Shown here piece by piece: positions 1 through 49,513 of a stretch of 49,513 bases of DNA. The stretch's first letter is position 1. Every line of letters starts with the position of its first letter. The DNA comes from Sphingobacteriaceae bacterium (GTDB lineage: Bacteria; Bacteroidota; Bacteroidia; B-17B0; Aurantibacillaceae): contig JAHEYC010000005.1 in assembly GCA_023251775.1 (NCBI GenBank), forward strand, positions 27,869-77,381, written 5' to 3'. The notes below the pieces were generated by a model. That model was given only the letters and a program-made list of their open reading frames with translations. It did no database searches and was not told the DNA's origin. Both the position numbers and the translations under genes were made by a program.

Positions 1-1
1 T

Positions 2-1336
2 GGTGTGTTCAATAAAGGCGATCTGATGTATTATCCTTTTAATGAATCGGAAGATAACCAAGGCGGTTGTACAATTTCTATTAATAATAAGGATCTGTAT
101 TTTGCTATGATGAAAAATGAAGGCGGCATGCAGCCCAATGTTGACTTGTATTATTGTAATGCAAAAACAGATGTGTTCAATGAAGAATGGGGAGAGATAA
201 GTAAACTTCCACCGCCTGTGAATGATCCAAAATATTGGGATAGTCAGCCAAGCTTGGCATCCGATGGTGTAACATTATATTTTGCCAGCGATAGACCGGG
301 AGGATATGGAGGAATTGATATTTACGTAACCCGTAAAGACAAAAAAACAGGACAATGGAGCGTTCCTGAAAATCTTGGACCGAGTGTAAATACAAATAAA
401 AATGAAAAAACACCATTCATTCACAGCGATAGTGAAACTTTATATTTTAGTAGCAATGGTCATTATGGTTTTGGTGAATATGATATTTTTTATACGAAAA
501 AAGATATTAAGGGTAAATGGGATGATGCCGTGAATATTGGTTCTCCAATCAATAGTCCTAAAGAAGATGCTTGTTTTTTTGTGAGTCGCGATGCTAAAAC
601 AGCGTACTTCTCGAGTTTTGATGAAGGCAAAGTAAAAGGAAAAGGAATTGGCCGCTATGATCTTTACAGTTTTCCTTTATACAAAGAAGCACGTCCGCAA
701 AATGTAGATTTCTTTCACGGAAAAGCAGTAACCGCTGCGGGCGAGCCGATCGTTAACGCCATTGTTGAGAAATATAATTTAGAAACCCAAGAAAAAACTA
801 ATCTGGTTGTTGATAGTATGACAGGAAATTTCATGGGAGTGATCAACAAAGAAAAATTTGAGAACTTTACGATCACAATTAAAAAAGATAGTATGGCATT
901 CAATACAACCTTTGTTGACGCCAAAAAAATGGCAGCAATGCCAACCACAACTTTAGCACCATTGATAATTTCCGCTGAAAAAGCTGAACAAGGTAAAAGC
1001 TTCGTGATCGAAAATTTACACTATAAAACTAATAGCGCCGAAATTACCGATGAAAGTAAAGCTGTATTAATAGCATTTTCCGCTTACCTTTTAGATAATC
1101 CCAACATGCACGTAGAAATTCAAGGTCATACCGATAATGTTGGTAATCCAAAAGACAATGAAGCTTTAAGTAGCAATCGTGCGTATTCGGTAAAATCATT
1201 TTTAGAAGAACATAAGGTTCCGGGTAAACGCATCACCGCGCAAGGTTTTGGTCCAAACAAACCAATTGCCGATAATAAAACTGAAGCGGGAAGAGCTAAG
1301 AATAGAAGGACGGAGTTTTTAATACTTGAAGATTAA
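2..1336 (+). CDS. OmpA-family protein with PD40 propeller, PorE-like (5' end outside window)
   Basis: The frame is open to the window edge, so the N-terminus is missing; the GTG at 5 is not a convincing start. The remaining ~443 residues carry PD40/WD40-like propeller repeats (TLYFASDRPGG, TLYFSSNGHYG; about residues 25-225), a short carboxypeptidase-regulatory-like sandwich (about 235-310) and a C-terminal OmpA peptidoglycan-binding domain (about 330-443; IQGHTDNVG, SSNRA, NRRTEF). This order matches PorE-type proteins that tie type IX secretion to peptidoglycan. Other OmpA/PD40 proteins share it, and the diagnostic N-terminal TPR would lie off the window. The domain call is firm; the PorE call is inference. 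Confidence 0.85.
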   Translation, partial: GVFNKGDLMYYPFNESEDNQGGCTISINNKDLYFAMMKNEGGMQPNVDLYYCNAKTDVFNEEWGEISKLPPPVNDPKYWDSQPSLASDGVTLYFASDRPGGYGGIDIYVTRKDKKTGQWSVPENLGPSVNTNKNEKTPFIHSDSETLYFSSNGHYGFGEYDIFYTKKDIKGKWDDAVNIGSPINSPKEDACFFVSRDAKTAYFSSFDEGKVKGKGIGRYDLYSFPLYKEARPQNVDFFHGKAVTAAGEPIVNAIVEKYNLETQEKTNLVVDSMTGNFMGVINKEKFENFTITIKKDSMAFNTTFVDAKKMAAMPTTTLAPLIISAEKAEQGKSFVIENLHYKTNSAEITDESKAVLIAFSAYLLDNPNMHVEIQGHTDNVGNPKDNEALSSNRAYSVKSFLEEHKVPGKRITAQGFGPNKPIADNKTEAGRAKNRRTEFLILED

Positions 1337-1342
1337 ATCCAT

Positions 1343-1440
1343 TTTAACCACGAAAGGCACGAAAAATTTACACGAAAGACACGAAATAGAACTTCGTGTC
1401 TTTCGTGTTTGCCTCTAATTTCGTGTTTTTCGTGGTTAAA
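1343..1440. repeat. Long intergenic hairpin of reiterated CACGAAAG-like units
   Basis: The ends (1343-1352 and 1431-1440) are perfect reverse complements. The inner arms 1370-1385 and 1393-1408 pair over 16 bp without mismatch around a 7-nt loop. Both arms are built from repeated CACGAAA/G units. It lies between two convergent genes, so it may act as a bidirectional terminator, but it lacks a clean T tract. Related hairpins lie at 30831-30975, 33279-33401 and 47085-47160. Confidence 0.9.
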
Positions 1441-1456
1441 TGTATCTTAAAACGAT

Positions 1457-2371
1457 CTACTTCGCTTTAATTTTGAACGCCGCATCAATTTTCTTCCAAT
1501 CTATTTTATCGAAAAAAAGTTTGATGGATTCATCATGCCCAATTAGTTCGATGATCACATGATCGAGGCGCGTAGTTGATGTTCCTTCTTTGTTTGGATA
1601 GGTGGTCCAACGATACTCTTGCGTACCATCTGTTATTCCTTTCGTAAAGTCAACATCTTTTACATTACCAATAACAATGAAAACCGCATTTTTTTGGAAA
1701 CGCATATCATTTCCTTCCATGTCCATGGCATCTATCTTTTTGAACCAAACAGAATCGTTACGCTTAAAGATCTTGTAAGGCGTTTTTAATTTCACTTTCC
1801 AATCCAATTCTTTGTATTCCGAAATGGAAGTATTGCGCATCAGATCATTGATGTGAATATTTACCGCCATGCGAGGCGGATTGTTCTCATACGTTTGAAC
1901 TTTTACCTGATATACGTGTGTATTGCCTGCACCTGCAGATGGCAGATATAAACTATCATTCTGATTCAACATGTACTGATATAAAGGATGTCCCTTTGTT
2001 GGTTGAAAGAAATTTCCGATCACAAAACGTTGAGGAAAATTTTTTTCATCATCAGTTTTAGTACGAAACAATCCTTCCGAATAAACTTCGCCATAATTCC
2101 ATTCATATTTACGCTTCCAACTGGGACTGTTGATCCAACCTACGTCTACACCATTGATAATGCCTTCGGTTACTGCTTTATAATATCCGTATTCTTTTGT
2201 AACAAGAGCTCTAACCACTTTTTTCTCTACATTAAAATAATTTGCAGGTGTACCTCCTTGCAGAGTTCCGGTTTCAGTGGATGAGCGATCACTAAAGTCC
2301 ATGTTCTTTGGCATTTGCGAAAAAGAAAGTCCTGCAGCTAGCAGGAAAATGTGCGTATTAAAAATTCTCAT
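1457..2371 (-). CDS. Secreted protein of unknown function
   Basis: This 304-residue protein begins with a hydrophobic signal peptide (MRIFNTHIFLLAAGLSFSQ) and is predicted to be exported to the periplasm or outer membrane. I recognise no family. It is rich in aromatic and charged residues, has no sorting domain, no lipobox and no further membrane span. It converges on the OmpA-family gene. A TATATTTA box about 21 nt upstream of the start (2393-2401 region) may be its promoter. A gliding-motility GldN-like identity was considered and not supported by recognisable motifs. Confidence 0.75.
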   Translation of the reverse strand: MRIFNTHIFLLAAGLSFSQMPKNMDFSDRSSTETGTLQGGTPANYFNVEKKVVRALVTKEYGYYKAVTEGIINGVDVGWINSPSWKRKYEWNYGEVYSEGLFRTKTDDEKNFPQRFVIGNFFQPTKGHPLYQYMLNQNDSLYLPSAGAGNTHVYQVKVQTYENNPPRMAVNIHINDLMRNTSISEYKELDWKVKLKTPYKIFKRNDSVWFKKIDAMDMEGNDMRFQKNAVFIVIGNVKDVDFTKGITDGTQEYRWTTYPNKEGTSTTRLDHVIIELIGHDESIKLFFDKIDWKKIDAAFKIKAK

Positions 2372-2543
2372 AGTTTAAATTCAACCTTAGCTTATAAATA
2401 TAATCGTTTTTTTTGTTTTGAGTTCCGAGGTTAATTAACAGCTTATAAGCTATTGTAAATTAAAGGCATACAGGCTAATTAAGACATCATGCTTTTCAAA
2501 TTTCAAAAAAATTAACATTAAATATTTTGCAGACATAAATATC

Positions 2544-2561
2544 TATCGTAATTTTACGATA
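2544..2561. promoter_or_regulatory. ArsR operator 1 over the arsR promoter
   Basis: Perfect 8+2+8 inverted repeat, tatcgtaa-tt-ttacgata, 12 nt before the arsR start. A TAATTTTA box (2549-2556) sits inside it, so a bound ArsR would block the -7 region. A second copy precedes arsI. Confidence 0.75.
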
Positions 2562-2573
2562 TAATTAAAGATC

Positions 2574-2903
2574 ATGGGAGCAACTAAAACAGAAGAATTC
2601 ACCGTTAAACAAAATAAGATCGCCAAATACTCAAAGGCTTTGGGTCACCCCGCTCGCGTTGCTATTTTGGAAGTACTAACCAAACGGCAAGACTGCATGT
2701 GCGGTGATATTGTAGAAGAGTTGCCCCTCTCGCAAAGCACGGTATCGCAGCATTTGAAAGAATTAAAAGAGGCCGGCCTTATTAAAGGAACAATTGAAGG
2801 CGCTAAAGTATGCTATTGCATTGACGAAAAAGAATGGGATAATGCTAAACTCTATCTCAGCACTTTTTTTGATAATTGCACCGGTAAAGGAAAATGCTGC
2901 TAA
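2574..2903 (+). CDS. arsR: ArsR/SmtB-family arsenic-responsive repressor
   Basis: The 109-residue protein is a winged-helix metalloregulator with a recognition helix at about residues 53-70 (SQSTVSQHLKELKEAGL). Likely As(III)-sensing cysteines are Cys41 and Cys43 in CMCGDIV, the position of the classical ELCVCDL site; Cys80, Cys82 and the tail Cys102, Cys108 and Cys109 are further candidates. Repressors of this family leave DNA when As(III) or Sb(III) binds. It heads the ars operon and is preceded by a perfect palindromic operator. The arsI and arsC genes downstream support an arsenic rather than a zinc or cadmium role. Confidence 0.93.
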   Translation: MGATKTEEFTVKQNKIAKYSKALGHPARVAILEVLTKRQDCMCGDIVEELPLSQSTVSQHLKELKEAGLIKGTIEGAKVCYCIDEKEWDNAKLYLSTFFDNCTGKGKCC

Positions 2904-2926
2904 GCTAAAAAAATTTGAAACAAACC

Positions 2927-2942
2927 ATCGTTACATTACGAT
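2927..2942. promoter_or_regulatory. ArsR operator 2 before arsI
   Basis: atcgttacattacgat has inverted ends (atcgt/acgat) and shares the string ttacgatataat with the operator before arsR. A TACATTAC -7-like box (2932-2939) lies within it. This suggests a second, separately repressed promoter inside the operon. Confidence 0.6.
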
Positions 2943-2958
2943 ATAATATAAAAATAAA

Positions 2959-3483
2959 ATGAAAACAGATCAGTTCCCAAGAATGCATGTTAGCTTATAT
3001 GTTAGCAACATTCAAAACACAGTTAACTTTTACACGGCTCTTTTTGGACAACAACCCTCAAAGGTTAAACCAAATTACGCTAAGTACACCTTAGAAAGTC
3101 CTTCACTCATTATTTCTTTTGTAGAAAATAAAGAGCGCGTTCAGCAAAACTTTGGTCACTTAGGTTTCCAGGTAGAAAGCGTTGAAGAATTGAATAAACG
3201 ATTAGCCGAAGCAAAAGCAAAGAACCTTGTTGCAAAAGAAGAAATAGGAACAAATTGCTGTTATGCCAAGCAAGATAAATTTTGGGCCAACGATCCCGAT
3301 GGCGTTCAGTGGGAGGTATATTACTTTCATGAAGATGCTGAATTCAACGATCCACATTACGAAATGAAAGAAGCTACTGCATGTTGCACTGTTTCAAGCG
3401 AAGAAACAAAAAGCGATTGCGGTTGCAATGCAAATGTGCAAACTTCAATAAATACATCAACTAAAAAAACCTCTTGCTGCTAA
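2959..3483 (+). CDS. arsI: ArsI/CadI-family VOC metalloenzyme (organoarsenical C-As lyase)
   Basis: This 174-residue vicinal-oxygen-chelate protein has the ArsI signature TNCCYAKQDKFWANDPDG, with the paired Cys100-Cys101 that bind trivalent organoarsenicals. His10, His67 and Glu119 are at the positions expected for the Fe(II) ligands. The family oxidatively cleaves the C-As bond of methylarsenite or aromatic arsenicals, giving As(III). After the VOC fold (to about residue 125) comes a 50-residue tail with CC, CGC and a terminal CC, which is longer and more cysteine-rich than needed for catalysis and may bind metal. Its stop overlaps the start of the next small ORF (TAATG). Confidence 0.85.
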   Translation: MKTDQFPRMHVSLYVSNIQNTVNFYTALFGQQPSKVKPNYAKYTLESPSLIISFVENKERVQQNFGHLGFQVESVEELNKRLAEAKAKNLVAKEEIGTNCCYAKQDKFWANDPDGVQWEVYYFHEDAEFNDPHYEMKEATACCTVSSEETKSDCGCNANVQTSINTSTKKTSCC

Positions 3484-3605
3484 TGGAAACACTTTTAAAA
3501 TACAAAAAACCCATTGTGATCACACTAGGTCTTATAGCACTAAATATTATTTTTGGTTTTGATGCACGCTTTACCATCATCAATATCTTATGGCTGCTTG
3601 TATAA
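3483..3605 (+). CDS. 40-residue single-span membrane peptide in the ars operon
   Basis: An ATG that overlaps the arsI stop (TAATG) opens a 40-codon frame whose own stop overlaps the arsC start (TAATG again). The peptide begins METLLKYKKPIV and has one long hydrophobic stretch (about residues 11-40, broken by FDAR), ending at LWLLV. The double overlap implies translational coupling through the operon. I know no function; it could be a small membrane partner of the downstream MerT-like protein. It was read directly from the sequence. The tight packing is the main evidence that it is real. Confidence 0.65.
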   Translation: METLLKYKKPIVITLGLIALNIIFGFDARFTIINILWLLV

Positions 3606-4018
3606 TGAATATTTTGGTACTTTGCACCGGTAATAGTTGTCGAAGTCAAATGGCTGAGGGCTATTTGCGGCACTATGCAGGTGCAAAGGCCAAAATTTAC
3701 AGTGCAGGAATTGAAACGCATGGGGTGAATCCAAATGCGATAGCTACCATGAGACGTGATGGAATAGATATTTCAAAACATTCATCTAACAATGTGGATG
3801 AGTATAGAAATATCGAATTTGATCATATTATCACCGTATGCGATCATGCAAAAGAGAATTGTCCTTTTATTCCATCGTCGGCAAAACGGCATCATCACAA
3901 TTTTCCTGATCCCGCAAAAGCAAAAGGAACGGAAGAAGAAATTATAAAAGCGTTTGATAAAGTAAGAGATGAGATAAAGGCCTATTGCAAAAAATTTATT
4001 GAAGATAATTTAAATTAA
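3605..4018 (+). CDS. arsC: Thioredoxin-coupled arsenate reductase (LMW phosphatase fold)
   Basis: The 137-residue protein has the CX5R phosphatase loop at its N-terminus (Cys7-TGNSC-Arg13), the DP general-acid loop (FPDPAK) and a cysteine pair around VCDHAKENC that fits the disulfide relay of pI258-type ArsC. It would reduce As(V) to As(III) using thioredoxin. I place the start at the ATG at 3605, directly overlapping the preceding stop, rather than the in-frame ATG at 3590, because family members begin only a few residues before the CTGNSCRS loop. The next gene starts at the adjacent base. Confidence 0.92.
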   Translation: MNILVLCTGNSCRSQMAEGYLRHYAGAKAKIYSAGIETHGVNPNAIATMRRDGIDISKHSSNNVDEYRNIEFDHIITVCDHAKENCPFIPSSAKRHHHNFPDPAKAKGTEEEIIKAFDKVRDEIKAYCKKFIEDNLN

Positions 4019-4723
4019 ATGAAACAAAAACGAACAATTTGGACAACACTTACCGGCGGACTAACTTCTGCTGCACCAATTTTATTATCATGTTGTAAAA
4101 GCGGCGCTTGCATTGGTGTTTGTGCAAGTCCTATTGCTTCCTTATTTGGAATTTCATCTGCTACCATGGCTAGCTCTCCATGGATGAGTGTTATTGAACC
4201 GATATTAATTGCTGTAAGTGCGGTTTCGTTCACAATTTCCTATTATTCACTATATGTACTTCCAAAATTCAATTGTAATACAGATGGCGGTTGCGATTGT
4301 GCGCCTACCGATAAAGAAAAACGAAGGACCAAACTCAATAAATTTGTATTTTGGTTTGGTTTAATAGCAAGTATTGGCTTTCTTAGTTATTTTGAAGTTA
4401 CAAAATACCAAGCAGCGTCTGCTTCACAGGAATGCGGCACAGAATGTGCGCCCGGCGAATGTTCAACAGATGCAGAAGAAAGTTGTACACCGGCATGCGA
4501 CAGTGCTTCATCTTGCTGCGCAGAAAAAAGTGAAAGCAAACTATCTCTAACATCAGAGATCACCTGTCCAAAATGCGGTTTCAAGAAAACCGAAACTCTA
4601 CCAACCGAACAATGTCTACTGGTTTATACTTGCAGCAAATGCAGGACAAGCTTTCACCCAAAGGATGGCGATTGTTGCGTATTCTGTTCTTACGGCGATC
4701 ATAAATGTCCGTCAAAACAATGA
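4019..4723 (+). CDS. MerT-like membrane protein fused to a GDCCVxC domain
   Basis: This 234-residue protein has three predicted membrane spans (about 15-48, 57-82, 108-130). The first contains paired Cys25-Cys26 plus Cys31 and Cys35, like the metal-accepting cysteine pair of mercuric transporter MerT. A loop (86-94) and a linker (139-167) are cysteine-rich. The C-terminal ~60 residues form a GDCCVxC domain: CPKC at 183-186, CSKC at 205-208, then GDCCVFC at 217-223 and HKCP. That domain is known as a free-standing small (seleno)protein; here all positions are Cys codons. It is the last gene of the ars operon, in the place where an Acr3 or ArsB pump is usual. Thiol-metal transport or delivery is inference. 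Confidence 0.75.
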   Translation: MKQKRTIWTTLTGGLTSAAPILLSCCKSGACIGVCASPIASLFGISSATMASSPWMSVIEPILIAVSAVSFTISYYSLYVLPKFNCNTDGGCDCAPTDKEKRRTKLNKFVFWFGLIASIGFLSYFEVTKYQAASASQECGTECAPGECSTDAEESCTPACDSASSCCAEKSESKLSLTSEITCPKCGFKKTETLPTEQCLLVYTCSKCRTSFHPKDGDCCVFCSYGDHKCPSKQ

Positions 4724-4882
4724 CAAGTTATTTTAAATCACATTAAAAGTTAAAGCATTCATAATTCCTCAAATTAGGTTTGGCCATTAATTAAGCCTAC
4801 CTTTATGTCCTTCATAAGAAGATTGAGATCTCAATCTGTTTGTACCAGCAATACAACTCGGTTAATTTCACTTTTTTTACAA

Positions 4883-5953
4883 TTGTTTACGCAAAATATC
4901 ATAATTACAGGTACCGGAAGTTATATTCCGGAAAACAAAACCACCAGAGCTGATTTTGAAGCTTCTGTTTTTTTTGACCCAGAAGGAAAACAAATTTCCG
5001 AAACTCCTTTACACATTGCACAAAAGCTTGAAGAAATTACGGGCATTACCGAACGTCGTTATGTAGATGCTTCTCAAACTAATTCCGACATTGCTTTAAT
5101 TGCAGCACAACGTGCCATTGAAGATGCAGGGATTGATAAAGAAAGTATTGATGTTATCATTCTTGCCCACAATTTTGGAAATATCGCCTCAGGAAGTTCT
5201 CAGGTAGATATTTTACCAAGTGTCGCTTCACGTGTAAAGCACGGTTTAAGGATACAAAACCCAAATTGCATTGCGTTTGATATCATTTTTGGTTGTCCTG
5301 GTTGGGTACAAGGATTGATATTGGCGCGACAATATATTTTAACCGAAAATTCAAATCGTATTTTAGTGATAGGTGCCGAAACACTTTCGCGTGCCTTAGA
5401 TCCTTTTGATCGCGACTCCATGATATATGGTGATGGTGCTGCAGCAACTATTGTTGAAGGAACTACTACTTCAGAGATCAGAGGTATTATTAGTACAACG
5501 GCCCAGACATATTCGTTTGACGAAGCATATTATTTATTTTGCGGGAGATCAAATAAAAAAGATACCGATGAAACCCTCTATATCAAAATGCACGGTAAAA
5601 AAATATATGAGTTTGCATTACGCAATGTACCAAAGGCAATGAAATTATGTTTAGACAGATCAGGAACTCCCATTGATCGCCTAAAAAAGATATTCATTCA
5701 TCAGGCCAACGAAAAAATGGATCTTGCTATTTTAAAAAGCTTCTACAAATTATATGGTGTTGCTGCTCCCGAAAATATCATGCCTATGAATATTCATAAA
5801 TTAGGCAATAGTTCGGTAGCAACCATCCCTACCCTTTTAGATATGGTCTTAAAAGGTCAACTCCCGGGCCATACTTTAGAAAAAGGCGATGTTATACTTT
5901 TAGCATCGGTTGGGGCGGGAATGAATATCAATGCGGTGACGTATGTGGTTTAG
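4883..5953 (+). CDS. 3-oxoacyl-ACP synthase III-family (FabH-like) enzyme
   Basis: A thiolase-fold condensing enzyme with Cys in FGCPGWVQG, His in FIHQAN and Asn in LGNSS, the complete Cys-His-Asn triad of KAS III proteins. These condense an acyl-CoA with malonyl-ACP or make related acyl transfers. I use the TTG at 4883 (LFTQNIIITG) because family members start just before IITGTGSYIP. The longer ATG frame from 4805 adds 26 unrelated residues and begins on the last base of a TACCTTTA box (4798-4805). The gene is isolated, away from fatty-acid operons, and FabH paralogues of this type occur in Bacteroidota with unknown substrates. Confidence 0.85.
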   Translation: MFTQNIIITGTGSYIPENKTTRADFEASVFFDPEGKQISETPLHIAQKLEEITGITERRYVDASQTNSDIALIAAQRAIEDAGIDKESIDVIILAHNFGNIASGSSQVDILPSVASRVKHGLRIQNPNCIAFDIIFGCPGWVQGLILARQYILTENSNRILVIGAETLSRALDPFDRDSMIYGDGAAATIVEGTTTSEIRGIISTTAQTYSFDEAYYLFCGRSNKKDTDETLYIKMHGKKIYEFALRNVPKAMKLCLDRSGTPIDRLKKIFIHQANEKMDLAILKSFYKLYGVAAPENIMPMNIHKLGNSSVATIPTLLDMVLKGQLPGHTLEKGDVILLASVGAGMNINAVTYVV

Positions 5954-5971
5954 TCCGTAAAGTTTTTGTGC

Positions 5972-5979
5972 TATATTTG
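5972..5979 (+). promoter_or_regulatory. Predicted -7 box of the Crp/Fnr gene
   Basis: TATATTTG matches the Bacteroidota TAnnTTTG consensus and lies 17 nt before the TTG start at 5997. Confidence 0.5.
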
Positions 5980-5996
5980 GTATATTTAATTACCAT

Positions 5997-6560
5997 TTGA
6001 CCTCACTTTTTAAATACCTCGGCAAATTCAATACACTTTCAAAAGAAGCTGAAAAAGCTATTGCCGAACTTTCTAAAACAATTACAGTTAAAAAAAATAC
6101 AGATCTTCAACCCATCGGACACACTTGCAAAACAATTTACTTCGTAAACAAAGGAGTCGCCCGCATTTATTACTTTAAAGATGGTGTTGATATAACCGAG
6201 AGTTTTGCTTTTGACAATAACATTATTGCGCGCGTTGAAAGTTTATTTACGGGCAAGCCCTCACGCAAAGCAATTCAAATTATAGAAGATTCCGAAATTG
6301 TTGCGATCAATTCAACTCAGCTTTTTAAACTGTACGATAAGTTTCCTGAAATAGAACGTTTGTTCCGCTTGATATTCGAGAGCGCTTACGTTGATACTGT
6401 AAACCGAATCGAGGGCATACAGTTTCATACCGCCGAAGAACGTTACAATTCCCTTATAAAAGACGCGCCAGATGTACTCAAAAGAGTACCCCTAAAATAC
6501 GTTGCTTCTTACTTAGGTATCACTCAGGTAAGTCTTAGCCGTATCAGGGGCTCAAAGTGA
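5997..6560 (+). CDS. Crp/Fnr-family transcription regulator
   Basis: The 187-residue protein has an N-terminal cyclic-nucleotide-binding-like beta-roll (about residues 20-115) and a short C-terminal helix-turn-helix (about 164-185, VPLKYVASYLGITQVSLSRI). This architecture is typical of Bacteroidota Crp/Fnr proteins, which mostly lack the cysteines for an iron-sulfur cluster; none is evident here, so the effector is unknown. The start is a TTG placed after a TATATTTG box. It lies 66 nt before a co-directional MFS gene that has its own TACCTTTA box, so it may regulate the following transporter, rhodanese-phosphatase and DsrE genes. Confidence 0.88.
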   Translation: MTSLFKYLGKFNTLSKEAEKAIAELSKTITVKKNTDLQPIGHTCKTIYFVNKGVARIYYFKDGVDITESFAFDNNIIARVESLFTGKPSRKAIQIIEDSEIVAINSTQLFKLYDKFPEIERLFRLIFESAYVDTVNRIEGIQFHTAEERYNSLIKDAPDVLKRVPLKYVASYLGITQVSLSRIRGSK

Positions 6561-6600
6561 TTATTTATCATATGTTAAGTACTTCCCAAAACGGGTGCTC

Positions 6601-6608
6601 TACCTTTA
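6601..6608 (+). promoter_or_regulatory. Predicted -7 box of the MFS operon
   Basis: TACCTTTA lies 18 nt before the ATG at 6627. The bases just after it (accaaagtataggta) form an imperfect inverted repeat with the box and could be an operator for the upstream regulator. Confidence 0.5.
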
Positions 6609-6626
6609 CTCTACCAAAGTATAGGT

Positions 6627-7889
6627 ATGCAAACTGTAAAACTCGGTCTTAAAGAAAATCTTCCGCAATTTGTTCTGTTGGTGATCATCAACGCTTTTGT
6701 TGGTGGTATGATCGGTTTAGAGCGATCCATTCTTCCAAAAATTGCCGAAGCCGATTTTCATTTGGCTGCAAAAACTGCCATCCTTTCTTTTATTGTTGTA
6801 TTTGGTATTGTGAAAGCACTTACAAATTATTTTACAGGAAATCTCGCCAATAAATTCGGACGAAAAAAATTACTCATAGCCGGTTGGGTATTCGCAATCC
6901 CCGTTCCATTTATTTTAATGAATGCACCGAGTTGGAACTGGATCATTGCAGCAAATATTCTTTTAGGGATCAATCAGGGTTTAGCATGGTCGAGTACCGT
7001 TGTAATGAAAATTGATCTGGTTGGCGAAAAACAGCGAGGTTTTGCAATGGGCTTAAACGAATTTGCAGGTTACATTGCAGTTGCAGTCGTAGCTTTTCTT
7101 ACGGGTTGGATCGCCGGAGAATATGGTATTCGCCCCTATCCTTTTTACATCGGAATTGTTTTGTCGGCGCTCGGATTAATTTCAAGTGTTTTTTTTCTTA
7201 AAGACACCATGCACCATGTAAATAAAGAAGCAGAAGAAAATAATATTCCTATTTTGAAAAATATCTTTTGGGACACAACAATCTTCAATCGAAATCTTGG
7301 TTCTGTAACGCAAGCCGGACTTGTAAATAATCTTAACGATGGTATGGTTTGGGGCTTGTTCCCTATTTTATTAGCGCAAAAAGATTTCTCCATTGCAGAG
7401 ATAGGAATTGTTACAGCCATCTATCCTGCCGTTTGGGGCATAGGGCAATTACTCACAGGTAAAATGTCCGACTTCTTTTGTAAAAAGAGCATGTTGTTTT
7501 GGGGAATGTTTTTGCAAGGCATTGCATTGTTATTTTTTGTTTTCGCAAATTCAATAACACATTTTATTTTGCTTTCTATTCTCTTAGGTTGGGGCACAGC
7601 AATGGTTTATCCTACTTTCTTAGCAACCGTTGCCGAAAACACCAATCCGCACGACCGTGCTAAAAGCCTTGGAATTTTTCGTTTATGGAGAGATCTGGGT
7701 TACGCCATTGGTGCAATACTTACAGGTATAATTGCTGACGCATTTAGCATTAATACTTCCATCATCACTATTGGTGCGCTCACACTATTCTCTTCTTTGA
7801 TCATTCAACAACGCATGAAATGCACAATATCCGCACCAAAATTATTCGACTGGCTAATTAAATCAAAAAAAATAATAAATGGAAAATAA
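6627..7889 (+). CDS. MFS transporter
   Basis: The 420-residue protein has about 12 hydrophobic segments and the MFS loop-2 motif NLANKFGRKKLL (about residues 73-84), with a second-half counterpart GKMSDFFCKKSML. The substrate cannot be read from the sequence. The gene overlaps the next one by 11 nt, indicating an operon with a rhodanese-SpoIIE fusion and a DsrE protein, so a sulfur compound or a redox-active toxicant is a reasonable guess. It has the usual length for a 12-span MFS protein. Confidence 0.88.
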   Translation: MQTVKLGLKENLPQFVLLVIINAFVGGMIGLERSILPKIAEADFHLAAKTAILSFIVVFGIVKALTNYFTGNLANKFGRKKLLIAGWVFAIPVPFILMNAPSWNWIIAANILLGINQGLAWSSTVVMKIDLVGEKQRGFAMGLNEFAGYIAVAVVAFLTGWIAGEYGIRPYPFYIGIVLSALGLISSVFFLKDTMHHVNKEAEENNIPILKNIFWDTTIFNRNLGSVTQAGLVNNLNDGMVWGLFPILLAQKDFSIAEIGIVTAIYPAVWGIGQLLTGKMSDFFCKKSMLFWGMFLQGIALLFFVFANSITHFILLSILLGWGTAMVYPTFLATVAENTNPHDRAKSLGIFRLWRDLGYAIGAILTGIIADAFSINTSIITIGALTLFSSLIIQQRMKCTISAPKLFDWLIKSKKIINGK

Positions 7890-9564
7890 AAGATCTATAG
7901 ATCTCACCGAACTAGATCAATTGCTAAAAAACCCCAACGGGGTTACGGTAATTGATGTTAGAAGCGAAGAAGAATATAAAGAGAAGCATATTCCGTTTGC
8001 GATCAACTTACCGATCGGTAAACTTGAGTCAAAAAATTTAAATATAGATCTAACCAAGCCTATTGTCACAGTTTGTGGCAGTGGCGGTGGTCGTTCCGAT
8101 CGTTCGGCGAATTTTATTAGGGAGAATTACAATATTGAAGCTTATTTTTTAGAAGAAGGGACTTTCGGTTGGATCAAACGAGAAAATGAGAATACCGTTA
8201 AAAATAGATCCACACTTCAAAAAATACTTTCAAGAGGTCATTTACAAACCGACAGCGAAGATGAAAAATTAAAAAAGTCCACTTTACTCGTGATGGCAAT
8301 TCCTTTCGCACTCATGGGTTGCATGTGGGGCGTTTTGTATATGTACAATAGCTTGTTTCTACCCGGCCTCATTCCGTTTTGCTATGGCATTCTTTCATTA
8401 ATAAGTGTGGGGCTTTTTCTTGTGTTTCAACAATTCAAGTTCTTTCGCTTCAGTCAGATCTTGCTTATTCTGTTGCTGCCATTCTTTCTTCAGATATCTT
8501 TGGGTGGTTTCATTCCATCAAGCTCCGTAATACTGTGGGCTGTTATTTCTCCACTTGGGGCAATGGCATTTTACGAAGTAAAACGGTCCATTGGTTGGTT
8601 CGTAGCTTTTATTGTGATGATAGCAATTGCATTTTTTATAAATGATGATTTGCCCCAATACTTTCATTGGAATATATCGCAAACGTTTATTAATGGAATG
8701 TTTTTAATGAATGTGATTGGTGTATCCGTCATTATTTATCTTCTTCAATATTATTTCTTTAGCAAGCAGGCCGAGTTAAAAAAATCGGAACAAGAAAAAA
8801 GTGCTGTCATACACGAAAACAATCAAGAAATTACCGCTTCTATTAATTATGCAAAGCGAATTCAAGGCACAATGTTAGCCAATAAGGAATTACTTAAAAA
8901 TAATCTTTCGGAATTTTTTATTTTATTTAGACCTAAAGATATTGTGAGTGGCGATTTTTATTGGGCAACCACAAAAAACAATAAATTTTACCTTGCCGCC
9001 TGTGATAGTACTGGGCATGGTGTGCCGGGCGCATTTATGAGTTTATTGAACATCTCTTTTTTGAATGAGGCTGTAAATGAAAGAAATATTTTAGCACCAA
9101 ATGAGATCTGCGGTCATGTTAGAACCAAATTAGTGGAAAGCATTTCGCAAGATGGCGGACAGGATGGCATGGACGGTGTTTTAGTATGCATTGATAGAGA
9201 AAAGAAAAAGCTAAGTTTTGCTGCAGCTCACAACGCCCCTATTCTGATCCGCAACAATAAAGTTATAGAATTTGAAGCAGATAAAATGCCAATAGGAAAG
9301 GGAGAGAGAACCGAGAATTTTAAAGAGCAAACCATTAATGTAGAAACCGGAGATATTTTTTATCTTTATACAGATGGTTATACCGATCAATTCGGAGGGC
9401 CTAAAGGGAAAAAATTCAAATACAAACAAATGAAAGCTTTATTACAGTCAATTTGCAATCAAACTTTAACGGAGCAAAAGAAAATATTAGACGCTATAAT
9501 TAGCAACTGGAAAGGTGATCTAGAGCAAACGGATGATATTTTAATTATTGGATTTAAAATTTAA
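7879..9564 (+). CDS. Rhodanese - membrane - SpoIIE (PP2C-type) phosphatase fusion
   Basis: Residues 1-100 form a rhodanese domain with active-site Cys66 in CGSGGGR (CX5R loop). About 134-300 hold six or so membrane spans. A SINYAKRIQ coiled linker (about 310-335) leads to a SpoIIE/PP2C-like serine phosphatase (about 340-561) with the metal-binding motifs DIVSGDFYW, CDSTGHGVPGAFMS, MDGVLV and TDDILI. Such phosphatases normally dephosphorylate anti-anti-sigma (STAS) proteins. The rhodanese cysteine could sense persulfide or sulfane sulfur. Overlap with the MFS gene and a 6-nt gap to the DsrE gene place it in a sulfur-flavoured operon. The domain assignment is firm; the signalling link is inference. 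Confidence 0.87.
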   Translation: MENKRSIDLTELDQLLKNPNGVTVIDVRSEEEYKEKHIPFAINLPIGKLESKNLNIDLTKPIVTVCGSGGGRSDRSANFIRENYNIEAYFLEEGTFGWIKRENENTVKNRSTLQKILSRGHLQTDSEDEKLKKSTLLVMAIPFALMGCMWGVLYMYNSLFLPGLIPFCYGILSLISVGLFLVFQQFKFFRFSQILLILLLPFFLQISLGGFIPSSSVILWAVISPLGAMAFYEVKRSIGWFVAFIVMIAIAFFINDDLPQYFHWNISQTFINGMFLMNVIGVSVIIYLLQYYFFSKQAELKKSEQEKSAVIHENNQEITASINYAKRIQGTMLANKELLKNNLSEFFILFRPKDIVSGDFYWATTKNNKFYLAACDSTGHGVPGAFMSLLNISFLNEAVNERNILAPNEICGHVRTKLVESISQDGGQDGMDGVLVCIDREKKKLSFAAAHNAPILIRNNKVIEFEADKMPIGKGERTENFKEQTINVETGDIFYLYTDGYTDQFGGPKGKKFKYKQMKALLQSICNQTLTEQKKILDAIISNWKGDLEQTDDILIIGFKI

Positions 9565-9570
9565 TTATAA

Positions 9571-9924
9571 ATGAAGCTACTTATTAATATTAACGAAGCG
9601 CCCTACGAAAGCGAAAACGTTTACAATGCATTACGAATTGCAATGCAGTTTCAAAAGGACGACGAAAAGGCTAAGATCAGAATTTATTTACTTGCTGACG
9701 GGGTTCTCTGCGCCATTAGGAACGATAAAACCCCTGCTGGTTTTTATAATATTGAAACTATGATGGGAACTATTATTCAAAAAGGGGGCGTCGTTAAAAT
9801 GTGTACATCTTGCGGTGAAGCCAGGGGCATGAAAGATCTTAAATTAATTGACGGAGTTGAATGGACCAATTTAAAAACATTAACCTATTGGATCGCAGAC
9901 AGTGATAAGGTTTTGAATTACTAG
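9571..9924 (+). CDS. DsrE/DsrF-like sulfur-transfer protein
   Basis: The 117-residue soluble protein has the DsrE-like start (MKLLININEAPYESENVYNALRIA) and conserved cysteines: Cys47, and Cys78/Cys81 in MCTSCGEARGM, the usual persulfide-carrying position of stand-alone DsrE proteins. The family shuttles sulfane sulfur or binds small thiols. It ends the operon behind the rhodanese-SpoIIE fusion. Pairing of DsrE and rhodanese modules is common in sulfur relay systems, which suggests that the two exchange sulfur. Confidence 0.85.
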   Translation: MKLLININEAPYESENVYNALRIAMQFQKDDEKAKIRIYLLADGVLCAIRNDKTPAGFYNIETMMGTIIQKGGVVKMCTSCGEARGMKDLKLIDGVEWTNLKTLTYWIADSDKVLNY

Positions 9925-9978
9925 TATAATTTATACCCTACAGGATTTTTTATTTTACAATTTTAAAGGGAAATAGCC

Positions 9979-12252
9979 CTATTCCCCCTTCCTCTTTATC
10001 TTAAATCTTATTCCCGCATAAAACATTCTTCCATAAATTGGCCCCCAGATCATTGATGCATCAAAATATTTTCCGAATGGATTATCGGCCGACACAATTG
10101 GGTTTAACTGACGTTGATTCAAAGCATTTTCTACGCCTAAATAAATATCAAATTGCTTTTTGAATCCTGTTTTATAAGTTATTTGTCCATTCAAAATAAA
10201 ATACCAAGGCGATGAATTTGCTCTTGTATATCCTGCAGGGTTAGCTGATGTATTTGGCAAACGCTTACTTCCATTCCATTGTGTTGTATGATCAAATTGC
10301 CAATGTTTATTTTTTGTTTGATAAGATAGATTAATGAAGGCTCTATGTTTCCCTAAAAGATATTTTGGCAAAAGTGCATCGCTGTATTGCGTACGAGTAT
10401 CAATATAACGATAAGCAATACGCATATCCAATCGCTTTCTAACTTCCCAACTAAATTCTGTTTGTAATGTATTTGAAAAAGATCTTCCCTTTAAATTATA
10501 AAATAATACTTGTTGTGGATCTTTATCAATATCTACCACCACCTGATCTTTAAAATCGGTGCGATATACATCCAACACAAATTGCGCATCACGATAATTG
10601 AGTCTGAATTTTTGTAAATAGTTTATTCCATAATTCCAGGCTACCTCCGGGTTTAAACCATAAGGCATTGAAAAATTAGAAGGTGTTAAGATAAGATCCC
10701 TGGACGTAGCCATAAAAGCTGAATTCTCCGCCAAAATATTTGCGGTTCTTAACGCTCTTCCGCCGGAAACGCGCACAACGCTCTTTTCATCATTGAATGC
10801 ATAACGCATATGCAAGCGCGGAGTAAAAAACAAACCGTAATAATTATGATAGTCGGCGCGCAAACCTGCTACCACATTAAATTTGGTCATATAGGTATAG
10901 GTATACTCATAAAATACGCCTGGCACCGATTCTGCCCTTTTGAACTTATATCCTTTATACGTTTCAGAAATGCTGTCCCACATATAACTGGCACCCGTTC
11001 TGAATTTATGATCAGAATTACCCAAGATCCCTTGGAAAATATAATTAGCATAAAAAGTTTGCTGTTCACCTTTATAATTATTCAATCCGTAATAATTATT
11101 TTGCTTGTGCTTTAAAAAACTTAACTGCAATCCCATACTTGTTTCTATCTTGTCTCTAAACACAAAACCATTCTTCGTGAACACATCCCATTTTTCTGAA
11201 TTAATGCCAATGCCATAATATGGTTGCAATGCTCTCTCCATCGAACGATCAAACATCATTTGTCCACCAACACGTTCATCCAACACATAATTTCCTCCAA
11301 ATTGACCTTCATATCCTTTTTTTGTTTCATAATTTAAACGAGGCATGAAGTTATACTGTTTTCCGGTTGGAATATCCAAAAAACCATCACCATTAAAATC
11401 TTGCTTTAAAGGATTTAAACTAAAGTGTCCTAACAATCCTGAGCTCCAGATCTTGTTTAGTTTTGTTGCCAAATTAAGATTGTATTCGTTGCGTCCATTT
11501 GCATTTACATAGGCATTAAAAAACAATCGCTCTTCTTGATCAGGTTTTTGTAGTTCGGTATTTATTTGTCCCGTAAAACTTTCATAACCATTTATCACAC
11601 TTCCTGCACCTTTTCCTAATTGGATCGATTGTATCCATGTGCCGGGAATAAAACTTAAGCCGTAAATTGTTGCTAGTCCTCTTAAATACGGCATATTCTC
11701 CTTGGTAATTAAGGCATAATGTCCTGCCAATCCCAACATTTGAATTTGTTTTGTTCCGGTAATCGCATCCGCATAATTCACGTCTACCGATGGATTGGTC
11801 TCAAAACTTTCAGAAAGATTACAACAAGCGGCTTTGGCAAGTTCACCTTGCCCGAGTGTTTCTATTTTAATTGGGTTAAGAAAAGAGAATTGCGAGGTTG
11901 GGTTTCTATACACCACTTCTACTTCTTGCAAGGTTTTTGCATTGGACAAATAAAAATTAGCAATTAGCTTGGTTGTGTCAATTGAAAGCGTATCATTTTG
12001 CAATCCAATAAATGAGATCACCAATACGTTATTCTGATTAACCTTATTAAGTTTATAGTTTCCTTTAACATCAGTGCTCACGCCAATTGTTGTTCCCAGC
12101 CAATACAAATTTGCCCCGGGCAAAGCCGTGGTATCTTTCTTTTCACTTACTTCAAATACTCTTCCGCTAATAGTTTGTGCTTGGGAAAGAATGGAAATAA
12201 AGAAAAAAATAAAAATGTAATAAGCTCTAAGCCGCCACATCATTTCTCGCAT
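9979..12252 (-). CDS. TonB-dependent receptor, probably copper-linked
   Basis: The 757-residue outer-membrane receptor has a signal peptide, a carboxypeptidase-regulatory-like domain (about residues 28-110), a plug (about 120-235) and a 22-strand-type barrel ending in an aromatic-rich strand. The plug contains AACCNLSESFETNPSVD and GHYALITKENMP, characteristic of receptors found beside HMA copper proteins. Its start overlaps the end of the upstream HMA gene by 13 nt; the ATGs at 12243 and 12240 are alternatives. Together with the upstream HYC_CC_PP-type gene it forms a leftward operon likely concerned with copper or a copper chelate. The substrate is inferred from context. Confidence 0.88.
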   Translation of the reverse strand: MREMMWRLRAYYIFIFFFISILSQAQTISGRVFEVSEKKDTTALPGANLYWLGTTIGVSTDVKGNYKLNKVNQNNVLVISFIGLQNDTLSIDTTKLIANFYLSNAKTLQEVEVVYRNPTSQFSFLNPIKIETLGQGELAKAACCNLSESFETNPSVDVNYADAITGTKQIQMLGLAGHYALITKENMPYLRGLATIYGLSFIPGTWIQSIQLGKGAGSVINGYESFTGQINTELQKPDQEERLFFNAYVNANGRNEYNLNLATKLNKIWSSGLLGHFSLNPLKQDFNGDGFLDIPTGKQYNFMPRLNYETKKGYEGQFGGNYVLDERVGGQMMFDRSMERALQPYYGIGINSEKWDVFTKNGFVFRDKIETSMGLQLSFLKHKQNNYYGLNNYKGEQQTFYANYIFQGILGNSDHKFRTGASYMWDSISETYKGYKFKRAESVPGVFYEYTYTYMTKFNVVAGLRADYHNYYGLFFTPRLHMRYAFNDEKSVVRVSGGRALRTANILAENSAFMATSRDLILTPSNFSMPYGLNPEVAWNYGINYLQKFRLNYRDAQFVLDVYRTDFKDQVVVDIDKDPQQVLFYNLKGRSFSNTLQTEFSWEVRKRLDMRIAYRYIDTRTQYSDALLPKYLLGKHRAFINLSYQTKNKHWQFDHTTQWNGSKRLPNTSANPAGYTRANSSPWYFILNGQITYKTGFKKQFDIYLGVENALNQRQLNPIVSADNPFGKYFDASMIWGPIYGRMFYAGIRFKIKRKGE

Positions 12253-12587
12253 TTTCTATCGCGAAATTTGCAACATTGTGGTAATTTGCTATAAACTGCG
12301 TCGGGTGCTTTGTCATTTTCCACATCATGACCACATTTCAATATGGCCTGTTTTATTTGATCAAGCGTTACCTTTTCGGGTTTATATGTTATAGAAAGTA
12401 CCTGCGTCTTTGAGTCCCATTTTGATACTTTTACACCTTTTATATCAGCGGCGTTCTCAATACGCTCTTTACATTCGCCGCAATTACCCCGAACCGATAA
12501 GGTTGTGGTTACAACGGCGTTTTTTTCCTGGGTATTAGCCAAATTACATACTACGAATAGTATGATGAATATTATATTTTTTTTCAT
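12240..12587 (-). CDS. Exported HMA-domain metal-binding protein
   Basis: This 115-residue protein has a signal peptide (1-20) and a heavy-metal-associated fold whose loop reads GNCGECKERIENA, giving the Cys36/Cys39 CxxC copper site. A C-terminal extension adds CGHD, QCC and a final RDRKCEK, further thiol ligands. It would act as a periplasmic copper chaperone or sensor. It overlaps the TonB receptor start. The 103-bp gap to the upstream gene contains a small hairpin (12664-12679, tgctct/agagca) without a T tract. Confidence 0.88.
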   Translation of the reverse strand: MKKNIIFIILFVVCNLANTQEKNAVVTTTLSVRGNCGECKERIENAADIKGVKVSKWDSKTQVLSITYKPEKVTLDQIKQAILKCGHDVENDKAPDAVYSKLPQCCKFRDRKCEK

Positions 12588-12689
12588 TTTATTTATTATT
12601 AAATAAATTCCAAGATCTTTCGATCACATGATAGAATTTAAACTTATTGAACTGATAATATTTTGCTCTGAAAAGAGCACAACGAAACC

Positions 12690-13070
12690 CTAGATAAGGA
12701 TCGATCTATTTTTTAAATAAATAGGCGGTGACTCGTAAACTTCATTGATCCCTGAAAGAAAAGACGGGGCTGTTGCACAACTTAATGCATTATGAAGATC
12801 AGTAGTGTAGGTGTAGAAAAATGTTGCTTTAAAAATTGGCTTTGCTACCTCCGATCTTTCAGAGGAGATCCCATCCTGCATCAACTGCATTACCTTTACC
12901 TCATCTTTACAACAATCCTCATCCTCGCAGGCCATTTCTTCGCAATTACATGATGGTGCCGTGAAATAAGTTTCAAATGTGGCATCGCAACAATAATGCG
13001 CATATTGCGCCACTCCCATAATAGAGAATAAAAGGTTGAAGATGACTATAAAAGTTAATGTCCTTTTCAT
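12690..13070 (-). CDS. HYC_CC_PP-type exported cysteine-rich protein
   Basis: The 126-residue protein has a signal peptide (1-22) followed by AHYCC (Cys27-Cys28), a cluster with Cys41, Cys43, Cys48 and Cys53-Cys54, and a C-terminal SPPIYL motif. The HYC...CC...PP layout defines a Bacteroidota family that travels with HMA proteins and copper-type TonB receptors. Metal binding in the periplasm is likely from the cysteines, but the function is unproven. It is the first gene of the leftward copper operon; a TAAATTTG box (13079-13086, minus strand) lies 8 nt before its ATG. Confidence 0.78.
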   Translation of the reverse strand: MKRTLTFIVIFNLLFSIMGVAQYAHYCCDATFETYFTAPSCNCEEMACEDEDCCKDEVKVMQLMQDGISSERSEVAKPIFKATFFYTYTTDLHNALSCATAPSFLSGINEVYESPPIYLKNRSILI

Positions 13071-13078
13071 CTGATATT

Positions 13079-13153
13079 CAAATTTACTAAAAATCGAGTG
13101 TTATAACTAATACCAAGCAATAAGAGGGGTTAATTTTAAGGGGTTTTAACACT
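13079..13153. promoter_or_regulatory. Divergent copper-cluster promoter with an inverted repeat
   Basis: The region holds a minus-strand TAAATTTG box at 13079-13086 and an 11-bp inverted repeat with one mismatch, agtgttataac (13097-13107) and gttttaacact (13143-13153). It lies between two divergent operons and could bind a shared regulator. Confidence 0.45.
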
Positions 13154-13219
13154 AAATTCATCAACTAAACTTGTTCAGAACCCTATTAAGAACTCCTTGC
13201 GTTTGAATCTTAAATTTCT

Positions 13220-13227
13220 TACCTTTA
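13220..13227 (+). promoter_or_regulatory. Predicted -7 box of the rightward exported-protein operon
   Basis: TACCTTTA lies 9 nt before the ATG at 13237, implying a very short leader. Confidence 0.5.
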
Positions 13228-13236
13228 TCGTTCAAC

Positions 13237-13911
13237 ATGAAAAAACTTTTACTTCTTTTGTTACTTCTTTCTGGTCTTGGTGTAAAAAGCCAGGTGTTTA
13301 CCTATACAGCATCTCCAACCAATACCACGGATGTACCCGGAAGTTCACTTTATTTTCATATTGGATTTTACAACCCTACGTCTTCATCAATTACAATACA
13401 ATTCAACAGGTACACAAAATATAATCCTCCCTTCTGGTATTCATGCTTTTGTTTTATTCAATGTAACCCTCCAGCATTGGATTATGTTAACATAGATGTG
13501 CCACCTTTTTCATGGGGACCGCAAATGTCTATACTTTTTAAAAACGATTCTATTAACCCTGGTCAGGCAACAGCTAGTATTAAATTTAACCAAGTTGGTT
13601 TTGCAAATAATGCCGATACCCTGCATTTAACTGCAACAACCATTTTAGCAACAGGCCTAAAAACAAATTCAAACGCAAACTTATTTAGTTTCCCAAATCC
13701 AACTAAAGGAGAGTTTACGTTTATAACATCAGAGAGTTCAGTCTATCAATTATTGGTAACTGATATTAGTGGCAAAATTATTTATCAGCAAAAAGATATC
13801 ACCGATAAAAAACATATTATACAATTGGAAGATGAGCCTCAGGGAGAATATTTCTTAAAAGCAATTTATTCCACGGGCAAAATCGAAACAAAAAAGATCA
13901 TTAAAAATTAA
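13237..13911 (+). CDS. Secreted protein with T9SS C-terminal sorting domain
   Basis: The 224-residue protein starts with a strong signal peptide (MKKLLLLLLLLSGLGVKSQ) and ends with a type A sorting domain (FSFPNPTKGEFTF ... GKIIYQ ... GEYFLKAI ... KKIIKN, about residues 148-224), so it is exported by Sec and then the type IX system. The middle (about 20-140) is a beta-rich domain with Cys pairs in SCFCFIQC; no known family is recognised. It is first in a run of five exported proteins and only 3 nt from the next, which suggests a surface or extracellular function tied to the copper genes opposite. Confidence 0.8.
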   Translation: MKKLLLLLLLLSGLGVKSQVFTYTASPTNTTDVPGSSLYFHIGFYNPTSSSITIQFNRYTKYNPPFWYSCFCFIQCNPPALDYVNIDVPPFSWGPQMSILFKNDSINPGQATASIKFNQVGFANNADTLHLTATTILATGLKTNSNANLFSFPNPTKGEFTFITSESSVYQLLVTDISGKIIYQQKDITDKKHIIQLEDEPQGEYFLKAIYSTGKIETKKIIKN

Positions 13912-13914
13912 ACG

Positions 13915-14694
13915 ATGAAAAAACTTTTACTTACAATTTCACTTGGTTTGCTTGCAATAAGTTCAAATGCACAAGCTCCTGTTGATTTTACCTCAAACGA
14001 TTGCAACAGCGTTTCGCATAATTTATTTAACGAACTTAATTCGGGTAAAATAGTTTTACTGGCATGGGTAATGCCTTGTGGAAGTTGCACAGCAGCATGC
14101 CAGGTTGCTTGGAATGTAGCCAACAGTTATTCCGTGTCTAATCCCGGACAAGTGGTTTTTTATATTGCAGATGATGTTGGTACAACAAGTTGTGGCACCT
14201 TGAATAATTGGGTTATAAGCAATAGTTTAACTTGCACAACAAAATTTACAAATTCGGTCATCAATATGTCGGATTATGGAACGGTAGGAATGCCTAAATT
14301 GGTTGTGTTTGGAGGAATTTCAACACACTCAGTTTATTATAATGTAAATGGAAGCGCTAATATCAATACAAGTGCCGTTCAAAACGCGGTAAACCTTGCA
14401 CTAAATGATGTAACTGGGATAAACGAGATCTCGGTAACTACAAAAGACATAAAACTTTCACCAAGTCCCGCCTCAAGTTTTTTGCAACTAACATTTCAAT
14501 CAACTCAAACCAAAATTTATTCCGTTGACATTTACAACTCTTTAGGTCAAAAAAGTAAGTCACTTACCATTCAAAGTGTTTCGGGAGAAAATAAAAACTC
14601 GATCGACGTTTCTGAACTGCCTAACGGTGTTTATTTTTTAAAGCTAACCAGTGGTAAAGTTAGTGAACCAATTAAATTTATAATTGCACATTAA
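13915..14694 (+). CDS. Secreted thioredoxin-fold protein with T9SS sorting domain
   Basis: The 259-residue protein has a signal peptide (1-20), a thioredoxin-like domain (about 25-165) with active-site MPCGSC (Cys55-Cys58) and a further Cys62, and a type A sorting domain (about 178-259; LSPSPASSFLQL, GVYFLKL). Cys58-TAA-Cys62 makes a CX3C beside the CXXC, which recalls the copper site of SCO-type thioredoxin-fold proteins. In this copper-linked cluster it may be a copper chaperone or a disulfide reductase acting outside the cell. The cis-proline is visible in VGMPKLVVF. Its stop overlaps the next start. Confidence 0.82.
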   Translation: MKKLLLTISLGLLAISSNAQAPVDFTSNDCNSVSHNLFNELNSGKIVLLAWVMPCGSCTAACQVAWNVANSYSVSNPGQVVFYIADDVGTTSCGTLNNWVISNSLTCTTKFTNSVINMSDYGTVGMPKLVVFGGISTHSVYYNVNGSANINTSAVQNAVNLALNDVTGINEISVTTKDIKLSPSPASSFLQLTFQSTQTKIYSVDIYNSLGQKSKSLTIQSVSGENKNSIDVSELPNGVYFLKLTSGKVSEPIKFIIAH

Positions 14695-15362
14695 TGAAAA
14701 GAACAATTCTCTATATTTTCCTTTTTGCTGCATTAAGTTTTAATGCACAAACGTATACTATAAGTCCTGCGCGTTCAGTTACTTTTTCTGCTGTATTTTT
14801 TAGTGTCACCATAAATGATATCTACATGCAAAAGGCGCCCACAACAACGCTTAGCGTTACTTGGGAACTAATTTCCATAAATGTTCCTTTGGGTTGGGAC
14901 TATGCCATGTGCGATCTTGGAACTTGTCACACCGGTATTCCGGCAGGACCAACAACCATGTTCACCTCAACTGTTGGAGGAGCGGAAGCATTTCTTGGTT
15001 TAAATATTGATCCAACAAATATTGCAGGTAGCGGCGTTGTAAAAGTACGCGTTTACGTTACAGGCTCTCCTTCTAATGCCGATACACTTACATGGACCAT
15101 TAATGCAGCGCCGGCCGGCTTACAAGAGTTAGCATCAAACGATGATGTAAAGATCTATCCTAATCCGGTAAGTAATACACTTTATATTGACGCTCAAAAA
15201 TTAAATGCCAGATCTATTTATCTTACTGATGTATTTGGAAGAAAAGTAAATGCTCCATACACATCAACTACTATTGATCTTTCAGGCTTACCTGTAGGTT
15301 TTTATTTGGTAACTATTGAAACTCCCGAACGAACTTTGTTCAAACGCATCCTAAAAGAATAA
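14694..15362 (+). CDS. Secreted beta-sandwich protein with CX4CH motif and T9SS sorting domain
   Basis: The 222-residue protein has a signal peptide (1-19), an Ig-like beta-sandwich (about 22-135) and a type A sorting domain (IYPNPVSNTLYID ... GFYLVTIE ... FKRILKE). The sandwich carries Cys73-DLGT-Cys78-His79, a CX4CH motif like those in two other secreted proteins of this window. CX4CH is a minority haem c attachment motif and could alternatively bind copper. The start overlaps the preceding stop by 1 nt, and the next gene follows after 2 nt. No specific family is recognised. Confidence 0.78.
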   Translation: MKRTILYIFLFAALSFNAQTYTISPARSVTFSAVFFSVTINDIYMQKAPTTTLSVTWELISINVPLGWDYAMCDLGTCHTGIPAGPTTMFTSTVGGAEAFLGLNIDPTNIAGSGVVKVRVYVTGSPSNADTLTWTINAAPAGLQELASNDDVKIYPNPVSNTLYIDAQKLNARSIYLTDVFGRKVNAPYTSTTIDLSGLPVGFYLVTIETPERTLFKRILKE

Positions 15363-15364
15363 CC

Positions 15365-16228
15365 ATGCGTTTTAAGCGCGCAACTCTTCTACTCTTTCTG
15401 TGTTCGCTCTTGAGTGGATATGTATGTGCCACAAAGGTGTTTCAAAATCTTTTCATTAATCGCGGAATTCTTACAACTGTAAAAAGCACCACATTTCCTG
15501 TTCTCGCCTTTAATTCTTCCACAACTTTTGTTTCTGCTAATACTGTAGTTTCTTGTTTAAAGAATGATACATTAATTATTACCGTTACTAATAATGATAC
15601 CGCTTCACATGGTTTTAAAGTAAAAAATTATCCCGGGATCTCATATACTATAAATCCTGCAGCGAATATTACATGTACAGTATTACCAACGCAACGAAGT
15701 ACCTTTATTTATTACGATCATTTAGCTTATCCGCGCAACACTTATATGGGCTTAGCAGGGATCATTGCAGTAAAAGATAAACCCACAGACATTGTATATT
15801 ATTGGAATATAAAAGAACATTCAAGTCCTTATAATCAGCAATTGGGATATAACGTGAATTGGAATACTTACTATCCCGATTACTTTACCATCAATGGCAA
15901 AAGTTATTCGCAGCTGCAATTAGACCCAACGGTAAAAATAACTAACAATATTTACGATACCATTTATATTTATGTTGCAAACACCGGACACTCTATGCAT
16001 TCGCTGCATTTTCATGGCTTTCATCCAAAAAGCATTTTTACCGATTGCAAAAAGATCCAAAACAATTGGGCAAAGGATACGTGGGGAATGTTCTCAATGG
16101 ATGTGATGATCTTAAAATTAGTTCCAGATAAAAAAGGAAAATATTCGGTACATGATCATAATTTGGTTGCTGTTACCGGAGGAAATACACATCCCAACGG
16201 CATGTTCACCATAATGCAAATAAATTGA
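15365..16228 (+). CDS. Exported two-domain cupredoxin protein, type 1 Cys replaced
   Basis: This 287-residue protein has a signal peptide and two cupredoxin-like domains (about 40-138 and 145-287). The second domain carries HSLHFHGFH (His215, His217) and HDHNL (His263, His265), followed by TGGNTHPNGM (His276, Met280). The order matches the copper-ligand segments of multicopper oxidases, but the canonical HCH is HDH here, so the type 1 copper cysteine is absent; the HxH ligands of type 2/3 sites remain. It has no sorting domain. Its stop overlaps the TTG start of the next cupredoxin gene, so the two products may work as a pair. Confidence 0.82.
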   Translation: MRFKRATLLLFLCSLLSGYVCATKVFQNLFINRGILTTVKSTTFPVLAFNSSTTFVSANTVVSCLKNDTLIITVTNNDTASHGFKVKNYPGISYTINPAANITCTVLPTQRSTFIYYDHLAYPRNTYMGLAGIIAVKDKPTDIVYYWNIKEHSSPYNQQLGYNVNWNTYYPDYFTINGKSYSQLQLDPTVKITNNIYDTIYIYVANTGHSMHSLHFHGFHPKSIFTDCKKIQNNWAKDTWGMFSMDVMILKLVPDKKGKYSVHDHNLVAVTGGNTHPNGMFTIMQIN

Positions 16229-17430
16229 AGAAAGTACTTTACATATTTTTTCTATTCATGTTTTGCATTGTAACGCAGGCACAAACTACAATTACGTATC
16301 AGTGTATTCTAAGAAGTAATGCGCAAAAAGATACCATGTGCGATGGAAAAGTTATTCCCATTTTTGGTATCACAAGCACACTGGGTGGAGCAGCTAAAAT
16401 TCCTGCCAAGATCCTTTATTGCAATGAAGGTGATAGTGTTATTTTGAATACAAAAAGTATCTCCCAAAACGAACATCACACCATACATTTGCATGGATTG
16501 GATGTTGATACTAGGAATGATGGTGATCCTTCTACATCGTTTTGGCTAACTCATCAACAAGATACAACCTACAGTTTTAGAGCAAAAAATGCGGGAACGT
16601 ATTTATATCATTGTCATGCTGCCGATGTGATACATGTGCAAATGGGAATGTATGGCATGATCGTTGTGCGTGCTGCGGGAGCTGCAAAAACTGTTTGGAC
16701 AGGCGGTCCGGCTTACCATAAAGATTATAAATGGTTAACCAGCGAAGTAGATTCTGTTTGGCATTACCATCCCCCTATTCATGATACACTAATGGATACC
16801 TTGCATATTTCAAAATATGTACCCAATTATTTTTTGATCAACGGAAAATGCGGCGCTGAAATAAATGCAGATGATTCAATTCAAATAAAAGGTGCGCAAG
16901 GCGAAAAAATATTAATGCGAATGGCTAATATTGGCTATTTAGCGAACAGGATCATATTTCCTTCATGGTTAAACGCACAAATTTTAGATTCGGATGGCAG
17001 ACCTTTGCCTGCTGCGATGGTGAACGATACGTGTTACATGATGCCCGGAGAAAGATATAGCGTGTTGTTGCAAAGTGGTATTCAAGCCATAGGAACAGTA
17101 ACACTTGATTATATCGACATGAATACAAATGGCACAACACAAACCAATCTTGTGAATGTGAATATAGCCGGTGTTTATAGTGTAAAGGAGATCGAAAAAA
17201 CTAAAAAGGAATTATCGGTGTATCCTAATCCTTCCAATAATCAAATTACAATTAGCACAGATCTTACTGCGCCAAAAACCATTGAGATCTCAAATTACCT
17301 AGGGCAAAAGGTGATTGAAAAAGAATTTGTTTCAACGTTAGATGTTTCCTTGCTACCCGATGGTTTATATATCATAAAGCTCAAGAATAATTCGGGGGAG
17401 TTTTCAACGGAGAAATTTATTAAGCGGTAG
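16225..17430 (+). CDS. Multicopper-oxidase-like protein with T9SS sorting domain
   Basis: The 401-residue protein has a signal peptide (1-20), an N-terminal cupredoxin domain with HTIHLHG (His88, His90) and YHCHAADVIHVQMGMYG (His129-Cys130-His131, His137, Met140/142), a second cupredoxin-like domain (about 190-310) and a type A sorting domain (SVYPNPSNNQITI ... GLYIIKLK ... KFIKR). The intact HCH and Met ligands support a type 1 copper and part of a trinuclear or type 2 site. The start is TTG at 16225, overlapping the previous stop. A surface copper oxidase or copper-storage role is inferred; the substrate is unknown. Confidence 0.85.
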   Translation: MKKVLYIFFLFMFCIVTQAQTTITYQCILRSNAQKDTMCDGKVIPIFGITSTLGGAAKIPAKILYCNEGDSVILNTKSISQNEHHTIHLHGLDVDTRNDGDPSTSFWLTHQQDTTYSFRAKNAGTYLYHCHAADVIHVQMGMYGMIVVRAAGAAKTVWTGGPAYHKDYKWLTSEVDSVWHYHPPIHDTLMDTLHISKYVPNYFLINGKCGAEINADDSIQIKGAQGEKILMRMANIGYLANRIIFPSWLNAQILDSDGRPLPAAMVNDTCYMMPGERYSVLLQSGIQAIGTVTLDYIDMNTNGTTQTNLVNVNIAGVYSVKEIEKTKKELSVYPNPSNNQITISTDLTAPKTIEISNYLGQKVIEKEFVSTLDVSLLPDGLYIIKLKNNSGEFSTEKFIKR

Positions 17431-17442
17431 AGCTTTAACTTA

Positions 17443-17904
17443 TCACTCCATTTCTTGAAAAACAAATCTTTCGTTATAATCGATTTCGTGTTCCTTTAAG
17501 AAATTTTTATATTCCATTTTAAACGAAATGGTTTTATGATGTATTTCTTGATTTTGAATGTAATTAATTACTCTTGGAACGTGGCTTTTACTATAGGCAA
17601 ATGCCGCATAACCACTTTGCCACTCAAATTTTCCTTTAACAAATTTTCGTTCGTTGATCCATCTTGAAGAGGAGGTTTTAATTTCCCTTAACAAATCAGA
17701 CACAGATTGTGTTGGTCGCATTCCGATGAATAAATGAACATGATCGGGCATTCCATTCATACAAATCATTTTATGTCCATGGTTTTGAACGATGCCGGTA
17801 ATGTATTTATACAGTTCATCTTTCCATTGTGAATTGATAGACGCTTCTCTGTACTTCACAACAAAAATAAATTGCATGTGCATCTGTGTGTATGTATTTG
17901 CCAT
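17443..17904 (-). CDS. REP-associated tyrosine transposase (IS200/IS605 TnpA-like, Y1 HUH)
   Basis: The 153-residue protein has the HUH pair His55-Val-His57 in MPDHVHLFIG and a downstream catalytic tyrosine, probably Tyr115 in VINYIQNQEIHH (YxxxQ). These are the active-site elements of Y1 single-strand transposases. The length is usual. There are no obvious IS200 ends or accessory tnpB. Instead, REP-like hairpins lie directly upstream, which fits a RAYT domesticated to move or maintain REPs. The gene reads leftward against the cupredoxin operon. Its promoter closely resembles that of recA. Confidence 0.88.
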   Translation of the reverse strand: MANTYTQMHMQFIFVVKYREASINSQWKDELYKYITGIVQNHGHKMICMNGMPDHVHLFIGMRPTQSVSDLLREIKTSSSRWINERKFVKGKFEWQSGYAAFAYSKSHVPRVINYIQNQEIHHKTISFKMEYKNFLKEHEIDYNERFVFQEME

Positions 17905-17912
17905 AATTAAAA

Positions 17913-17960
17913 CAAAGGTAGTATCACAAACAAGGATTGATTGCTACATTTTGTAGTATT
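17913..17960 (-). promoter_or_regulatory. Transposase promoter with recA-like palindromic element
   Basis: On the minus strand a TACCTTTG box (17920-17913) lies 8 nt before the ATG. Upstream, 17960-17936 matches 24 of 25 bases of 33478-33502 before recA, including the palindrome at 17944-17956 (ctaca/tgtag). The palindrome-to-box gap is 23 nt here and 24 nt at recA. Confidence 0.7.
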
Positions 17961-17976
17961 ATTGAATTTATATATC

Positions 17977-18221
17977 GCCCCTACGGGGCTTCTTTAGTAT
18001 TGTGTATTGACGGTTACCAATATTTAGTCCCTACGGGACTAAAAATACAGTCGAAAAATCATGACAAATGATCCCGTTAAAGTTAAATGCACTCTGCATA
18101 GACTATGTCTAAACAATTCCTCTATGACTAGTGCGCAGTTTCGGATTTTCGGATTCTCGATCCCGTAGGGATCAAATATTGGTAATTACACTGCCCTCGA
18201 AAACTTAAGCCCCGTAGGGGC
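17977..18221. repeat. Symmetric cluster of REP-like hairpins (REPIN-like)
   Basis: Four short palindromes form two inverted pairs: gcccctacggggc (17977-17989) with gccccgtaggggc (18209-18221), and tagtccctacgggacta (18025-18041) with gatcccgtagggatc (18159-18173). The flanks are also inverted: ccaatatt precedes the left inner copy and aatattgg follows the right. A further palindrome (18099-18111, tagac/gtcta) lies near the centre. The stretch has no gene and sits next to the transposase, the usual setting of RAYT-associated REPs. Confidence 0.85.
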
Positions 18222-18233
18222 GACATATTGGTT

Positions 18234-19037
18234 TTATGCCTTCGCAAAAAACACATCATATCCATACTTCGCGATCATTATACTTACGATCAGCAAAAAT
18301 ATCTTGCGAATAAACGCATTTCCTTTTTTTAAGGCCATCTTAGATCCTAAATAACTTCCTGCAACGTTGAACACTGCCATAAGAATTGCCATCACTAAAA
18401 TAAATTGCCCATTCTTAATAAAAACGATCAATGCAGATATATTTGTGATGCAATTGATCACTTTGGCATAAGCAGAGGCTGTAACAAATTCAAAACCTAA
18501 CACAACAACAAAAGCTAATACCAAAAAACTTCCGGTGCCGGGACCAAAAAATCCATCGTAAAATCCAATAACCGTTGCAAATAAAGATCCATATACTGCT
18601 TGTTTCCAAAACACCAATGTTTTTGTTTCAACCGAGCCAAGATCTTTTTTGAAAAAAGTATACACAGCAATAATGATCAATATCATTAATATAAAAGGCT
18701 TTAACGATTCGGAATTGATACTGCTTACCGTTTTTGCACCAAAGTACGAGGCAATAAAAGCGAACAACGAAATAATAAAAAGCAAAACAAAATTAAATCG
18801 CACGCGTTGCATATATTGAAACGCGGCCACAGTTGTTCCACTAAAACCCGCAATTTTATTTGTGCCAAACAAAACAGGCAATGGAAGTTTTGGGAAATTA
18901 ATAAGTAAAAATGGGAGGATCACTAATCCCCCACCACCAACTACTGCATCAATAAAACCTGCGGCGAATGAGAATACAGCCAATAAGATCAGCATTACCA
19001 AACCATATTCATTTAATAATGCATTGATCTGGTCCAT
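18234..19037 (-). CDS. TSUP-family permease (TauE/SafE)
   Basis: The 267-residue protein has about eight hydrophobic segments and the family's paired glycine-rich motifs, FIDAVVGGGGLVILPFLL in the first half and GFYDGFFGPGTGSFLVLAF in the second. TSUP proteins move sulfite, sulfonates or other small anions across the inner membrane; the substrate here is not readable. Its ATG overlaps the stop of the histidine-kinase gene (TAATG), so the two are translationally coupled. This pairing suggests that the kinase senses something related to the transported anion. Confidence 0.88.
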   Translation of the reverse strand: MDQINALLNEYGLVMLILLAVFSFAAGFIDAVVGGGGLVILPFLLINFPKLPLPVLFGTNKIAGFSGTTVAAFQYMQRVRFNFVLLFIISLFAFIASYFGAKTVSSINSESLKPFILMILIIIAVYTFFKKDLGSVETKTLVFWKQAVYGSLFATVIGFYDGFFGPGTGSFLVLAFVVVLGFEFVTASAYAKVINCITNISALIVFIKNGQFILVMAILMAVFNVAGSYLGSKMALKKGNAFIRKIFLLIVSIMIAKYGYDVFFAKA

Positions 19038-20233
19038 TACTTCACTGCGAATTTAAGATCGAAGGTAAATCCTTTTTCATTTCCAAATTCGAACTTTGCA
19101 TCTAATTGTTCGGACAACGACCGTATTAAAACAAGACCTAATGTATCCGAGTCCATGCTTTCTTGCTCGGGCAAACCCGGACCATTATCTTTGTACGATA
19201 ACAATACCTCATTATCCACTTGCTTTATCCAAATAGACACACTCAAATTTCCTTTTGGTGTCATAGCATGTTTAAACGAATTGGTGATAAGTTCATTCAA
19301 TATCAAACCACAAGGAATGGCATGCGATAATTCGAGCTCAATAGTTTCGCAATCAAGTGTGATATTTGCTTTTGAAGCACCAACCGATTCGCGCAAGGCA
19401 TTTACAAGATCATTTGAATACTCTTTGAAATTTAGTCGCGTAAAACTTTTTGACGTGTAGATCTTTTGGTGCACTAAAGCCATCGAGAACACACGATTCC
19501 TGCACTCTTCCAAAGCTTCCTGAACTTCAAGTGAAGAAGAACTATTTTTCTTTAAATTCAAAAGGCTTGTAACAATATTCATATTGTTCTTTACCCTATG
19601 AAATACCTCAGCCAGTAATATCTCTTTTTCGTGAAGTATGTTCTTGATGAGTTTTTCTTGCCTTGCGTTCTCAAAAGAAACGGCCGTTACAAATAAAAAG
19701 GTAGTGAACAAGCTAAAAAATAAATTAATGGTCTTGATGTTCTCCATTACATCATCACTGAATTCAACCACTAACCATTGGTGACGCGACCCATAAAGTA
19801 CAACACAAGCCGACGCAAAACCAATGACAAAAATAATGGCCATATGTTTTATCATTTCTTTTTTGCCGAGCAATTGAACAATGATCATCACCAAAGGAAA
19901 ATATAAAAGGAATGCACAAGATGATGGTCCCATTTTTAAATTCAAAGAAGCGAACATTCCAAAGCCTATAGAACAAAAAATATAGGCTGCCCAAACATAT
20001 TTACCTAATCTATTGAATAAAATAACTAAAGGTGCCGATACGATCACTAAAATACAATCCCAATAAAAATTGCTGTAGTTAAAACTATAAAAAACAATAA
20101 GACCAAGTGAAACATTTATCGTGCCTAAAAAAGCCAAGATGTTGAGTTTTCTTATTAAAGCCATTTCCCAGGCTGTGTGATCGGGCCGAGTGCCCGTGTT
20201 GGCGTATGAATTGAGAAGATCTTTGAACGACAT
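19037..20233 (-). CDS. Membrane sensor histidine kinase, HisKA_2 type
   Basis: The 398-residue protein has about six membrane spans (about 28-185), a coiled linker and a HisKA_2 dimerisation domain with phospho-acceptor His212 in EVFHRVKNNMNIVTSLL. The ATPase domain follows, with an N box (LNELITNSFKHA) and G box (DNGPGLP). No periplasmic or PAS sensing domain is present, so the membrane part is the probable sensor. No response regulator is adjacent. It is coupled to the TSUP gene downstream and starts 15 nt after the helicase stop, so all three may be cotranscribed. Confidence 0.9.
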   Translation of the reverse strand: MSFKDLLNSYANTGTRPDHTAWEMALIRKLNILAFLGTINVSLGLIVFYSFNYSNFYWDCILVIVSAPLVILFNRLGKYVWAAYIFCSIGFGMFASLNLKMGPSSCAFLLYFPLVMIIVQLLGKKEMIKHMAIIFVIGFASACVVLYGSRHQWLVVEFSDDVMENIKTINLFFSLFTTFLFVTAVSFENARQEKLIKNILHEKEILLAEVFHRVKNNMNIVTSLLNLKKNSSSSLEVQEALEECRNRVFSMALVHQKIYTSKSFTRLNFKEYSNDLVNALRESVGASKANITLDCETIELELSHAIPCGLILNELITNSFKHAMTPKGNLSVSIWIKQVDNEVLLSYKDNGPGLPEQESMDSDTLGLVLIRSLSEQLDAKFEFGNEKGFTFDLKFAVK

Positions 20234-20248
20234 TAAACTTAGATCATT

Positions 20249-21490
20249 TTAATTTCTTTTGCGATCGTTGCTTTTATTGAAGGGTTTTTTAAAGCCTCCC
20301 TTTTTAAAATTCTTATTTCCTCCTTCAAATTTCCGTTTCGCCTCAGGATCGTATTTTGGAACTGGTCCCATCCCTTCGGGTAAGGATAATTTTGACACTT
20401 CAATTCCCATCAACGCTTCAATTTGACCAAAGCGTTGCATATCTTTTTCGTTGATGAATGTAATGGCAACGCCTTGTTTTGATGCACGCGCTGTTCTCCC
20501 AATTCTATGAATATAATCTTCAGGATCCGGCGGCGCATCATAATTTACAATTAAACTAATTCCATCCACATCAATGCCACGCGATAAAATATCGGTACCA
20601 ATTAAAACTCTTACACGCCTCGCTTTAAAATCGCGCATGATCTCTTCTCGTTCAGTTTGCTCAAGGTCGGAGTGAAATGCTTTGATAGACTTTTCTTTTC
20701 GACTTAAACTTTTTTCCAAGCGCTTTACATTTTCCTTCGTAGAAGAAAAAATAATGACCGACGAAAAATCCTCATTCTTTAATATCTCATGCAACAAAGG
20801 TTCTTTTTGCGCATCGTATAATACATATGCCTGTTGCAAAATTCCTGCAGCCGGTTTACTAATAGCAATATTGATACTTTCGGGTTCATGCAAAATTTGA
20901 TTCGCAAGCAAACGCATTTTTGGTGGCATGGTTGCCGAAAATAAAATAGTTTGACGTTTTTTTGGAAGATAACCAATGATCTGTTTGATATCATCAAAAA
21001 ATCCCATATCCAACATTCTATCCGCTTCATCCAAGACCAAATGTTGTAAATGCTCAAAGTTGATCGACCCATTTTGCAATAATGCTTTTAATCTTCCCGG
21101 AGTTGCTACAACAATATCCACACCATTCTCCATCGATTGCTTTTGATTTTCCCAAGCCATACCATCACTGCCTCCATAAATTGCAATTGAACCAACCGAA
21201 CAAAAATAACCTAAGCCATCTATTTGCTGATCTATTTGCAATGCAAGCTCTCGCGTTGGTGTGATGATGAGTGTATTTAAATGGCGTGTCTCTGCTTTTA
21301 AAATATGTTGAATGATTGGAAGTAAAAATGCTGCAGTTTTTCCTGTCCCTGTTTGCGCACAAGCAACAATATCCTTATTATTTAATATCACAGGCATTGC
21401 CTGCTCTTGAATAGGAGTGGGTTGTTTATAACCCATGCTATATAAACCCTCTAATAGGGATTCTTCAAAGTTAAAGTCGCTGAACGTCAA
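20249..21490 (-). CDS. DEAD-box ATP-dependent RNA helicase
   Basis: All core motifs are visible: Q motif GYKQPTPIQ, Walker A AQTGTGKT, PTRELA, DEAD, SAT and HRIGRTAR, followed by a short basic C-terminus rich in Lys, Asn and Gly. These enzymes unwind structured RNA in ribosome assembly and mRNA decay, often in the cold. I choose the TTG at 21490 (giving MTFSDFNFEESLLEGL, the usual family start). The longer ATG frame from 21541 adds 17 residues, and its coding sequence contains a TATCTTTG promoter box (minus strand 21522-21515) 24 nt before this TTG. Confidence 0.93.
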   Translation of the reverse strand: MTFSDFNFEESLLEGLYSMGYKQPTPIQEQAMPVILNNKDIVACAQTGTGKTAAFLLPIIQHILKAETRHLNTLIITPTRELALQIDQQIDGLGYFCSVGSIAIYGGSDGMAWENQKQSMENGVDIVVATPGRLKALLQNGSINFEHLQHLVLDEADRMLDMGFFDDIKQIIGYLPKKRQTILFSATMPPKMRLLANQILHEPESINIAISKPAAGILQQAYVLYDAQKEPLLHEILKNEDFSSVIIFSSTKENVKRLEKSLSRKEKSIKAFHSDLEQTEREEIMRDFKARRVRVLIGTDILSRGIDVDGISLIVNYDAPPDPEDYIHRIGRTARASKQGVAITFINEKDMQRFGQIEALMGIEVSKLSLPEGMGPVPKYDPEAKRKFEGGNKNFKKGGFKKPFNKSNDRKRN

Positions 21491-21514
21491 TTTAGTATCT
21501 GGTATTAATTCTTG

Positions 21515-21522
21515 CAAAGATA
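21515..21522 (-). promoter_or_regulatory. Predicted -7 box of the helicase gene
   Basis: Minus-strand TATCTTTG, a full match to TAnnTTTG, 24 nt upstream of the proposed TTG start and inside the longer reading frame. Confidence 0.5.
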
Positions 21523-21632
21523 CCATAATTTCCTTAAGCATTTTACTTGCAAAAAAGGCTTATTAACAGTGCTTTCGTGTTAAAAATTACCTTATTTAAC
21601 GCTAATAATTCTATAAAGCCATGGCCTTGTTG

Positions 21633-21640
21633 TAACTTTA
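21633..21640 (+). promoter_or_regulatory. Predicted -7 box 4 nt before a start codon
   Basis: TAACTTTA is followed by gttc and then the ATG at 21645, which predicts a leaderless or nearly leaderless mRNA. Confidence 0.5.
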
Positions 21641-21644
21641 GTTC

Positions 21645-22124
21645 ATGAAACATCTTTCGATACTTGCTTTAGGTTTTGCGACAAGCTTTTCGTTTGCGCA
21701 AGACACGCTTTATACCGTTAGCGGACAAAAAATTCCTGCAAAAGTTGTAGAGATAAATCAAACCGAGATCAAATATAAAAAGGCAAATAATCCTGATGGC
21801 CCTGTTTACGTTGTTGACAAAACCGATATAGCGCTTATTGAATATAAAAATGGCACAAAAGAATTATACGGAACCGGATCGGGTTCTAACGAAGGTGTAA
21901 ATACCGGCGATCAAAGTGTTGCAACAAATGGTCAACAACCAAGATCGCGCGTTAATGTAATTATTGGCGGAGGTTGGGGTTGGGGCTGGCCAATTTTTAA
22001 TAGTTGGGGCTGGTGGGGAGGTTATAATTCTTATCCGCGCGTGCGTTATTACCGACATAGTTATTACCGCCCTTTCCGCGGCGGACATCATCACCGTTAT
22101 CATTACGGCCGAAGAGGAAGATAA
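21645..22124 (+). CDS. Exported glycine/tryptophan-rich protein of unknown function
   Basis: The 159-residue protein has a signal peptide (1-19), a short beta-rich domain (about 20-75, DTLYTVSGQKIPAKVVEIN ... ALIEYKNGTKELY), a polar linker and a low-complexity C-terminus with GWGWGWP, WGWWGGY and many Arg, His and Tyr. The N-terminal domain resembles the small repeats found in Bacteroidota exported proteins that describe a property and its unit of display (xxTVSGxxI...VxEI). I assign no function. It is monocistronic, ending at a strong terminator. Confidence 0.78.
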   Translation: MKHLSILALGFATSFSFAQDTLYTVSGQKIPAKVVEINQTEIKYKKANNPDGPVYVVDKTDIALIEYKNGTKELYGTGSGSNEGVNTGDQSVATNGQQPRSRVNVIIGGGWGWGWPIFNSWGWWGGYNSYPRVRYYRHSYYRPFRGGHHHRYHYGRRGR

Positions 22125-22134
22125 AAAATCTTAG

Positions 22135-22157
22135 AACCACCATACAGGTGGTTTTTT
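22135..22157 (+). terminator. Intrinsic terminator
   Basis: Stem aaccacc (22135-22141) and ggtggtt (22147-22153) with a 5-nt loop, running into a T tract, 10 nt after the stop of the glycine/tryptophan-rich gene. Confidence 0.85.
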
Positions 22158-22194
22158 ATTTTTAGGTAGGAAATTGTATCTTAAGATAAGGATT

Positions 22195-22243
22195 ATAAAA
22201 TCACGCCGATCTTGCTAAATTGATAAGCTTGGGGTGATTTTAT
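22195..22243. repeat. Inverted repeat in a gene-free stretch (22158-22428)
   Basis: The arms ataaaatcac (22195-22204) and gtgattttat (22234-22243) are perfect complements around a 29-nt loop. The surrounding ~300 bp hold no gene. A TATATTTG box at 22270-22277 could start the next gene's transcript with a leader of about 150 nt. Confidence 0.6.
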
Positions 22244-22428
22244 GGCCTATATTTTTGAATAATTTTGATTATATTTGGTGTAATAGGATGATGAAACATA
22301 CTAATATCAAATATCATGCTCCACTTTTGCAATGATGGTTATTTATAGTGTATTCAATAATTATAACTTCCACTGCAATAAGATCAAATGAAATGTCGCA
22401 AGTGAATATTTATTAAAATAGTTTATAC

Positions 22429-25400
22429 ATGAGATCATTTTTTTTCTTTTTAGGCTTTATTACAGTAACCGGTTTTTCCTTTGCTCAAAACTGGAGAGAC
22501 CTGATACAAAAACCTAACGCTAATTTTTATGAGATCCAACGGGAATTTAATATGCATTATAAAGAGAAAGAGGCTCTCAGGGAAAAGGAGGAACATGATA
22601 TAAACGAAGAATCTGATGGATTTGAGGGATTTAAAAGGTGGGAGTATTTTGTTGAACCTCGCGTTTACCCAAGTGGTGATCTTGCTTTATTAAACCAGAC
22701 AGCGAAAAATTTTCAAGATTTTTTGACCAGATATCATGCAGAAGATCCAAATCAAGATCTTCAATTGCAATCAAGAATAGCCGCTCCGGCGGTTTGGACA
22801 CCCATGGGTCCTTTTGGTTCAATTTCCGGGATCAGTGTTGATGGTCAGTATTTGAAAAATGGAAGACTTAATTTTATCACTATTCATCCAAGCAACCCTC
22901 TTCAATTATTTGTTGGGGCGCCGGCCGGCGGACTATGGACATCTACTGATGGAGGAATAAGTTGGACTACAAATACAAACAACCTGCCTGTAATAGGCTG
23001 TTCAGATCTAGCCATAGATCCAATAAATACTAACATTATGTATCTGGCAACCGGCGACGCAGTTCTTGGTAATACACAAAGCATAGGTGTTTTAAGATCA
23101 ACAGACGGAGGCCTTACATGGAACAGTACCGGACCTTTGGGAGGCAATCAAATTAGAAGGCTCATTATTAATCCTGTAAATCCACAAATATTAATTGCCG
23201 CAACAAATACAGGTGTGTACAGAACCTCAAATGGCTGCACAACATGGACCCAGGTTGATTCAAATTGGTTGTGTTATGATCTGGAGTTTCAACCCGGAAA
23301 TCCAAGTATTGTTTATGCGGGTAGTTGGGGTGATTTCAAACGTTCTTCAGACGGAGGTATTACATGGATCCAAATTAGCAATGGTATTCCAAATACCGGA
23401 GTATACAAAATGGCTGTTGCCGTTACTCCGGCCAATCCCAATGTAGTTTACGTTGTGGCCGGAGACAATTCAAATAGCACCTTTCTTGGTTTTTATAAAT
23501 CGTTAGATGCCGGTGTCACTTTTAGTATCATGCCAACTACTTTAAACTTGTTCGGATGGTCTGATACCGGTAATGATCCAGGCGGATCGGCATATCGTCA
23601 AATTGCGGCATCTCCTACTAATTCTAATGAAGTAGTTGTAGGTGCCTTAAATGTTTGGAGAACCCCTGATGGAGGTGGTACTTGGGGTATTTATGGGCAT
23701 TGGCTTGGAACAAACTCTCCATTTATTCATGCCGATCAACAGGATATCGAATTTGATGCAAATGGAACTTTGTACGGAATTAATGATGGTTCAATTTTTA
23801 AAAGGACCGGCTCTACTTGGACAGATATGTCGGTTGGTATGAATATTTCACAAATATATAAGATCGGTACTTCGGCTCTAACACCAAATAAATGGATAAC
23901 CGGGCATCAGGATAATGGTACTCCTATTTATTCAAGCGGTACTTATTCGGCATCTCTTGGTTCGGATGGAATGGACTGCTTTATTGATCGCACAAATGAT
24001 AATAATTTATTTGCATCATGGTATTTTGGAAACTTAAAAAGGTCTGTTAATGGAGGGGCAACTTGGAACGCATACACATCCGGTCTCACACAAATGGGTT
24101 CATGGGTAACTCCATGGAAACAAGATCCTCAATCACCGGGAATAATATATGCTGGATGTACCGACATGTTTAAATCTGTTCTTGCAACCGGAACCTGGAC
24201 ACAAATCGGAACTATTCCGGGAAGCGGCTGGATCACTGAATTTGCAGTTGCCCCTTCGAACAATCTTGTAATTTACGCAGTAAAAGGAGGAACGGCTCCT
24301 GCGATATACAAAACAAATGATGGTGGCGTTTCCTGGAATAATGTTACAGCAACCGTGCCTCTATCGATCACAGCAATGCCCACCTATGTTTTTATTCATC
24401 CAAACACCCCAAACAAAGCTTGGTTAACATTAAGCGGGTATTCTGCCGGAAATAAAATATTTTACACCAATAACGGTGGGGCATCTTGGACCAATGTCAC
24501 AAGTAATCTACCTAATATTCCTGCAAACTGTGGAATATATCAAAACGGAAGTCCTGATAGAATTTATATTGGAATGGATGCCGGAGTTTATTATAAAGAT
24601 AGCCTATCTACAAACTGGACCTTATATAATTCAGGATTGCCAAACACGCCAATTTCGGATATGGAAATTTCTCCTGCTGACCCTAATAAATTGATCGCTT
24701 CTACTTACGGAAGAGGAGTGTGGAAAGTTGACTTAGCAAATCAACCTGTTAGCGCATTTAATTATAATGGTAGTTCCTGCATACTCGATCCGATCCAATT
24801 TAATGACGCCTCAGTTAATAGTCCCACAACATGGAGCTGGAGTGTAACTCCAAATACAGGAATAACGATAAACGCTCCGAATTTGCAAAACCCTTCGATC
24901 ACGTTTGCTAATCCGGGCACATACACTGTAGCTTTATTCACTACAAATAATGTTGGACCCGGCAACATATATACCCAAACAATAACTATAAATCCTTTAC
25001 CAACAGTATATGCTATTACCAGTGCAACACAAGTATGTTTAGATAACGTTGTTTGGCTAACCGGCATTGGAGCAAATACATATACTTGGCAACCACAAAA
25101 TTTAACCGGTAACCCAGTTACCTATACACCAAATGCAACTCAAACATATACTTGTTATGGCACTGATGTTAACGGTTGTATAGGAAAAAAATTACTGACA
25201 GTAAGCGTAAAAATTTGTTCCGGACTATTACAAAACACAGGAGAAACCGTTTTCTTTACTGTATATCCAAACCCGGTTTCTGAGAGTTTAGTAATTACAT
25301 ATCAAACTAGTGGTACTTCAAATGTAACTATTGAACTAAGCGACCCTTTCGGAAAAGTTATATTAAAAAAAGACCATTTATTTAGTAAAAATAATTTCAG

Positions 25401-25500
25401 CACAAATGTTGATATTTCGACACTTGCAAACGGAGTATATTTTATGACCCTAATTCCAAATGAAGGACAGTCTAAAACAATCAAGTTTATCAAAGAATAA
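22429..25500 (+). CDS. Large secreted BNR/sortilin-like propeller protein with PKD-like and T9SS domains
   Basis: The 1023-residue protein has a signal peptide (1-20), a helical N-terminal segment (about 25-115), then many propeller repeats carrying the Asp-box-like STDGGxTW motif (for example LWTSTDGGISW, LRSTDGGLTW, YKTNDGGVSW; about 120-770). An Ig/PKD-like domain follows (about 775-865), then a second small Ig-like domain and a type A sorting domain (VYPNPVSESLVI ... GVYFMTLI ... IKFIKE). Such proteins are surface or extracellular and often bind glycans or other cells; no catalytic residues are evident. It is monocistronic with a long upstream leader. Confidence 0.87.
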   Translation: MRSFFFFLGFITVTGFSFAQNWRDLIQKPNANFYEIQREFNMHYKEKEALREKEEHDINEESDGFEGFKRWEYFVEPRVYPSGDLALLNQTAKNFQDFLTRYHAEDPNQDLQLQSRIAAPAVWTPMGPFGSISGISVDGQYLKNGRLNFITIHPSNPLQLFVGAPAGGLWTSTDGGISWTTNTNNLPVIGCSDLAIDPINTNIMYLATGDAVLGNTQSIGVLRSTDGGLTWNSTGPLGGNQIRRLIINPVNPQILIAATNTGVYRTSNGCTTWTQVDSNWLCYDLEFQPGNPSIVYAGSWGDFKRSSDGGITWIQISNGIPNTGVYKMAVAVTPANPNVVYVVAGDNSNSTFLGFYKSLDAGVTFSIMPTTLNLFGWSDTGNDPGGSAYRQIAASPTNSNEVVVGALNVWRTPDGGGTWGIYGHWLGTNSPFIHADQQDIEFDANGTLYGINDGSIFKRTGSTWTDMSVGMNISQIYKIGTSALTPNKWITGHQDNGTPIYSSGTYSASLGSDGMDCFIDRTNDNNLFASWYFGNLKRSVNGGATWNAYTSGLTQMGSWVTPWKQDPQSPGIIYAGCTDMFKSVLATGTWTQIGTIPGSGWITEFAVAPSNNLVIYAVKGGTAPAIYKTNDGGVSWNNVTATVPLSITAMPTYVFIHPNTPNKAWLTLSGYSAGNKIFYTNNGGASWTNVTSNLPNIPANCGIYQNGSPDRIYIGMDAGVYYKDSLSTNWTLYNSGLPNTPISDMEISPADPNKLIASTYGRGVWKVDLANQPVSAFNYNGSSCILDPIQFNDASVNSPTTWSWSVTPNTGITINAPNLQNPSITFANPGTYTVALFTTNNVGPGNIYTQTITINPLPTVYAITSATQVCLDNVVWLTGIGANTYTWQPQNLTGNPVTYTPNATQTYTCYGTDVNGCIGKKLLTVSVKICSGLLQNTGETVFFTVYPNPVSESLVITYQTSGTSNVTIELSDPFGKVILKKDHLFSKNNFSTNVDISTLANGVYFMTLIPNEGQSKTIKFIKE

Positions 25501-25799
25501 AAGTATAGCAACAATTTGCCTGAGATCCTAAATTTCAATCTGGGTTTCCTTTGTTGTAGTTTTTCAATGGGAGACAAATTCAGGAGAACATCGATTTTGG
25601 TTTCTTGTGATCAGGATTAATAACTTAAGCTTAGGTCTAACCACATAAAGCTGTGTGTATCGACCAAGACTTACCCACAACTGCGGCTTACCATAACTTT
25701 CTTCCATTTCCCAAAATAAGTTAATAACATGCTTTATCTCCGCTTATAACACCATCCTTCCCTTTGAATTAGTTCCTATGATAAGGCATTAAGATTTTG
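25501..25799. other. Gene-free stretch
   Basis: About 300 bp between the propeller gene and the ChaN-like gene. I see no ORF, RNA gene or strong hairpin. Confidence 0.6.
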
Positions 25800-25807
25800 T
25801 AGATTTA
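25800..25807 (+). promoter_or_regulatory. Predicted -7 box of the ChaN-like gene
   Basis: TAGATTTA, 16 nt before the ATG at 25824. Confidence 0.4.
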
Positions 25808-25823
25808 TCATAAATTAAATTCC

Positions 25824-26774
25824 ATGAAAAACCTATTACTTCTTGCTACCGCTGCACTTTTCTTTTCGTTTGCATCTACAAATGACACGCTTACCGAGAA
25901 TAACTATAAAATATATTCTTCAAAAACTTCCAAAGAAGTAACCTTGAATGATATTATTTTAGAAATGAAAAATTACGACGTGGTATTCTTTGGCGAAGAG
26001 CACAATGATTCGGTGGCCCATTTTTTGCAAACGGAATTATTTAAAGGTTTATACGCTTCATATGGTGATAAAACAACGCTCAGCATGGAAATGTTTGAAA
26101 CCGATTGTCAGGTTGTATTAGATGAATATTTACAAGGTTTTATTCGCGAAAAGAATTTTTTTAAAGAAGCCCGTGTATGGAGTAATTACAGAAATTACAA
26201 ACCCATGATAGAATTTGCCAAAGAAAAAAAATTAAGCGTAGTGGCCGGCAACGCTCCCGCAAGATATGTGAACATGGCCGCGCGTAAAGGTTCTAATTCT
26301 CTTAACGAATTATCAGCTAACGCAAAAACATTCTTGCCTCCCTTACCTTATGATACAGCAACCGGCACATACTGGAAAAAATTTACCGATCTGATGTCGG
26401 ATGGAAAAAATGCGGGTATCAGTGCCAAAGACACTTCAAAAAAAGCCGCAGTTGCAGCAAATAGCATGATGCCAAAATATATGGTTCATTCTCAATCGTT
26501 GTGGGATGCAACTATGGCCTACTCTATTAGTAAAGTTTTTGCGAAGAACAGCAATGCTAAAGTTCTTCAATTGAATGGACGTTTTCATAGCGACGAAGGA
26601 TTGGGAACGGTAACACAATTAAAAAAGTACGCGCCAAAACTTCGCATCCTTATTATTTCGTGCATCGACGGAGGAAAAAAATTCCCGAAAGAGATAGATG
26701 TGAACGAGAACAAAAAATTGGGAGATTATGTGATCTACACCGATCCCAATGTACCAAGAACGTATAAGGAGTAA
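25824..26774 (+). CDS. ChaN-family (Tiki/EreA-like superfamily) exported protein
   Basis: The 316-residue protein has a signal peptide (1-18) and the family's metal/haem-site motifs: FGEEHND (Glu58, His60), LSMEMFE, a QSLWDATMA segment and NGRFHSDEGLG. ChaN proteins bind haem or act as Tiki-type metal-dependent proteins at the cell envelope. The usual lipobox cysteine is absent, so this member is probably soluble in the periplasm. It lies 43 nt before an unknown lipoprotein. The family call is firm, the activity is not. Confidence 0.87.
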   Translation: MKNLLLLATAALFFSFASTNDTLTENNYKIYSSKTSKEVTLNDIILEMKNYDVVFFGEEHNDSVAHFLQTELFKGLYASYGDKTTLSMEMFETDCQVVLDEYLQGFIREKNFFKEARVWSNYRNYKPMIEFAKEKKLSVVAGNAPARYVNMAARKGSNSLNELSANAKTFLPPLPYDTATGTYWKKFTDLMSDGKNAGISAKDTSKKAAVAANSMMPKYMVHSQSLWDATMAYSISKVFAKNSNAKVLQLNGRFHSDEGLGTVTQLKKYAPKLRILIISCIDGGKKFPKEIDVNENKKLGDYVIYTDPNVPRTYKE

Positions 26775-26817
26775 TTAGTGTTTTTCAAAACACATTCGCA
26801 CTTATTAAAGTATTAAA

Positions 26818-27255
26818 ATGAAAAAATACTTTTATATACTTATTATTTTTGCGCTTACATTCGCATTAGTTTCTTGTACTCAGGAAAAAGAAACTCCCGA
26901 ACCATTACCAAAAGAACGTGTTAAACATATTCTTGATTCGGTTGGACATTCAAACATTATTGCAACTTTTTACGAAGCGGGTGGCCTTACGGTAATGCAA
27001 TATGAAAATAAAGAAACGAAAAAGGCCCGCAAACTTATTTTTCGTTTGGGCTATCATCTTTTTATTGACAGTCTTACTTATTTAAAACCAAATGAGTTCA
27101 GGTCTCCACGTTTAAATACCAATTATATCATAAAAGATAGCACTGTTATTTCTATTCAACAGGCAAAAATAATCCATCCTTCTTCTAATTGGCAAGGGCA
27201 AACGCCTTGGCAGCAGCCTTATGTTACCATTTATACAAGAGTAGATTCTAAATAA
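26818..27255 (+). CDS. Lipoprotein of unknown function
   Basis: The 145-residue protein has a signal peptide ending in a lipobox-like LVSC (Cys20), followed by an acidic, proline-containing segment. The mature part is beta-rich (about 45-140) with no recognised domain. After the Cys come TQEKET, the acidic run that often directs Bacteroidota lipoproteins. It sits between the ChaN-like gene and a gene for a CX4CH protein; the box TATCTTTA just after its stop suggests that the next gene is transcribed separately. Confidence 0.75.
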   Translation: MKKYFYILIIFALTFALVSCTQEKETPEPLPKERVKHILDSVGHSNIIATFYEAGGLTVMQYENKETKKARKLIFRLGYHLFIDSLTYLKPNEFRSPRLNTNYIIKDSTVISIQQAKIIHPSSNWQGQTPWQQPYVTIYTRVDSK

Positions 27256-27262
27256 ATTTTTG

Positions 27263-27270
27263 TATCTTTA
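27263..27270 (+). promoter_or_regulatory. Predicted -7 box that decides the next start
   Basis: TATCTTTA, 10 nt before the ATG at 27281. It makes the longer TTG frame from 27260 unlikely. Confidence 0.5.
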
Positions 27271-27280
27271 TAACGTACCA

Positions 27281-27859
27281 ATGAAAAAGACATTCATAGT
27301 TTTATCCTTTGCCATTACCTTATTAATGGCTTATGCTGCTGTACCCGGCCCTTCAAGCTCGGGCGCACCGGCTTCGCATACAGGAGCTCCCGGCGAAAAA
27401 ACTTGCGGCGCTGTAGGCTGTCATGATGATAATGTGATAAATGAAGGCACGGCTTCTGTTTCTATTGAGGTTGGAGATGGAATTAAAAAATATGAAGCGG
27501 GACAAACTTATCCTATTAAAATAAGGATCACAGATGCCGATAAACTTCGATTTGGTTTTCAGATCACAGCTTTGAATGCTCAAACACAAACTAACGTAGG
27601 AAATTTTACCATTACCGATACAAAAAGAACTCAAATAGTAAAAAATGCATACCAATTAAAAGAAAGACAATATGCTACCTATACATTTAATGGAACTGAT
27701 GCCGTTACAAAAGGTATTGGCGAATGGTTCGTAAATTGGACCGCTCCAAAAAATTCTACAGAGCCTGTTACATTTTATGTAGGTGCAGTTTCGGCAAATG
27801 ATGATATGAGCGATAAAGGAGATAAAGTATATACAAGCTCATTAACCTTGAACAAATAA
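27281..27859 (+). CDS. Exported Reelin/choice-of-anchor-V-like protein with CX4CH motif
   Basis: The 192-residue protein has a signal peptide (about 1-20) followed by GAPGEKTCGAVGCHDD (Cys42, Cys47, His48), a CX4CH motif, and then a beta-sandwich (about 55-190) with the segments FGFQITAL and WFVNWTAP found in Reelin-like, choice-of-anchor-V proteins. It lacks a sorting domain, unlike the neighbouring paralogue. The CX4CH could hold haem c or another metal. I start at the ATG at 27281 because the signal peptide begins there and a -7 box lies just upstream. Confidence 0.8.
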   Translation: MKKTFIVLSFAITLLMAYAAVPGPSSSGAPASHTGAPGEKTCGAVGCHDDNVINEGTASVSIEVGDGIKKYEAGQTYPIKIRITDADKLRFGFQITALNAQTQTNVGNFTITDTKRTQIVKNAYQLKERQYATYTFNGTDAVTKGIGEWFVNWTAPKNSTEPVTFYVGAVSANDDMSDKGDKVYTSSLTLNK

Positions 27860-27866
27860 AAAGATC

Positions 27867-28745
27867 GTGAAAAATTTGATCGTCATAGCAAGTTTTGTAG
27901 GGTGTTTGTTCATTTGCGGAAGTTATACTACACGTTACATAAAAACATCAGGCTCTCATCCGGGTAGTACAGGTGCTCCACTTGATCTTACGTGCGCGCA
28001 AATGGGTTGCCATACCGATGCTCCGGTTATTTTAAATGCTGTAAATAATAATACACTCATCTTTTCAAGTGTCGATTCTTCTTATGTTCCCGGCGCGACC
28101 TATGTAATTACTGTTCAAGTTCAAGGTTCAGCCGCATCACCAACCGAAAAATTTGGATTTGAAATTGGTGTTTTAAAAGATAACGACAGCACAAACGTTG
28201 GTCAGTTTGCAATTATCGATCCTACACGAACACAGATCATCACGCATCCTATTGGAACAGATCTGCGTTATTCTGTTACACACCAAACATCCGGCACAGC
28301 TTCTCTTTCTACAAATTTTTGTTCGTGGACATTCAGCTGGACAGCCCCACCGGTTAATGAAGGAAAGATCACATTTTGGTATGCAACTATTTGTTCTAAT
28401 AATAATGGCATGGAGACGGGAGATAGAGTTTACTTGCATAAGTTCCAAATTCATCCAAATGCTTTATCGTCCGTTAAAGAAATTTCTGACGATTATGAAT
28501 TAAAAACATTTTTTGATCGTGATGCAAATCAGATCTGCATTAATTATGATCTTAAAGGACAAAGAAATGTACAGTTAACCGTGCTTGATGTGAGTGGAAG
28601 AACCATACATTCGGGAGCGAACATAAAACAAAGCGGCATTCAAAAGCAAAAAATTACATTGGGTTCCAATTATTCAAAAGGAACTTATTTGGTGCAATTA
28701 CAGATCAATGATCAAAAAGTGACAAAAAAACTGATCGTTAATTAA
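27867..28745 (+). CDS. Secreted CX4CH protein with T9SS sorting domain (paralogue of the previous gene)
   Basis: The 292-residue protein begins with GTG at 27867, 7 nt after the previous stop. It has a signal peptide, GSTGAPLDLTCAQMGCHTD (Cys43, Cys48, His49), the same beta-sandwich (FGFEIGVL, WTFSWTAP; about 60-195) and a C-terminal sorting-like domain (about 215-292; VQLTVLDVSGRTI, GTYLVQLQI, KKLIVN). The two genes look like a tandem duplication in which only this copy is routed through type IX secretion. No enzymatic residues are visible; the CX4CH suggests haem or metal binding. Confidence 0.82.
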   Translation: MKNLIVIASFVGCLFICGSYTTRYIKTSGSHPGSTGAPLDLTCAQMGCHTDAPVILNAVNNNTLIFSSVDSSYVPGATYVITVQVQGSAASPTEKFGFEIGVLKDNDSTNVGQFAIIDPTRTQIITHPIGTDLRYSVTHQTSGTASLSTNFCSWTFSWTAPPVNEGKITFWYATICSNNNGMETGDRVYLHKFQIHPNALSSVKEISDDYELKTFFDRDANQICINYDLKGQRNVQLTVLDVSGRTIHSGANIKQSGIQKQKITLGSNYSKGTYLVQLQINDQKVTKKLIVN

Positions 28746-28771
28746 TTTCACTCTAGCTTCACAAATTAATT

Positions 28772-29743
28772 ATGAAATATTTTTGGAGCATTTCTTTTTT
28801 TATTTTCATTTTCACCAGTGCCCAATGCCAGCAAACAAAATTTCTTACGGAGGTAGATAGCTTTGGAAATAACCCCGGAAATTTAAAGATGTTTGTCCAC
28901 TCGCCTTCCTCAACAAATAAATTACCCTTGGTTATTGTTTTACATGGTTGCGGAGAAAGTGCAAAAGCTGTGGCTGAATTAACAGGATGGAATAAATTGG
29001 CCGATCTAAATTGGTTCATCGTTGTTTATCCCCAACAAAAAATACTAAATAATCCCAACTTGTGTTTTAATTGGTTCTCCGAACGCGATAATGAAAAAGG
29101 CAAAGGCGAATGCGAAAGTATTTTTGAAATGATTGTGTTTGCCAAAAAGAATTACGGAATTGACAGTAACAAAATTTTTATCACAGGACTTTCCGCAGGA
29201 GCAGCCATGAGTGTTGTAATGGCAGCCACACATCCCGGACTAATTAAATGCGGGGCCATTTTTGCGGGCGGGGCTTATAAAATTGCCGACGATGCCATAG
29301 ATGGTGTAAAAGCTATGCGTGGAAACAACTATTTTTCAAAAGAAAAATTAGTGAAGGATGTGAAAACACAAAACCCAACTTATAAAGGGAAATATCCTAA
29401 CATGATCATTTACCAAGGACAAACTGATGCGGTGGTAAATAAAAAGAATGCACTTTTTTTAGTGAATCAATGGGCGGGATTAAATAATACCGACACAATT
29501 CCCGATAAAGTTGAACCTAATTATATGAGCGTTAAAGATATTACACGAACAGAATATCATGATTCATTAGGAAGAACACCCGTTATATTATATGAAATAA
29601 ATAATATTGGACATAAATTATTGATAAAACCCGGAGATAAAGAAAATGAAGGCGGAAAAAAAGGTATGTTTGGTATAGATAAAGGATTTCATTCCACCTA
29701 TCAAACCGCAAAAGAATTTGGGATCTTAAAGAAGAAGCAATGA
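28772..29743 (+). CDS. Secreted PHB-depolymerase/feruloyl-esterase-like hydrolase
   Basis: The 323-residue alpha/beta hydrolase has a signal peptide (1-19), the oxyanion-hole segment VIVLHGCGES, nucleophile Ser141 in GLSAGA, a probable catalytic Asp in YQGQTDAVV and a His in NNIGHKL. This is the arrangement of the PHB-depolymerase/feruloyl-esterase family (LpqC-like), which hydrolyses polyesters or phenolic esters outside the cytoplasm. An AQC near the cleavage site is not a good lipobox. The stop overlaps the start of the propeller gene (ATGA). Confidence 0.88.
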   Translation: MKYFWSISFFIFIFTSAQCQQTKFLTEVDSFGNNPGNLKMFVHSPSSTNKLPLVIVLHGCGESAKAVAELTGWNKLADLNWFIVVYPQQKILNNPNLCFNWFSERDNEKGKGECESIFEMIVFAKKNYGIDSNKIFITGLSAGAAMSVVMAATHPGLIKCGAIFAGGAYKIADDAIDGVKAMRGNNYFSKEKLVKDVKTQNPTYKGKYPNMIIYQGQTDAVVNKKNALFLVNQWAGLNNTDTIPDKVEPNYMSVKDITRTEYHDSLGRTPVILYEINNIGHKLLIKPGDKENEGGKKGMFGIDKGFHSTYQTAKEFGILKKKQ

Positions 29744-30783
29744 GAAAAGAAATTTTAGTTATAATCATCAGTATTTTTTTCTTCAAAAGCAGTTTTGCAC
29801 AAGAAACTTTATCGGTATCTCATTTTAATACACTTCCAAAACTTTCTATTCGCGCGTTGGAAGTTGTAAACGATAAAACAGTTTGGTTTGCTGCCAACAG
29901 GGGAGTTTGGGGCTATACCGAAGATTCAGGAAGAACATGGCACATCGATTCTTTAAAAGTGGATAGTATTTATCCGCAATTCAGATCTATGGCGGTATTA
30001 AATGATTCAACCGTTTTACTTTTAGGAATTGCTTCGCCAGCTTATCTTTTAAAAACAATCAATAAAGGAAAAACTTGGAAAGTTGTTTATAAGAACACAC
30101 ATCCCAAAGCGTTTTTTGACAGCATGGTGTTCTATGATAAAAAGAACGGATTTGCCCTTGGAGATCCTATTAACGGAAAAATTATGCTCATCAAAACAAC
30201 TGATGCAGGAGAAACATGGTCTCCCCTAGCCGACGATAAAATAGCATCTTTATCCGAAGGCGAAGCGTGTTTTGCTACAAGCAATACAAATATAGACGTT
30301 CACAAGAACATGTTGTGGTTCATAACGGGCGGAAAACGTTCGCGTTTATTTTATTCGAATAATTTGGGAAAGAGTTTTTTGACTTACAATACCCCCATTC
30401 CCCAAGGCGAAACAATGACAGGACTGTTCTCCTTTGATTTTTTTAATGAGAAGTTAGGAATTGTTACCGGAGGAAATTACGATAAAACAGATACTTCTAT
30501 TGTAAGTTTAGCTCTTACAAAAGATGGCGGTAAAACCTGGCAAGTCATTAAACACTCAAAACCATTTTTCGGAAGTTGCCTGCGTTTTAGAAATGCCACT
30601 GATGTTTTTATAACGGGACATGATGGCACATTTAGATATGATCTCAAAAAACAAAAAATGGAAGAGATCAAAGATGCAGAAGGAGAATCGCTCAAATTTA
30701 TGACACTTCGTTTCTCCCCTTCCGGTAAAGTTGCATGGATGGCAGGAGGAAACGGAAAAATTGCTTTGCTTAAGGGATTTTAA
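29740..30783 (+). CDS. Exported YCF48/BNR-type seven-bladed propeller protein
   Basis: The 347-residue protein has a signal peptide (1-20) and repeated propeller blades with Asp-box-like motifs (TEDSGRTW, TINKGKTW, TTDAGETW, TKDGGKTW), as in YCF48/HCF136-related proteins and sialidase-type propellers. There is no sorting domain. It overlaps the esterase gene by 4 nt, so the two are probably coexpressed and coexported. The role is likely structural or in binding; the family in bacteria is poorly characterised. Confidence 0.86.
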   Translation: MRKEILVIIISIFFFKSSFAQETLSVSHFNTLPKLSIRALEVVNDKTVWFAANRGVWGYTEDSGRTWHIDSLKVDSIYPQFRSMAVLNDSTVLLLGIASPAYLLKTINKGKTWKVVYKNTHPKAFFDSMVFYDKKNGFALGDPINGKIMLIKTTDAGETWSPLADDKIASLSEGEACFATSNTNIDVHKNMLWFITGGKRSRLFYSNNLGKSFLTYNTPIPQGETMTGLFSFDFFNEKLGIVTGGNYDKTDTSIVSLALTKDGGKTWQVIKHSKPFFGSCLRFRNATDVFITGHDGTFRYDLKKQKMEEIKDAEGESLKFMTLRFSPSGKVAWMAGGNGKIALLKGF

Positions 30784-30830
30784 GCAAAAATTCCATGCAG
30801 CTCCGCTGCAAGTTCGCGCTGGCTTTCTTA

Positions 30831-30975
30831 GCCACGAATTTCACTAATTTTCACCAATCTGTGTTTAAAATAATTTCACAAATCTATGTGTAAACTTGGT
30901 TGATCAGCAAACACAGTTTAGTGAAGTGCATTCGGCTACTACACACAGATTGGTGAAATTCGTGTAATTCGTGGC
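30831..30975. repeat. Long imperfect hairpin of CACGAATTT-type units, with small flanking hairpins
   Basis: Arms 30831-30863 and 30944-30975 pair with a few mismatches (gccacgaatt ... accaatctgtg). Short palindromes lie on each side: tgcag-ctccg-ctgca (30796-30810) and ctcggc-gta-gccgag (30988-31002). Together they fill the gap between the propeller gene and the next ORF. No gene is present in 30784-31063. Confidence 0.85.
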
Positions 30976-31063
30976 AAAATACATCGCCTCGGCGTAGCCG
31001 AGCCATTTGGTGTACCCATTTTTTTCAAAATTTTTTGTACCTTGTACAAACAAAAACCAGGTC

Positions 31064-31654
31064 ATGAAAACAAAGAACATTCTTTTGATCATCATCCTTG
31101 TCTTCTCATTCAAGTTATATTCAAAACTTGATACCATCATTGTTTTTACTTCTTATGAGAATTATGTAAATAAAATTGGCACCACCTATGATAAAATGGT
31201 GAATTATTACGGCACTATCAAAATGAAGATCACCGTTTCTAAAAATGCCGTTGAAACAACCATAAAATGTAAAGAGATCTGGGGATTTTTATATAATGGT
31301 CATTTATTTAGAACAGATATTCGCACGGGGCAAGTTGGTGAACTCATTGTTTTGGGAAAAATTTGTTATTACGAAAATGGCATTGCCCATTTGGAAATGA
31401 TACGTAACGGAACCAATCACGAAACTTTTAGCTTGGGATACTATTGTTATGTGTCGAAGGATCTTTCGTCGAAATTAGCGCCTTTCCCTAGTCCTGAGTA
31501 TCCAATATCAGACGCTAATAAGCAAATTAAAAAATTCAAAAGGGCAAATCCCGAGTACGACGATCTATTTAAGGCCATCAATAAAGATTATAATTATCAA
31601 AATGTACGCGCCAAAGTTATTATCTTTAATAGGAATTTTCCTGATGTAAAATAA
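31064..31654 (+). CDS. Exported protein of unknown function
   Basis: The 196-residue protein starts with a signal peptide (MKTKNILLIIILVFSFKLYS). The mature part is predicted beta-rich with no recognised domain; it has a CK, CYY and YYCY cysteine set. I start at the ATG at 31064 because the longer frame from 31007 prefixes an unrelated segment and contains a TACCTTGT promoter-like box (31038-31045) 18 nt before this ATG. It lies between a hairpin-rich spacer and a small lipoprotein gene. Confidence 0.72.
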   Translation: MKTKNILLIIILVFSFKLYSKLDTIIVFTSYENYVNKIGTTYDKMVNYYGTIKMKITVSKNAVETTIKCKEIWGFLYNGHLFRTDIRTGQVGELIVLGKICYYENGIAHLEMIRNGTNHETFSLGYYCYVSKDLSSKLAPFPSPEYPISDANKQIKKFKRANPEYDDLFKAINKDYNYQNVRAKVIIFNRNFPDVK

Positions 31655-31656
31655 AC

Positions 31657-31664
31657 TACCTTTA
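31657..31664 (+). promoter_or_regulatory. Predicted -7 box 4 nt before a start codon
   Basis: TACCTTTA overlaps the end of the preceding gene's trailer and is followed by tcaa and the ATG at 31669, predicting a leaderless mRNA. Confidence 0.5.
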
Positions 31665-31668
31665 TCAA

Positions 31669-32046
31669 ATGAGAGCTAGATCACTTATCATACTTTTTTT
31701 AATTTCCCTTCTTACCACCGATTGCAAAAAAGGCGATACAGGCGGCGATGCAACCGTTACAGCGTTTGTAATGCATCATAGTAAAGCCATTAATTTTCCA
31801 ACGGTTTATGTAAAGTTTGATGCGAAAGATCTTCCAAGCGATCCCACAACTAATTATGATCTAAAATTGGTTGGCGTGGACGAAAATCATGTTCACATTA
31901 AGAACTTACGCTACGGTAATTATTATTTATATGCCGTTGGATTCGACAGCTCTATAATGCTTCCTGTTAATGGTGGAATTCCTTTAACTATCAATTGGAA
32001 GAACAGACGTAATGCAGTTGATGTTACTGTACCCGTTACCGAATAG
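31669..32046 (+). CDS. Small lipoprotein with a beta-sandwich domain, unknown function
   Basis: The 125-residue protein has a signal peptide with a lipobox-like LTTDC (Cys19) followed by KKGD, as in many Bacteroidota lipoproteins. The mature part looks like a small carboxypeptidase-regulatory or transthyretin-like sandwich (VYVKFDAKDLP ... YDLKLVGVDENHVHIKNLRYGNYYLYAVG). It is convergent with another tiny lipoprotein gene 2 nt beyond its stop. No function is assigned. Confidence 0.75.
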   Translation: MRARSLIILFLISLLTTDCKKGDTGGDATVTAFVMHHSKAINFPTVYVKFDAKDLPSDPTTNYDLKLVGVDENHVHIKNLRYGNYYLYAVGFDSSIMLPVNGGIPLTINWKNRRNAVDVTVPVTE

Positions 32047-32048
32047 GT

Positions 32049-32249
32049 TTATTCTAATTCGCAAGCCGTGTAGCTTCCTACAGCCTTGGCTTTGCACTCT
32101 TCATCCGCTTTTTTCTTAGTTGTTTTAATGATCACATGTTCGTGAGCACCTGCTGCGGTGTGACAGCTGCATTCGTAATCTTTTTTGCAAGATATAAGAA
32201 CTACAGTACTAAAAAAGGCTAAGGTAATTAAGATGGAAGATCGTTTCAT
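32049..32249 (-). CDS. 66-residue cysteine- and lysine-rich lipoprotein
   Basis: This short protein has a signal peptide ending in a LISC lipobox (about residue 21), then KKDYECSCH and a second half with KKKADEECKAKA and TACELE. Four cysteines in the mature part could form two disulfides or bind metal. Small lipoproteins of this SCKKDYxCxC type are common and uncharacterised in Bacteroidota. It is convergent with the preceding lipoprotein gene. A TATATTTA box lies 19 nt upstream (minus strand 32276-32269). Confidence 0.7.
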   Translation of the reverse strand: MKRSSILITLAFFSTVVLISCKKDYECSCHTAAGAHEHVIIKTTKKKADEECKAKAVGSYTACELE

Positions 32250-32330
32250 TATTGAAGATTTAATACTGTAAATATAATAAATTTAAATTGTTGCCTTTTA
32301 TATATTTTCCTAAATTCGTTATTCCTATCT

Positions 32331-33263
32331 ATTAAAACAAAAACTAAAATACTCATAGCAGGCCTTGGCGGCGTTGGCGGTTACTTTGGCGGACTGATGG
32401 CAAAACAATTTCACAAAAATGCGGAAGTTGAAATTTGTTTTTTAGCAAGAGGCAAACATTTGCAAGCAATAAAAGATAAAGGCCTAAAAATACTAAAAGG
32501 CACTAGCGAATTTAATGCGATTCCATATTTAGCGAGTGATGATCCAAAAGAACTAGGTATTGCAAATTATATTCTCATTTGCACAAAGACCTACGATCTA
32601 AATTCCATTATTGAACAATTAAAGCCTTGCATTGATGAACACACTATTATTTTACCTTTATTAAATGGCGTTGACGGTTTCGAAAAAATAAAAAAACTCT
32701 TACCTCATAATACAATTTTGAACGGATGCGTATATATTGTATCACGTTTAAAAGAAGCAGGCGTAATAGAGAACAGTGGCAATATTGAAACACTTTATTT
32801 TGGAATTGATGGGAGTCCCGGCAAAGAATTGCAAACGCTTGAAACATTATTTAAACAAGCCGGTATTGAAGCCACACTCTCACCAAACATTTCTTCTATC
32901 GTTTGGGAAAAATTTATTTTTATTTCACCAACGGCTACGGCCACTTCTTATTTTAATACTTGCATTGGCGAAATTGTGGCCGATGAAAAAAAATTGACTG
33001 TCTTTACGCACTTAGTAGAGGAAGTAAAACAAATTGCATTAAAAAAGAAAATTGCCATTTCACCCGACATTTCCGAAAAAACCCTCGCCAAATTAAAAAA
33101 ACTTCCTTTCGACACTACGTCCTCTATGCATTCGGATATAAAGAACAACAAAACCCAAACCGAAGTAGAAGCACTCACCGCTTATGTTGTTGATGAAGCC
33201 AAAAGATATGGTATTGCTGTTCCAACTTATGAAATGGCTTATAAAGCATTAAAAAGAAAATAG
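32331..33263 (+). CDS. panE: Ketopantoate reductase family (PanE/ApbA), probable ATT start
   Basis: A two-domain NADPH-dependent reductase: the N-terminal Rossmann motif GLGGVGGYFGG, a C-terminal helical domain with the family lysine region (SSIVWEKFI) and the segment SSMHSDIKNNKTQTEVEAL near the end. PanE reduces 2-dehydropantoate to pantoate for coenzyme A. The first in-frame ATG (32397) falls inside the glycine-rich motif, so it cannot be the start. No ATG, GTG or TTG lies upstream in frame. ATT at 32331 gives the expected six-residue lead (KTKTKILIAG) and sits 12 nt after a TAAATTCG box. Confidence 0.85.
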   Translation: MKTKTKILIAGLGGVGGYFGGLMAKQFHKNAEVEICFLARGKHLQAIKDKGLKILKGTSEFNAIPYLASDDPKELGIANYILICTKTYDLNSIIEQLKPCIDEHTIILPLLNGVDGFEKIKKLLPHNTILNGCVYIVSRLKEAGVIENSGNIETLYFGIDGSPGKELQTLETLFKQAGIEATLSPNISSIVWEKFIFISPTATATSYFNTCIGEIVADEKKLTVFTHLVEEVKQIALKKKIAISPDISEKTLAKLKKLPFDTTSSMHSDIKNNKTQTEVEALTAYVVDEAKRYGIAVPTYEMAYKALKRK

Positions 33264-33278
33264 TCCTGTGTTTTAATT

Positions 33279-33401
33279 GCCACGGAGGCACGGAGACACG
33301 GAGAAGATCTATTATACTTTAATAAGACCAATGATATTGCTATATGTTTCCAATTTTATGTGTTATACCAAAAAAACTCCGCGCCTCCGCGTCTCCGTGG
33401 C
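33279..33401. repeat. Long imperfect hairpin of CACGGAG-type units
   Basis: Arms 33279-33303 and 33377-33401 pair with few mismatches (gccacggag ... ctccgtggc), built from repeated CACGGAG/A units around a ~70-nt AT-rich loop. It lies between panE and recA and is followed by an A tract. It resembles the other reiterated-unit hairpins of the window. Confidence 0.85.
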
Positions 33402-33477
33402 CAAAAAAAAGCCGAAAATTCTGTTAAATTCATAAATTTTTGCCTCTGGAACCCCTGTAAAATGGGCTATTTTAAAA

Positions 33478-33526
33478 AATACTACAAATTGTAGCAATCA
33501 ATTGCTATAAAACGGGCATACCTTTG
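33478..33526 (+). promoter_or_regulatory. Upstream recA promoter with palindromic element
   Basis: The perfect palindrome ctacaa-a-ttgtag (33482-33494) lies in a 25-bp block shared with the transposase promoter. It is followed after 24 nt by TACCTTTG (33519-33526), a full TAnnTTTG match. By position it is a candidate damage-response operator. Confidence 0.65.
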
Positions 33527-33545
33527 TTTCATACAAAACCGAATA

Positions 33546-33638
33546 ATGTTTAAAAGTATGAAGTTAATGGTTAACAAAATAGAAAAGATAGGGGAAAGAG
33601 ATAAGGTACCTTTAGCTGTCTTCAGTTGTAAAAAATAA
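33546..33638 (+). CDS. Possible 30-codon leader ORF before recA
   Basis: ATG at 33546 opens 30 codons ending at TAA 33636-33638, 11 nt before recA, between the TACCTTTG box and the gene. The peptide is basic ([18 protein letters not shown]...). It may be chance or a leader peptide; there is no independent support. A second TACCTTTA box (33607-33614) lies inside it. Confidence 0.25.
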
Positions 33639-33649
33639 ATAAATATATC

Positions 33650-34720
33650 ATGGCAAGAAAAAACAACGGCGAAGATGTTATGGAAATGACAGATTCAAAA
33701 AAAACAACAGTGAACACAGAAAAGCTAAAAGCTTTACAACTTACATTAGATAAGTTGGAAAAAACTTACGGTAAAGGATCCATTATGCGAATGGGTGATA
33801 GCAGCATCGAACCTCTCGAGGCTATTTCAACCGGATCGTTAGGATTAGACATTGCATTAGGCATTGGCGGATTACCAAAAGGCCGCGTGGTCGAGATCTA
33901 CGGTCCCGAATCATCAGGTAAAACAACTTTGGCAATACATGCTATAGCCAGCGTTCAAAAAGCAGGTGGCATTGCAGCTATTATAGATGCAGAGCACGCT
34001 TTTGATCGCTTTTATGCAGAGAAATTAGGAGTAGATACGCAAAGTCTCTTGATCTCGCAACCCGATAATGGTGAGCAAGGTTTAGAAATTGCCGATAATT
34101 TAATTCGCAGTGGTGCGGTTGATCTTGTAGTAATAGATTCGGTTGCTGCGCTAACTCCTAAAGCCGAAATTGAAGGCGAAATGGGTGATAGTCGCATGGG
34201 ATTACAAGCGCGTTTAATGAGTCAGGCTTTACGTAAACTCACAGGAACAATCAGCAAAACAGGATGCTGCTGTATCTTCATCAATCAATTGCGCGAAAAG
34301 ATCGGTATTATGTTCGGTAATCCCGAAACAACAACCGGTGGTAATGCATTAAAATTCTACGCCTCTGTACGTTTGGATATCCGCAGGATAAGTCAATTAA
34401 AAGAAGGCGAAGTGGTAGCGGGCAATAGAGTAAGAGTAAAAGTTGTAAAAAATAAAGTTGCTCCGCCGTTCCGCATGGCCGAATTCGATATCATATTTGG
34501 AGAAGGCATTAGTAAAGTTGGCGAGATCATTGATATTGGTGTTGAAAAAGGCATCATTAAAAAGAGTGGCTCGTGGTTTGCTTACGACGATACAAAATTA
34601 GGACAAGGCCGCGATGCTGTAAAATCATTGTTCGCCGAAAATCCTGATCTTGCCGAAGAGATCGAAAATAAAATAAAAGCTGCATTAGCAGAAGCTGCTG
34701 CGGAGGCTGCGGCGAAATAG
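33650..34720 (+). CDS. recA: RecA recombinase
   Basis: The 356-residue protein has the Walker A GPESSGKT (85-92), the MAW-type segment, Walker [11 protein letters not shown], loop L1 ([14 protein letters not shown]), loop L2 ([25 protein letters not shown]) and the C-terminal domain with an acidic-alanine tail. It forms filaments on single-stranded DNA for recombination and SOS signalling. ATGs at 33680 and 33686 are alternative starts; the N-terminus before TDSKK is poorly conserved. Two promoter boxes lie upstream (33519-33526, 33607-33614), the first with a palindrome. Confidence 0.97.
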
Positions 34721-34740
34721 AGAAGTTTTAGTTTGATTTG

Positions 34741-34779
34741 CTACTATGGGCAGTCTTGAAAAAGGCTGTCCATTTGTAG
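34741..34779 (+). terminator. Probable recA terminator hairpin
   Basis: Outer stem ctac (34741-34744)/gtag (34776-34779) and inner stem tgggcagtc/ggctgtcca (with G-U pairs) around a short loop. The T tract is weak, so termination is likely but not certain. Confidence 0.55.
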
Positions 34780-34837
34780 TGTAAAGAAAGATGATTGAGT
34801 TCGGTTATACGGTATTTAGCGGTAATAATAAACAGAC

Positions 34838-35611
34838 ATGAAACGAATAAAAATATTTATTGCTTCCGCAGGAAGTCTTGACGAAGAAAGAAAAAGCATC
34901 GAGACTTTTCTTAGTAGAAAAAATGATCATCTCGTTGACCAAAATATCTATATTGAGACAGTAATTTGGGAAAAATTATCTTCATCGTTCTCTGTCGAAA
35001 GAAAGCAGGAAGAATTTAATAAATCTTTGCTAGGTTGCGACTTTGTTATTTGCATTCTATTTGACAAAGTCGGACCTTTTACTTACGAAGAATTTCAAAA
35101 AGCATACAATGGCTTCGTTGAGCATGGAAGACCGAAAAAATTATATGTCTATTTTAAAGACCAAGCAATTAAACCTTCCGAGATAACAAAAGATTTCCAG
35201 ACGGTTTGGAAATTAAAAGATGAAATTAAGTCGTATGAACAGATTTATAAAACATATGACAACGTCGCTGACTTGTTATTGAGCATAGACGGTAATCTTA
35301 CCATAGACCTGAAAGACATTTTGCAAAAATCGACAAAAGAAGAACTGTTTGATCTTTTAAATAAAATTAATCCTGAAATATTATCTAGACTTAATAGCGG
35401 TGTGAACCAAACATGTGTGTTAATTAATCCTGGCAATTTACATGAATTAGAAAAGCTAAAAGACAAATTAGAAAAGGAAAAAATTCTAACCTTTTTTTCA
35501 AATGGCAACACAATAATCGGTGGCTCAAACAATCGAATTGGGAATTGCATTAACGACAAAATAGGAGGCATGCTTTTAGGTTATGAATTAGTAAAGCTGG
35601 AAAATTTTTAA
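34838..35611 (+). CDS. DUF4062-like (TIR-related) N-terminal domain protein, possible conflict effector
   Basis: The 257-residue protein starts with KIFIASAGSLDEERKSIE and continues with the pattern CDFVICILFDKVGPFTYEEFQKAY and RPKKLYVYFKD (about residues 4-110). This is the DUF4062-like alpha/beta domain seen in front of STAND NTPases and other bacterial conflict proteins. The rest (about 125-257) is helical, with a Gly/Asn-rich end, and unrecognised; no NTPase domain follows. It is preceded by a ~115-bp spacer after recA and followed 36 nt later by a HEPN-like gene. The domain call is moderate; the defence role is inference from domain and company. Confidence 0.6.
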   Translation: MKRIKIFIASAGSLDEERKSIETFLSRKNDHLVDQNIYIETVIWEKLSSSFSVERKQEEFNKSLLGCDFVICILFDKVGPFTYEEFQKAYNGFVEHGRPKKLYVYFKDQAIKPSEITKDFQTVWKLKDEIKSYEQIYKTYDNVADLLLSIDGNLTIDLKDILQKSTKEELFDLLNKINPEILSRLNSGVNQTCVLINPGNLHELEKLKDKLEKEKILTFFSNGNTIIGGSNNRIGNCINDKIGGMLLGYELVKLENF

Positions 35612-35647
35612 TTACTGCCGATACTGGCAAGAAAAGTAAGTTGTAAT

Positions 35648-36427
35648 ATGACAGATTCTGAAAAATTAAATATGCGCCTTAGAAGTTTTGTTCTTGAACA
35701 CTCGATCAGACAAGAACGGACTTCTGCTAACATCATTAAATCCCTTTTAAGAATAGTAAAAAACAAGACCAAAACGCTTGGAAATAAGACTAGTAGTCTT
35801 TCTTTTAAAAACAAAATCGACTTATTACACGATCTTGAAGAGATTGACGACGAAATGTATAAGCACTTGGTTAAATTTATGGAGATTAGAAATCAATTTG
35901 CTCATAACCATGAGTGCTCTTCTTTATTAAAATTGAAAGGGGCTAACTCAGAATTGACAAATCATTTGAAAAGTAAATTTCCTAACAAAGAAACTGACGA
36001 AGAGAAATCACTTTTTCTCAGTTATGTTGATTTATTTAAACTTTGTCATGGAAAATTGTTAATTATAGAACATGAATATAATGTAGGACTTGAACTTGAC
36101 TTTAACAAATATGTTAATAATGAAGTTTGCGAAAGAATGGATACTGTTCTAAATGACTCTATAAAGAATTGGAAAGAGTTTAGTGCAGAGATTGGCCCAT
36201 CTATATTTCCAATACCTGCACAAGAAGAAATTGACAATTTTATTATTTGTTTCAAAACCGCTCTGGCCAACCATAGAGTAAAGATTTTTGAGGAATTAAA
36301 TGATGATTATTCAAAAGTCTTTAAAAGAAAAGTCCCTTTGTCGGAACTGAAAAATTTCCGAAAGCCTAAAACGGCCCTGGATCTCGCAAAAATTAAAAAA
36401 CCAAATAAAAAGGACGAGAATCTATAA
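35648..36427 (+). CDS. HEPN-fold protein, mannitol-repressor (MltR)-like
   Basis: The 259-residue all-helical protein matches MltR-like HEPN proteins in SLSFKNKIDLLHDLEEIDDEMYKHLVKFMEIRNQFAHN (about residues 55-95). The RNQFAH segment is an RX4H motif, the catalytic signature of HEPN ribonucleases, preceded by the polar N typical of active members. The C-terminal half (about 100-259) is helical and unrecognised, ending in a basic tail. It lies between a DUF4062-like gene and a trypco2-like gene, all co-directional. It could be an RNase effector or, like MltR, an inactive scaffold. Confidence 0.6.
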   Translation: MTDSEKLNMRLRSFVLEHSIRQERTSANIIKSLLRIVKNKTKTLGNKTSSLSFKNKIDLLHDLEEIDDEMYKHLVKFMEIRNQFAHNHECSSLLKLKGANSELTNHLKSKFPNKETDEEKSLFLSYVDLFKLCHGKLLIIEHEYNVGLELDFNKYVNNEVCERMDTVLNDSIKNWKEFSAEIGPSIFPIPAQEEIDNFIICFKTALANHRVKIFEELNDDYSKVFKRKVPLSELKNFRKPKTALDLAKIKKPNKKDENL

Positions 36428-36472
36428 TTACAAGTATCAAAAAGTTTGCCACTATAATTTAAAACAACAATT

Positions 36473-36832
36473 ATGAAACTAGATGATTTTATTTCTGAAT
36501 CCATTAAACAAATAATTGATGGAATTGAAATTGCAACAGTTCATGCCGAAACCAAAGGAGCAAAGATCTCAGGTAAGAATTTGGGCTTTATTGGTGCAAA
36601 AAATGGGGCTGGGATTGTATTCTATAACAGAGGAACTGAGGAAATAGTTGAAAGAATAGACTTTGATATTGCTGTAACCATTAAAGAGGGTGATAAAAGC
36701 AAAGGCGGTATTGGGCTTCATGTAGGTGGTATTGGCATTGGTGCACAAGGGCAAATCGAAAATGAAAACAGCTCAGTAAGCAGAATTAAATTTTCTGTAC
36801 CATTTTATCTTCCTGAAAAAGCAAAAACTTAA
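36473..36832 (+). CDS. Trypco2-family (trypsin-co-occurring domain 2-like) protein
   Basis: The 119-residue protein runs MKLDDFISESIKQIIDGIEIA, then IDFDIAVTI, a glycine-rich GGIGLHVGGIGIGAQG and a final strand SSVSRIKFSVPFYLP. This is the layout of trypsin-co-occurring domain 2, a small domain found with trypsin-like proteases and NTPases in bacterial conflict systems. No protease is adjacent here. It stands 45 nt after the HEPN-like gene. The glycine-rich segment is an odd feature but is shared with Bacteroidota members as I recall them. Confidence 0.6.
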   Translation: MKLDDFISESIKQIIDGIEIATVHAETKGAKISGKNLGFIGAKNGAGIVFYNRGTEEIVERIDFDIAVTIKEGDKSKGGIGLHVGGIGIGAQGQIENENSSVSRIKFSVPFYLPEKAKT

Positions 36833-36833
36833 T

Positions 36834-36878
36834 CCTAAAAAAACAGCAGCCCTCCCTTCGGAGGGCTGCTTCATTACC
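36834..36878 (-). terminator. Terminator-like hairpin, upstream copy of a 45-bp direct repeat
   Basis: 11-bp stem agcagccctcc/ggagggctgct (36845-36855, 36860-36870) with an A tract on its left, so it reads as a minus-strand terminator, although no minus-strand gene precedes it. It matches 37674-37718 at 43 of 45 bases. Confidence 0.7.
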
Positions 36879-36986
36879 TTTCTCAACACTCAAACATTCA
36901 TCTAATTATTTGGCCGATGTCAGACATGGCGACGCAATAAAATCATGACATATTCGTTAATGTTGTAAACTAATTCTAAACTATGC

Positions 36987-37634
36987 ATGCTGACAAAAAA
37001 TAAATTACCCCTATTAATTGCATTAATAATTTGTTTGGAAGGCCTGATCTATCTGTGGGCATTTTGGACGTCGACTTTAGATCCCGGTAATTTTTTCGCT
37101 ATAGAATCAGAATTTATTTTCGACAAATGTGCTCGTAATTCTGGCAGAGTAGCTTCAGCACTTGATCTGATCATCTTATTAATGATAGGTTACTTTGGCC
37201 TTAAACAAATTTATCTTGACGATAAGAAAAAAGACAAATTTCGGATTTTAATATCATTATTTGCGGTCAATCATGTGGTTCACTTTTTCTTTGTTTTTCA
37301 GACTTTTAAGCATCATACAATGGCACTCAATATATCCGATAATAAACATGGTTTCATTACTTTTATTTGCATTCAACTAATTCCAATAATTCTTTGGACA
37401 TTTAAAAATTTAAATAAGGCACTCTATATTTCCATCATCCTACATTTATTCAATGTCAGTTACTTTATTATGGAGACATTTTATAACAAAATAAAACCCG
37501 GCAAACCCGCATATCATAATCAATTTGGAATAGCCGTGACAACTGCTGCTTGTATTTATATTCTCTACAGAGTTTTTCGCGAATACAAATTAAATTCGAC
37601 TGTTAGCGGGCATCGCAACAACGACACAGCGTGA
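36987..37634 (+). CDS. Multi-spanning membrane protein of unknown function
   Basis: The 215-residue protein has about six hydrophobic segments (for example LLIALIICLEGLIYLWAF, ALDLIILLMIGYFGL, LISLFAVNHVVHFFFVF) with polar loops and several histidines. No family is recognised. Its C-terminal ~14 residues (STVSGHRNNDTA) are encoded within a palindromic element (37601-37662), which suggests that the 3' end was altered by that element. The gene is bracketed by two copies of a terminator-like 45-bp repeat 840 bp apart, so the whole segment may have been inserted or duplicated. Confidence 0.65.
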   Translation: MLTKNKLPLLIALIICLEGLIYLWAFWTSTLDPGNFFAIESEFIFDKCARNSGRVASALDLIILLMIGYFGLKQIYLDDKKKDKFRILISLFAVNHVVHFFFVFQTFKHHTMALNISDNKHGFITFICIQLIPIILWTFKNLNKALYISIILHLFNVSYFIMETFYNKIKPGKPAYHNQFGIAVTTAACIYILYRVFREYKLNSTVSGHRNNDTA

Positions 37635-37662
37635 ACTGTGCGCCGATATCTCACCACTAACA
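37601..37662. repeat. Imperfect palindromic element at the end of the membrane-protein gene
   Basis: tgttagcgg (37601-37609) pairs with ccactaaca (37654-37662), one mismatch. Inside is the hairpin cacag-cgtgaa-ctgtg (37625-37640). The element contains the stop codon of the membrane-protein gene. Confidence 0.6.
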
Positions 37663-37673
37663 ACCGGCAATTG

Positions 37674-37718
37674 CCTAAAAAAACAACAGCCCTCCTTTCG
37701 GAGGGCTGCTTCATTACC
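37674..37718 (-). terminator. Terminator of the carbonic anhydrase operon, second copy of the 45-bp repeat
   Basis: Stem cagccctcc/ggagggctg (37687-37695, 37700-37708) followed on the minus strand by a T tract (complement of 37677-37683), 17 nt downstream of the carbonic anhydrase stop. Confidence 0.85.
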
Positions 37719-37735
37719 ATACTCGACAACACCTA

Positions 37736-38371
37736 TTATATCTCGTAATGGTAAATGTTTTCTATATCGCCTTTTTCATCGTAAAGGGTATTGAGTTCTT
37801 TTATCAGTCCGCTGGTCATACCGTATACCCAACCGTGGATCTCTAATTTTTTTCCGCTTTGCCAGGCGTTTTGAACAATGCGTGTTTTTGCAAGATTCTT
37901 TGCTTGGTCTATCACATTTAATTCGGTGAGGCGGTCGGTGCGTTTTTCAAGATCGGTGATCTCATCTAATTCTTTTTTGTGTTCGTGGTATACGTCTTTA
38001 ATGTTCCTCAGCCAATTATCTACCAATCCAAAACTCGAATTGCTCATGGCAGCGCGCACGCCTCCGCATCCGTAATGTCCGCACACAATAATTTGCTTAA
38101 CGCCCAAAACATTTACGGCATACTCGAGCACGCTCATTAAATTCATATCGGTATGTATCACCAAATTGGCAATATTGCGATGCACAAATATCTCACCGCT
38201 TTCTGTTCCGGTAATTTCATTAGCCGGTACTCTGCTATCGCTGCAACCTACCCAAAGGTATTCGGGCGTTTGGCCCAAAGATAATTTTTTGAAATACTCC
38301 GGATCATCAAATTGTTTTGATAATGCAAACAAACGATTGCCTTCTATTAAACGTTTATAACTTTTTTCCAT
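37736..38371 (-). CDS. can: Beta-carbonic anhydrase
   Basis: The 211-residue enzyme has the zinc ligands Cys43, His99 and Cys102 and the Asp45-Arg47 dyad (GCSDSRVPANEI; CGHYGCGGVRA). It interconverts CO2 and bicarbonate in the cytoplasm. It is cotranscribed with the upstream SulP transporter gene (10-nt gap), and the pair plausibly supplies bicarbonate. The sequence length is typical for clade B-type enzymes. A strong terminator follows. Confidence 0.95.
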   Translation of the reverse strand: MEKSYKRLIEGNRLFALSKQFDDPEYFKKLSLGQTPEYLWVGCSDSRVPANEITGTESGEIFVHRNIANLVIHTDMNLMSVLEYAVNVLGVKQIIVCGHYGCGGVRAAMSNSSFGLVDNWLRNIKDVYHEHKKELDEITDLEKRTDRLTELNVIDQAKNLAKTRIVQNAWQSGKKLEIHGWVYGMTSGLIKELNTLYDEKGDIENIYHYEI

Positions 38372-38381
38372 ATTAATTTAT

Positions 38382-39911
38382 TTATTTTTTATCAAACTTT
38401 GCAAATTGAACTTCTATTTTTTTATCGGGTGCACCGTCGGCAAAATCATAGATCACCTCTAATGCATCTTTATCACTTATCTTATTTACCGAACCATCTA
38501 CTATTACCACACTCCCCTGCTCTACCTTCGAAAAAAAGTTGACCAAAAATCCCTTATTAAAAAATGTCAAATGCTGAGGCAATTTTAAAACGTAATGCAT
38601 TTTCCCCTCTATCTCCATTTTTGCTACATCAAACGTTGCGCGTATGTTGGAACGTATAATAAAGAAAATTCCAACGATCAAACCGGCCGAGATCCCTTTT
38701 AAAAGATCGGTCACCAACATTCCCACAACGGTAATAACAAAAGGTAAAATATGTTCTATTCCTTTTTTATACTGTTCTCTAAATCTTGCAGGACGCGCCA
38801 ATTTAAATCCTGTAACAATTAAAATTGCTGCTAACGACGCATTAGGAATTAACATTAAAATTTTCGGAATAAATAAAATGGTACAAAACAATAAAAGTGC
38901 ATGAATGATGGTAGCTGCTTTTGTTTTTGCACCTGCATTAATGTTTGCCGAACTTCGCACAATTACTGCTGTAATAGGCAATGCACCAATAAAGCCTGCA
39001 ATGGTATTTCCAATGCCTTGCGCCAATAATTCTTTATTCGCATTCGAAATCCGTTTTTGAGGATCAAGTCGGTCGGTGGCTTCAATGCTTAGTAAAGTTT
39101 CCAAACTTGCTACCAAGGCAATAGTGAGCGCTGCGATCCAAAATTTAGTGGTGTCAACCAATCCAAAATCGGGACTAACAATTGCCAACGAAAGATCAGA
39201 GAAATTTTTTATAACGGGCAACTGAACAAAATGTTCGGGTGCAATGTTATAAAATACATCGGTTGAATTAAGCGATGAACCAATAAGGATCCCAAAAACA
39301 ACTACGAGTAATGGTCCGGGCAAAAACGATAAGATCTTATCTTCCTTATAAAATCTCATTTCACTTATCCCTAATACTACCAAAGAAGTTAAACCAATAA
39401 TAACTGCACCGGGTGTAACTTGATCGAACATATAAATAAGATCACTAAATGAATTATGTCCGTTTGCTCTTTCGAGGAACATATCACTTTCGGGATCGGC
39501 ATCGTATCCAAATAAATGAGGGATCTGATTAATGATCAAAATTATTCCAATTCCGGCCAACATTCCTTTGATCACCGCATAGGGAAAATAATTTCCCAAA
39601 TTCCCGGCCTTTAAAAATCCGAATATCATTTGCAATATTCCGGCAATAACAACGCATGCCAAAAAACTTTCGAATGAACCTAATGTGGCAACGGTACTAA
39701 TTACAATAGCGGTTAGTCCGGCTGCCGGTCCGCTTACACTCAATACCGAGCCGCTAAATATGGCTACAATAATACCTCCAATTATTCCTGCTAAAATTCC
39801 CGAAAAAAGCGGGACATCACAGGCCAGCGAAATACCCAAGCATAAGGGCAACGCTACCAAGAAAACTACTATTCCGGCTTTTATATCGCCGTATAAATTA
39901 TTTTTATTCAT
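38382..39911 (-). CDS. SulP-family anion (probable bicarbonate) transporter
   Basis: The 509-residue protein begins with the SulP signature DIKAGIVVFLVALPLCLGISLA and SVSGPAAGLTAIV, then about ten to twelve membrane spans (to about residue 420), and ends in a short STAS-like domain (about 440-509; VVIVDGSVNKISDKDALEVIYDF). The SulP family carries sulfate, bicarbonate or other anions. The direct coupling with carbonic anhydrase points to bicarbonate, as in BicA-type proteins; the exchange ion is probably sodium. Function is inferred from the neighbour, the family from the sequence. Confidence 0.9.
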   Translation of the reverse strand: MNKNNLYGDIKAGIVVFLVALPLCLGISLACDVPLFSGILAGIIGGIIVAIFSGSVLSVSGPAAGLTAIVISTVATLGSFESFLACVVIAGILQMIFGFLKAGNLGNYFPYAVIKGMLAGIGIILIINQIPHLFGYDADPESDMFLERANGHNSFSDLIYMFDQVTPGAVIIGLTSLVVLGISEMRFYKEDKILSFLPGPLLVVVFGILIGSSLNSTDVFYNIAPEHFVQLPVIKNFSDLSLAIVSPDFGLVDTTKFWIAALTIALVASLETLLSIEATDRLDPQKRISNANKELLAQGIGNTIAGFIGALPITAVIVRSSANINAGAKTKAATIIHALLLFCTILFIPKILMLIPNASLAAILIVTGFKLARPARFREQYKKGIEHILPFVITVVGMLVTDLLKGISAGLIVGIFFIIRSNIRATFDVAKMEIEGKMHYVLKLPQHLTFFNKGFLVNFFSKVEQGSVVIVDGSVNKISDKDALEVIYDFADGAPDKKIEVQFAKFDKK

Positions 39912-39956
39912 AAAACTAAGATTAATTAAACAATTAAAAAATTGCGTTAAAAAATC

Positions 39957-40256
39957 TTAAGCTTCGGGAGGTTGTATAAGTGTATTTGTATTAAATAGTG
40001 GAAGAGGATCCACAGTTTGAGAAAAATAATTTTTCTCTATTAATATATGATATGAAGATATCTGTTCAAAAACAGTAATGAATGCTTCAGAGTCGCAACC
40101 ATCTTCCTTTTCTGTTTCATCTTCTTCTTCGGCCATATTGCCAAGTAATTCGGTTATTTGCTGGGCTTTAAGTTTACTAAGCATGCAAATTGGTCCCGAA
40201 AAACTGAAGATCAGAAATCCTAAAAGAAAAAATATGACGCCATAGCGTTTTAACAT
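39957..40256 (-). CDS. Small membrane-anchored protein of unknown function
   Basis: The 99-residue protein has an N-terminal hydrophobic segment (about residues 4-25, MLKRYGVIFFLLGFLIFSF) and a short acidic stretch (EEEDETEKEDGCD). The rest is unremarkable and ends in IQPPEA. No family is recognised. I use the ATG at 40256 (minus strand); the longer TTG frame from 40292 prefixes unrelated residues and a TAACTTGG box that would be its promoter. It lies between rsmE and the SulP gene in the same direction. Confidence 0.6.
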   Translation of the reverse strand: MLKRYGVIFFLLGFLIFSFSGPICMLSKLKAQQITELLGNMAEEEDETEKEDGCDSEAFITVFEQISSYHILIEKNYFSQTVDPLPLFNTNTLIQPPEA

Positions 40257-40310
40257 CAGTACCAAGTTACGAATTTTTAAAAATTCCTGCAAATTTTTGT
40301 TTTAAAAACC

Positions 40311-41003
40311 CTATGTTAATAAGGCTAGAGCCTGCACTACGTAAAGGCCAGCGGTTTCGGTGCGTAAGCGTGTATTACCCAAACTAAGTGCTTTAAAACC
40401 GTTATTTTTTGCTAATTCTATCTCTTCGTTGTTAAAATCTCCTTCGGGACCGATCATTACAAAAACAGACTTATTCTTGAATTCAATTTCTTTTAAATGC
40501 TCTTTGTCTTCTTCTTCGCAATGCGCGATCAGTTTTATTTCGGAGGTGTTTTTTACAATAGTTTTAAGTTCTGTTAACTCATTTACTTTTGGAATAAACG
40601 CCTGCTTACTTTGTTTTACGGCACTCTCTACAATTTTTTGAATGCGATCGATCTTTATATTCACGCGCTCGCTGTTCTTACATTTTATAAATGATAATTC
40701 ATCCACGCCAATTTCTACGGCTTTTTCTATCATCCACTCTATTCTATCCAGTTGCTTGGTTGGCGCAATGGCCAAATGCAAATAATAATTTCGTTTTTGT
40801 TGGTATATCGGTCCTTCATTAATTTGAGCGGTACATTGTTTTTCGTTTGCAGTTACAAGCACACCTTTATAAGAAGCACCTTTACCATCGATCATAAAAA
40901 TTTCATCGCCGGCTTTATGACGCAATACTTTATAGCAATGCCAGCTCTCTTCGGCGGTTAAATTTGCGGTATGGCCTTTTATGTTCGCTATAAAAACATT
41001 CAT
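40311..41003 (-). CDS. rsmE: 16S rRNA (uracil(1498)-N3)-methyltransferase
   Basis: The 230-residue SPOUT-type methyltransferase has an N-terminal PUA-like domain (LTAEESWHCYKVLRHKAGDEI) and the catalytic knot with MIGPEGDFNNEE and LSLGNTRLRTETAGL. RsmE methylates U1498 in the decoding region of 16S rRNA using SAM. The start is 26 nt from the divergent acpH start. A palindromic TAAATTTA box lies 4 nt before the ATG. It may be read on into the downstream small protein and SulP genes. Confidence 0.94.
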   Translation of the reverse strand: MNVFIANIKGHTANLTAEESWHCYKVLRHKAGDEIFMIDGKGASYKGVLVTANEKQCTAQINEGPIYQQKRNYYLHLAIAPTKQLDRIEWMIEKAVEIGVDELSFIKCKNSERVNIKIDRIQKIVESAVKQSKQAFIPKVNELTELKTIVKNTSEIKLIAHCEEEDKEHLKEIEFKNKSVFVMIGPEGDFNNEEIELAKNNGFKALSLGNTRLRTETAGLYVVQALALLT

Positions 41004-41007
41004 CGCA

Positions 41008-41025
41008 TAAATTTAAGTAAATTTA
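41008..41025. promoter_or_regulatory. Back-to-back divergent -7 boxes for rsmE and acpH
   Basis: Two copies of the self-complementary TAAATTTA (41008-41015 and 41018-41025) are separated by 2 nt. Each lies exactly 4 nt from one of the divergent start codons (minus-strand ATG at 41003, plus-strand GTG at 41030). Confidence 0.55.
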
Positions 41026-41029
41026 CGTA

Positions 41030-41599
41030 GTGAACTATCTTGCCCACGCATATTTATCAAACAACGATGAAGGTTTATTGTTAGGTAATTTTATTGCCGA
41101 TCATATACGTGGTAATCATTTTGAGCATTTAAGCGAAGATGTGCAAAAAGGCATTTACCTTCATCGTAAGATCGATCAATTTACCGACGAACATCCGGCC
41201 TTTAAACAAAGTAAACGTTTGTTCTACGATGGTTACGAAAAATACAGCGGTGTATTGGTAGATATTTATTTTGATCATTTATTGGCGAAAGATTTTACAA
41301 GGTATTCCAAAAAAGATCTTCCTGATTTTGCCTCACATGTATATGGCGTTTACCAAAAGAACAAACATCTATTACCCGAGCATAGTGGATTATTTTTATC
41401 CTATGTTTTGGCAAACAATGTCTATAATGCCTATTCAAAGATAGAGGGCATCGAAAAAGTGCTTTTCCATTTATCGCATCGCATCAATCATGGCATCATG
41501 CTTGATGGATCGGTTCCATTATTTTTAAAGAACGAAAGCCAATTAAAACAAAATTTTGAGGTATTGATGGCCGACGCCATTAAAACTTTCTTAAAGTAA
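41030..41599 (+). CDS. acpH: Acyl carrier protein phosphodiesterase (DUF479/AcpH)
   Basis: The 189-residue helical protein begins MNYLAHAYLSNNDEGLLLGNFIADHIRG, with HRKIDQFTDEHPAF and VDIYFDHLLAKDF later. These are the metal-binding and catalytic segments of AcpH. It removes the phosphopantetheine group from holo-ACP. The start codon is GTG. Together with rsmE it shares a very short divergent promoter. Although called an ACP phosphodiesterase, the biological need in Bacteroidota is unclear. Confidence 0.9.
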   Translation: MNYLAHAYLSNNDEGLLLGNFIADHIRGNHFEHLSEDVQKGIYLHRKIDQFTDEHPAFKQSKRLFYDGYEKYSGVLVDIYFDHLLAKDFTRYSKKDLPDFASHVYGVYQKNKHLLPEHSGLFLSYVLANNVYNAYSKIEGIEKVLFHLSHRINHGIMLDGSVPLFLKNESQLKQNFEVLMADAIKTFLK

Positions 41600-41687
41600 A
41601 TTACCTGCTTAATTCCGTTAAACCCGCTCCTATCAATTGGCGAAGCTTACTCGCTCATTCATGACTAGGAAAATGGAAGAAAATCCG

Positions 41688-41695
41688 TACATTTA
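41688..41695 (+). promoter_or_regulatory. Predicted -7 box of the TPR-SpoIIE gene
   Basis: TACATTTA, 11 nt before the TTG start at 41707. Confidence 0.45.
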
Positions 41696-41706
41696 GTTCT
41701 CGAAAA

Positions 41707-43812
41707 TTGGCAGCAAAACTAAATATCTTTAAACTATTCGTCATACTCATGTTGAGTATGTGTGTGTGTGCACATTCACAAAATGCAACTACTGTAACAC
41801 CAATTACTCCTCCAAAAAAATTGGAGGCAGCCGATACCATCGAGCTAAATAATTTGATCAAAAAGGGCTGGGAACTTCATAAAAAAAATCTCACCGAATC
41901 GGCCATCACAAATGGCTTGTTAGCTTATGAAAAAGCGAGCTCAATTGATTTCCCTATAGGGATCTTACGTTCGCTCGATCTTTTATCGCAAAGCTATATT
42001 GCTAAAGCCGATTATGCCAATGCGCTCACATACGAACTACGCTATCTAAAACTTGCAGAAGAAAAAAAACTAGTACCAAAAATTGCCATCGCCTTAAAAG
42101 TTATTGCTTTCATTTATCAAAAAGAAGAACATTATTTCCAGTCGTTAAGTTACTACGATCAAAGTTATCGTAAATTCTTAGCGCTTGCCGATTCGGAAAA
42201 TATTGCAGGCGTACTTACTAACATGGGACTTAATTATTATCAGTTAGTGAATCAGTCGAAAGATAAAGGAGTTGTTTATACAGATTCTGCGCTTTATCTT
42301 TTAAATAGATCTTTAGGGATCTCGCGCAGAAATGATTATTATAAAACAACAGCTTCTGATCTCGGAAATCTTTCGGAGATCTACACGGCAAAAGGCGAAT
42401 ATTCGCAAGCGCTCGATCTGTCGAGTGAGGCCATAGAGAATTATCGTAAAATTGATGATATCAACGGAGAAGCTGTTTGCTATTTTGATATTGGAAGGAT
42501 CTACTTTACCCAAACAAATAACCCTAAAGCCGTTGAAAATTATTTGAAAGCATTAAAAATTGCGCTCGATCAAAAAAATACCTATTTGCAATATTATTGT
42601 TATGTTGATCTGGCTATGGTGTCGGCAAAAACTAACGATTACAAGTCGGCTTTTACTTACCATACAAAAATGACCAATATTCGTGATTCCTTGATCAACG
42701 TGGAAGATCTAAAGCAGATCAACGAAATGCAAACTAAATATGAGACAGAGAAAAAAGAGGCTATGAATAAATTGCTTACCGAACAAAATGATCTGTCGGT
42801 AAAAACCATTAAACAACAAAAGACCATCAATTATTTTATCATTGCCGTGCTTATCATGGCAGTGCTATTCTCTATCCTTATTTTAAGAGGTCTGAAAAAA
42901 CAGCGCAATGCAAATATTATCATCTCCAAACAAAAAGAAGAAGTTGAAGTAAAGAGTTCGGAGATCGAAAAACAAAAACATCTTTTGGAAGATAAACAAA
43001 AAGAGATCTTGGATAGTATAAATTATGCCAAGCGTATACAAGATTCCTTACTTGAGAATTTTGACATGGTGAACAAATTCTTTTCGGATGCGTTTGTTTT
43101 GCTTAAACCAAAAGATATTGTGAGCGGGGACTTTTATTGGTTGAGTAAAAAAATAATCACAACAAAAATAGACAGTAAACAATCGATGGTGGAAGAATTA
43201 CTTTTTATAGCCATTTGCGATAGCACAGGACATGGGGTTCCCGGAGGTTTTATGAGTTTATTGAATGCATCGTATTTAAGCGAGGCCATTAACGAAAAAA
43301 ATATCCACGCACCCAATAAAGTATTTGATCATGTACGCGAGCGTTTAATTCACACTATTAGTAAGAATGATCAAAAAGATGGATTTGATGGGGTATTACT
43401 TTGCTTCAATAAAAAAATGACATTCGAAAATAAAGAACTTAAGAGTACTACTATGGAATTAAGTTACGCTGCAGCTAATAATTCGCCTGTAATAATTAAG
43501 AACGGCAAACTTAACGACTTAGAAGCAGATAAAATGCCGGTAGGTTTTGGTGAGCGTACTGAAAAATTTAAACTCTTTACATGTTCCTTATCACCTAACG
43601 ATGTTATTTATGCTTATACCGATGGTTATGCCGATCAGTTTGGCGGAGCATTAGGAAAAAAATTCAAATCCCGTCAATTGAACGATCTTCTTTTATCATC
43701 ACATCAATTACCCTTAAAACAACAAGAAGAACTTTTGGCCAATACTTTTACAACCTGGCAAGGAGCACTTGAACAAGTGGATGATGTGTGTATCATTGGG
43801 ATTAGAGTATAA
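41707..43812 (+). CDS. TPR sensor with SpoIIE (PP2C-type) phosphatase domain
   Basis: The 701-residue protein has a signal peptide, periplasmic TPR repeats (about residues 55-330), one membrane span (about 374-396), a coiled linker with ILDSINYAKRIQDSLL (about 400-445) and a cytoplasmic SpoIIE domain (about 460-701; DIVSGDFYW, CDSTGHGVPGGFMS, DGFDGVLL, VDDVCII). It probably senses an envelope signal through protein contacts and dephosphorylates an anti-anti-sigma partner. It is a paralogue in its C-terminus of the rhodanese fusion at 7879. The TTG start is supported by the signal peptide. Confidence 0.9.
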   Translation: MAAKLNIFKLFVILMLSMCVCAHSQNATTVTPITPPKKLEAADTIELNNLIKKGWELHKKNLTESAITNGLLAYEKASSIDFPIGILRSLDLLSQSYIAKADYANALTYELRYLKLAEEKKLVPKIAIALKVIAFIYQKEEHYFQSLSYYDQSYRKFLALADSENIAGVLTNMGLNYYQLVNQSKDKGVVYTDSALYLLNRSLGISRRNDYYKTTASDLGNLSEIYTAKGEYSQALDLSSEAIENYRKIDDINGEAVCYFDIGRIYFTQTNNPKAVENYLKALKIALDQKNTYLQYYCYVDLAMVSAKTNDYKSAFTYHTKMTNIRDSLINVEDLKQINEMQTKYETEKKEAMNKLLTEQNDLSVKTIKQQKTINYFIIAVLIMAVLFSILILRGLKKQRNANIIISKQKEEVEVKSSEIEKQKHLLEDKQKEILDSINYAKRIQDSLLENFDMVNKFFSDAFVLLKPKDIVSGDFYWLSKKIITTKIDSKQSMVEELLFIAICDSTGHGVPGGFMSLLNASYLSEAINEKNIHAPNKVFDHVRERLIHTISKNDQKDGFDGVLLCFNKKMTFENKELKSTTMELSYAAANNSPVIIKNGKLNDLEADKMPVGFGERTEKFKLFTCSLSPNDVIYAYTDGYADQFGGALGKKFKSRQLNDLLLSSHQLPLKQQEELLANTFTTWQGALEQVDDVCIIGIRV

Positions 43813-43816
43813 AAAA

Positions 43817-43836
43817 GTCCCCGACGAATCGGGGAC
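43817..43836. terminator. Bidirectional terminator
   Basis: Perfect 8-bp stem gtccccga/tcggggac with a CGAA tetraloop, an A tract to the left and a T tract to the right. It serves the SpoIIE gene and the convergent TonB-plug gene. Confidence 0.88.
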
Positions 43837-43843
43837 CAAATTT

Positions 43844-44659
43844 TTATTGAAATAATATTCCGGCAGCTTTTTCCTTTTCCTCTTCTTCTCTCTCTTTTTT
43901 CTGTTCTCGTTTTTCGGCCGCTTTTCGATTGCGCATATTCTTTTCGCGAATGCCGCTGAAATAACTTTTGGTAGTAACAATAACCACACCACCTAAAACA
44001 TCACCGTACATGGCAGGAACTCCTCCGGTAAATACGGTCACATTCTCAAGAGATAAAGAAGGAATGGTTCCCATATCCAATGATTTTACACCATCAATAT
44101 AAACACCGTTCGCATCACTTCGTCCACCTCTAAAATGGAATCCGCCGCTTGCATCTTCAACAACATCCGATGCTAACGTAGAAACTACGGTCATAAGATC
44201 ACCGCCACGTTCAAACGCTGAATTTTGCATCAGTTCAGTTGCATCCAAACTTTTCATGCTATACACATTTGTTTCCGCACCGGTTTTTGTATAATCCTCC
44301 ACAATTAATTTACCATTAACAACAACTTCGGTAAATGTATTTGAGGTCATTTTAACATTCAAATACGTGGCATCGCCGGGAACAACTTTTACGCCGGTTA
44401 TTTTTTTGGATTGATGTCCTGATTCCATAACAACCACATCATACAAACCCGGTTCAAGCGGTTTATATTTGTAATTACCATCGGCATCACTTTCTGTTCC
44501 GCCAATAAGTCTATCGTCTTGCAGGATCTTTATCGTTGCAAAAGGTACTTTTTCTTTGAGTTCATTTTTTAGCACCCCTCTGATCTCGCCATAGGTTTGC
44601 TGAGCTGCGGCCGTGATACTTATAAGCATCAACATGGCCATTAGTTTGATTGTTTTCAT
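43844..44659 (-). CDS. Barrel-less TonB-plug protein
   Basis: The 271-residue protein has a signal peptide (1-19), a carboxypeptidase-regulatory-like domain (about 22-108) and a TonB-receptor plug (about 120-235; GGFHFRGGRSDANGVYIDGV, GGVPAMYGDVLGGVVIVTTK). It then stops in a charged helix (RKAAEKREQKKEREEEEKEKA). The ~20-strand barrel of a receptor is missing. A strong terminator directly after the stop shows that this is not an assembly break. It could be a domesticated partner of a full receptor or a TonB/ExbD ligand; a relict is possible. Confidence 0.82.
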   Translation of the reverse strand: MKTIKLMAMLMLISITAAAQQTYGEIRGVLKNELKEKVPFATIKILQDDRLIGGTESDADGNYKYKPLEPGLYDVVVMESGHQSKKITGVKVVPGDATYLNVKMTSNTFTEVVVNGKLIVEDYTKTGAETNVYSMKSLDATELMQNSAFERGGDLMTVVSTLASDVVEDASGGFHFRGGRSDANGVYIDGVKSLDMGTIPSLSLENVTVFTGGVPAMYGDVLGGVVIVTTKSYFSGIREKNMRNRKAAEKREQKKEREEEEKEKAAGILFQ

Positions 44660-44796
44660 TTATAGTGTTTTAAAGATTTATATTTAGAGCGCTCTGTTTG
44701 ATGATAAGACGGCAAGGGGTACGAATTCCATAAGAATTATTATCAATTTATTTTTATGGAATATTTGATTTACTTTGTCTATTAATTAAAACCCTT

Positions 44797-45387
44797 ATGT
44801 GGCTCTTTAAGAAAGCTTCATATCAAAGCGATGAGGAGATCATAAAAGCCTATAAAGACACCGGTAATACGGCCTTGATAGGCGAACTCTTCGAAAAGCA
44901 CGTGAAAACGGTTTATGGGGCTTGCTTGTTCTTTTTTAAGGATAAGGCCGAGGCACAGGATGCGGCTATGCAGATCTTTGAGAAATTGATAGTTGAATTA
45001 AAGAAAAAAGAGGTGCTGAATTTTAAAGGGTGGTTGAGTTTTGTGGTAAGAAATCATTGCATCAATATCATAAGACAAAACAAGACAAGATTCAGTTACC
45101 GAGAAGGACATTATGGATTTGAATTGGAAGCGCCAAATGAGCAGGAAGAGAATTATTTGGAAAGTCTGAGTAATGAAGAGTTGATACAAAAGCTTCCGAT
45201 GTTCTTGAATAAATTAAATGATAAACAAAAAGAATGCATAGAGTTGTTCTTTTTGAAGAATAAAAGTTATCAGGAAATTACCGCATCAACAGGATACAGT
45301 TTGAATGAAGTGAAAAGTTATATACAAAACGGAAAACGAAATTTAAAACAGATCATCTTAGATCATAAAGACACAAATGCAGCCTAA
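44797..45387 (+). CDS. ECF-type RNA polymerase sigma factor
   Basis: The 196-residue protein has sigma-70 region 2 (about residues 22-95; ELFEKHVKTVYGACLFFF, FKGWLSFVVRNHCINIIRQ) and region 4 (about 130-185; LNDKQKECIELFFLKNKSYQEITASTG). This matches Bacteroidota ECF factors. The next gene starts 11 nt before its stop, and its membrane protein is the probable anti-sigma or signal partner. Confidence 0.92.
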   Translation: MWLFKKASYQSDEEIIKAYKDTGNTALIGELFEKHVKTVYGACLFFFKDKAEAQDAAMQIFEKLIVELKKKEVLNFKGWLSFVVRNHCINIIRQNKTRFSYREGHYGFELEAPNEQEENYLESLSNEELIQKLPMFLNKLNDKQKECIELFFLKNKSYQEITASTGYSLNEVKSYIQNGKRNLKQIILDHKDTNAA

Positions 45388-46336
45388 TAAAAACATACCT
45401 ACAGATCTTGAACACCTTGCCGAGCTTGGCTATGATTCATTTCCCAATGCCGAAAAGGATGTTGAGCAATTGAAACAAACTATTAAAACGCGCTATGGAT
45501 CAAACGCAGGACTTAGTGGTAGTTTTATTGCCTTGGTAATTGGATTATTTATTGGCATTACTGTGTTCTTTACGATTTACAATACGCCCTTACTGTTTCC
45601 TTCGCGTTACGAAAATATTGCTGATAAAAACTCTTTGATGAATGAGGTAAAGAATGTAACTCTAGATACTATTCAAGTGATCTCACAAAGTAAAACACCA
45701 CATTTAATTAGCGAAAAATTCATTGAGCCAATAGAGGTTGACAGCATCACTAATGTTGACCATTTGGATGGAGCGAGAATTAGTGTGCTAACTAAAGATC
45801 CCATTTTAAAAACTGATCTGAAATATGCGCCCAATGCTCCAATTATTTATTTACACGATCTTAAGATCGCCAATTATCATGCCTATTATTTTGAAGCTCA
45901 AAAAATGATCATCGTTGGTCAGCATGTTGATCCCGACAAAGCCAACAGAACTGATCAAGGTTCTCTAACCAAGATGCCGCCAAATTATTATTTACATGAA
46001 GCCATTGATGATGCCATGAAATTGTTTAAAAAACAAAAGTATCAAGAATGTTTATCACTATTGAACACGGTTTCCGAAAAAAGTAAGGACGATGTGAACT
46101 GTGATTTTTATAAAGGCATGTGTTATTACTATTTAAAGAATTATGAAGCTTCCTACACATCTTTGAACCTTGCCGGTGCAAATAAGATCAATGTTTTTTT
46201 AGAAGAAAGTGAATTTTACATGGCACTTTCGGCTATCAAGGCCGGGCGTAGTGAGGAAGGACAAAAAAAGCTGCTTGAAATTGCTTCTAACAAGGGTTTT
46301 TATGCTTCAAAGGCCCAAGAAATTATGCCTAAATAG
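45377..46336 (+). CDS. Membrane protein with TPR-like domain, probable anti-sigma partner
   Basis: The 319-residue protein has a cytoplasmic N-terminus (about 1-45), one membrane span (about 46-70, SFIALVIGLFIGITVFFTIY) and a large extracytoplasmic part with a TPR-like end (about 205-319; AMKLFKKQKYQECLSLL, FYKGMCYYYLKNYEASY). It overlaps the ECF sigma gene by 11 nt. The position and topology fit an anti-sigma factor, but a zinc or FecR-type anti-sigma domain is not seen, so this is inference. Confidence 0.75.
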   Translation: MQPNKNIPTDLEHLAELGYDSFPNAEKDVEQLKQTIKTRYGSNAGLSGSFIALVIGLFIGITVFFTIYNTPLLFPSRYENIADKNSLMNEVKNVTLDTIQVISQSKTPHLISEKFIEPIEVDSITNVDHLDGARISVLTKDPILKTDLKYAPNAPIIYLHDLKIANYHAYYFEAQKMIIVGQHVDPDKANRTDQGSLTKMPPNYYLHEAIDDAMKLFKKQKYQECLSLLNTVSEKSKDDVNCDFYKGMCYYYLKNYEASYTSLNLAGANKINVFLEESEFYMALSAIKAGRSEEGQKKLLEIASNKGFYASKAQEIMPK

Positions 46337-46352
46337 GTCCGAAATAATTCAT

Positions 46353-46360
46353 TATCTTTA
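46353..46360 (+). promoter_or_regulatory. Predicted -7 box of the next gene
   Basis: TATCTTTA, 9 nt before the TTG start at 46370. Confidence 0.45.
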
Positions 46361-46369
46361 CTTCCTCTT

Positions 46370-47086
46370 TTGAAAAAGATAATACTATATTTTGCTGTTG
46401 TTTTGATCCCTATTAGTAATAAGGCACAAACCCCATACTTGTATTATAATAGCCTTACAGATTCTATCATCAATACATTTAATGTTGATACCAATCATTT
46501 AAGCATCAAGCGCACCGATCCCATGATCAAGTACAAGAATTATTTTAATTATGTACTTTGTTTTTATAAAGGACTTGAATATAAAAAGATAAGGATCAAG
46601 TCAGAAAAAACGCATCATGTTGCCGATGTAAAACCAAAACCCATTGATGTTATTGCTTCCCCGGAAGAAAGAGTTTATACCATCATCTTTAGTTCCGATG
46701 CCGGATCATTGATAGATACCGTAACATTTGAGAACTTAAGCGTTGATTCGAAAATTGCGTTGATAAGCAAACAAATAAGTTTGATAAAGGAATATAGTAC
46801 ACTTGGATTTTTTGAGGTGATAGGAATGCGCTTTAAGAAATATTCTTTACACAGATCCAATGAATTAAATAAGGATATTAATATTTATTCTATTGAAGCA
46901 GGCTTGGGTCATCAATTAATGACCTATACCAACGAAGTGTACGATAAATTATTGGAAGATAACTGGAAGGATAAGCACGCATATAAAAAATATTACCAAA
47001 AGAACGTTAATGCGCTAATGAGCTACGAAGCAATTAGAGTTTACCTTTATGATTGCGCAGTGTATTTGCAGAATGTTTATAAGTGA
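46370..47086 (+). CDS. Exported protein of unknown function
   Basis: The 238-residue protein has a signal peptide (1-19, MKKIILYFAVVLIPISNKA) and starts at TTG 46370. The rest has no recognised domain; it is mixed alpha/beta with a helical C-terminus (about 150-238). It lies 33 nt after the sigma/anti-sigma pair and has its own promoter-like box, so it may be a target or an independent gene. Its end meets a long hairpin and the convergent POT gene. Confidence 0.72.
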   Translation: MKKIILYFAVVLIPISNKAQTPYLYYNSLTDSIINTFNVDTNHLSIKRTDPMIKYKNYFNYVLCFYKGLEYKKIRIKSEKTHHVADVKPKPIDVIASPEERVYTIIFSSDAGSLIDTVTFENLSVDSKIALISKQISLIKEYSTLGFFEVIGMRFKKYSLHRSNELNKDINIYSIEAGLGHQLMTYTNEVYDKLLEDNWKDKHAYKKYYQKNVNALMSYEAIRVYLYDCAVYLQNVYK

Positions 47087-47160
47087 AGTACGAACTACGA
47101 GTGACGAAGTACGAATCTATGCGCACAGACTCGTACTTCGTCGTTCGAACTTCGTACTTC
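47085..47160. repeat. Long imperfect hairpin of ACGAAGT-type units
   Basis: Arms 47085-47114 and 47131-47160 pair at 26 of 30 positions around a 16-nt loop (gaagtacgaa ... cgtacttc). It lies between two convergent genes and is a candidate bidirectional terminator, built from repeated units like the other long hairpins. Confidence 0.88.
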
Positions 47161-47164
47161 GAAC

Positions 47165-48817
47165 TTAACTTTGCTTAAACACTTTATTGAGATTCTTCAA
47201 CAAAAAGAAAAGCAACACGGTAGCAAACATCAGCAAACCAAAATTGAGCCAAAAGAAATTCGCTTTATCATCAAACTTATCCCAGTTCTTTCCTAATTCG
47301 CCACTCACTTTATTACCTATAGATGTTGCCAAACTCCATCCGCCCATCATTAAAGCCGTTAATCGCGGTGGCGAAAGTTTTGACACCATGGATAATCCCA
47401 TTGGACTTAGACATAATTCGCCAATGGTTATCACACCATAACAGGCAATGAGCCACCAATAACTTGCTTTTACCATGCCATTATTTGTATAATGAACGGC
47501 GGCCACCATTACCAATGTAGAAAGCGCACTGATCAATAAACCATAAGCAATTTTTGTCCCTGTAGTTGGTTCTTTTCCTCTTTTATTTAAGAATCCGAAG
47601 AACAAAATAAGCAATGGTGTTAGTGCAATAACAAAAAATGGATTAATGGATTGTGATAAGTTGGTATTGGTTAGACTCAATTGCTTGCCTGCCTGTGGAA
47701 ATTTTTCGGGATCCAAATTCTTAAAATAAGAAGGATAATCGCTGCACATTACTGTTTCGCCTTTATCATCTTTTATTTTCCGGAACTGCTCGTCGAGTTG
47801 CGGCACATCCATATTCTTTGCTTCAATTTTCTCTACCATTCCTAAATTCAAACTATCCGAAACTTTTGAGAACCAGGTTGGACATTCACGGTCGGTATAA
47901 TTCTTAGCGTAAATAGTTAAGGCCGTACCATTTTGTTTGAAGATGGCCCAAAATAAAATAACAATAATAAAAATGATGAACATTGTCTTCAATGGTTTTT
48001 TTTCTTCCGTTGTTGACTTAAAGTAAATTGTAGCAAAGAAATAAATTACGGGAATACAAAACATGAAAAAAGCATCAGCACTATTACTACTAAGTATTGA
48101 ACCCTCCGTTCCGTTAAAGAACCAACCAACCACGGCGAAGATCACACCAATTCCCATCATTTTTAAAAAGTGCATTATGAAAGGTTTATCCTCAGGTTTT
48201 GGCTCACGGCGAACATCTACATGCTTATAATATTTTATTCCCAAGCAAAATGTAATTACACCAACGAACATTCCAATACCTGCTGCCATAAAAGCACCAT
48301 TCCATCCTATCTTGTTCAACATGATTGCTCCAACAAAATTGCAAATGAATGCGCCGACATTAATGCCCATGTAAAAAATATTATAGCCCGTATCTTTTTT
48401 GGCCACATATCTTGGATCGTTGAACATATTTCCAAGCAAGGTTGAAATATTTGGTTTAAAGAATCCGTTACCAATTACCATGATCACTAAAGCAGAATAA
48501 AATGCCCACATGTGCGGAATGGCGAGCATGCAATAGCCAATCCCCATTAATATACCGCCAAGAATAATTGAGAATCTATAACCTAATTTAAGATCGGCAA
48601 GTAATCCGCCCATAAATGGTGTGAGATAAGCAGCGGCAATAAATGTTCCGTAAATATCCGAAGCGTCGGCATTATCCCAACCAAATCCTCCTGCAGTTTT
48701 TTCGGCTGTCATGTACAACACAAACAAACCTATCATTAAGTAATAACCAAATCGTTCCCAAAATTCGGTGAACACCAAAAAAAATAATCCTTCGGGATAT
48801 CTGCGTTCTTTGCTCAT
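47165..48817 (-). CDS. POT/PTR2-family proton-coupled peptide transporter
   Basis: The 550-residue protein has the POT N-terminal ExxER motif in FTEFWERFGYYLMIGLFVLY, about 12-14 membrane spans and a long extracytoplasmic insert (about 325-390) between helices, as in other Bacteroidota members. It takes up di- and tripeptides with protons. I start at the ATG at 48817 (MSKERRYPEGLFFLVF). The longer frame from 48889 would add 24 unrelated residues. A TATCTTTA box (minus strand 48829-48822) lies 4 nt before this ATG. Confidence 0.92.
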   Translation of the reverse strand: MSKERRYPEGLFFLVFTEFWERFGYYLMIGLFVLYMTAEKTAGGFGWDNADASDIYGTFIAAAYLTPFMGGLLADLKLGYRFSIILGGILMGIGYCMLAIPHMWAFYSALVIMVIGNGFFKPNISTLLGNMFNDPRYVAKKDTGYNIFYMGINVGAFICNFVGAIMLNKIGWNGAFMAAGIGMFVGVITFCLGIKYYKHVDVRREPKPEDKPFIMHFLKMMGIGVIFAVVGWFFNGTEGSILSSNSADAFFMFCIPVIYFFATIYFKSTTEEKKPLKTMFIIFIIVILFWAIFKQNGTALTIYAKNYTDRECPTWFSKVSDSLNLGMVEKIEAKNMDVPQLDEQFRKIKDDKGETVMCSDYPSYFKNLDPEKFPQAGKQLSLTNTNLSQSINPFFVIALTPLLILFFGFLNKRGKEPTTGTKIAYGLLISALSTLVMVAAVHYTNNGMVKASYWWLIACYGVITIGELCLSPMGLSMVSKLSPPRLTALMMGGWSLATSIGNKVSGELGKNWDKFDDKANFFWLNFGLLMFATVLLFFLLKNLNKVFKQS

Positions 48818-48821
48818 GTGA

Positions 48822-48829
48822 TAAAGATA
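48822..48829 (-). promoter_or_regulatory. Predicted -7 box 4 nt before the POT start
   Basis: Minus-strand TATCTTTA then tcac and the ATG at 48817. It decides the start and predicts a leaderless mRNA. Confidence 0.5.
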
Positions 48830-48854
48830 ACAATTTATTGAAATTCCATCATGA

Positions 48855-48934
48855 TAGGTGAACCTACCGACACAAAATGTGTCGGCCAACCTGAGAACTC
48901 CATACTCTCAAGTTGGGCGGGACATTTTGTCCCG
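48855..48934. repeat. Array of four adjoining inverted repeats upstream of the POT gene
   Basis: Consecutive hairpins: 48855-48866 (taggt/accta), 48867-48885 (ccgacaca/tgtgtcgg), 48886-48916 (ccaac-c-tgaga/tctca-a-gttgg) and 48918-48934 (cgggaca/tgtcccg). Three have perfect arms and one has a single mismatch. No gene is present in 48818-49074. Confidence 0.85.
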
Positions 48935-49018
48935 GCAGAACAATAAGAAAAATGTTTTAGAATGACGCTTCGACAATCCTTCGATAGACTCAGTACATCG
49001 GCTCAGCGAACAGTTACG

Positions 49019-49052
49019 GCAAAAAAAAATCCCGGTCATTTCTAACCGGGAT
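49019..49052 (-). terminator. Terminator of atpDC
   Basis: Stem atcccggt (49029-49036) with (a)accgggat (49045-49052) and a T tract on the minus strand (complement of the A run at 49019-49029), 23 nt after the atpC stop. Confidence 0.88.
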
Positions 49053-49074
49053 CTATAAATTCAAAATATAAAAC

Positions 49075-49311
49075 TTAATCCGCTAAAACAATAACCGTAT
49101 TATGCTTGATCTCTGCAACACCACCTTTGATCACAAATTCTTTTTTCTCATTATTATCTTCGGTAAGGTGAATTGTTCCTGCTTTTAATGTGCTAATAAA
49201 TGGCGAGTGATCATTCAATACACCAAAACTTCCTTCGGTTCCCGGAAATACAGCCGACTTAACGTTTCCGTCGTACAGTTTTTTATCCGGTGTGATTATT
49301 TCTAATTTCAT
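49075..49311 (-). CDS. atpC: ATP synthase F1 epsilon subunit
   Basis: The 78-residue protein is the N-terminal beta-sandwich of the epsilon subunit ([15 protein letters not shown] ... FGVLNDHSPFISTL ... IKGGVAEI). It ends where many epsilon subunits continue with two regulatory helices, so this is the short form common in Bacteroidota. Epsilon couples rotation to catalysis and can inhibit ATP hydrolysis; the missing helices would weaken the inhibition. Its ATG overlaps the atpD stop (TAATG). Confidence 0.94.
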   Translation of the reverse strand: MKLEIITPDKKLYDGNVKSAVFPGTEGSFGVLNDHSPFISTLKAGTIHLTEDNNEKKEFVIKGGVAEIKHNTVIVLAD

Positions 49312-49513
49312 TACTTACTTTCAGCTAAAATTTTCTTGCCCTTCTCGATCGCTTCTTCAATATTTCCTACAAGGTTAAATGCAGCTTCAGGATATTCATC
49401 TACTTTACCATTAAGGATCATATTAAATCCTTTGATCGTATCTTCAATTGGAACTAACACTCCTTTTAATCCTGTGAATTGCTCAGCCACGTGGAATGGT
49501 TGTGATAAGAAAC
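49311..49513 (-). CDS. atpD: ATP synthase F1 beta subunit, C-terminal end (partial)
   Basis: The last 66 or so codons of atpD, read leftward from the window edge: [35 protein letters not shown] and a helical end. These are the conserved C-terminal segments of the catalytic beta subunit. The rest lies outside the window. The TAATG overlap with atpC shows translational coupling. Atp genes in Bacteroidota are often split, with atpDC apart from the rest. Confidence 0.93.

Follow-up and report, generated by a model that had tools for sequence, protein, structure and literature searches.

In a Sphingobacteriaceae bacterium, an operator of a non-canonical LexA very probably governs recA, other DNA damage genes and four Y1 transposase genes, as judged from promoter sequence. 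This SOS reading is supported by comparative genomics. The site stands twice in the window, the whole stretch of 49,513 nt that was analysed. The features are listed below; scores come from a matrix trained on repressor promoters only, with one odd site (6.6 bits, genome G011) kept in.

17443..17904, minus strand: Y1 (HUH) transposase, 153 aa (PF01797, Y1_Tnp, E 1.8e-29)
17913..17920, minus strand: -7 box TACCTTTG of the transposase promoter, 8 nt upstream of the ATG
17941..17959, minus strand: predicted operator of the transposase gene, ATACTACAAAATGTAGCAA, matrix score 22.2
17975..18235, no strand assigned: clustered REP-like palindromes on the upstream side of the transposase gene; cores CCCGTAGGG at 17979, 18029, 18162 and 18211
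33479..33497, plus strand: predicted recA operator, ATACTACAAATTGTAGCAA, matrix score 23.8, the top site of the window
33482-33494, plus strand: CTAC-N5-GTAG core of the recA operator
33505..33517, plus strand: putative second recA operator, degenerate, left half CTATAAA retained (proposed from sequence and spacing)
33519..33526, plus strand: -7 box TACCTTTG of the recA promoter (by sequence, from the consensus TAnnTTTG)
33650..34720, plus strand: recA, 356 aa (PF00154, E 3.7e-137; PF21096, E 4.7e-25)

The block shared by recA and a transposase gene

A 25-bp block lies at 33478-33502 (plus strand) and, with one mismatch, at 17936-17960 (minus strand). The box TACCTTTG follows both copies, after a gap of 16 nt at recA (33519-33526) and 15 nt at the transposase gene (17913-17920); the palindrome-to-box distances are 24 and 23 nt, respectively. 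The preliminary description had reported the two copies with one mismatch, the 15-16 nt spacing and the 24 and 23 nt distances, and all of these are exact. No third copy was found in the window at up to three mismatches, and 100 shuffles gave none, leaving no chance expectation for the block. CTACANNNTGTAG has two window copies (17944-17956 and 33482-33494) against 0.02 expected, and exact matches to TACTACAAANTGTAGCAAT across the whole genome lie at the recA and transposase sites only. Only two window sites score at least 8 with the matrix, the transposase site ranking second.

The block is in all likelihood a putative operator, CTAY-N5-RTAG, together with neighbouring promoter sequence. The promoter consensus of Bacteroidetes is TAnnTTTG. 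The predicted operator covers position -33 of a promoter of Bacteroidota type, with TAnnTTTG 20-21 nt downstream. This arrangement is present in 14 of 21 operator rows; the exact TAnnTTTG was not found in some of the genome's own promoters (uvrB, comM). The degenerate recA site lies 23 bp past the first operator, the same distance as between the two tandem operators before the repressor gene.

CTAC-N5-GTAG alone was rejected as a genome motif. Most of its 14 places were intragenic (one was in rRNA), and sites from the repressor promoter were therefore added to broaden the motif. The wider patterns at three mismatches were noisy (40+39 matches against 48+48 reversed; second pattern, 56+53 against 26+26), and later counts are therefore based on the matrix and on a promoter-linked pattern of operator plus spacing. 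The matrix found 111 sites scoring at least 14 in 365,125 bp, 109 of them inside tested promoters. The promoter-linked pattern gave 191 matches in 87 genomes, and its reversed control gave 0.

Two near-identical copies within one window might be expected of a dispersed repeat or, failing that, of a chance match. This explanation is now extremely improbable. The flanks outside operator and promoter differ between the copies, no chance matches are expected, and the shuffles, the whole-genome search and the reversed-pattern control each speak against it. The preliminary description named, as an outcome that would count against it, a site confined to a dispersed repeat and unconnected with damage genes; the 191 promoter-linked matches against 0 reversed exclude this.

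The S24 repressor and the genes carrying its probable operator

One S24-peptidase protein was found in the genome, a LexA/CI-like repressor (HTH_3, E 5.9e-13; Peptidase_S24, E 1.3e-7). No LexA winged-helix DNA-binding domain is among its domain-model matches, and a single PDB sequence search returned matches to the HTH part only. Residues A106-G107, S143 and K182 are invariant in 30 of 30 orthologues, its own included. The repressor's own promoter carries two tandem CTAY-N5-RTAG copies, and tandem sites within 110 bp are present in the repressor promoters of 27 of 30 genomes. These predicted features mark the repressor as a non-canonical S24 protein of the CI type rather than a classical LexA, which corrects the LexA-like regulator of the preliminary description.

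Operator sites in this genome precede the genes for the S24 repressor (two sites), RecA, UvrB, DinD, RadA (radA), DprA (dprA), YifB/ComM (comM), a PA0069-type radical SAM protein and the Y1 transposases. In relatives, they are found upstream of genes for IMS-type polymerases, of a gene for a RecQ-like helicase (a DEAD match in Pfam, called RecQ by eye), of an ImuA-like gene that diverges from recA, and also of GIY-YIG, DUF559 and ORF6N genes. The genome search suggested in the preliminary description thus yields sites at the repressor gene, at uvrB and at the relatives' IMS and ImuA-like genes, but no site scoring at least 12 was found at the single IMS-family (dinB-type) gene locus of this genome. 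The set appears to be a regulon of core SOS genes (recA, uvrB, dinD, the radical-SAM gene and radA, with more in relatives). The census of genus g8 took 60 of 67 matches (six of genome G043 and one of G015 were left out), and 58 of the 60 gave a gene model. These were picked by script within 260 nt, and some of the gene models may therefore be wrong. Seven are Y1 genes, at least six of which are already among the 73 family genes described below.

RecA, DprA, ComM/YifB and RadA are four proteins of transformation recombination. All four of their genes bear the site, as they would if another regulator, for example one of natural transformation, acted on recA, dprA, comM and radA with the S24 repressor merely one target. 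We consider this improbable, since the repressor promoter has tandem sites and the site varies with the repressor lineage. UvrB, DinD and the IMS polymerases, moreover, belong to damage genes, and no uptake genes such as comEC are among the sites read.

Of 30 genomes, counting this one, 29 have a site scoring at least 14 with the matrix upstream of recA and one lacks it. Among 16 further recA upstreams, four have the CTAY site, three have CTAA-N5-TTAG and nine have neither. Four of these nine belong to genus g2, which has the repressor in 0 of 4 genomes and the recA operator in 0 of 4. The other five are from genera g4, g7 and g10, where recA has no site, yet the repressor keeps its own. In the sister genus g9, CTAA-N5-TTAG was found upstream of all 5 repressor genes and all 3 recA genes read; the repressor homologues there are 52-57% identical. 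Reading 24 further repressor-like upstreams gave 14 CTAY sites scoring at least 14, five CTAA-N5-TTAG, two with another palindrome (paralogues) and three with none. No site precedes three distant homologues of the repressor (39-42% identical). The family seems to catch the SOS operator in the course of changing, CTAA-N5-TTAG against CTAY-N5-RTAG, alongside its repressor.

The Y1 transposase genes

The window transposase contains DHVH, WQ and YIQNQEIHH in translation. It lacks the Y..NP catalytic motif of TnpA-REP (class 2 RAYT), having YIQNQ instead. These motifs fit the signature DH[IV]H, WQ and Y---Q--HH of TnpA-Y1 subclass 1.2 as given in the available text of PMC6006769, and low copy number is also shared. 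The preliminary description had called the protein a REP transposase; the signature places it in subclass 1.2, though REP-like repeats adjoin the gene. PMC6006769, in the same text, gives no typical terminal structures for subclass 1.2, whereas REP-like repeats adjoin two such genes here. Another Y1 gene of this genome (C94) has NHLH and YIHNNP, matching TnpA-REP subclass 2.6 of that text. The main text of PMC6006769 contains no mention of SOS, LexA or DNA damage. REP-like palindromes adjoin the C33 and C25 Y1 genes, and CCCGWAGGG-N5-ATATTGG has 59 genome matches at up to two mismatches (reversed control, 0). A Y1 gene lies about 3 kb from recA in genome G031, 8 kb in G022 and 15.7 kb here.

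The genome has four Y1 genes, low in copy and none near-identical on the tree, and all four score at least 14 with the matrix. In the family, 107 Y1 matches were collected from 61 genomes and the upstreams of 73 were read; among the 34 left out, mostly partial or weak, at least one (G015:C29) has the site. The site is present in 18 of the 73 upstreams and in 1 of 115 controls, an ImuA-like gene (Fisher P 1.2e-7). The controls were 126 upstreams minus 11 that share a target's own promoter site. An earlier control version had 11 of 79 with the site, read as the same promoter sharing. CTAA or TTAC cores number two among the 73, and CTAA-N5-TTAG was found in 0 of 3 Y1 genes read in g9. Outside the family, 57 Y1 loci were scored out of the best 80 of 420 relatives, and none has the CTAY site. 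The 57 are from Bacteroidota, Chlorobi/Ignavibacteria and one other bacterium; the 23 weaker loci left out are from archaea, cyanobacteria, Firmicutes and one Bacteroidales. In five of the 57, a single CTAA, GGA or TTAC core lies 173-261 bp upstream; we regard these as chance occurrences.

The operator is patchy on the Y1 tree (at least 11 changes), and most of the relatives' Y1 genes that were read (55 of 69) score below 14. This pattern would suit Y1 genes that arose or landed beside SOS promoters and carry the site as a passenger, to no functional use. It fits poorly with the four divergent genes of this genome, which have separate sites at the same place in complete promoters. Unused sites should also decay to intermediate scores, but few are seen: 14 of the 69 relatives score at least 14, one lies between 5 and 14 (just below 14) and 54 are below 5. 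A passenger site is thus quite unlikely.

Proposed control and relation to known systems

Because the same site precedes recA, the LexA-like repressor and other DNA damage genes, DNA damage most likely switches the transposases on in this bacterium. In undamaged cells, a repressor dimer on CTAY-N5-RTAG at -33 would block RNA polymerase at its own gene and at recA, uvrB, dinD, radA, dprA, comM and all four Y1 transposase genes. Damage would produce single-stranded DNA and RecA filaments, causing the repressor to cleave itself at the Ala106-Gly107 bond through Ser143/Lys182, and the whole gene set would then come on together. HUH transposases, whose substrates are single-stranded hairpins, would thus be made when their substrate is plentiful.

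The regulator type is already known; the protein is assigned to the non-canonical Bacteroidetes LexA by predicted domains and residues. Sanchez-Osuna et al. 2021 (PMC8565304) describe, in the text available, a CTAA-N5-TTAG system with gel shift and mitomycin induction. Their LexA shares the S24 protease, CI-type HTH, scissile Ala-Gly, Ser-Lys dyad, self-regulation, 4-5-4 palindrome, and recA and splB-type genes as targets. The fourth dyad base is C/T here, not A. We treat CTAY-N5-RTAG as a variant because that text itself reports diverged motifs, such as TTAC-AAATT-GTAA. The target set here differs in including Y1 transposases, DprA and ComM, and in relatives GIY-YIG, DUF559 and ORF6N; the word "transposase" is absent from its main text. 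In E. coli, according to the part of PMC13393415 at hand, ISCR HUH transposases are under LexA. The two cases share the logic of an HUH transposase controlled by an SOS repressor and made under damage, which for the present genome is predicted from sequence. The E. coli case differs in its canonical LexA, CTGT-N8-ACAG, IS91-related elements and three ISCR types rather than a genome's Y1 genes. As far as the literature was searched, the shifted operator is new, and so is the observation that Y1 transposases, like other small nucleases, have been recruited repeatedly.

We tentatively suggest, as a possibility still on the doubtful side, that in this Bacteroidota family the SOS repressor controls a changing collection of stand-alone small nucleases, along with ORF6N genes, which have acquired the same operator-promoter on repeated occasions. 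Its members would be Y1/HUH transposases (subclasses 1.2 and 2.6), GIY-YIG, DUF559/Vsr-like and PD-(D/E)XK nucleases, plus the ORF6N genes. If so, Y1 transposases would be recruited parts of the damage response, acting on hairpins of single-stranded DNA where DNA is broken or stalled, and not merely selfish, and orphan Y1 transposases would have a first physiological setting. The shared SOS operator would offer a direct, testable trigger for the expression of host-borne Y1/REP transposases.

Paired operators and their candidate repressor

The preliminary description had claimed a common 25-bp promoter block, plausibly an SOS element, at recA and a transposase. Re-search of the window confirmed the block at 33478-33502 (plus strand) and 17936-17960 (minus strand), with one mismatch. 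TACCTTTG follows both palindromes at the distances described (24 nt at recA, 23 nt at the transposase). No further copies were found in the window at up to three mismatches, nor any in shuffled sequences. TACTACAAANTGTAGCAAT is confined to these two places in the source genome (G000, 3.6 Mb, 144 contigs). The genes downstream are that of a 153-aa Y1 (HUH) transposase and recA:

33650-34720, plus strand, recA

The palindrome, CTAC-N5-GTAG, has the same 4-5-4 geometry as CTAA-N5-TTAG, the operator of a Bacteroidetes non-canonical LexA; a diverged related operator, TTAC-AAATT-GTAA, was confirmed by gel shift (PMC8565304). Given this common geometry, the repressor was sought in the genome. A PF00717 search returned a single S24 protein (255 aa, HTH_3 and Peptidase_S24). 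Its promoter carries tandem sites, CTATAAATTATAG and CTATAAATTGTAG, spaced by 23 bp, and a tandem pair within 110 bp precedes the repressor in 27 of 30 genomes by our own count. The scissile Ala-Gly and the dyad Ser and Lys are unchanged in all 30 repressor proteins, including that of G000.

Operator sites at recA and Y1 transposases

A 19-column matrix was trained on repressor promoters only, with 40 distinct sites from 30 genomes. Run on the window, it gives two sites of at least 8 bits, the paired blocks (23.8 and 22.2 bits). Promoters were scored for sites of at least 14 bits within 300 bp upstream. Such sites precede the repressor in 30/30 genomes (the training set itself), recA in 29/30 and the Y1 genes of G000 in 4/4. 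Among relatives' Y1 upstreams, 14/69 reach 14 bits, one is just under, and 54 are below 5. In the 365,125 bp scanned, 109 of 111 sites of at least 14 bits fall in tested promoters. One of 115 control upstreams has a site, before an ImuA-like gene (ImuA model E 3e-19, under the curated cut-off). Comparison of Y1 (18/73) with controls gives a Fisher P of 1.2e-7 for genes that are related, hence not independent. The operator label (at least 13 bits, 19/73 rows) requires at least 11 changes across the Y1 phylogeny, seven of them forced by well-supported branches.

The motifs of the window transposase (DHVH, WQ, YIQNQEIHH) match those characteristic of TnpA-Y1 subclass 1.2, whose members are low in copy number and lack the properties of insertion sequences (PMC6006769). 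REP-like palindromes adjoin its gene; the family occurs at window 17979-18219 and on contigs C25, C4, C8, C85 and others. CCCGWAGGG-N5-ATATTGG has 59 genome-wide matches at two mismatches (reversed control, 0) and flanks the C25 Y1 gene on both sides. Its copies are often grouped, with both orientations within a group. No description of SOS-controlled Y1/REP transposases was found in the titles or abstract openings listed from open-licence papers, where ORF6N with LexA, 'Y1 transposase' with LexA, and Bacteroidota LexA/SOS box with transposase also gave nothing. The rayT regulation row in PMC7606416 gives Sigma70 alone. The nearest report found concerns LexA and ISCR transposases (PMC13393415).

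Gene set and promoter layout

The proposed association with damage genes held at the S24 repressor, uvrB and dinD; the lone IMS-family gene of G000 has no site of at least 12 bits. Promoter-placed sites in this genome also precede recA, radA, dprA, yifB/comM, all four Y1 genes, an XerA/integron-integrase-like recombinase gene (just below the curated cut-off), a DUF2851 gene and a GxxExxY PD-(D/E)XK gene. A PA0069-type radical-SAM gene has two, and an rRNA-IVP-like gene has a site 209 bp upstream. Weaker sites also lie within genes and upstream of unnamed genes.

TAnnTTTG, the Bacteroidetes promoter consensus, starts 20-21 nt past the 19-mer in 14/21 operator rows, so that the operator covers the -33 position. 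The spacing-bound operator-promoter pattern has 191 matches (our own sum) in 59/87 genomes of the order, all 59 belonging to one family, and the reversed pattern has none in the same 87. Only 8 nt separate the -7 box from the transposase ATG (window 17904-17920), and 4-7 nt at the DUF2851, radical-SAM, GxxExxY, recombinase, dinD and C25 Y1 genes. Being so near the ATG, it may leave these messages nearly leaderless.

For one genus of relatives (g8), 60 of 67 pattern matches were taken, 58 with a gene model. Pfam assigns, among the matches listed, Y1_Tnp 7, GIY-YIG 7, ORF6N 7, DUF559 5, RecA 5, RadA-type zinc ribbon 4, PDDEXK_3 2, radical SAM 2 and HigB-like 2, with single IMS polymerase, HigB, Vsr, RhuM and DEAD helicase (RecQ-like by eye) genes; this tally draws on the 25 families listed out of 37 matched. 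Most of these Y1 genes are already within the 73 scored. A second set, 29 genes from 30 listed pattern loci, holds RecA 4, RadA-type 3, IMS 2, radical SAM 2, ORF6N 2 and one Y1, from G000. The gene set thus takes in many solitary nucleases beside repair genes. At L383-L442 (g8 loci), many solitary GIY-YIG, DUF559/Vsr, ORF6N and HigB-type genes stand behind the operator. This suggests that SOS control in g8 extends to mobile or small nuclease genes that rotate through a common pool.

Co-variation and proposed regulation

The operator differs inside one family, with homologous repressors: CTAA-N5-TTAG in genus g9, CTAY-N5-RTAG in other repressor-bearing genera. In g9 (L456, L457, L459-L461, L474, L476, L477), whose repressor homologue is 52-57% identical, CTAA-N5-TTAG stands in 5/5 repressor promoters and 3/3 recA upstreams read. 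It is found in 0/3 Y1 upstreams read there, so a transposase link in g9 finds no support in these three. Genus g2 has neither repressor (0/4 genomes) nor recA operator (0/4). Genera g4, g7 and g10 retain CTAY sites at the repressor and lack them in all 5 recA upstreams read; the other four read (G003, G034, G044, G060) have them. In two genomes, 49%-identical repressor paralogues (L462, L463) have a different palindrome, ATAC-AAATT-GTAT, located as TTGATACAAATTGTATCAA at their own start codon. Three homologues at 39-42% identity have no palindrome site upstream. On the whole, site and repressor occur together.

The published system is documented by gel shifts and mitomycin induction (PMC8565304). 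Because it behaves so, and the residues are conserved here, the repressor would sit over -33 and shut the promoters, RecA would trigger its self-cleavage, and recA, the transposases and the rest of the set would be induced jointly. The presence of transposases in this set would be explained by single-stranded DNA being both the SOS signal and the HUH substrate. The operator is common to DprA, ComM/YifB, RadA and RecA (L057, L037, L032 and window 33650-34720), four transformation-recombination proteins, hinting that uptake recombination may be damage-inducible in this organism.
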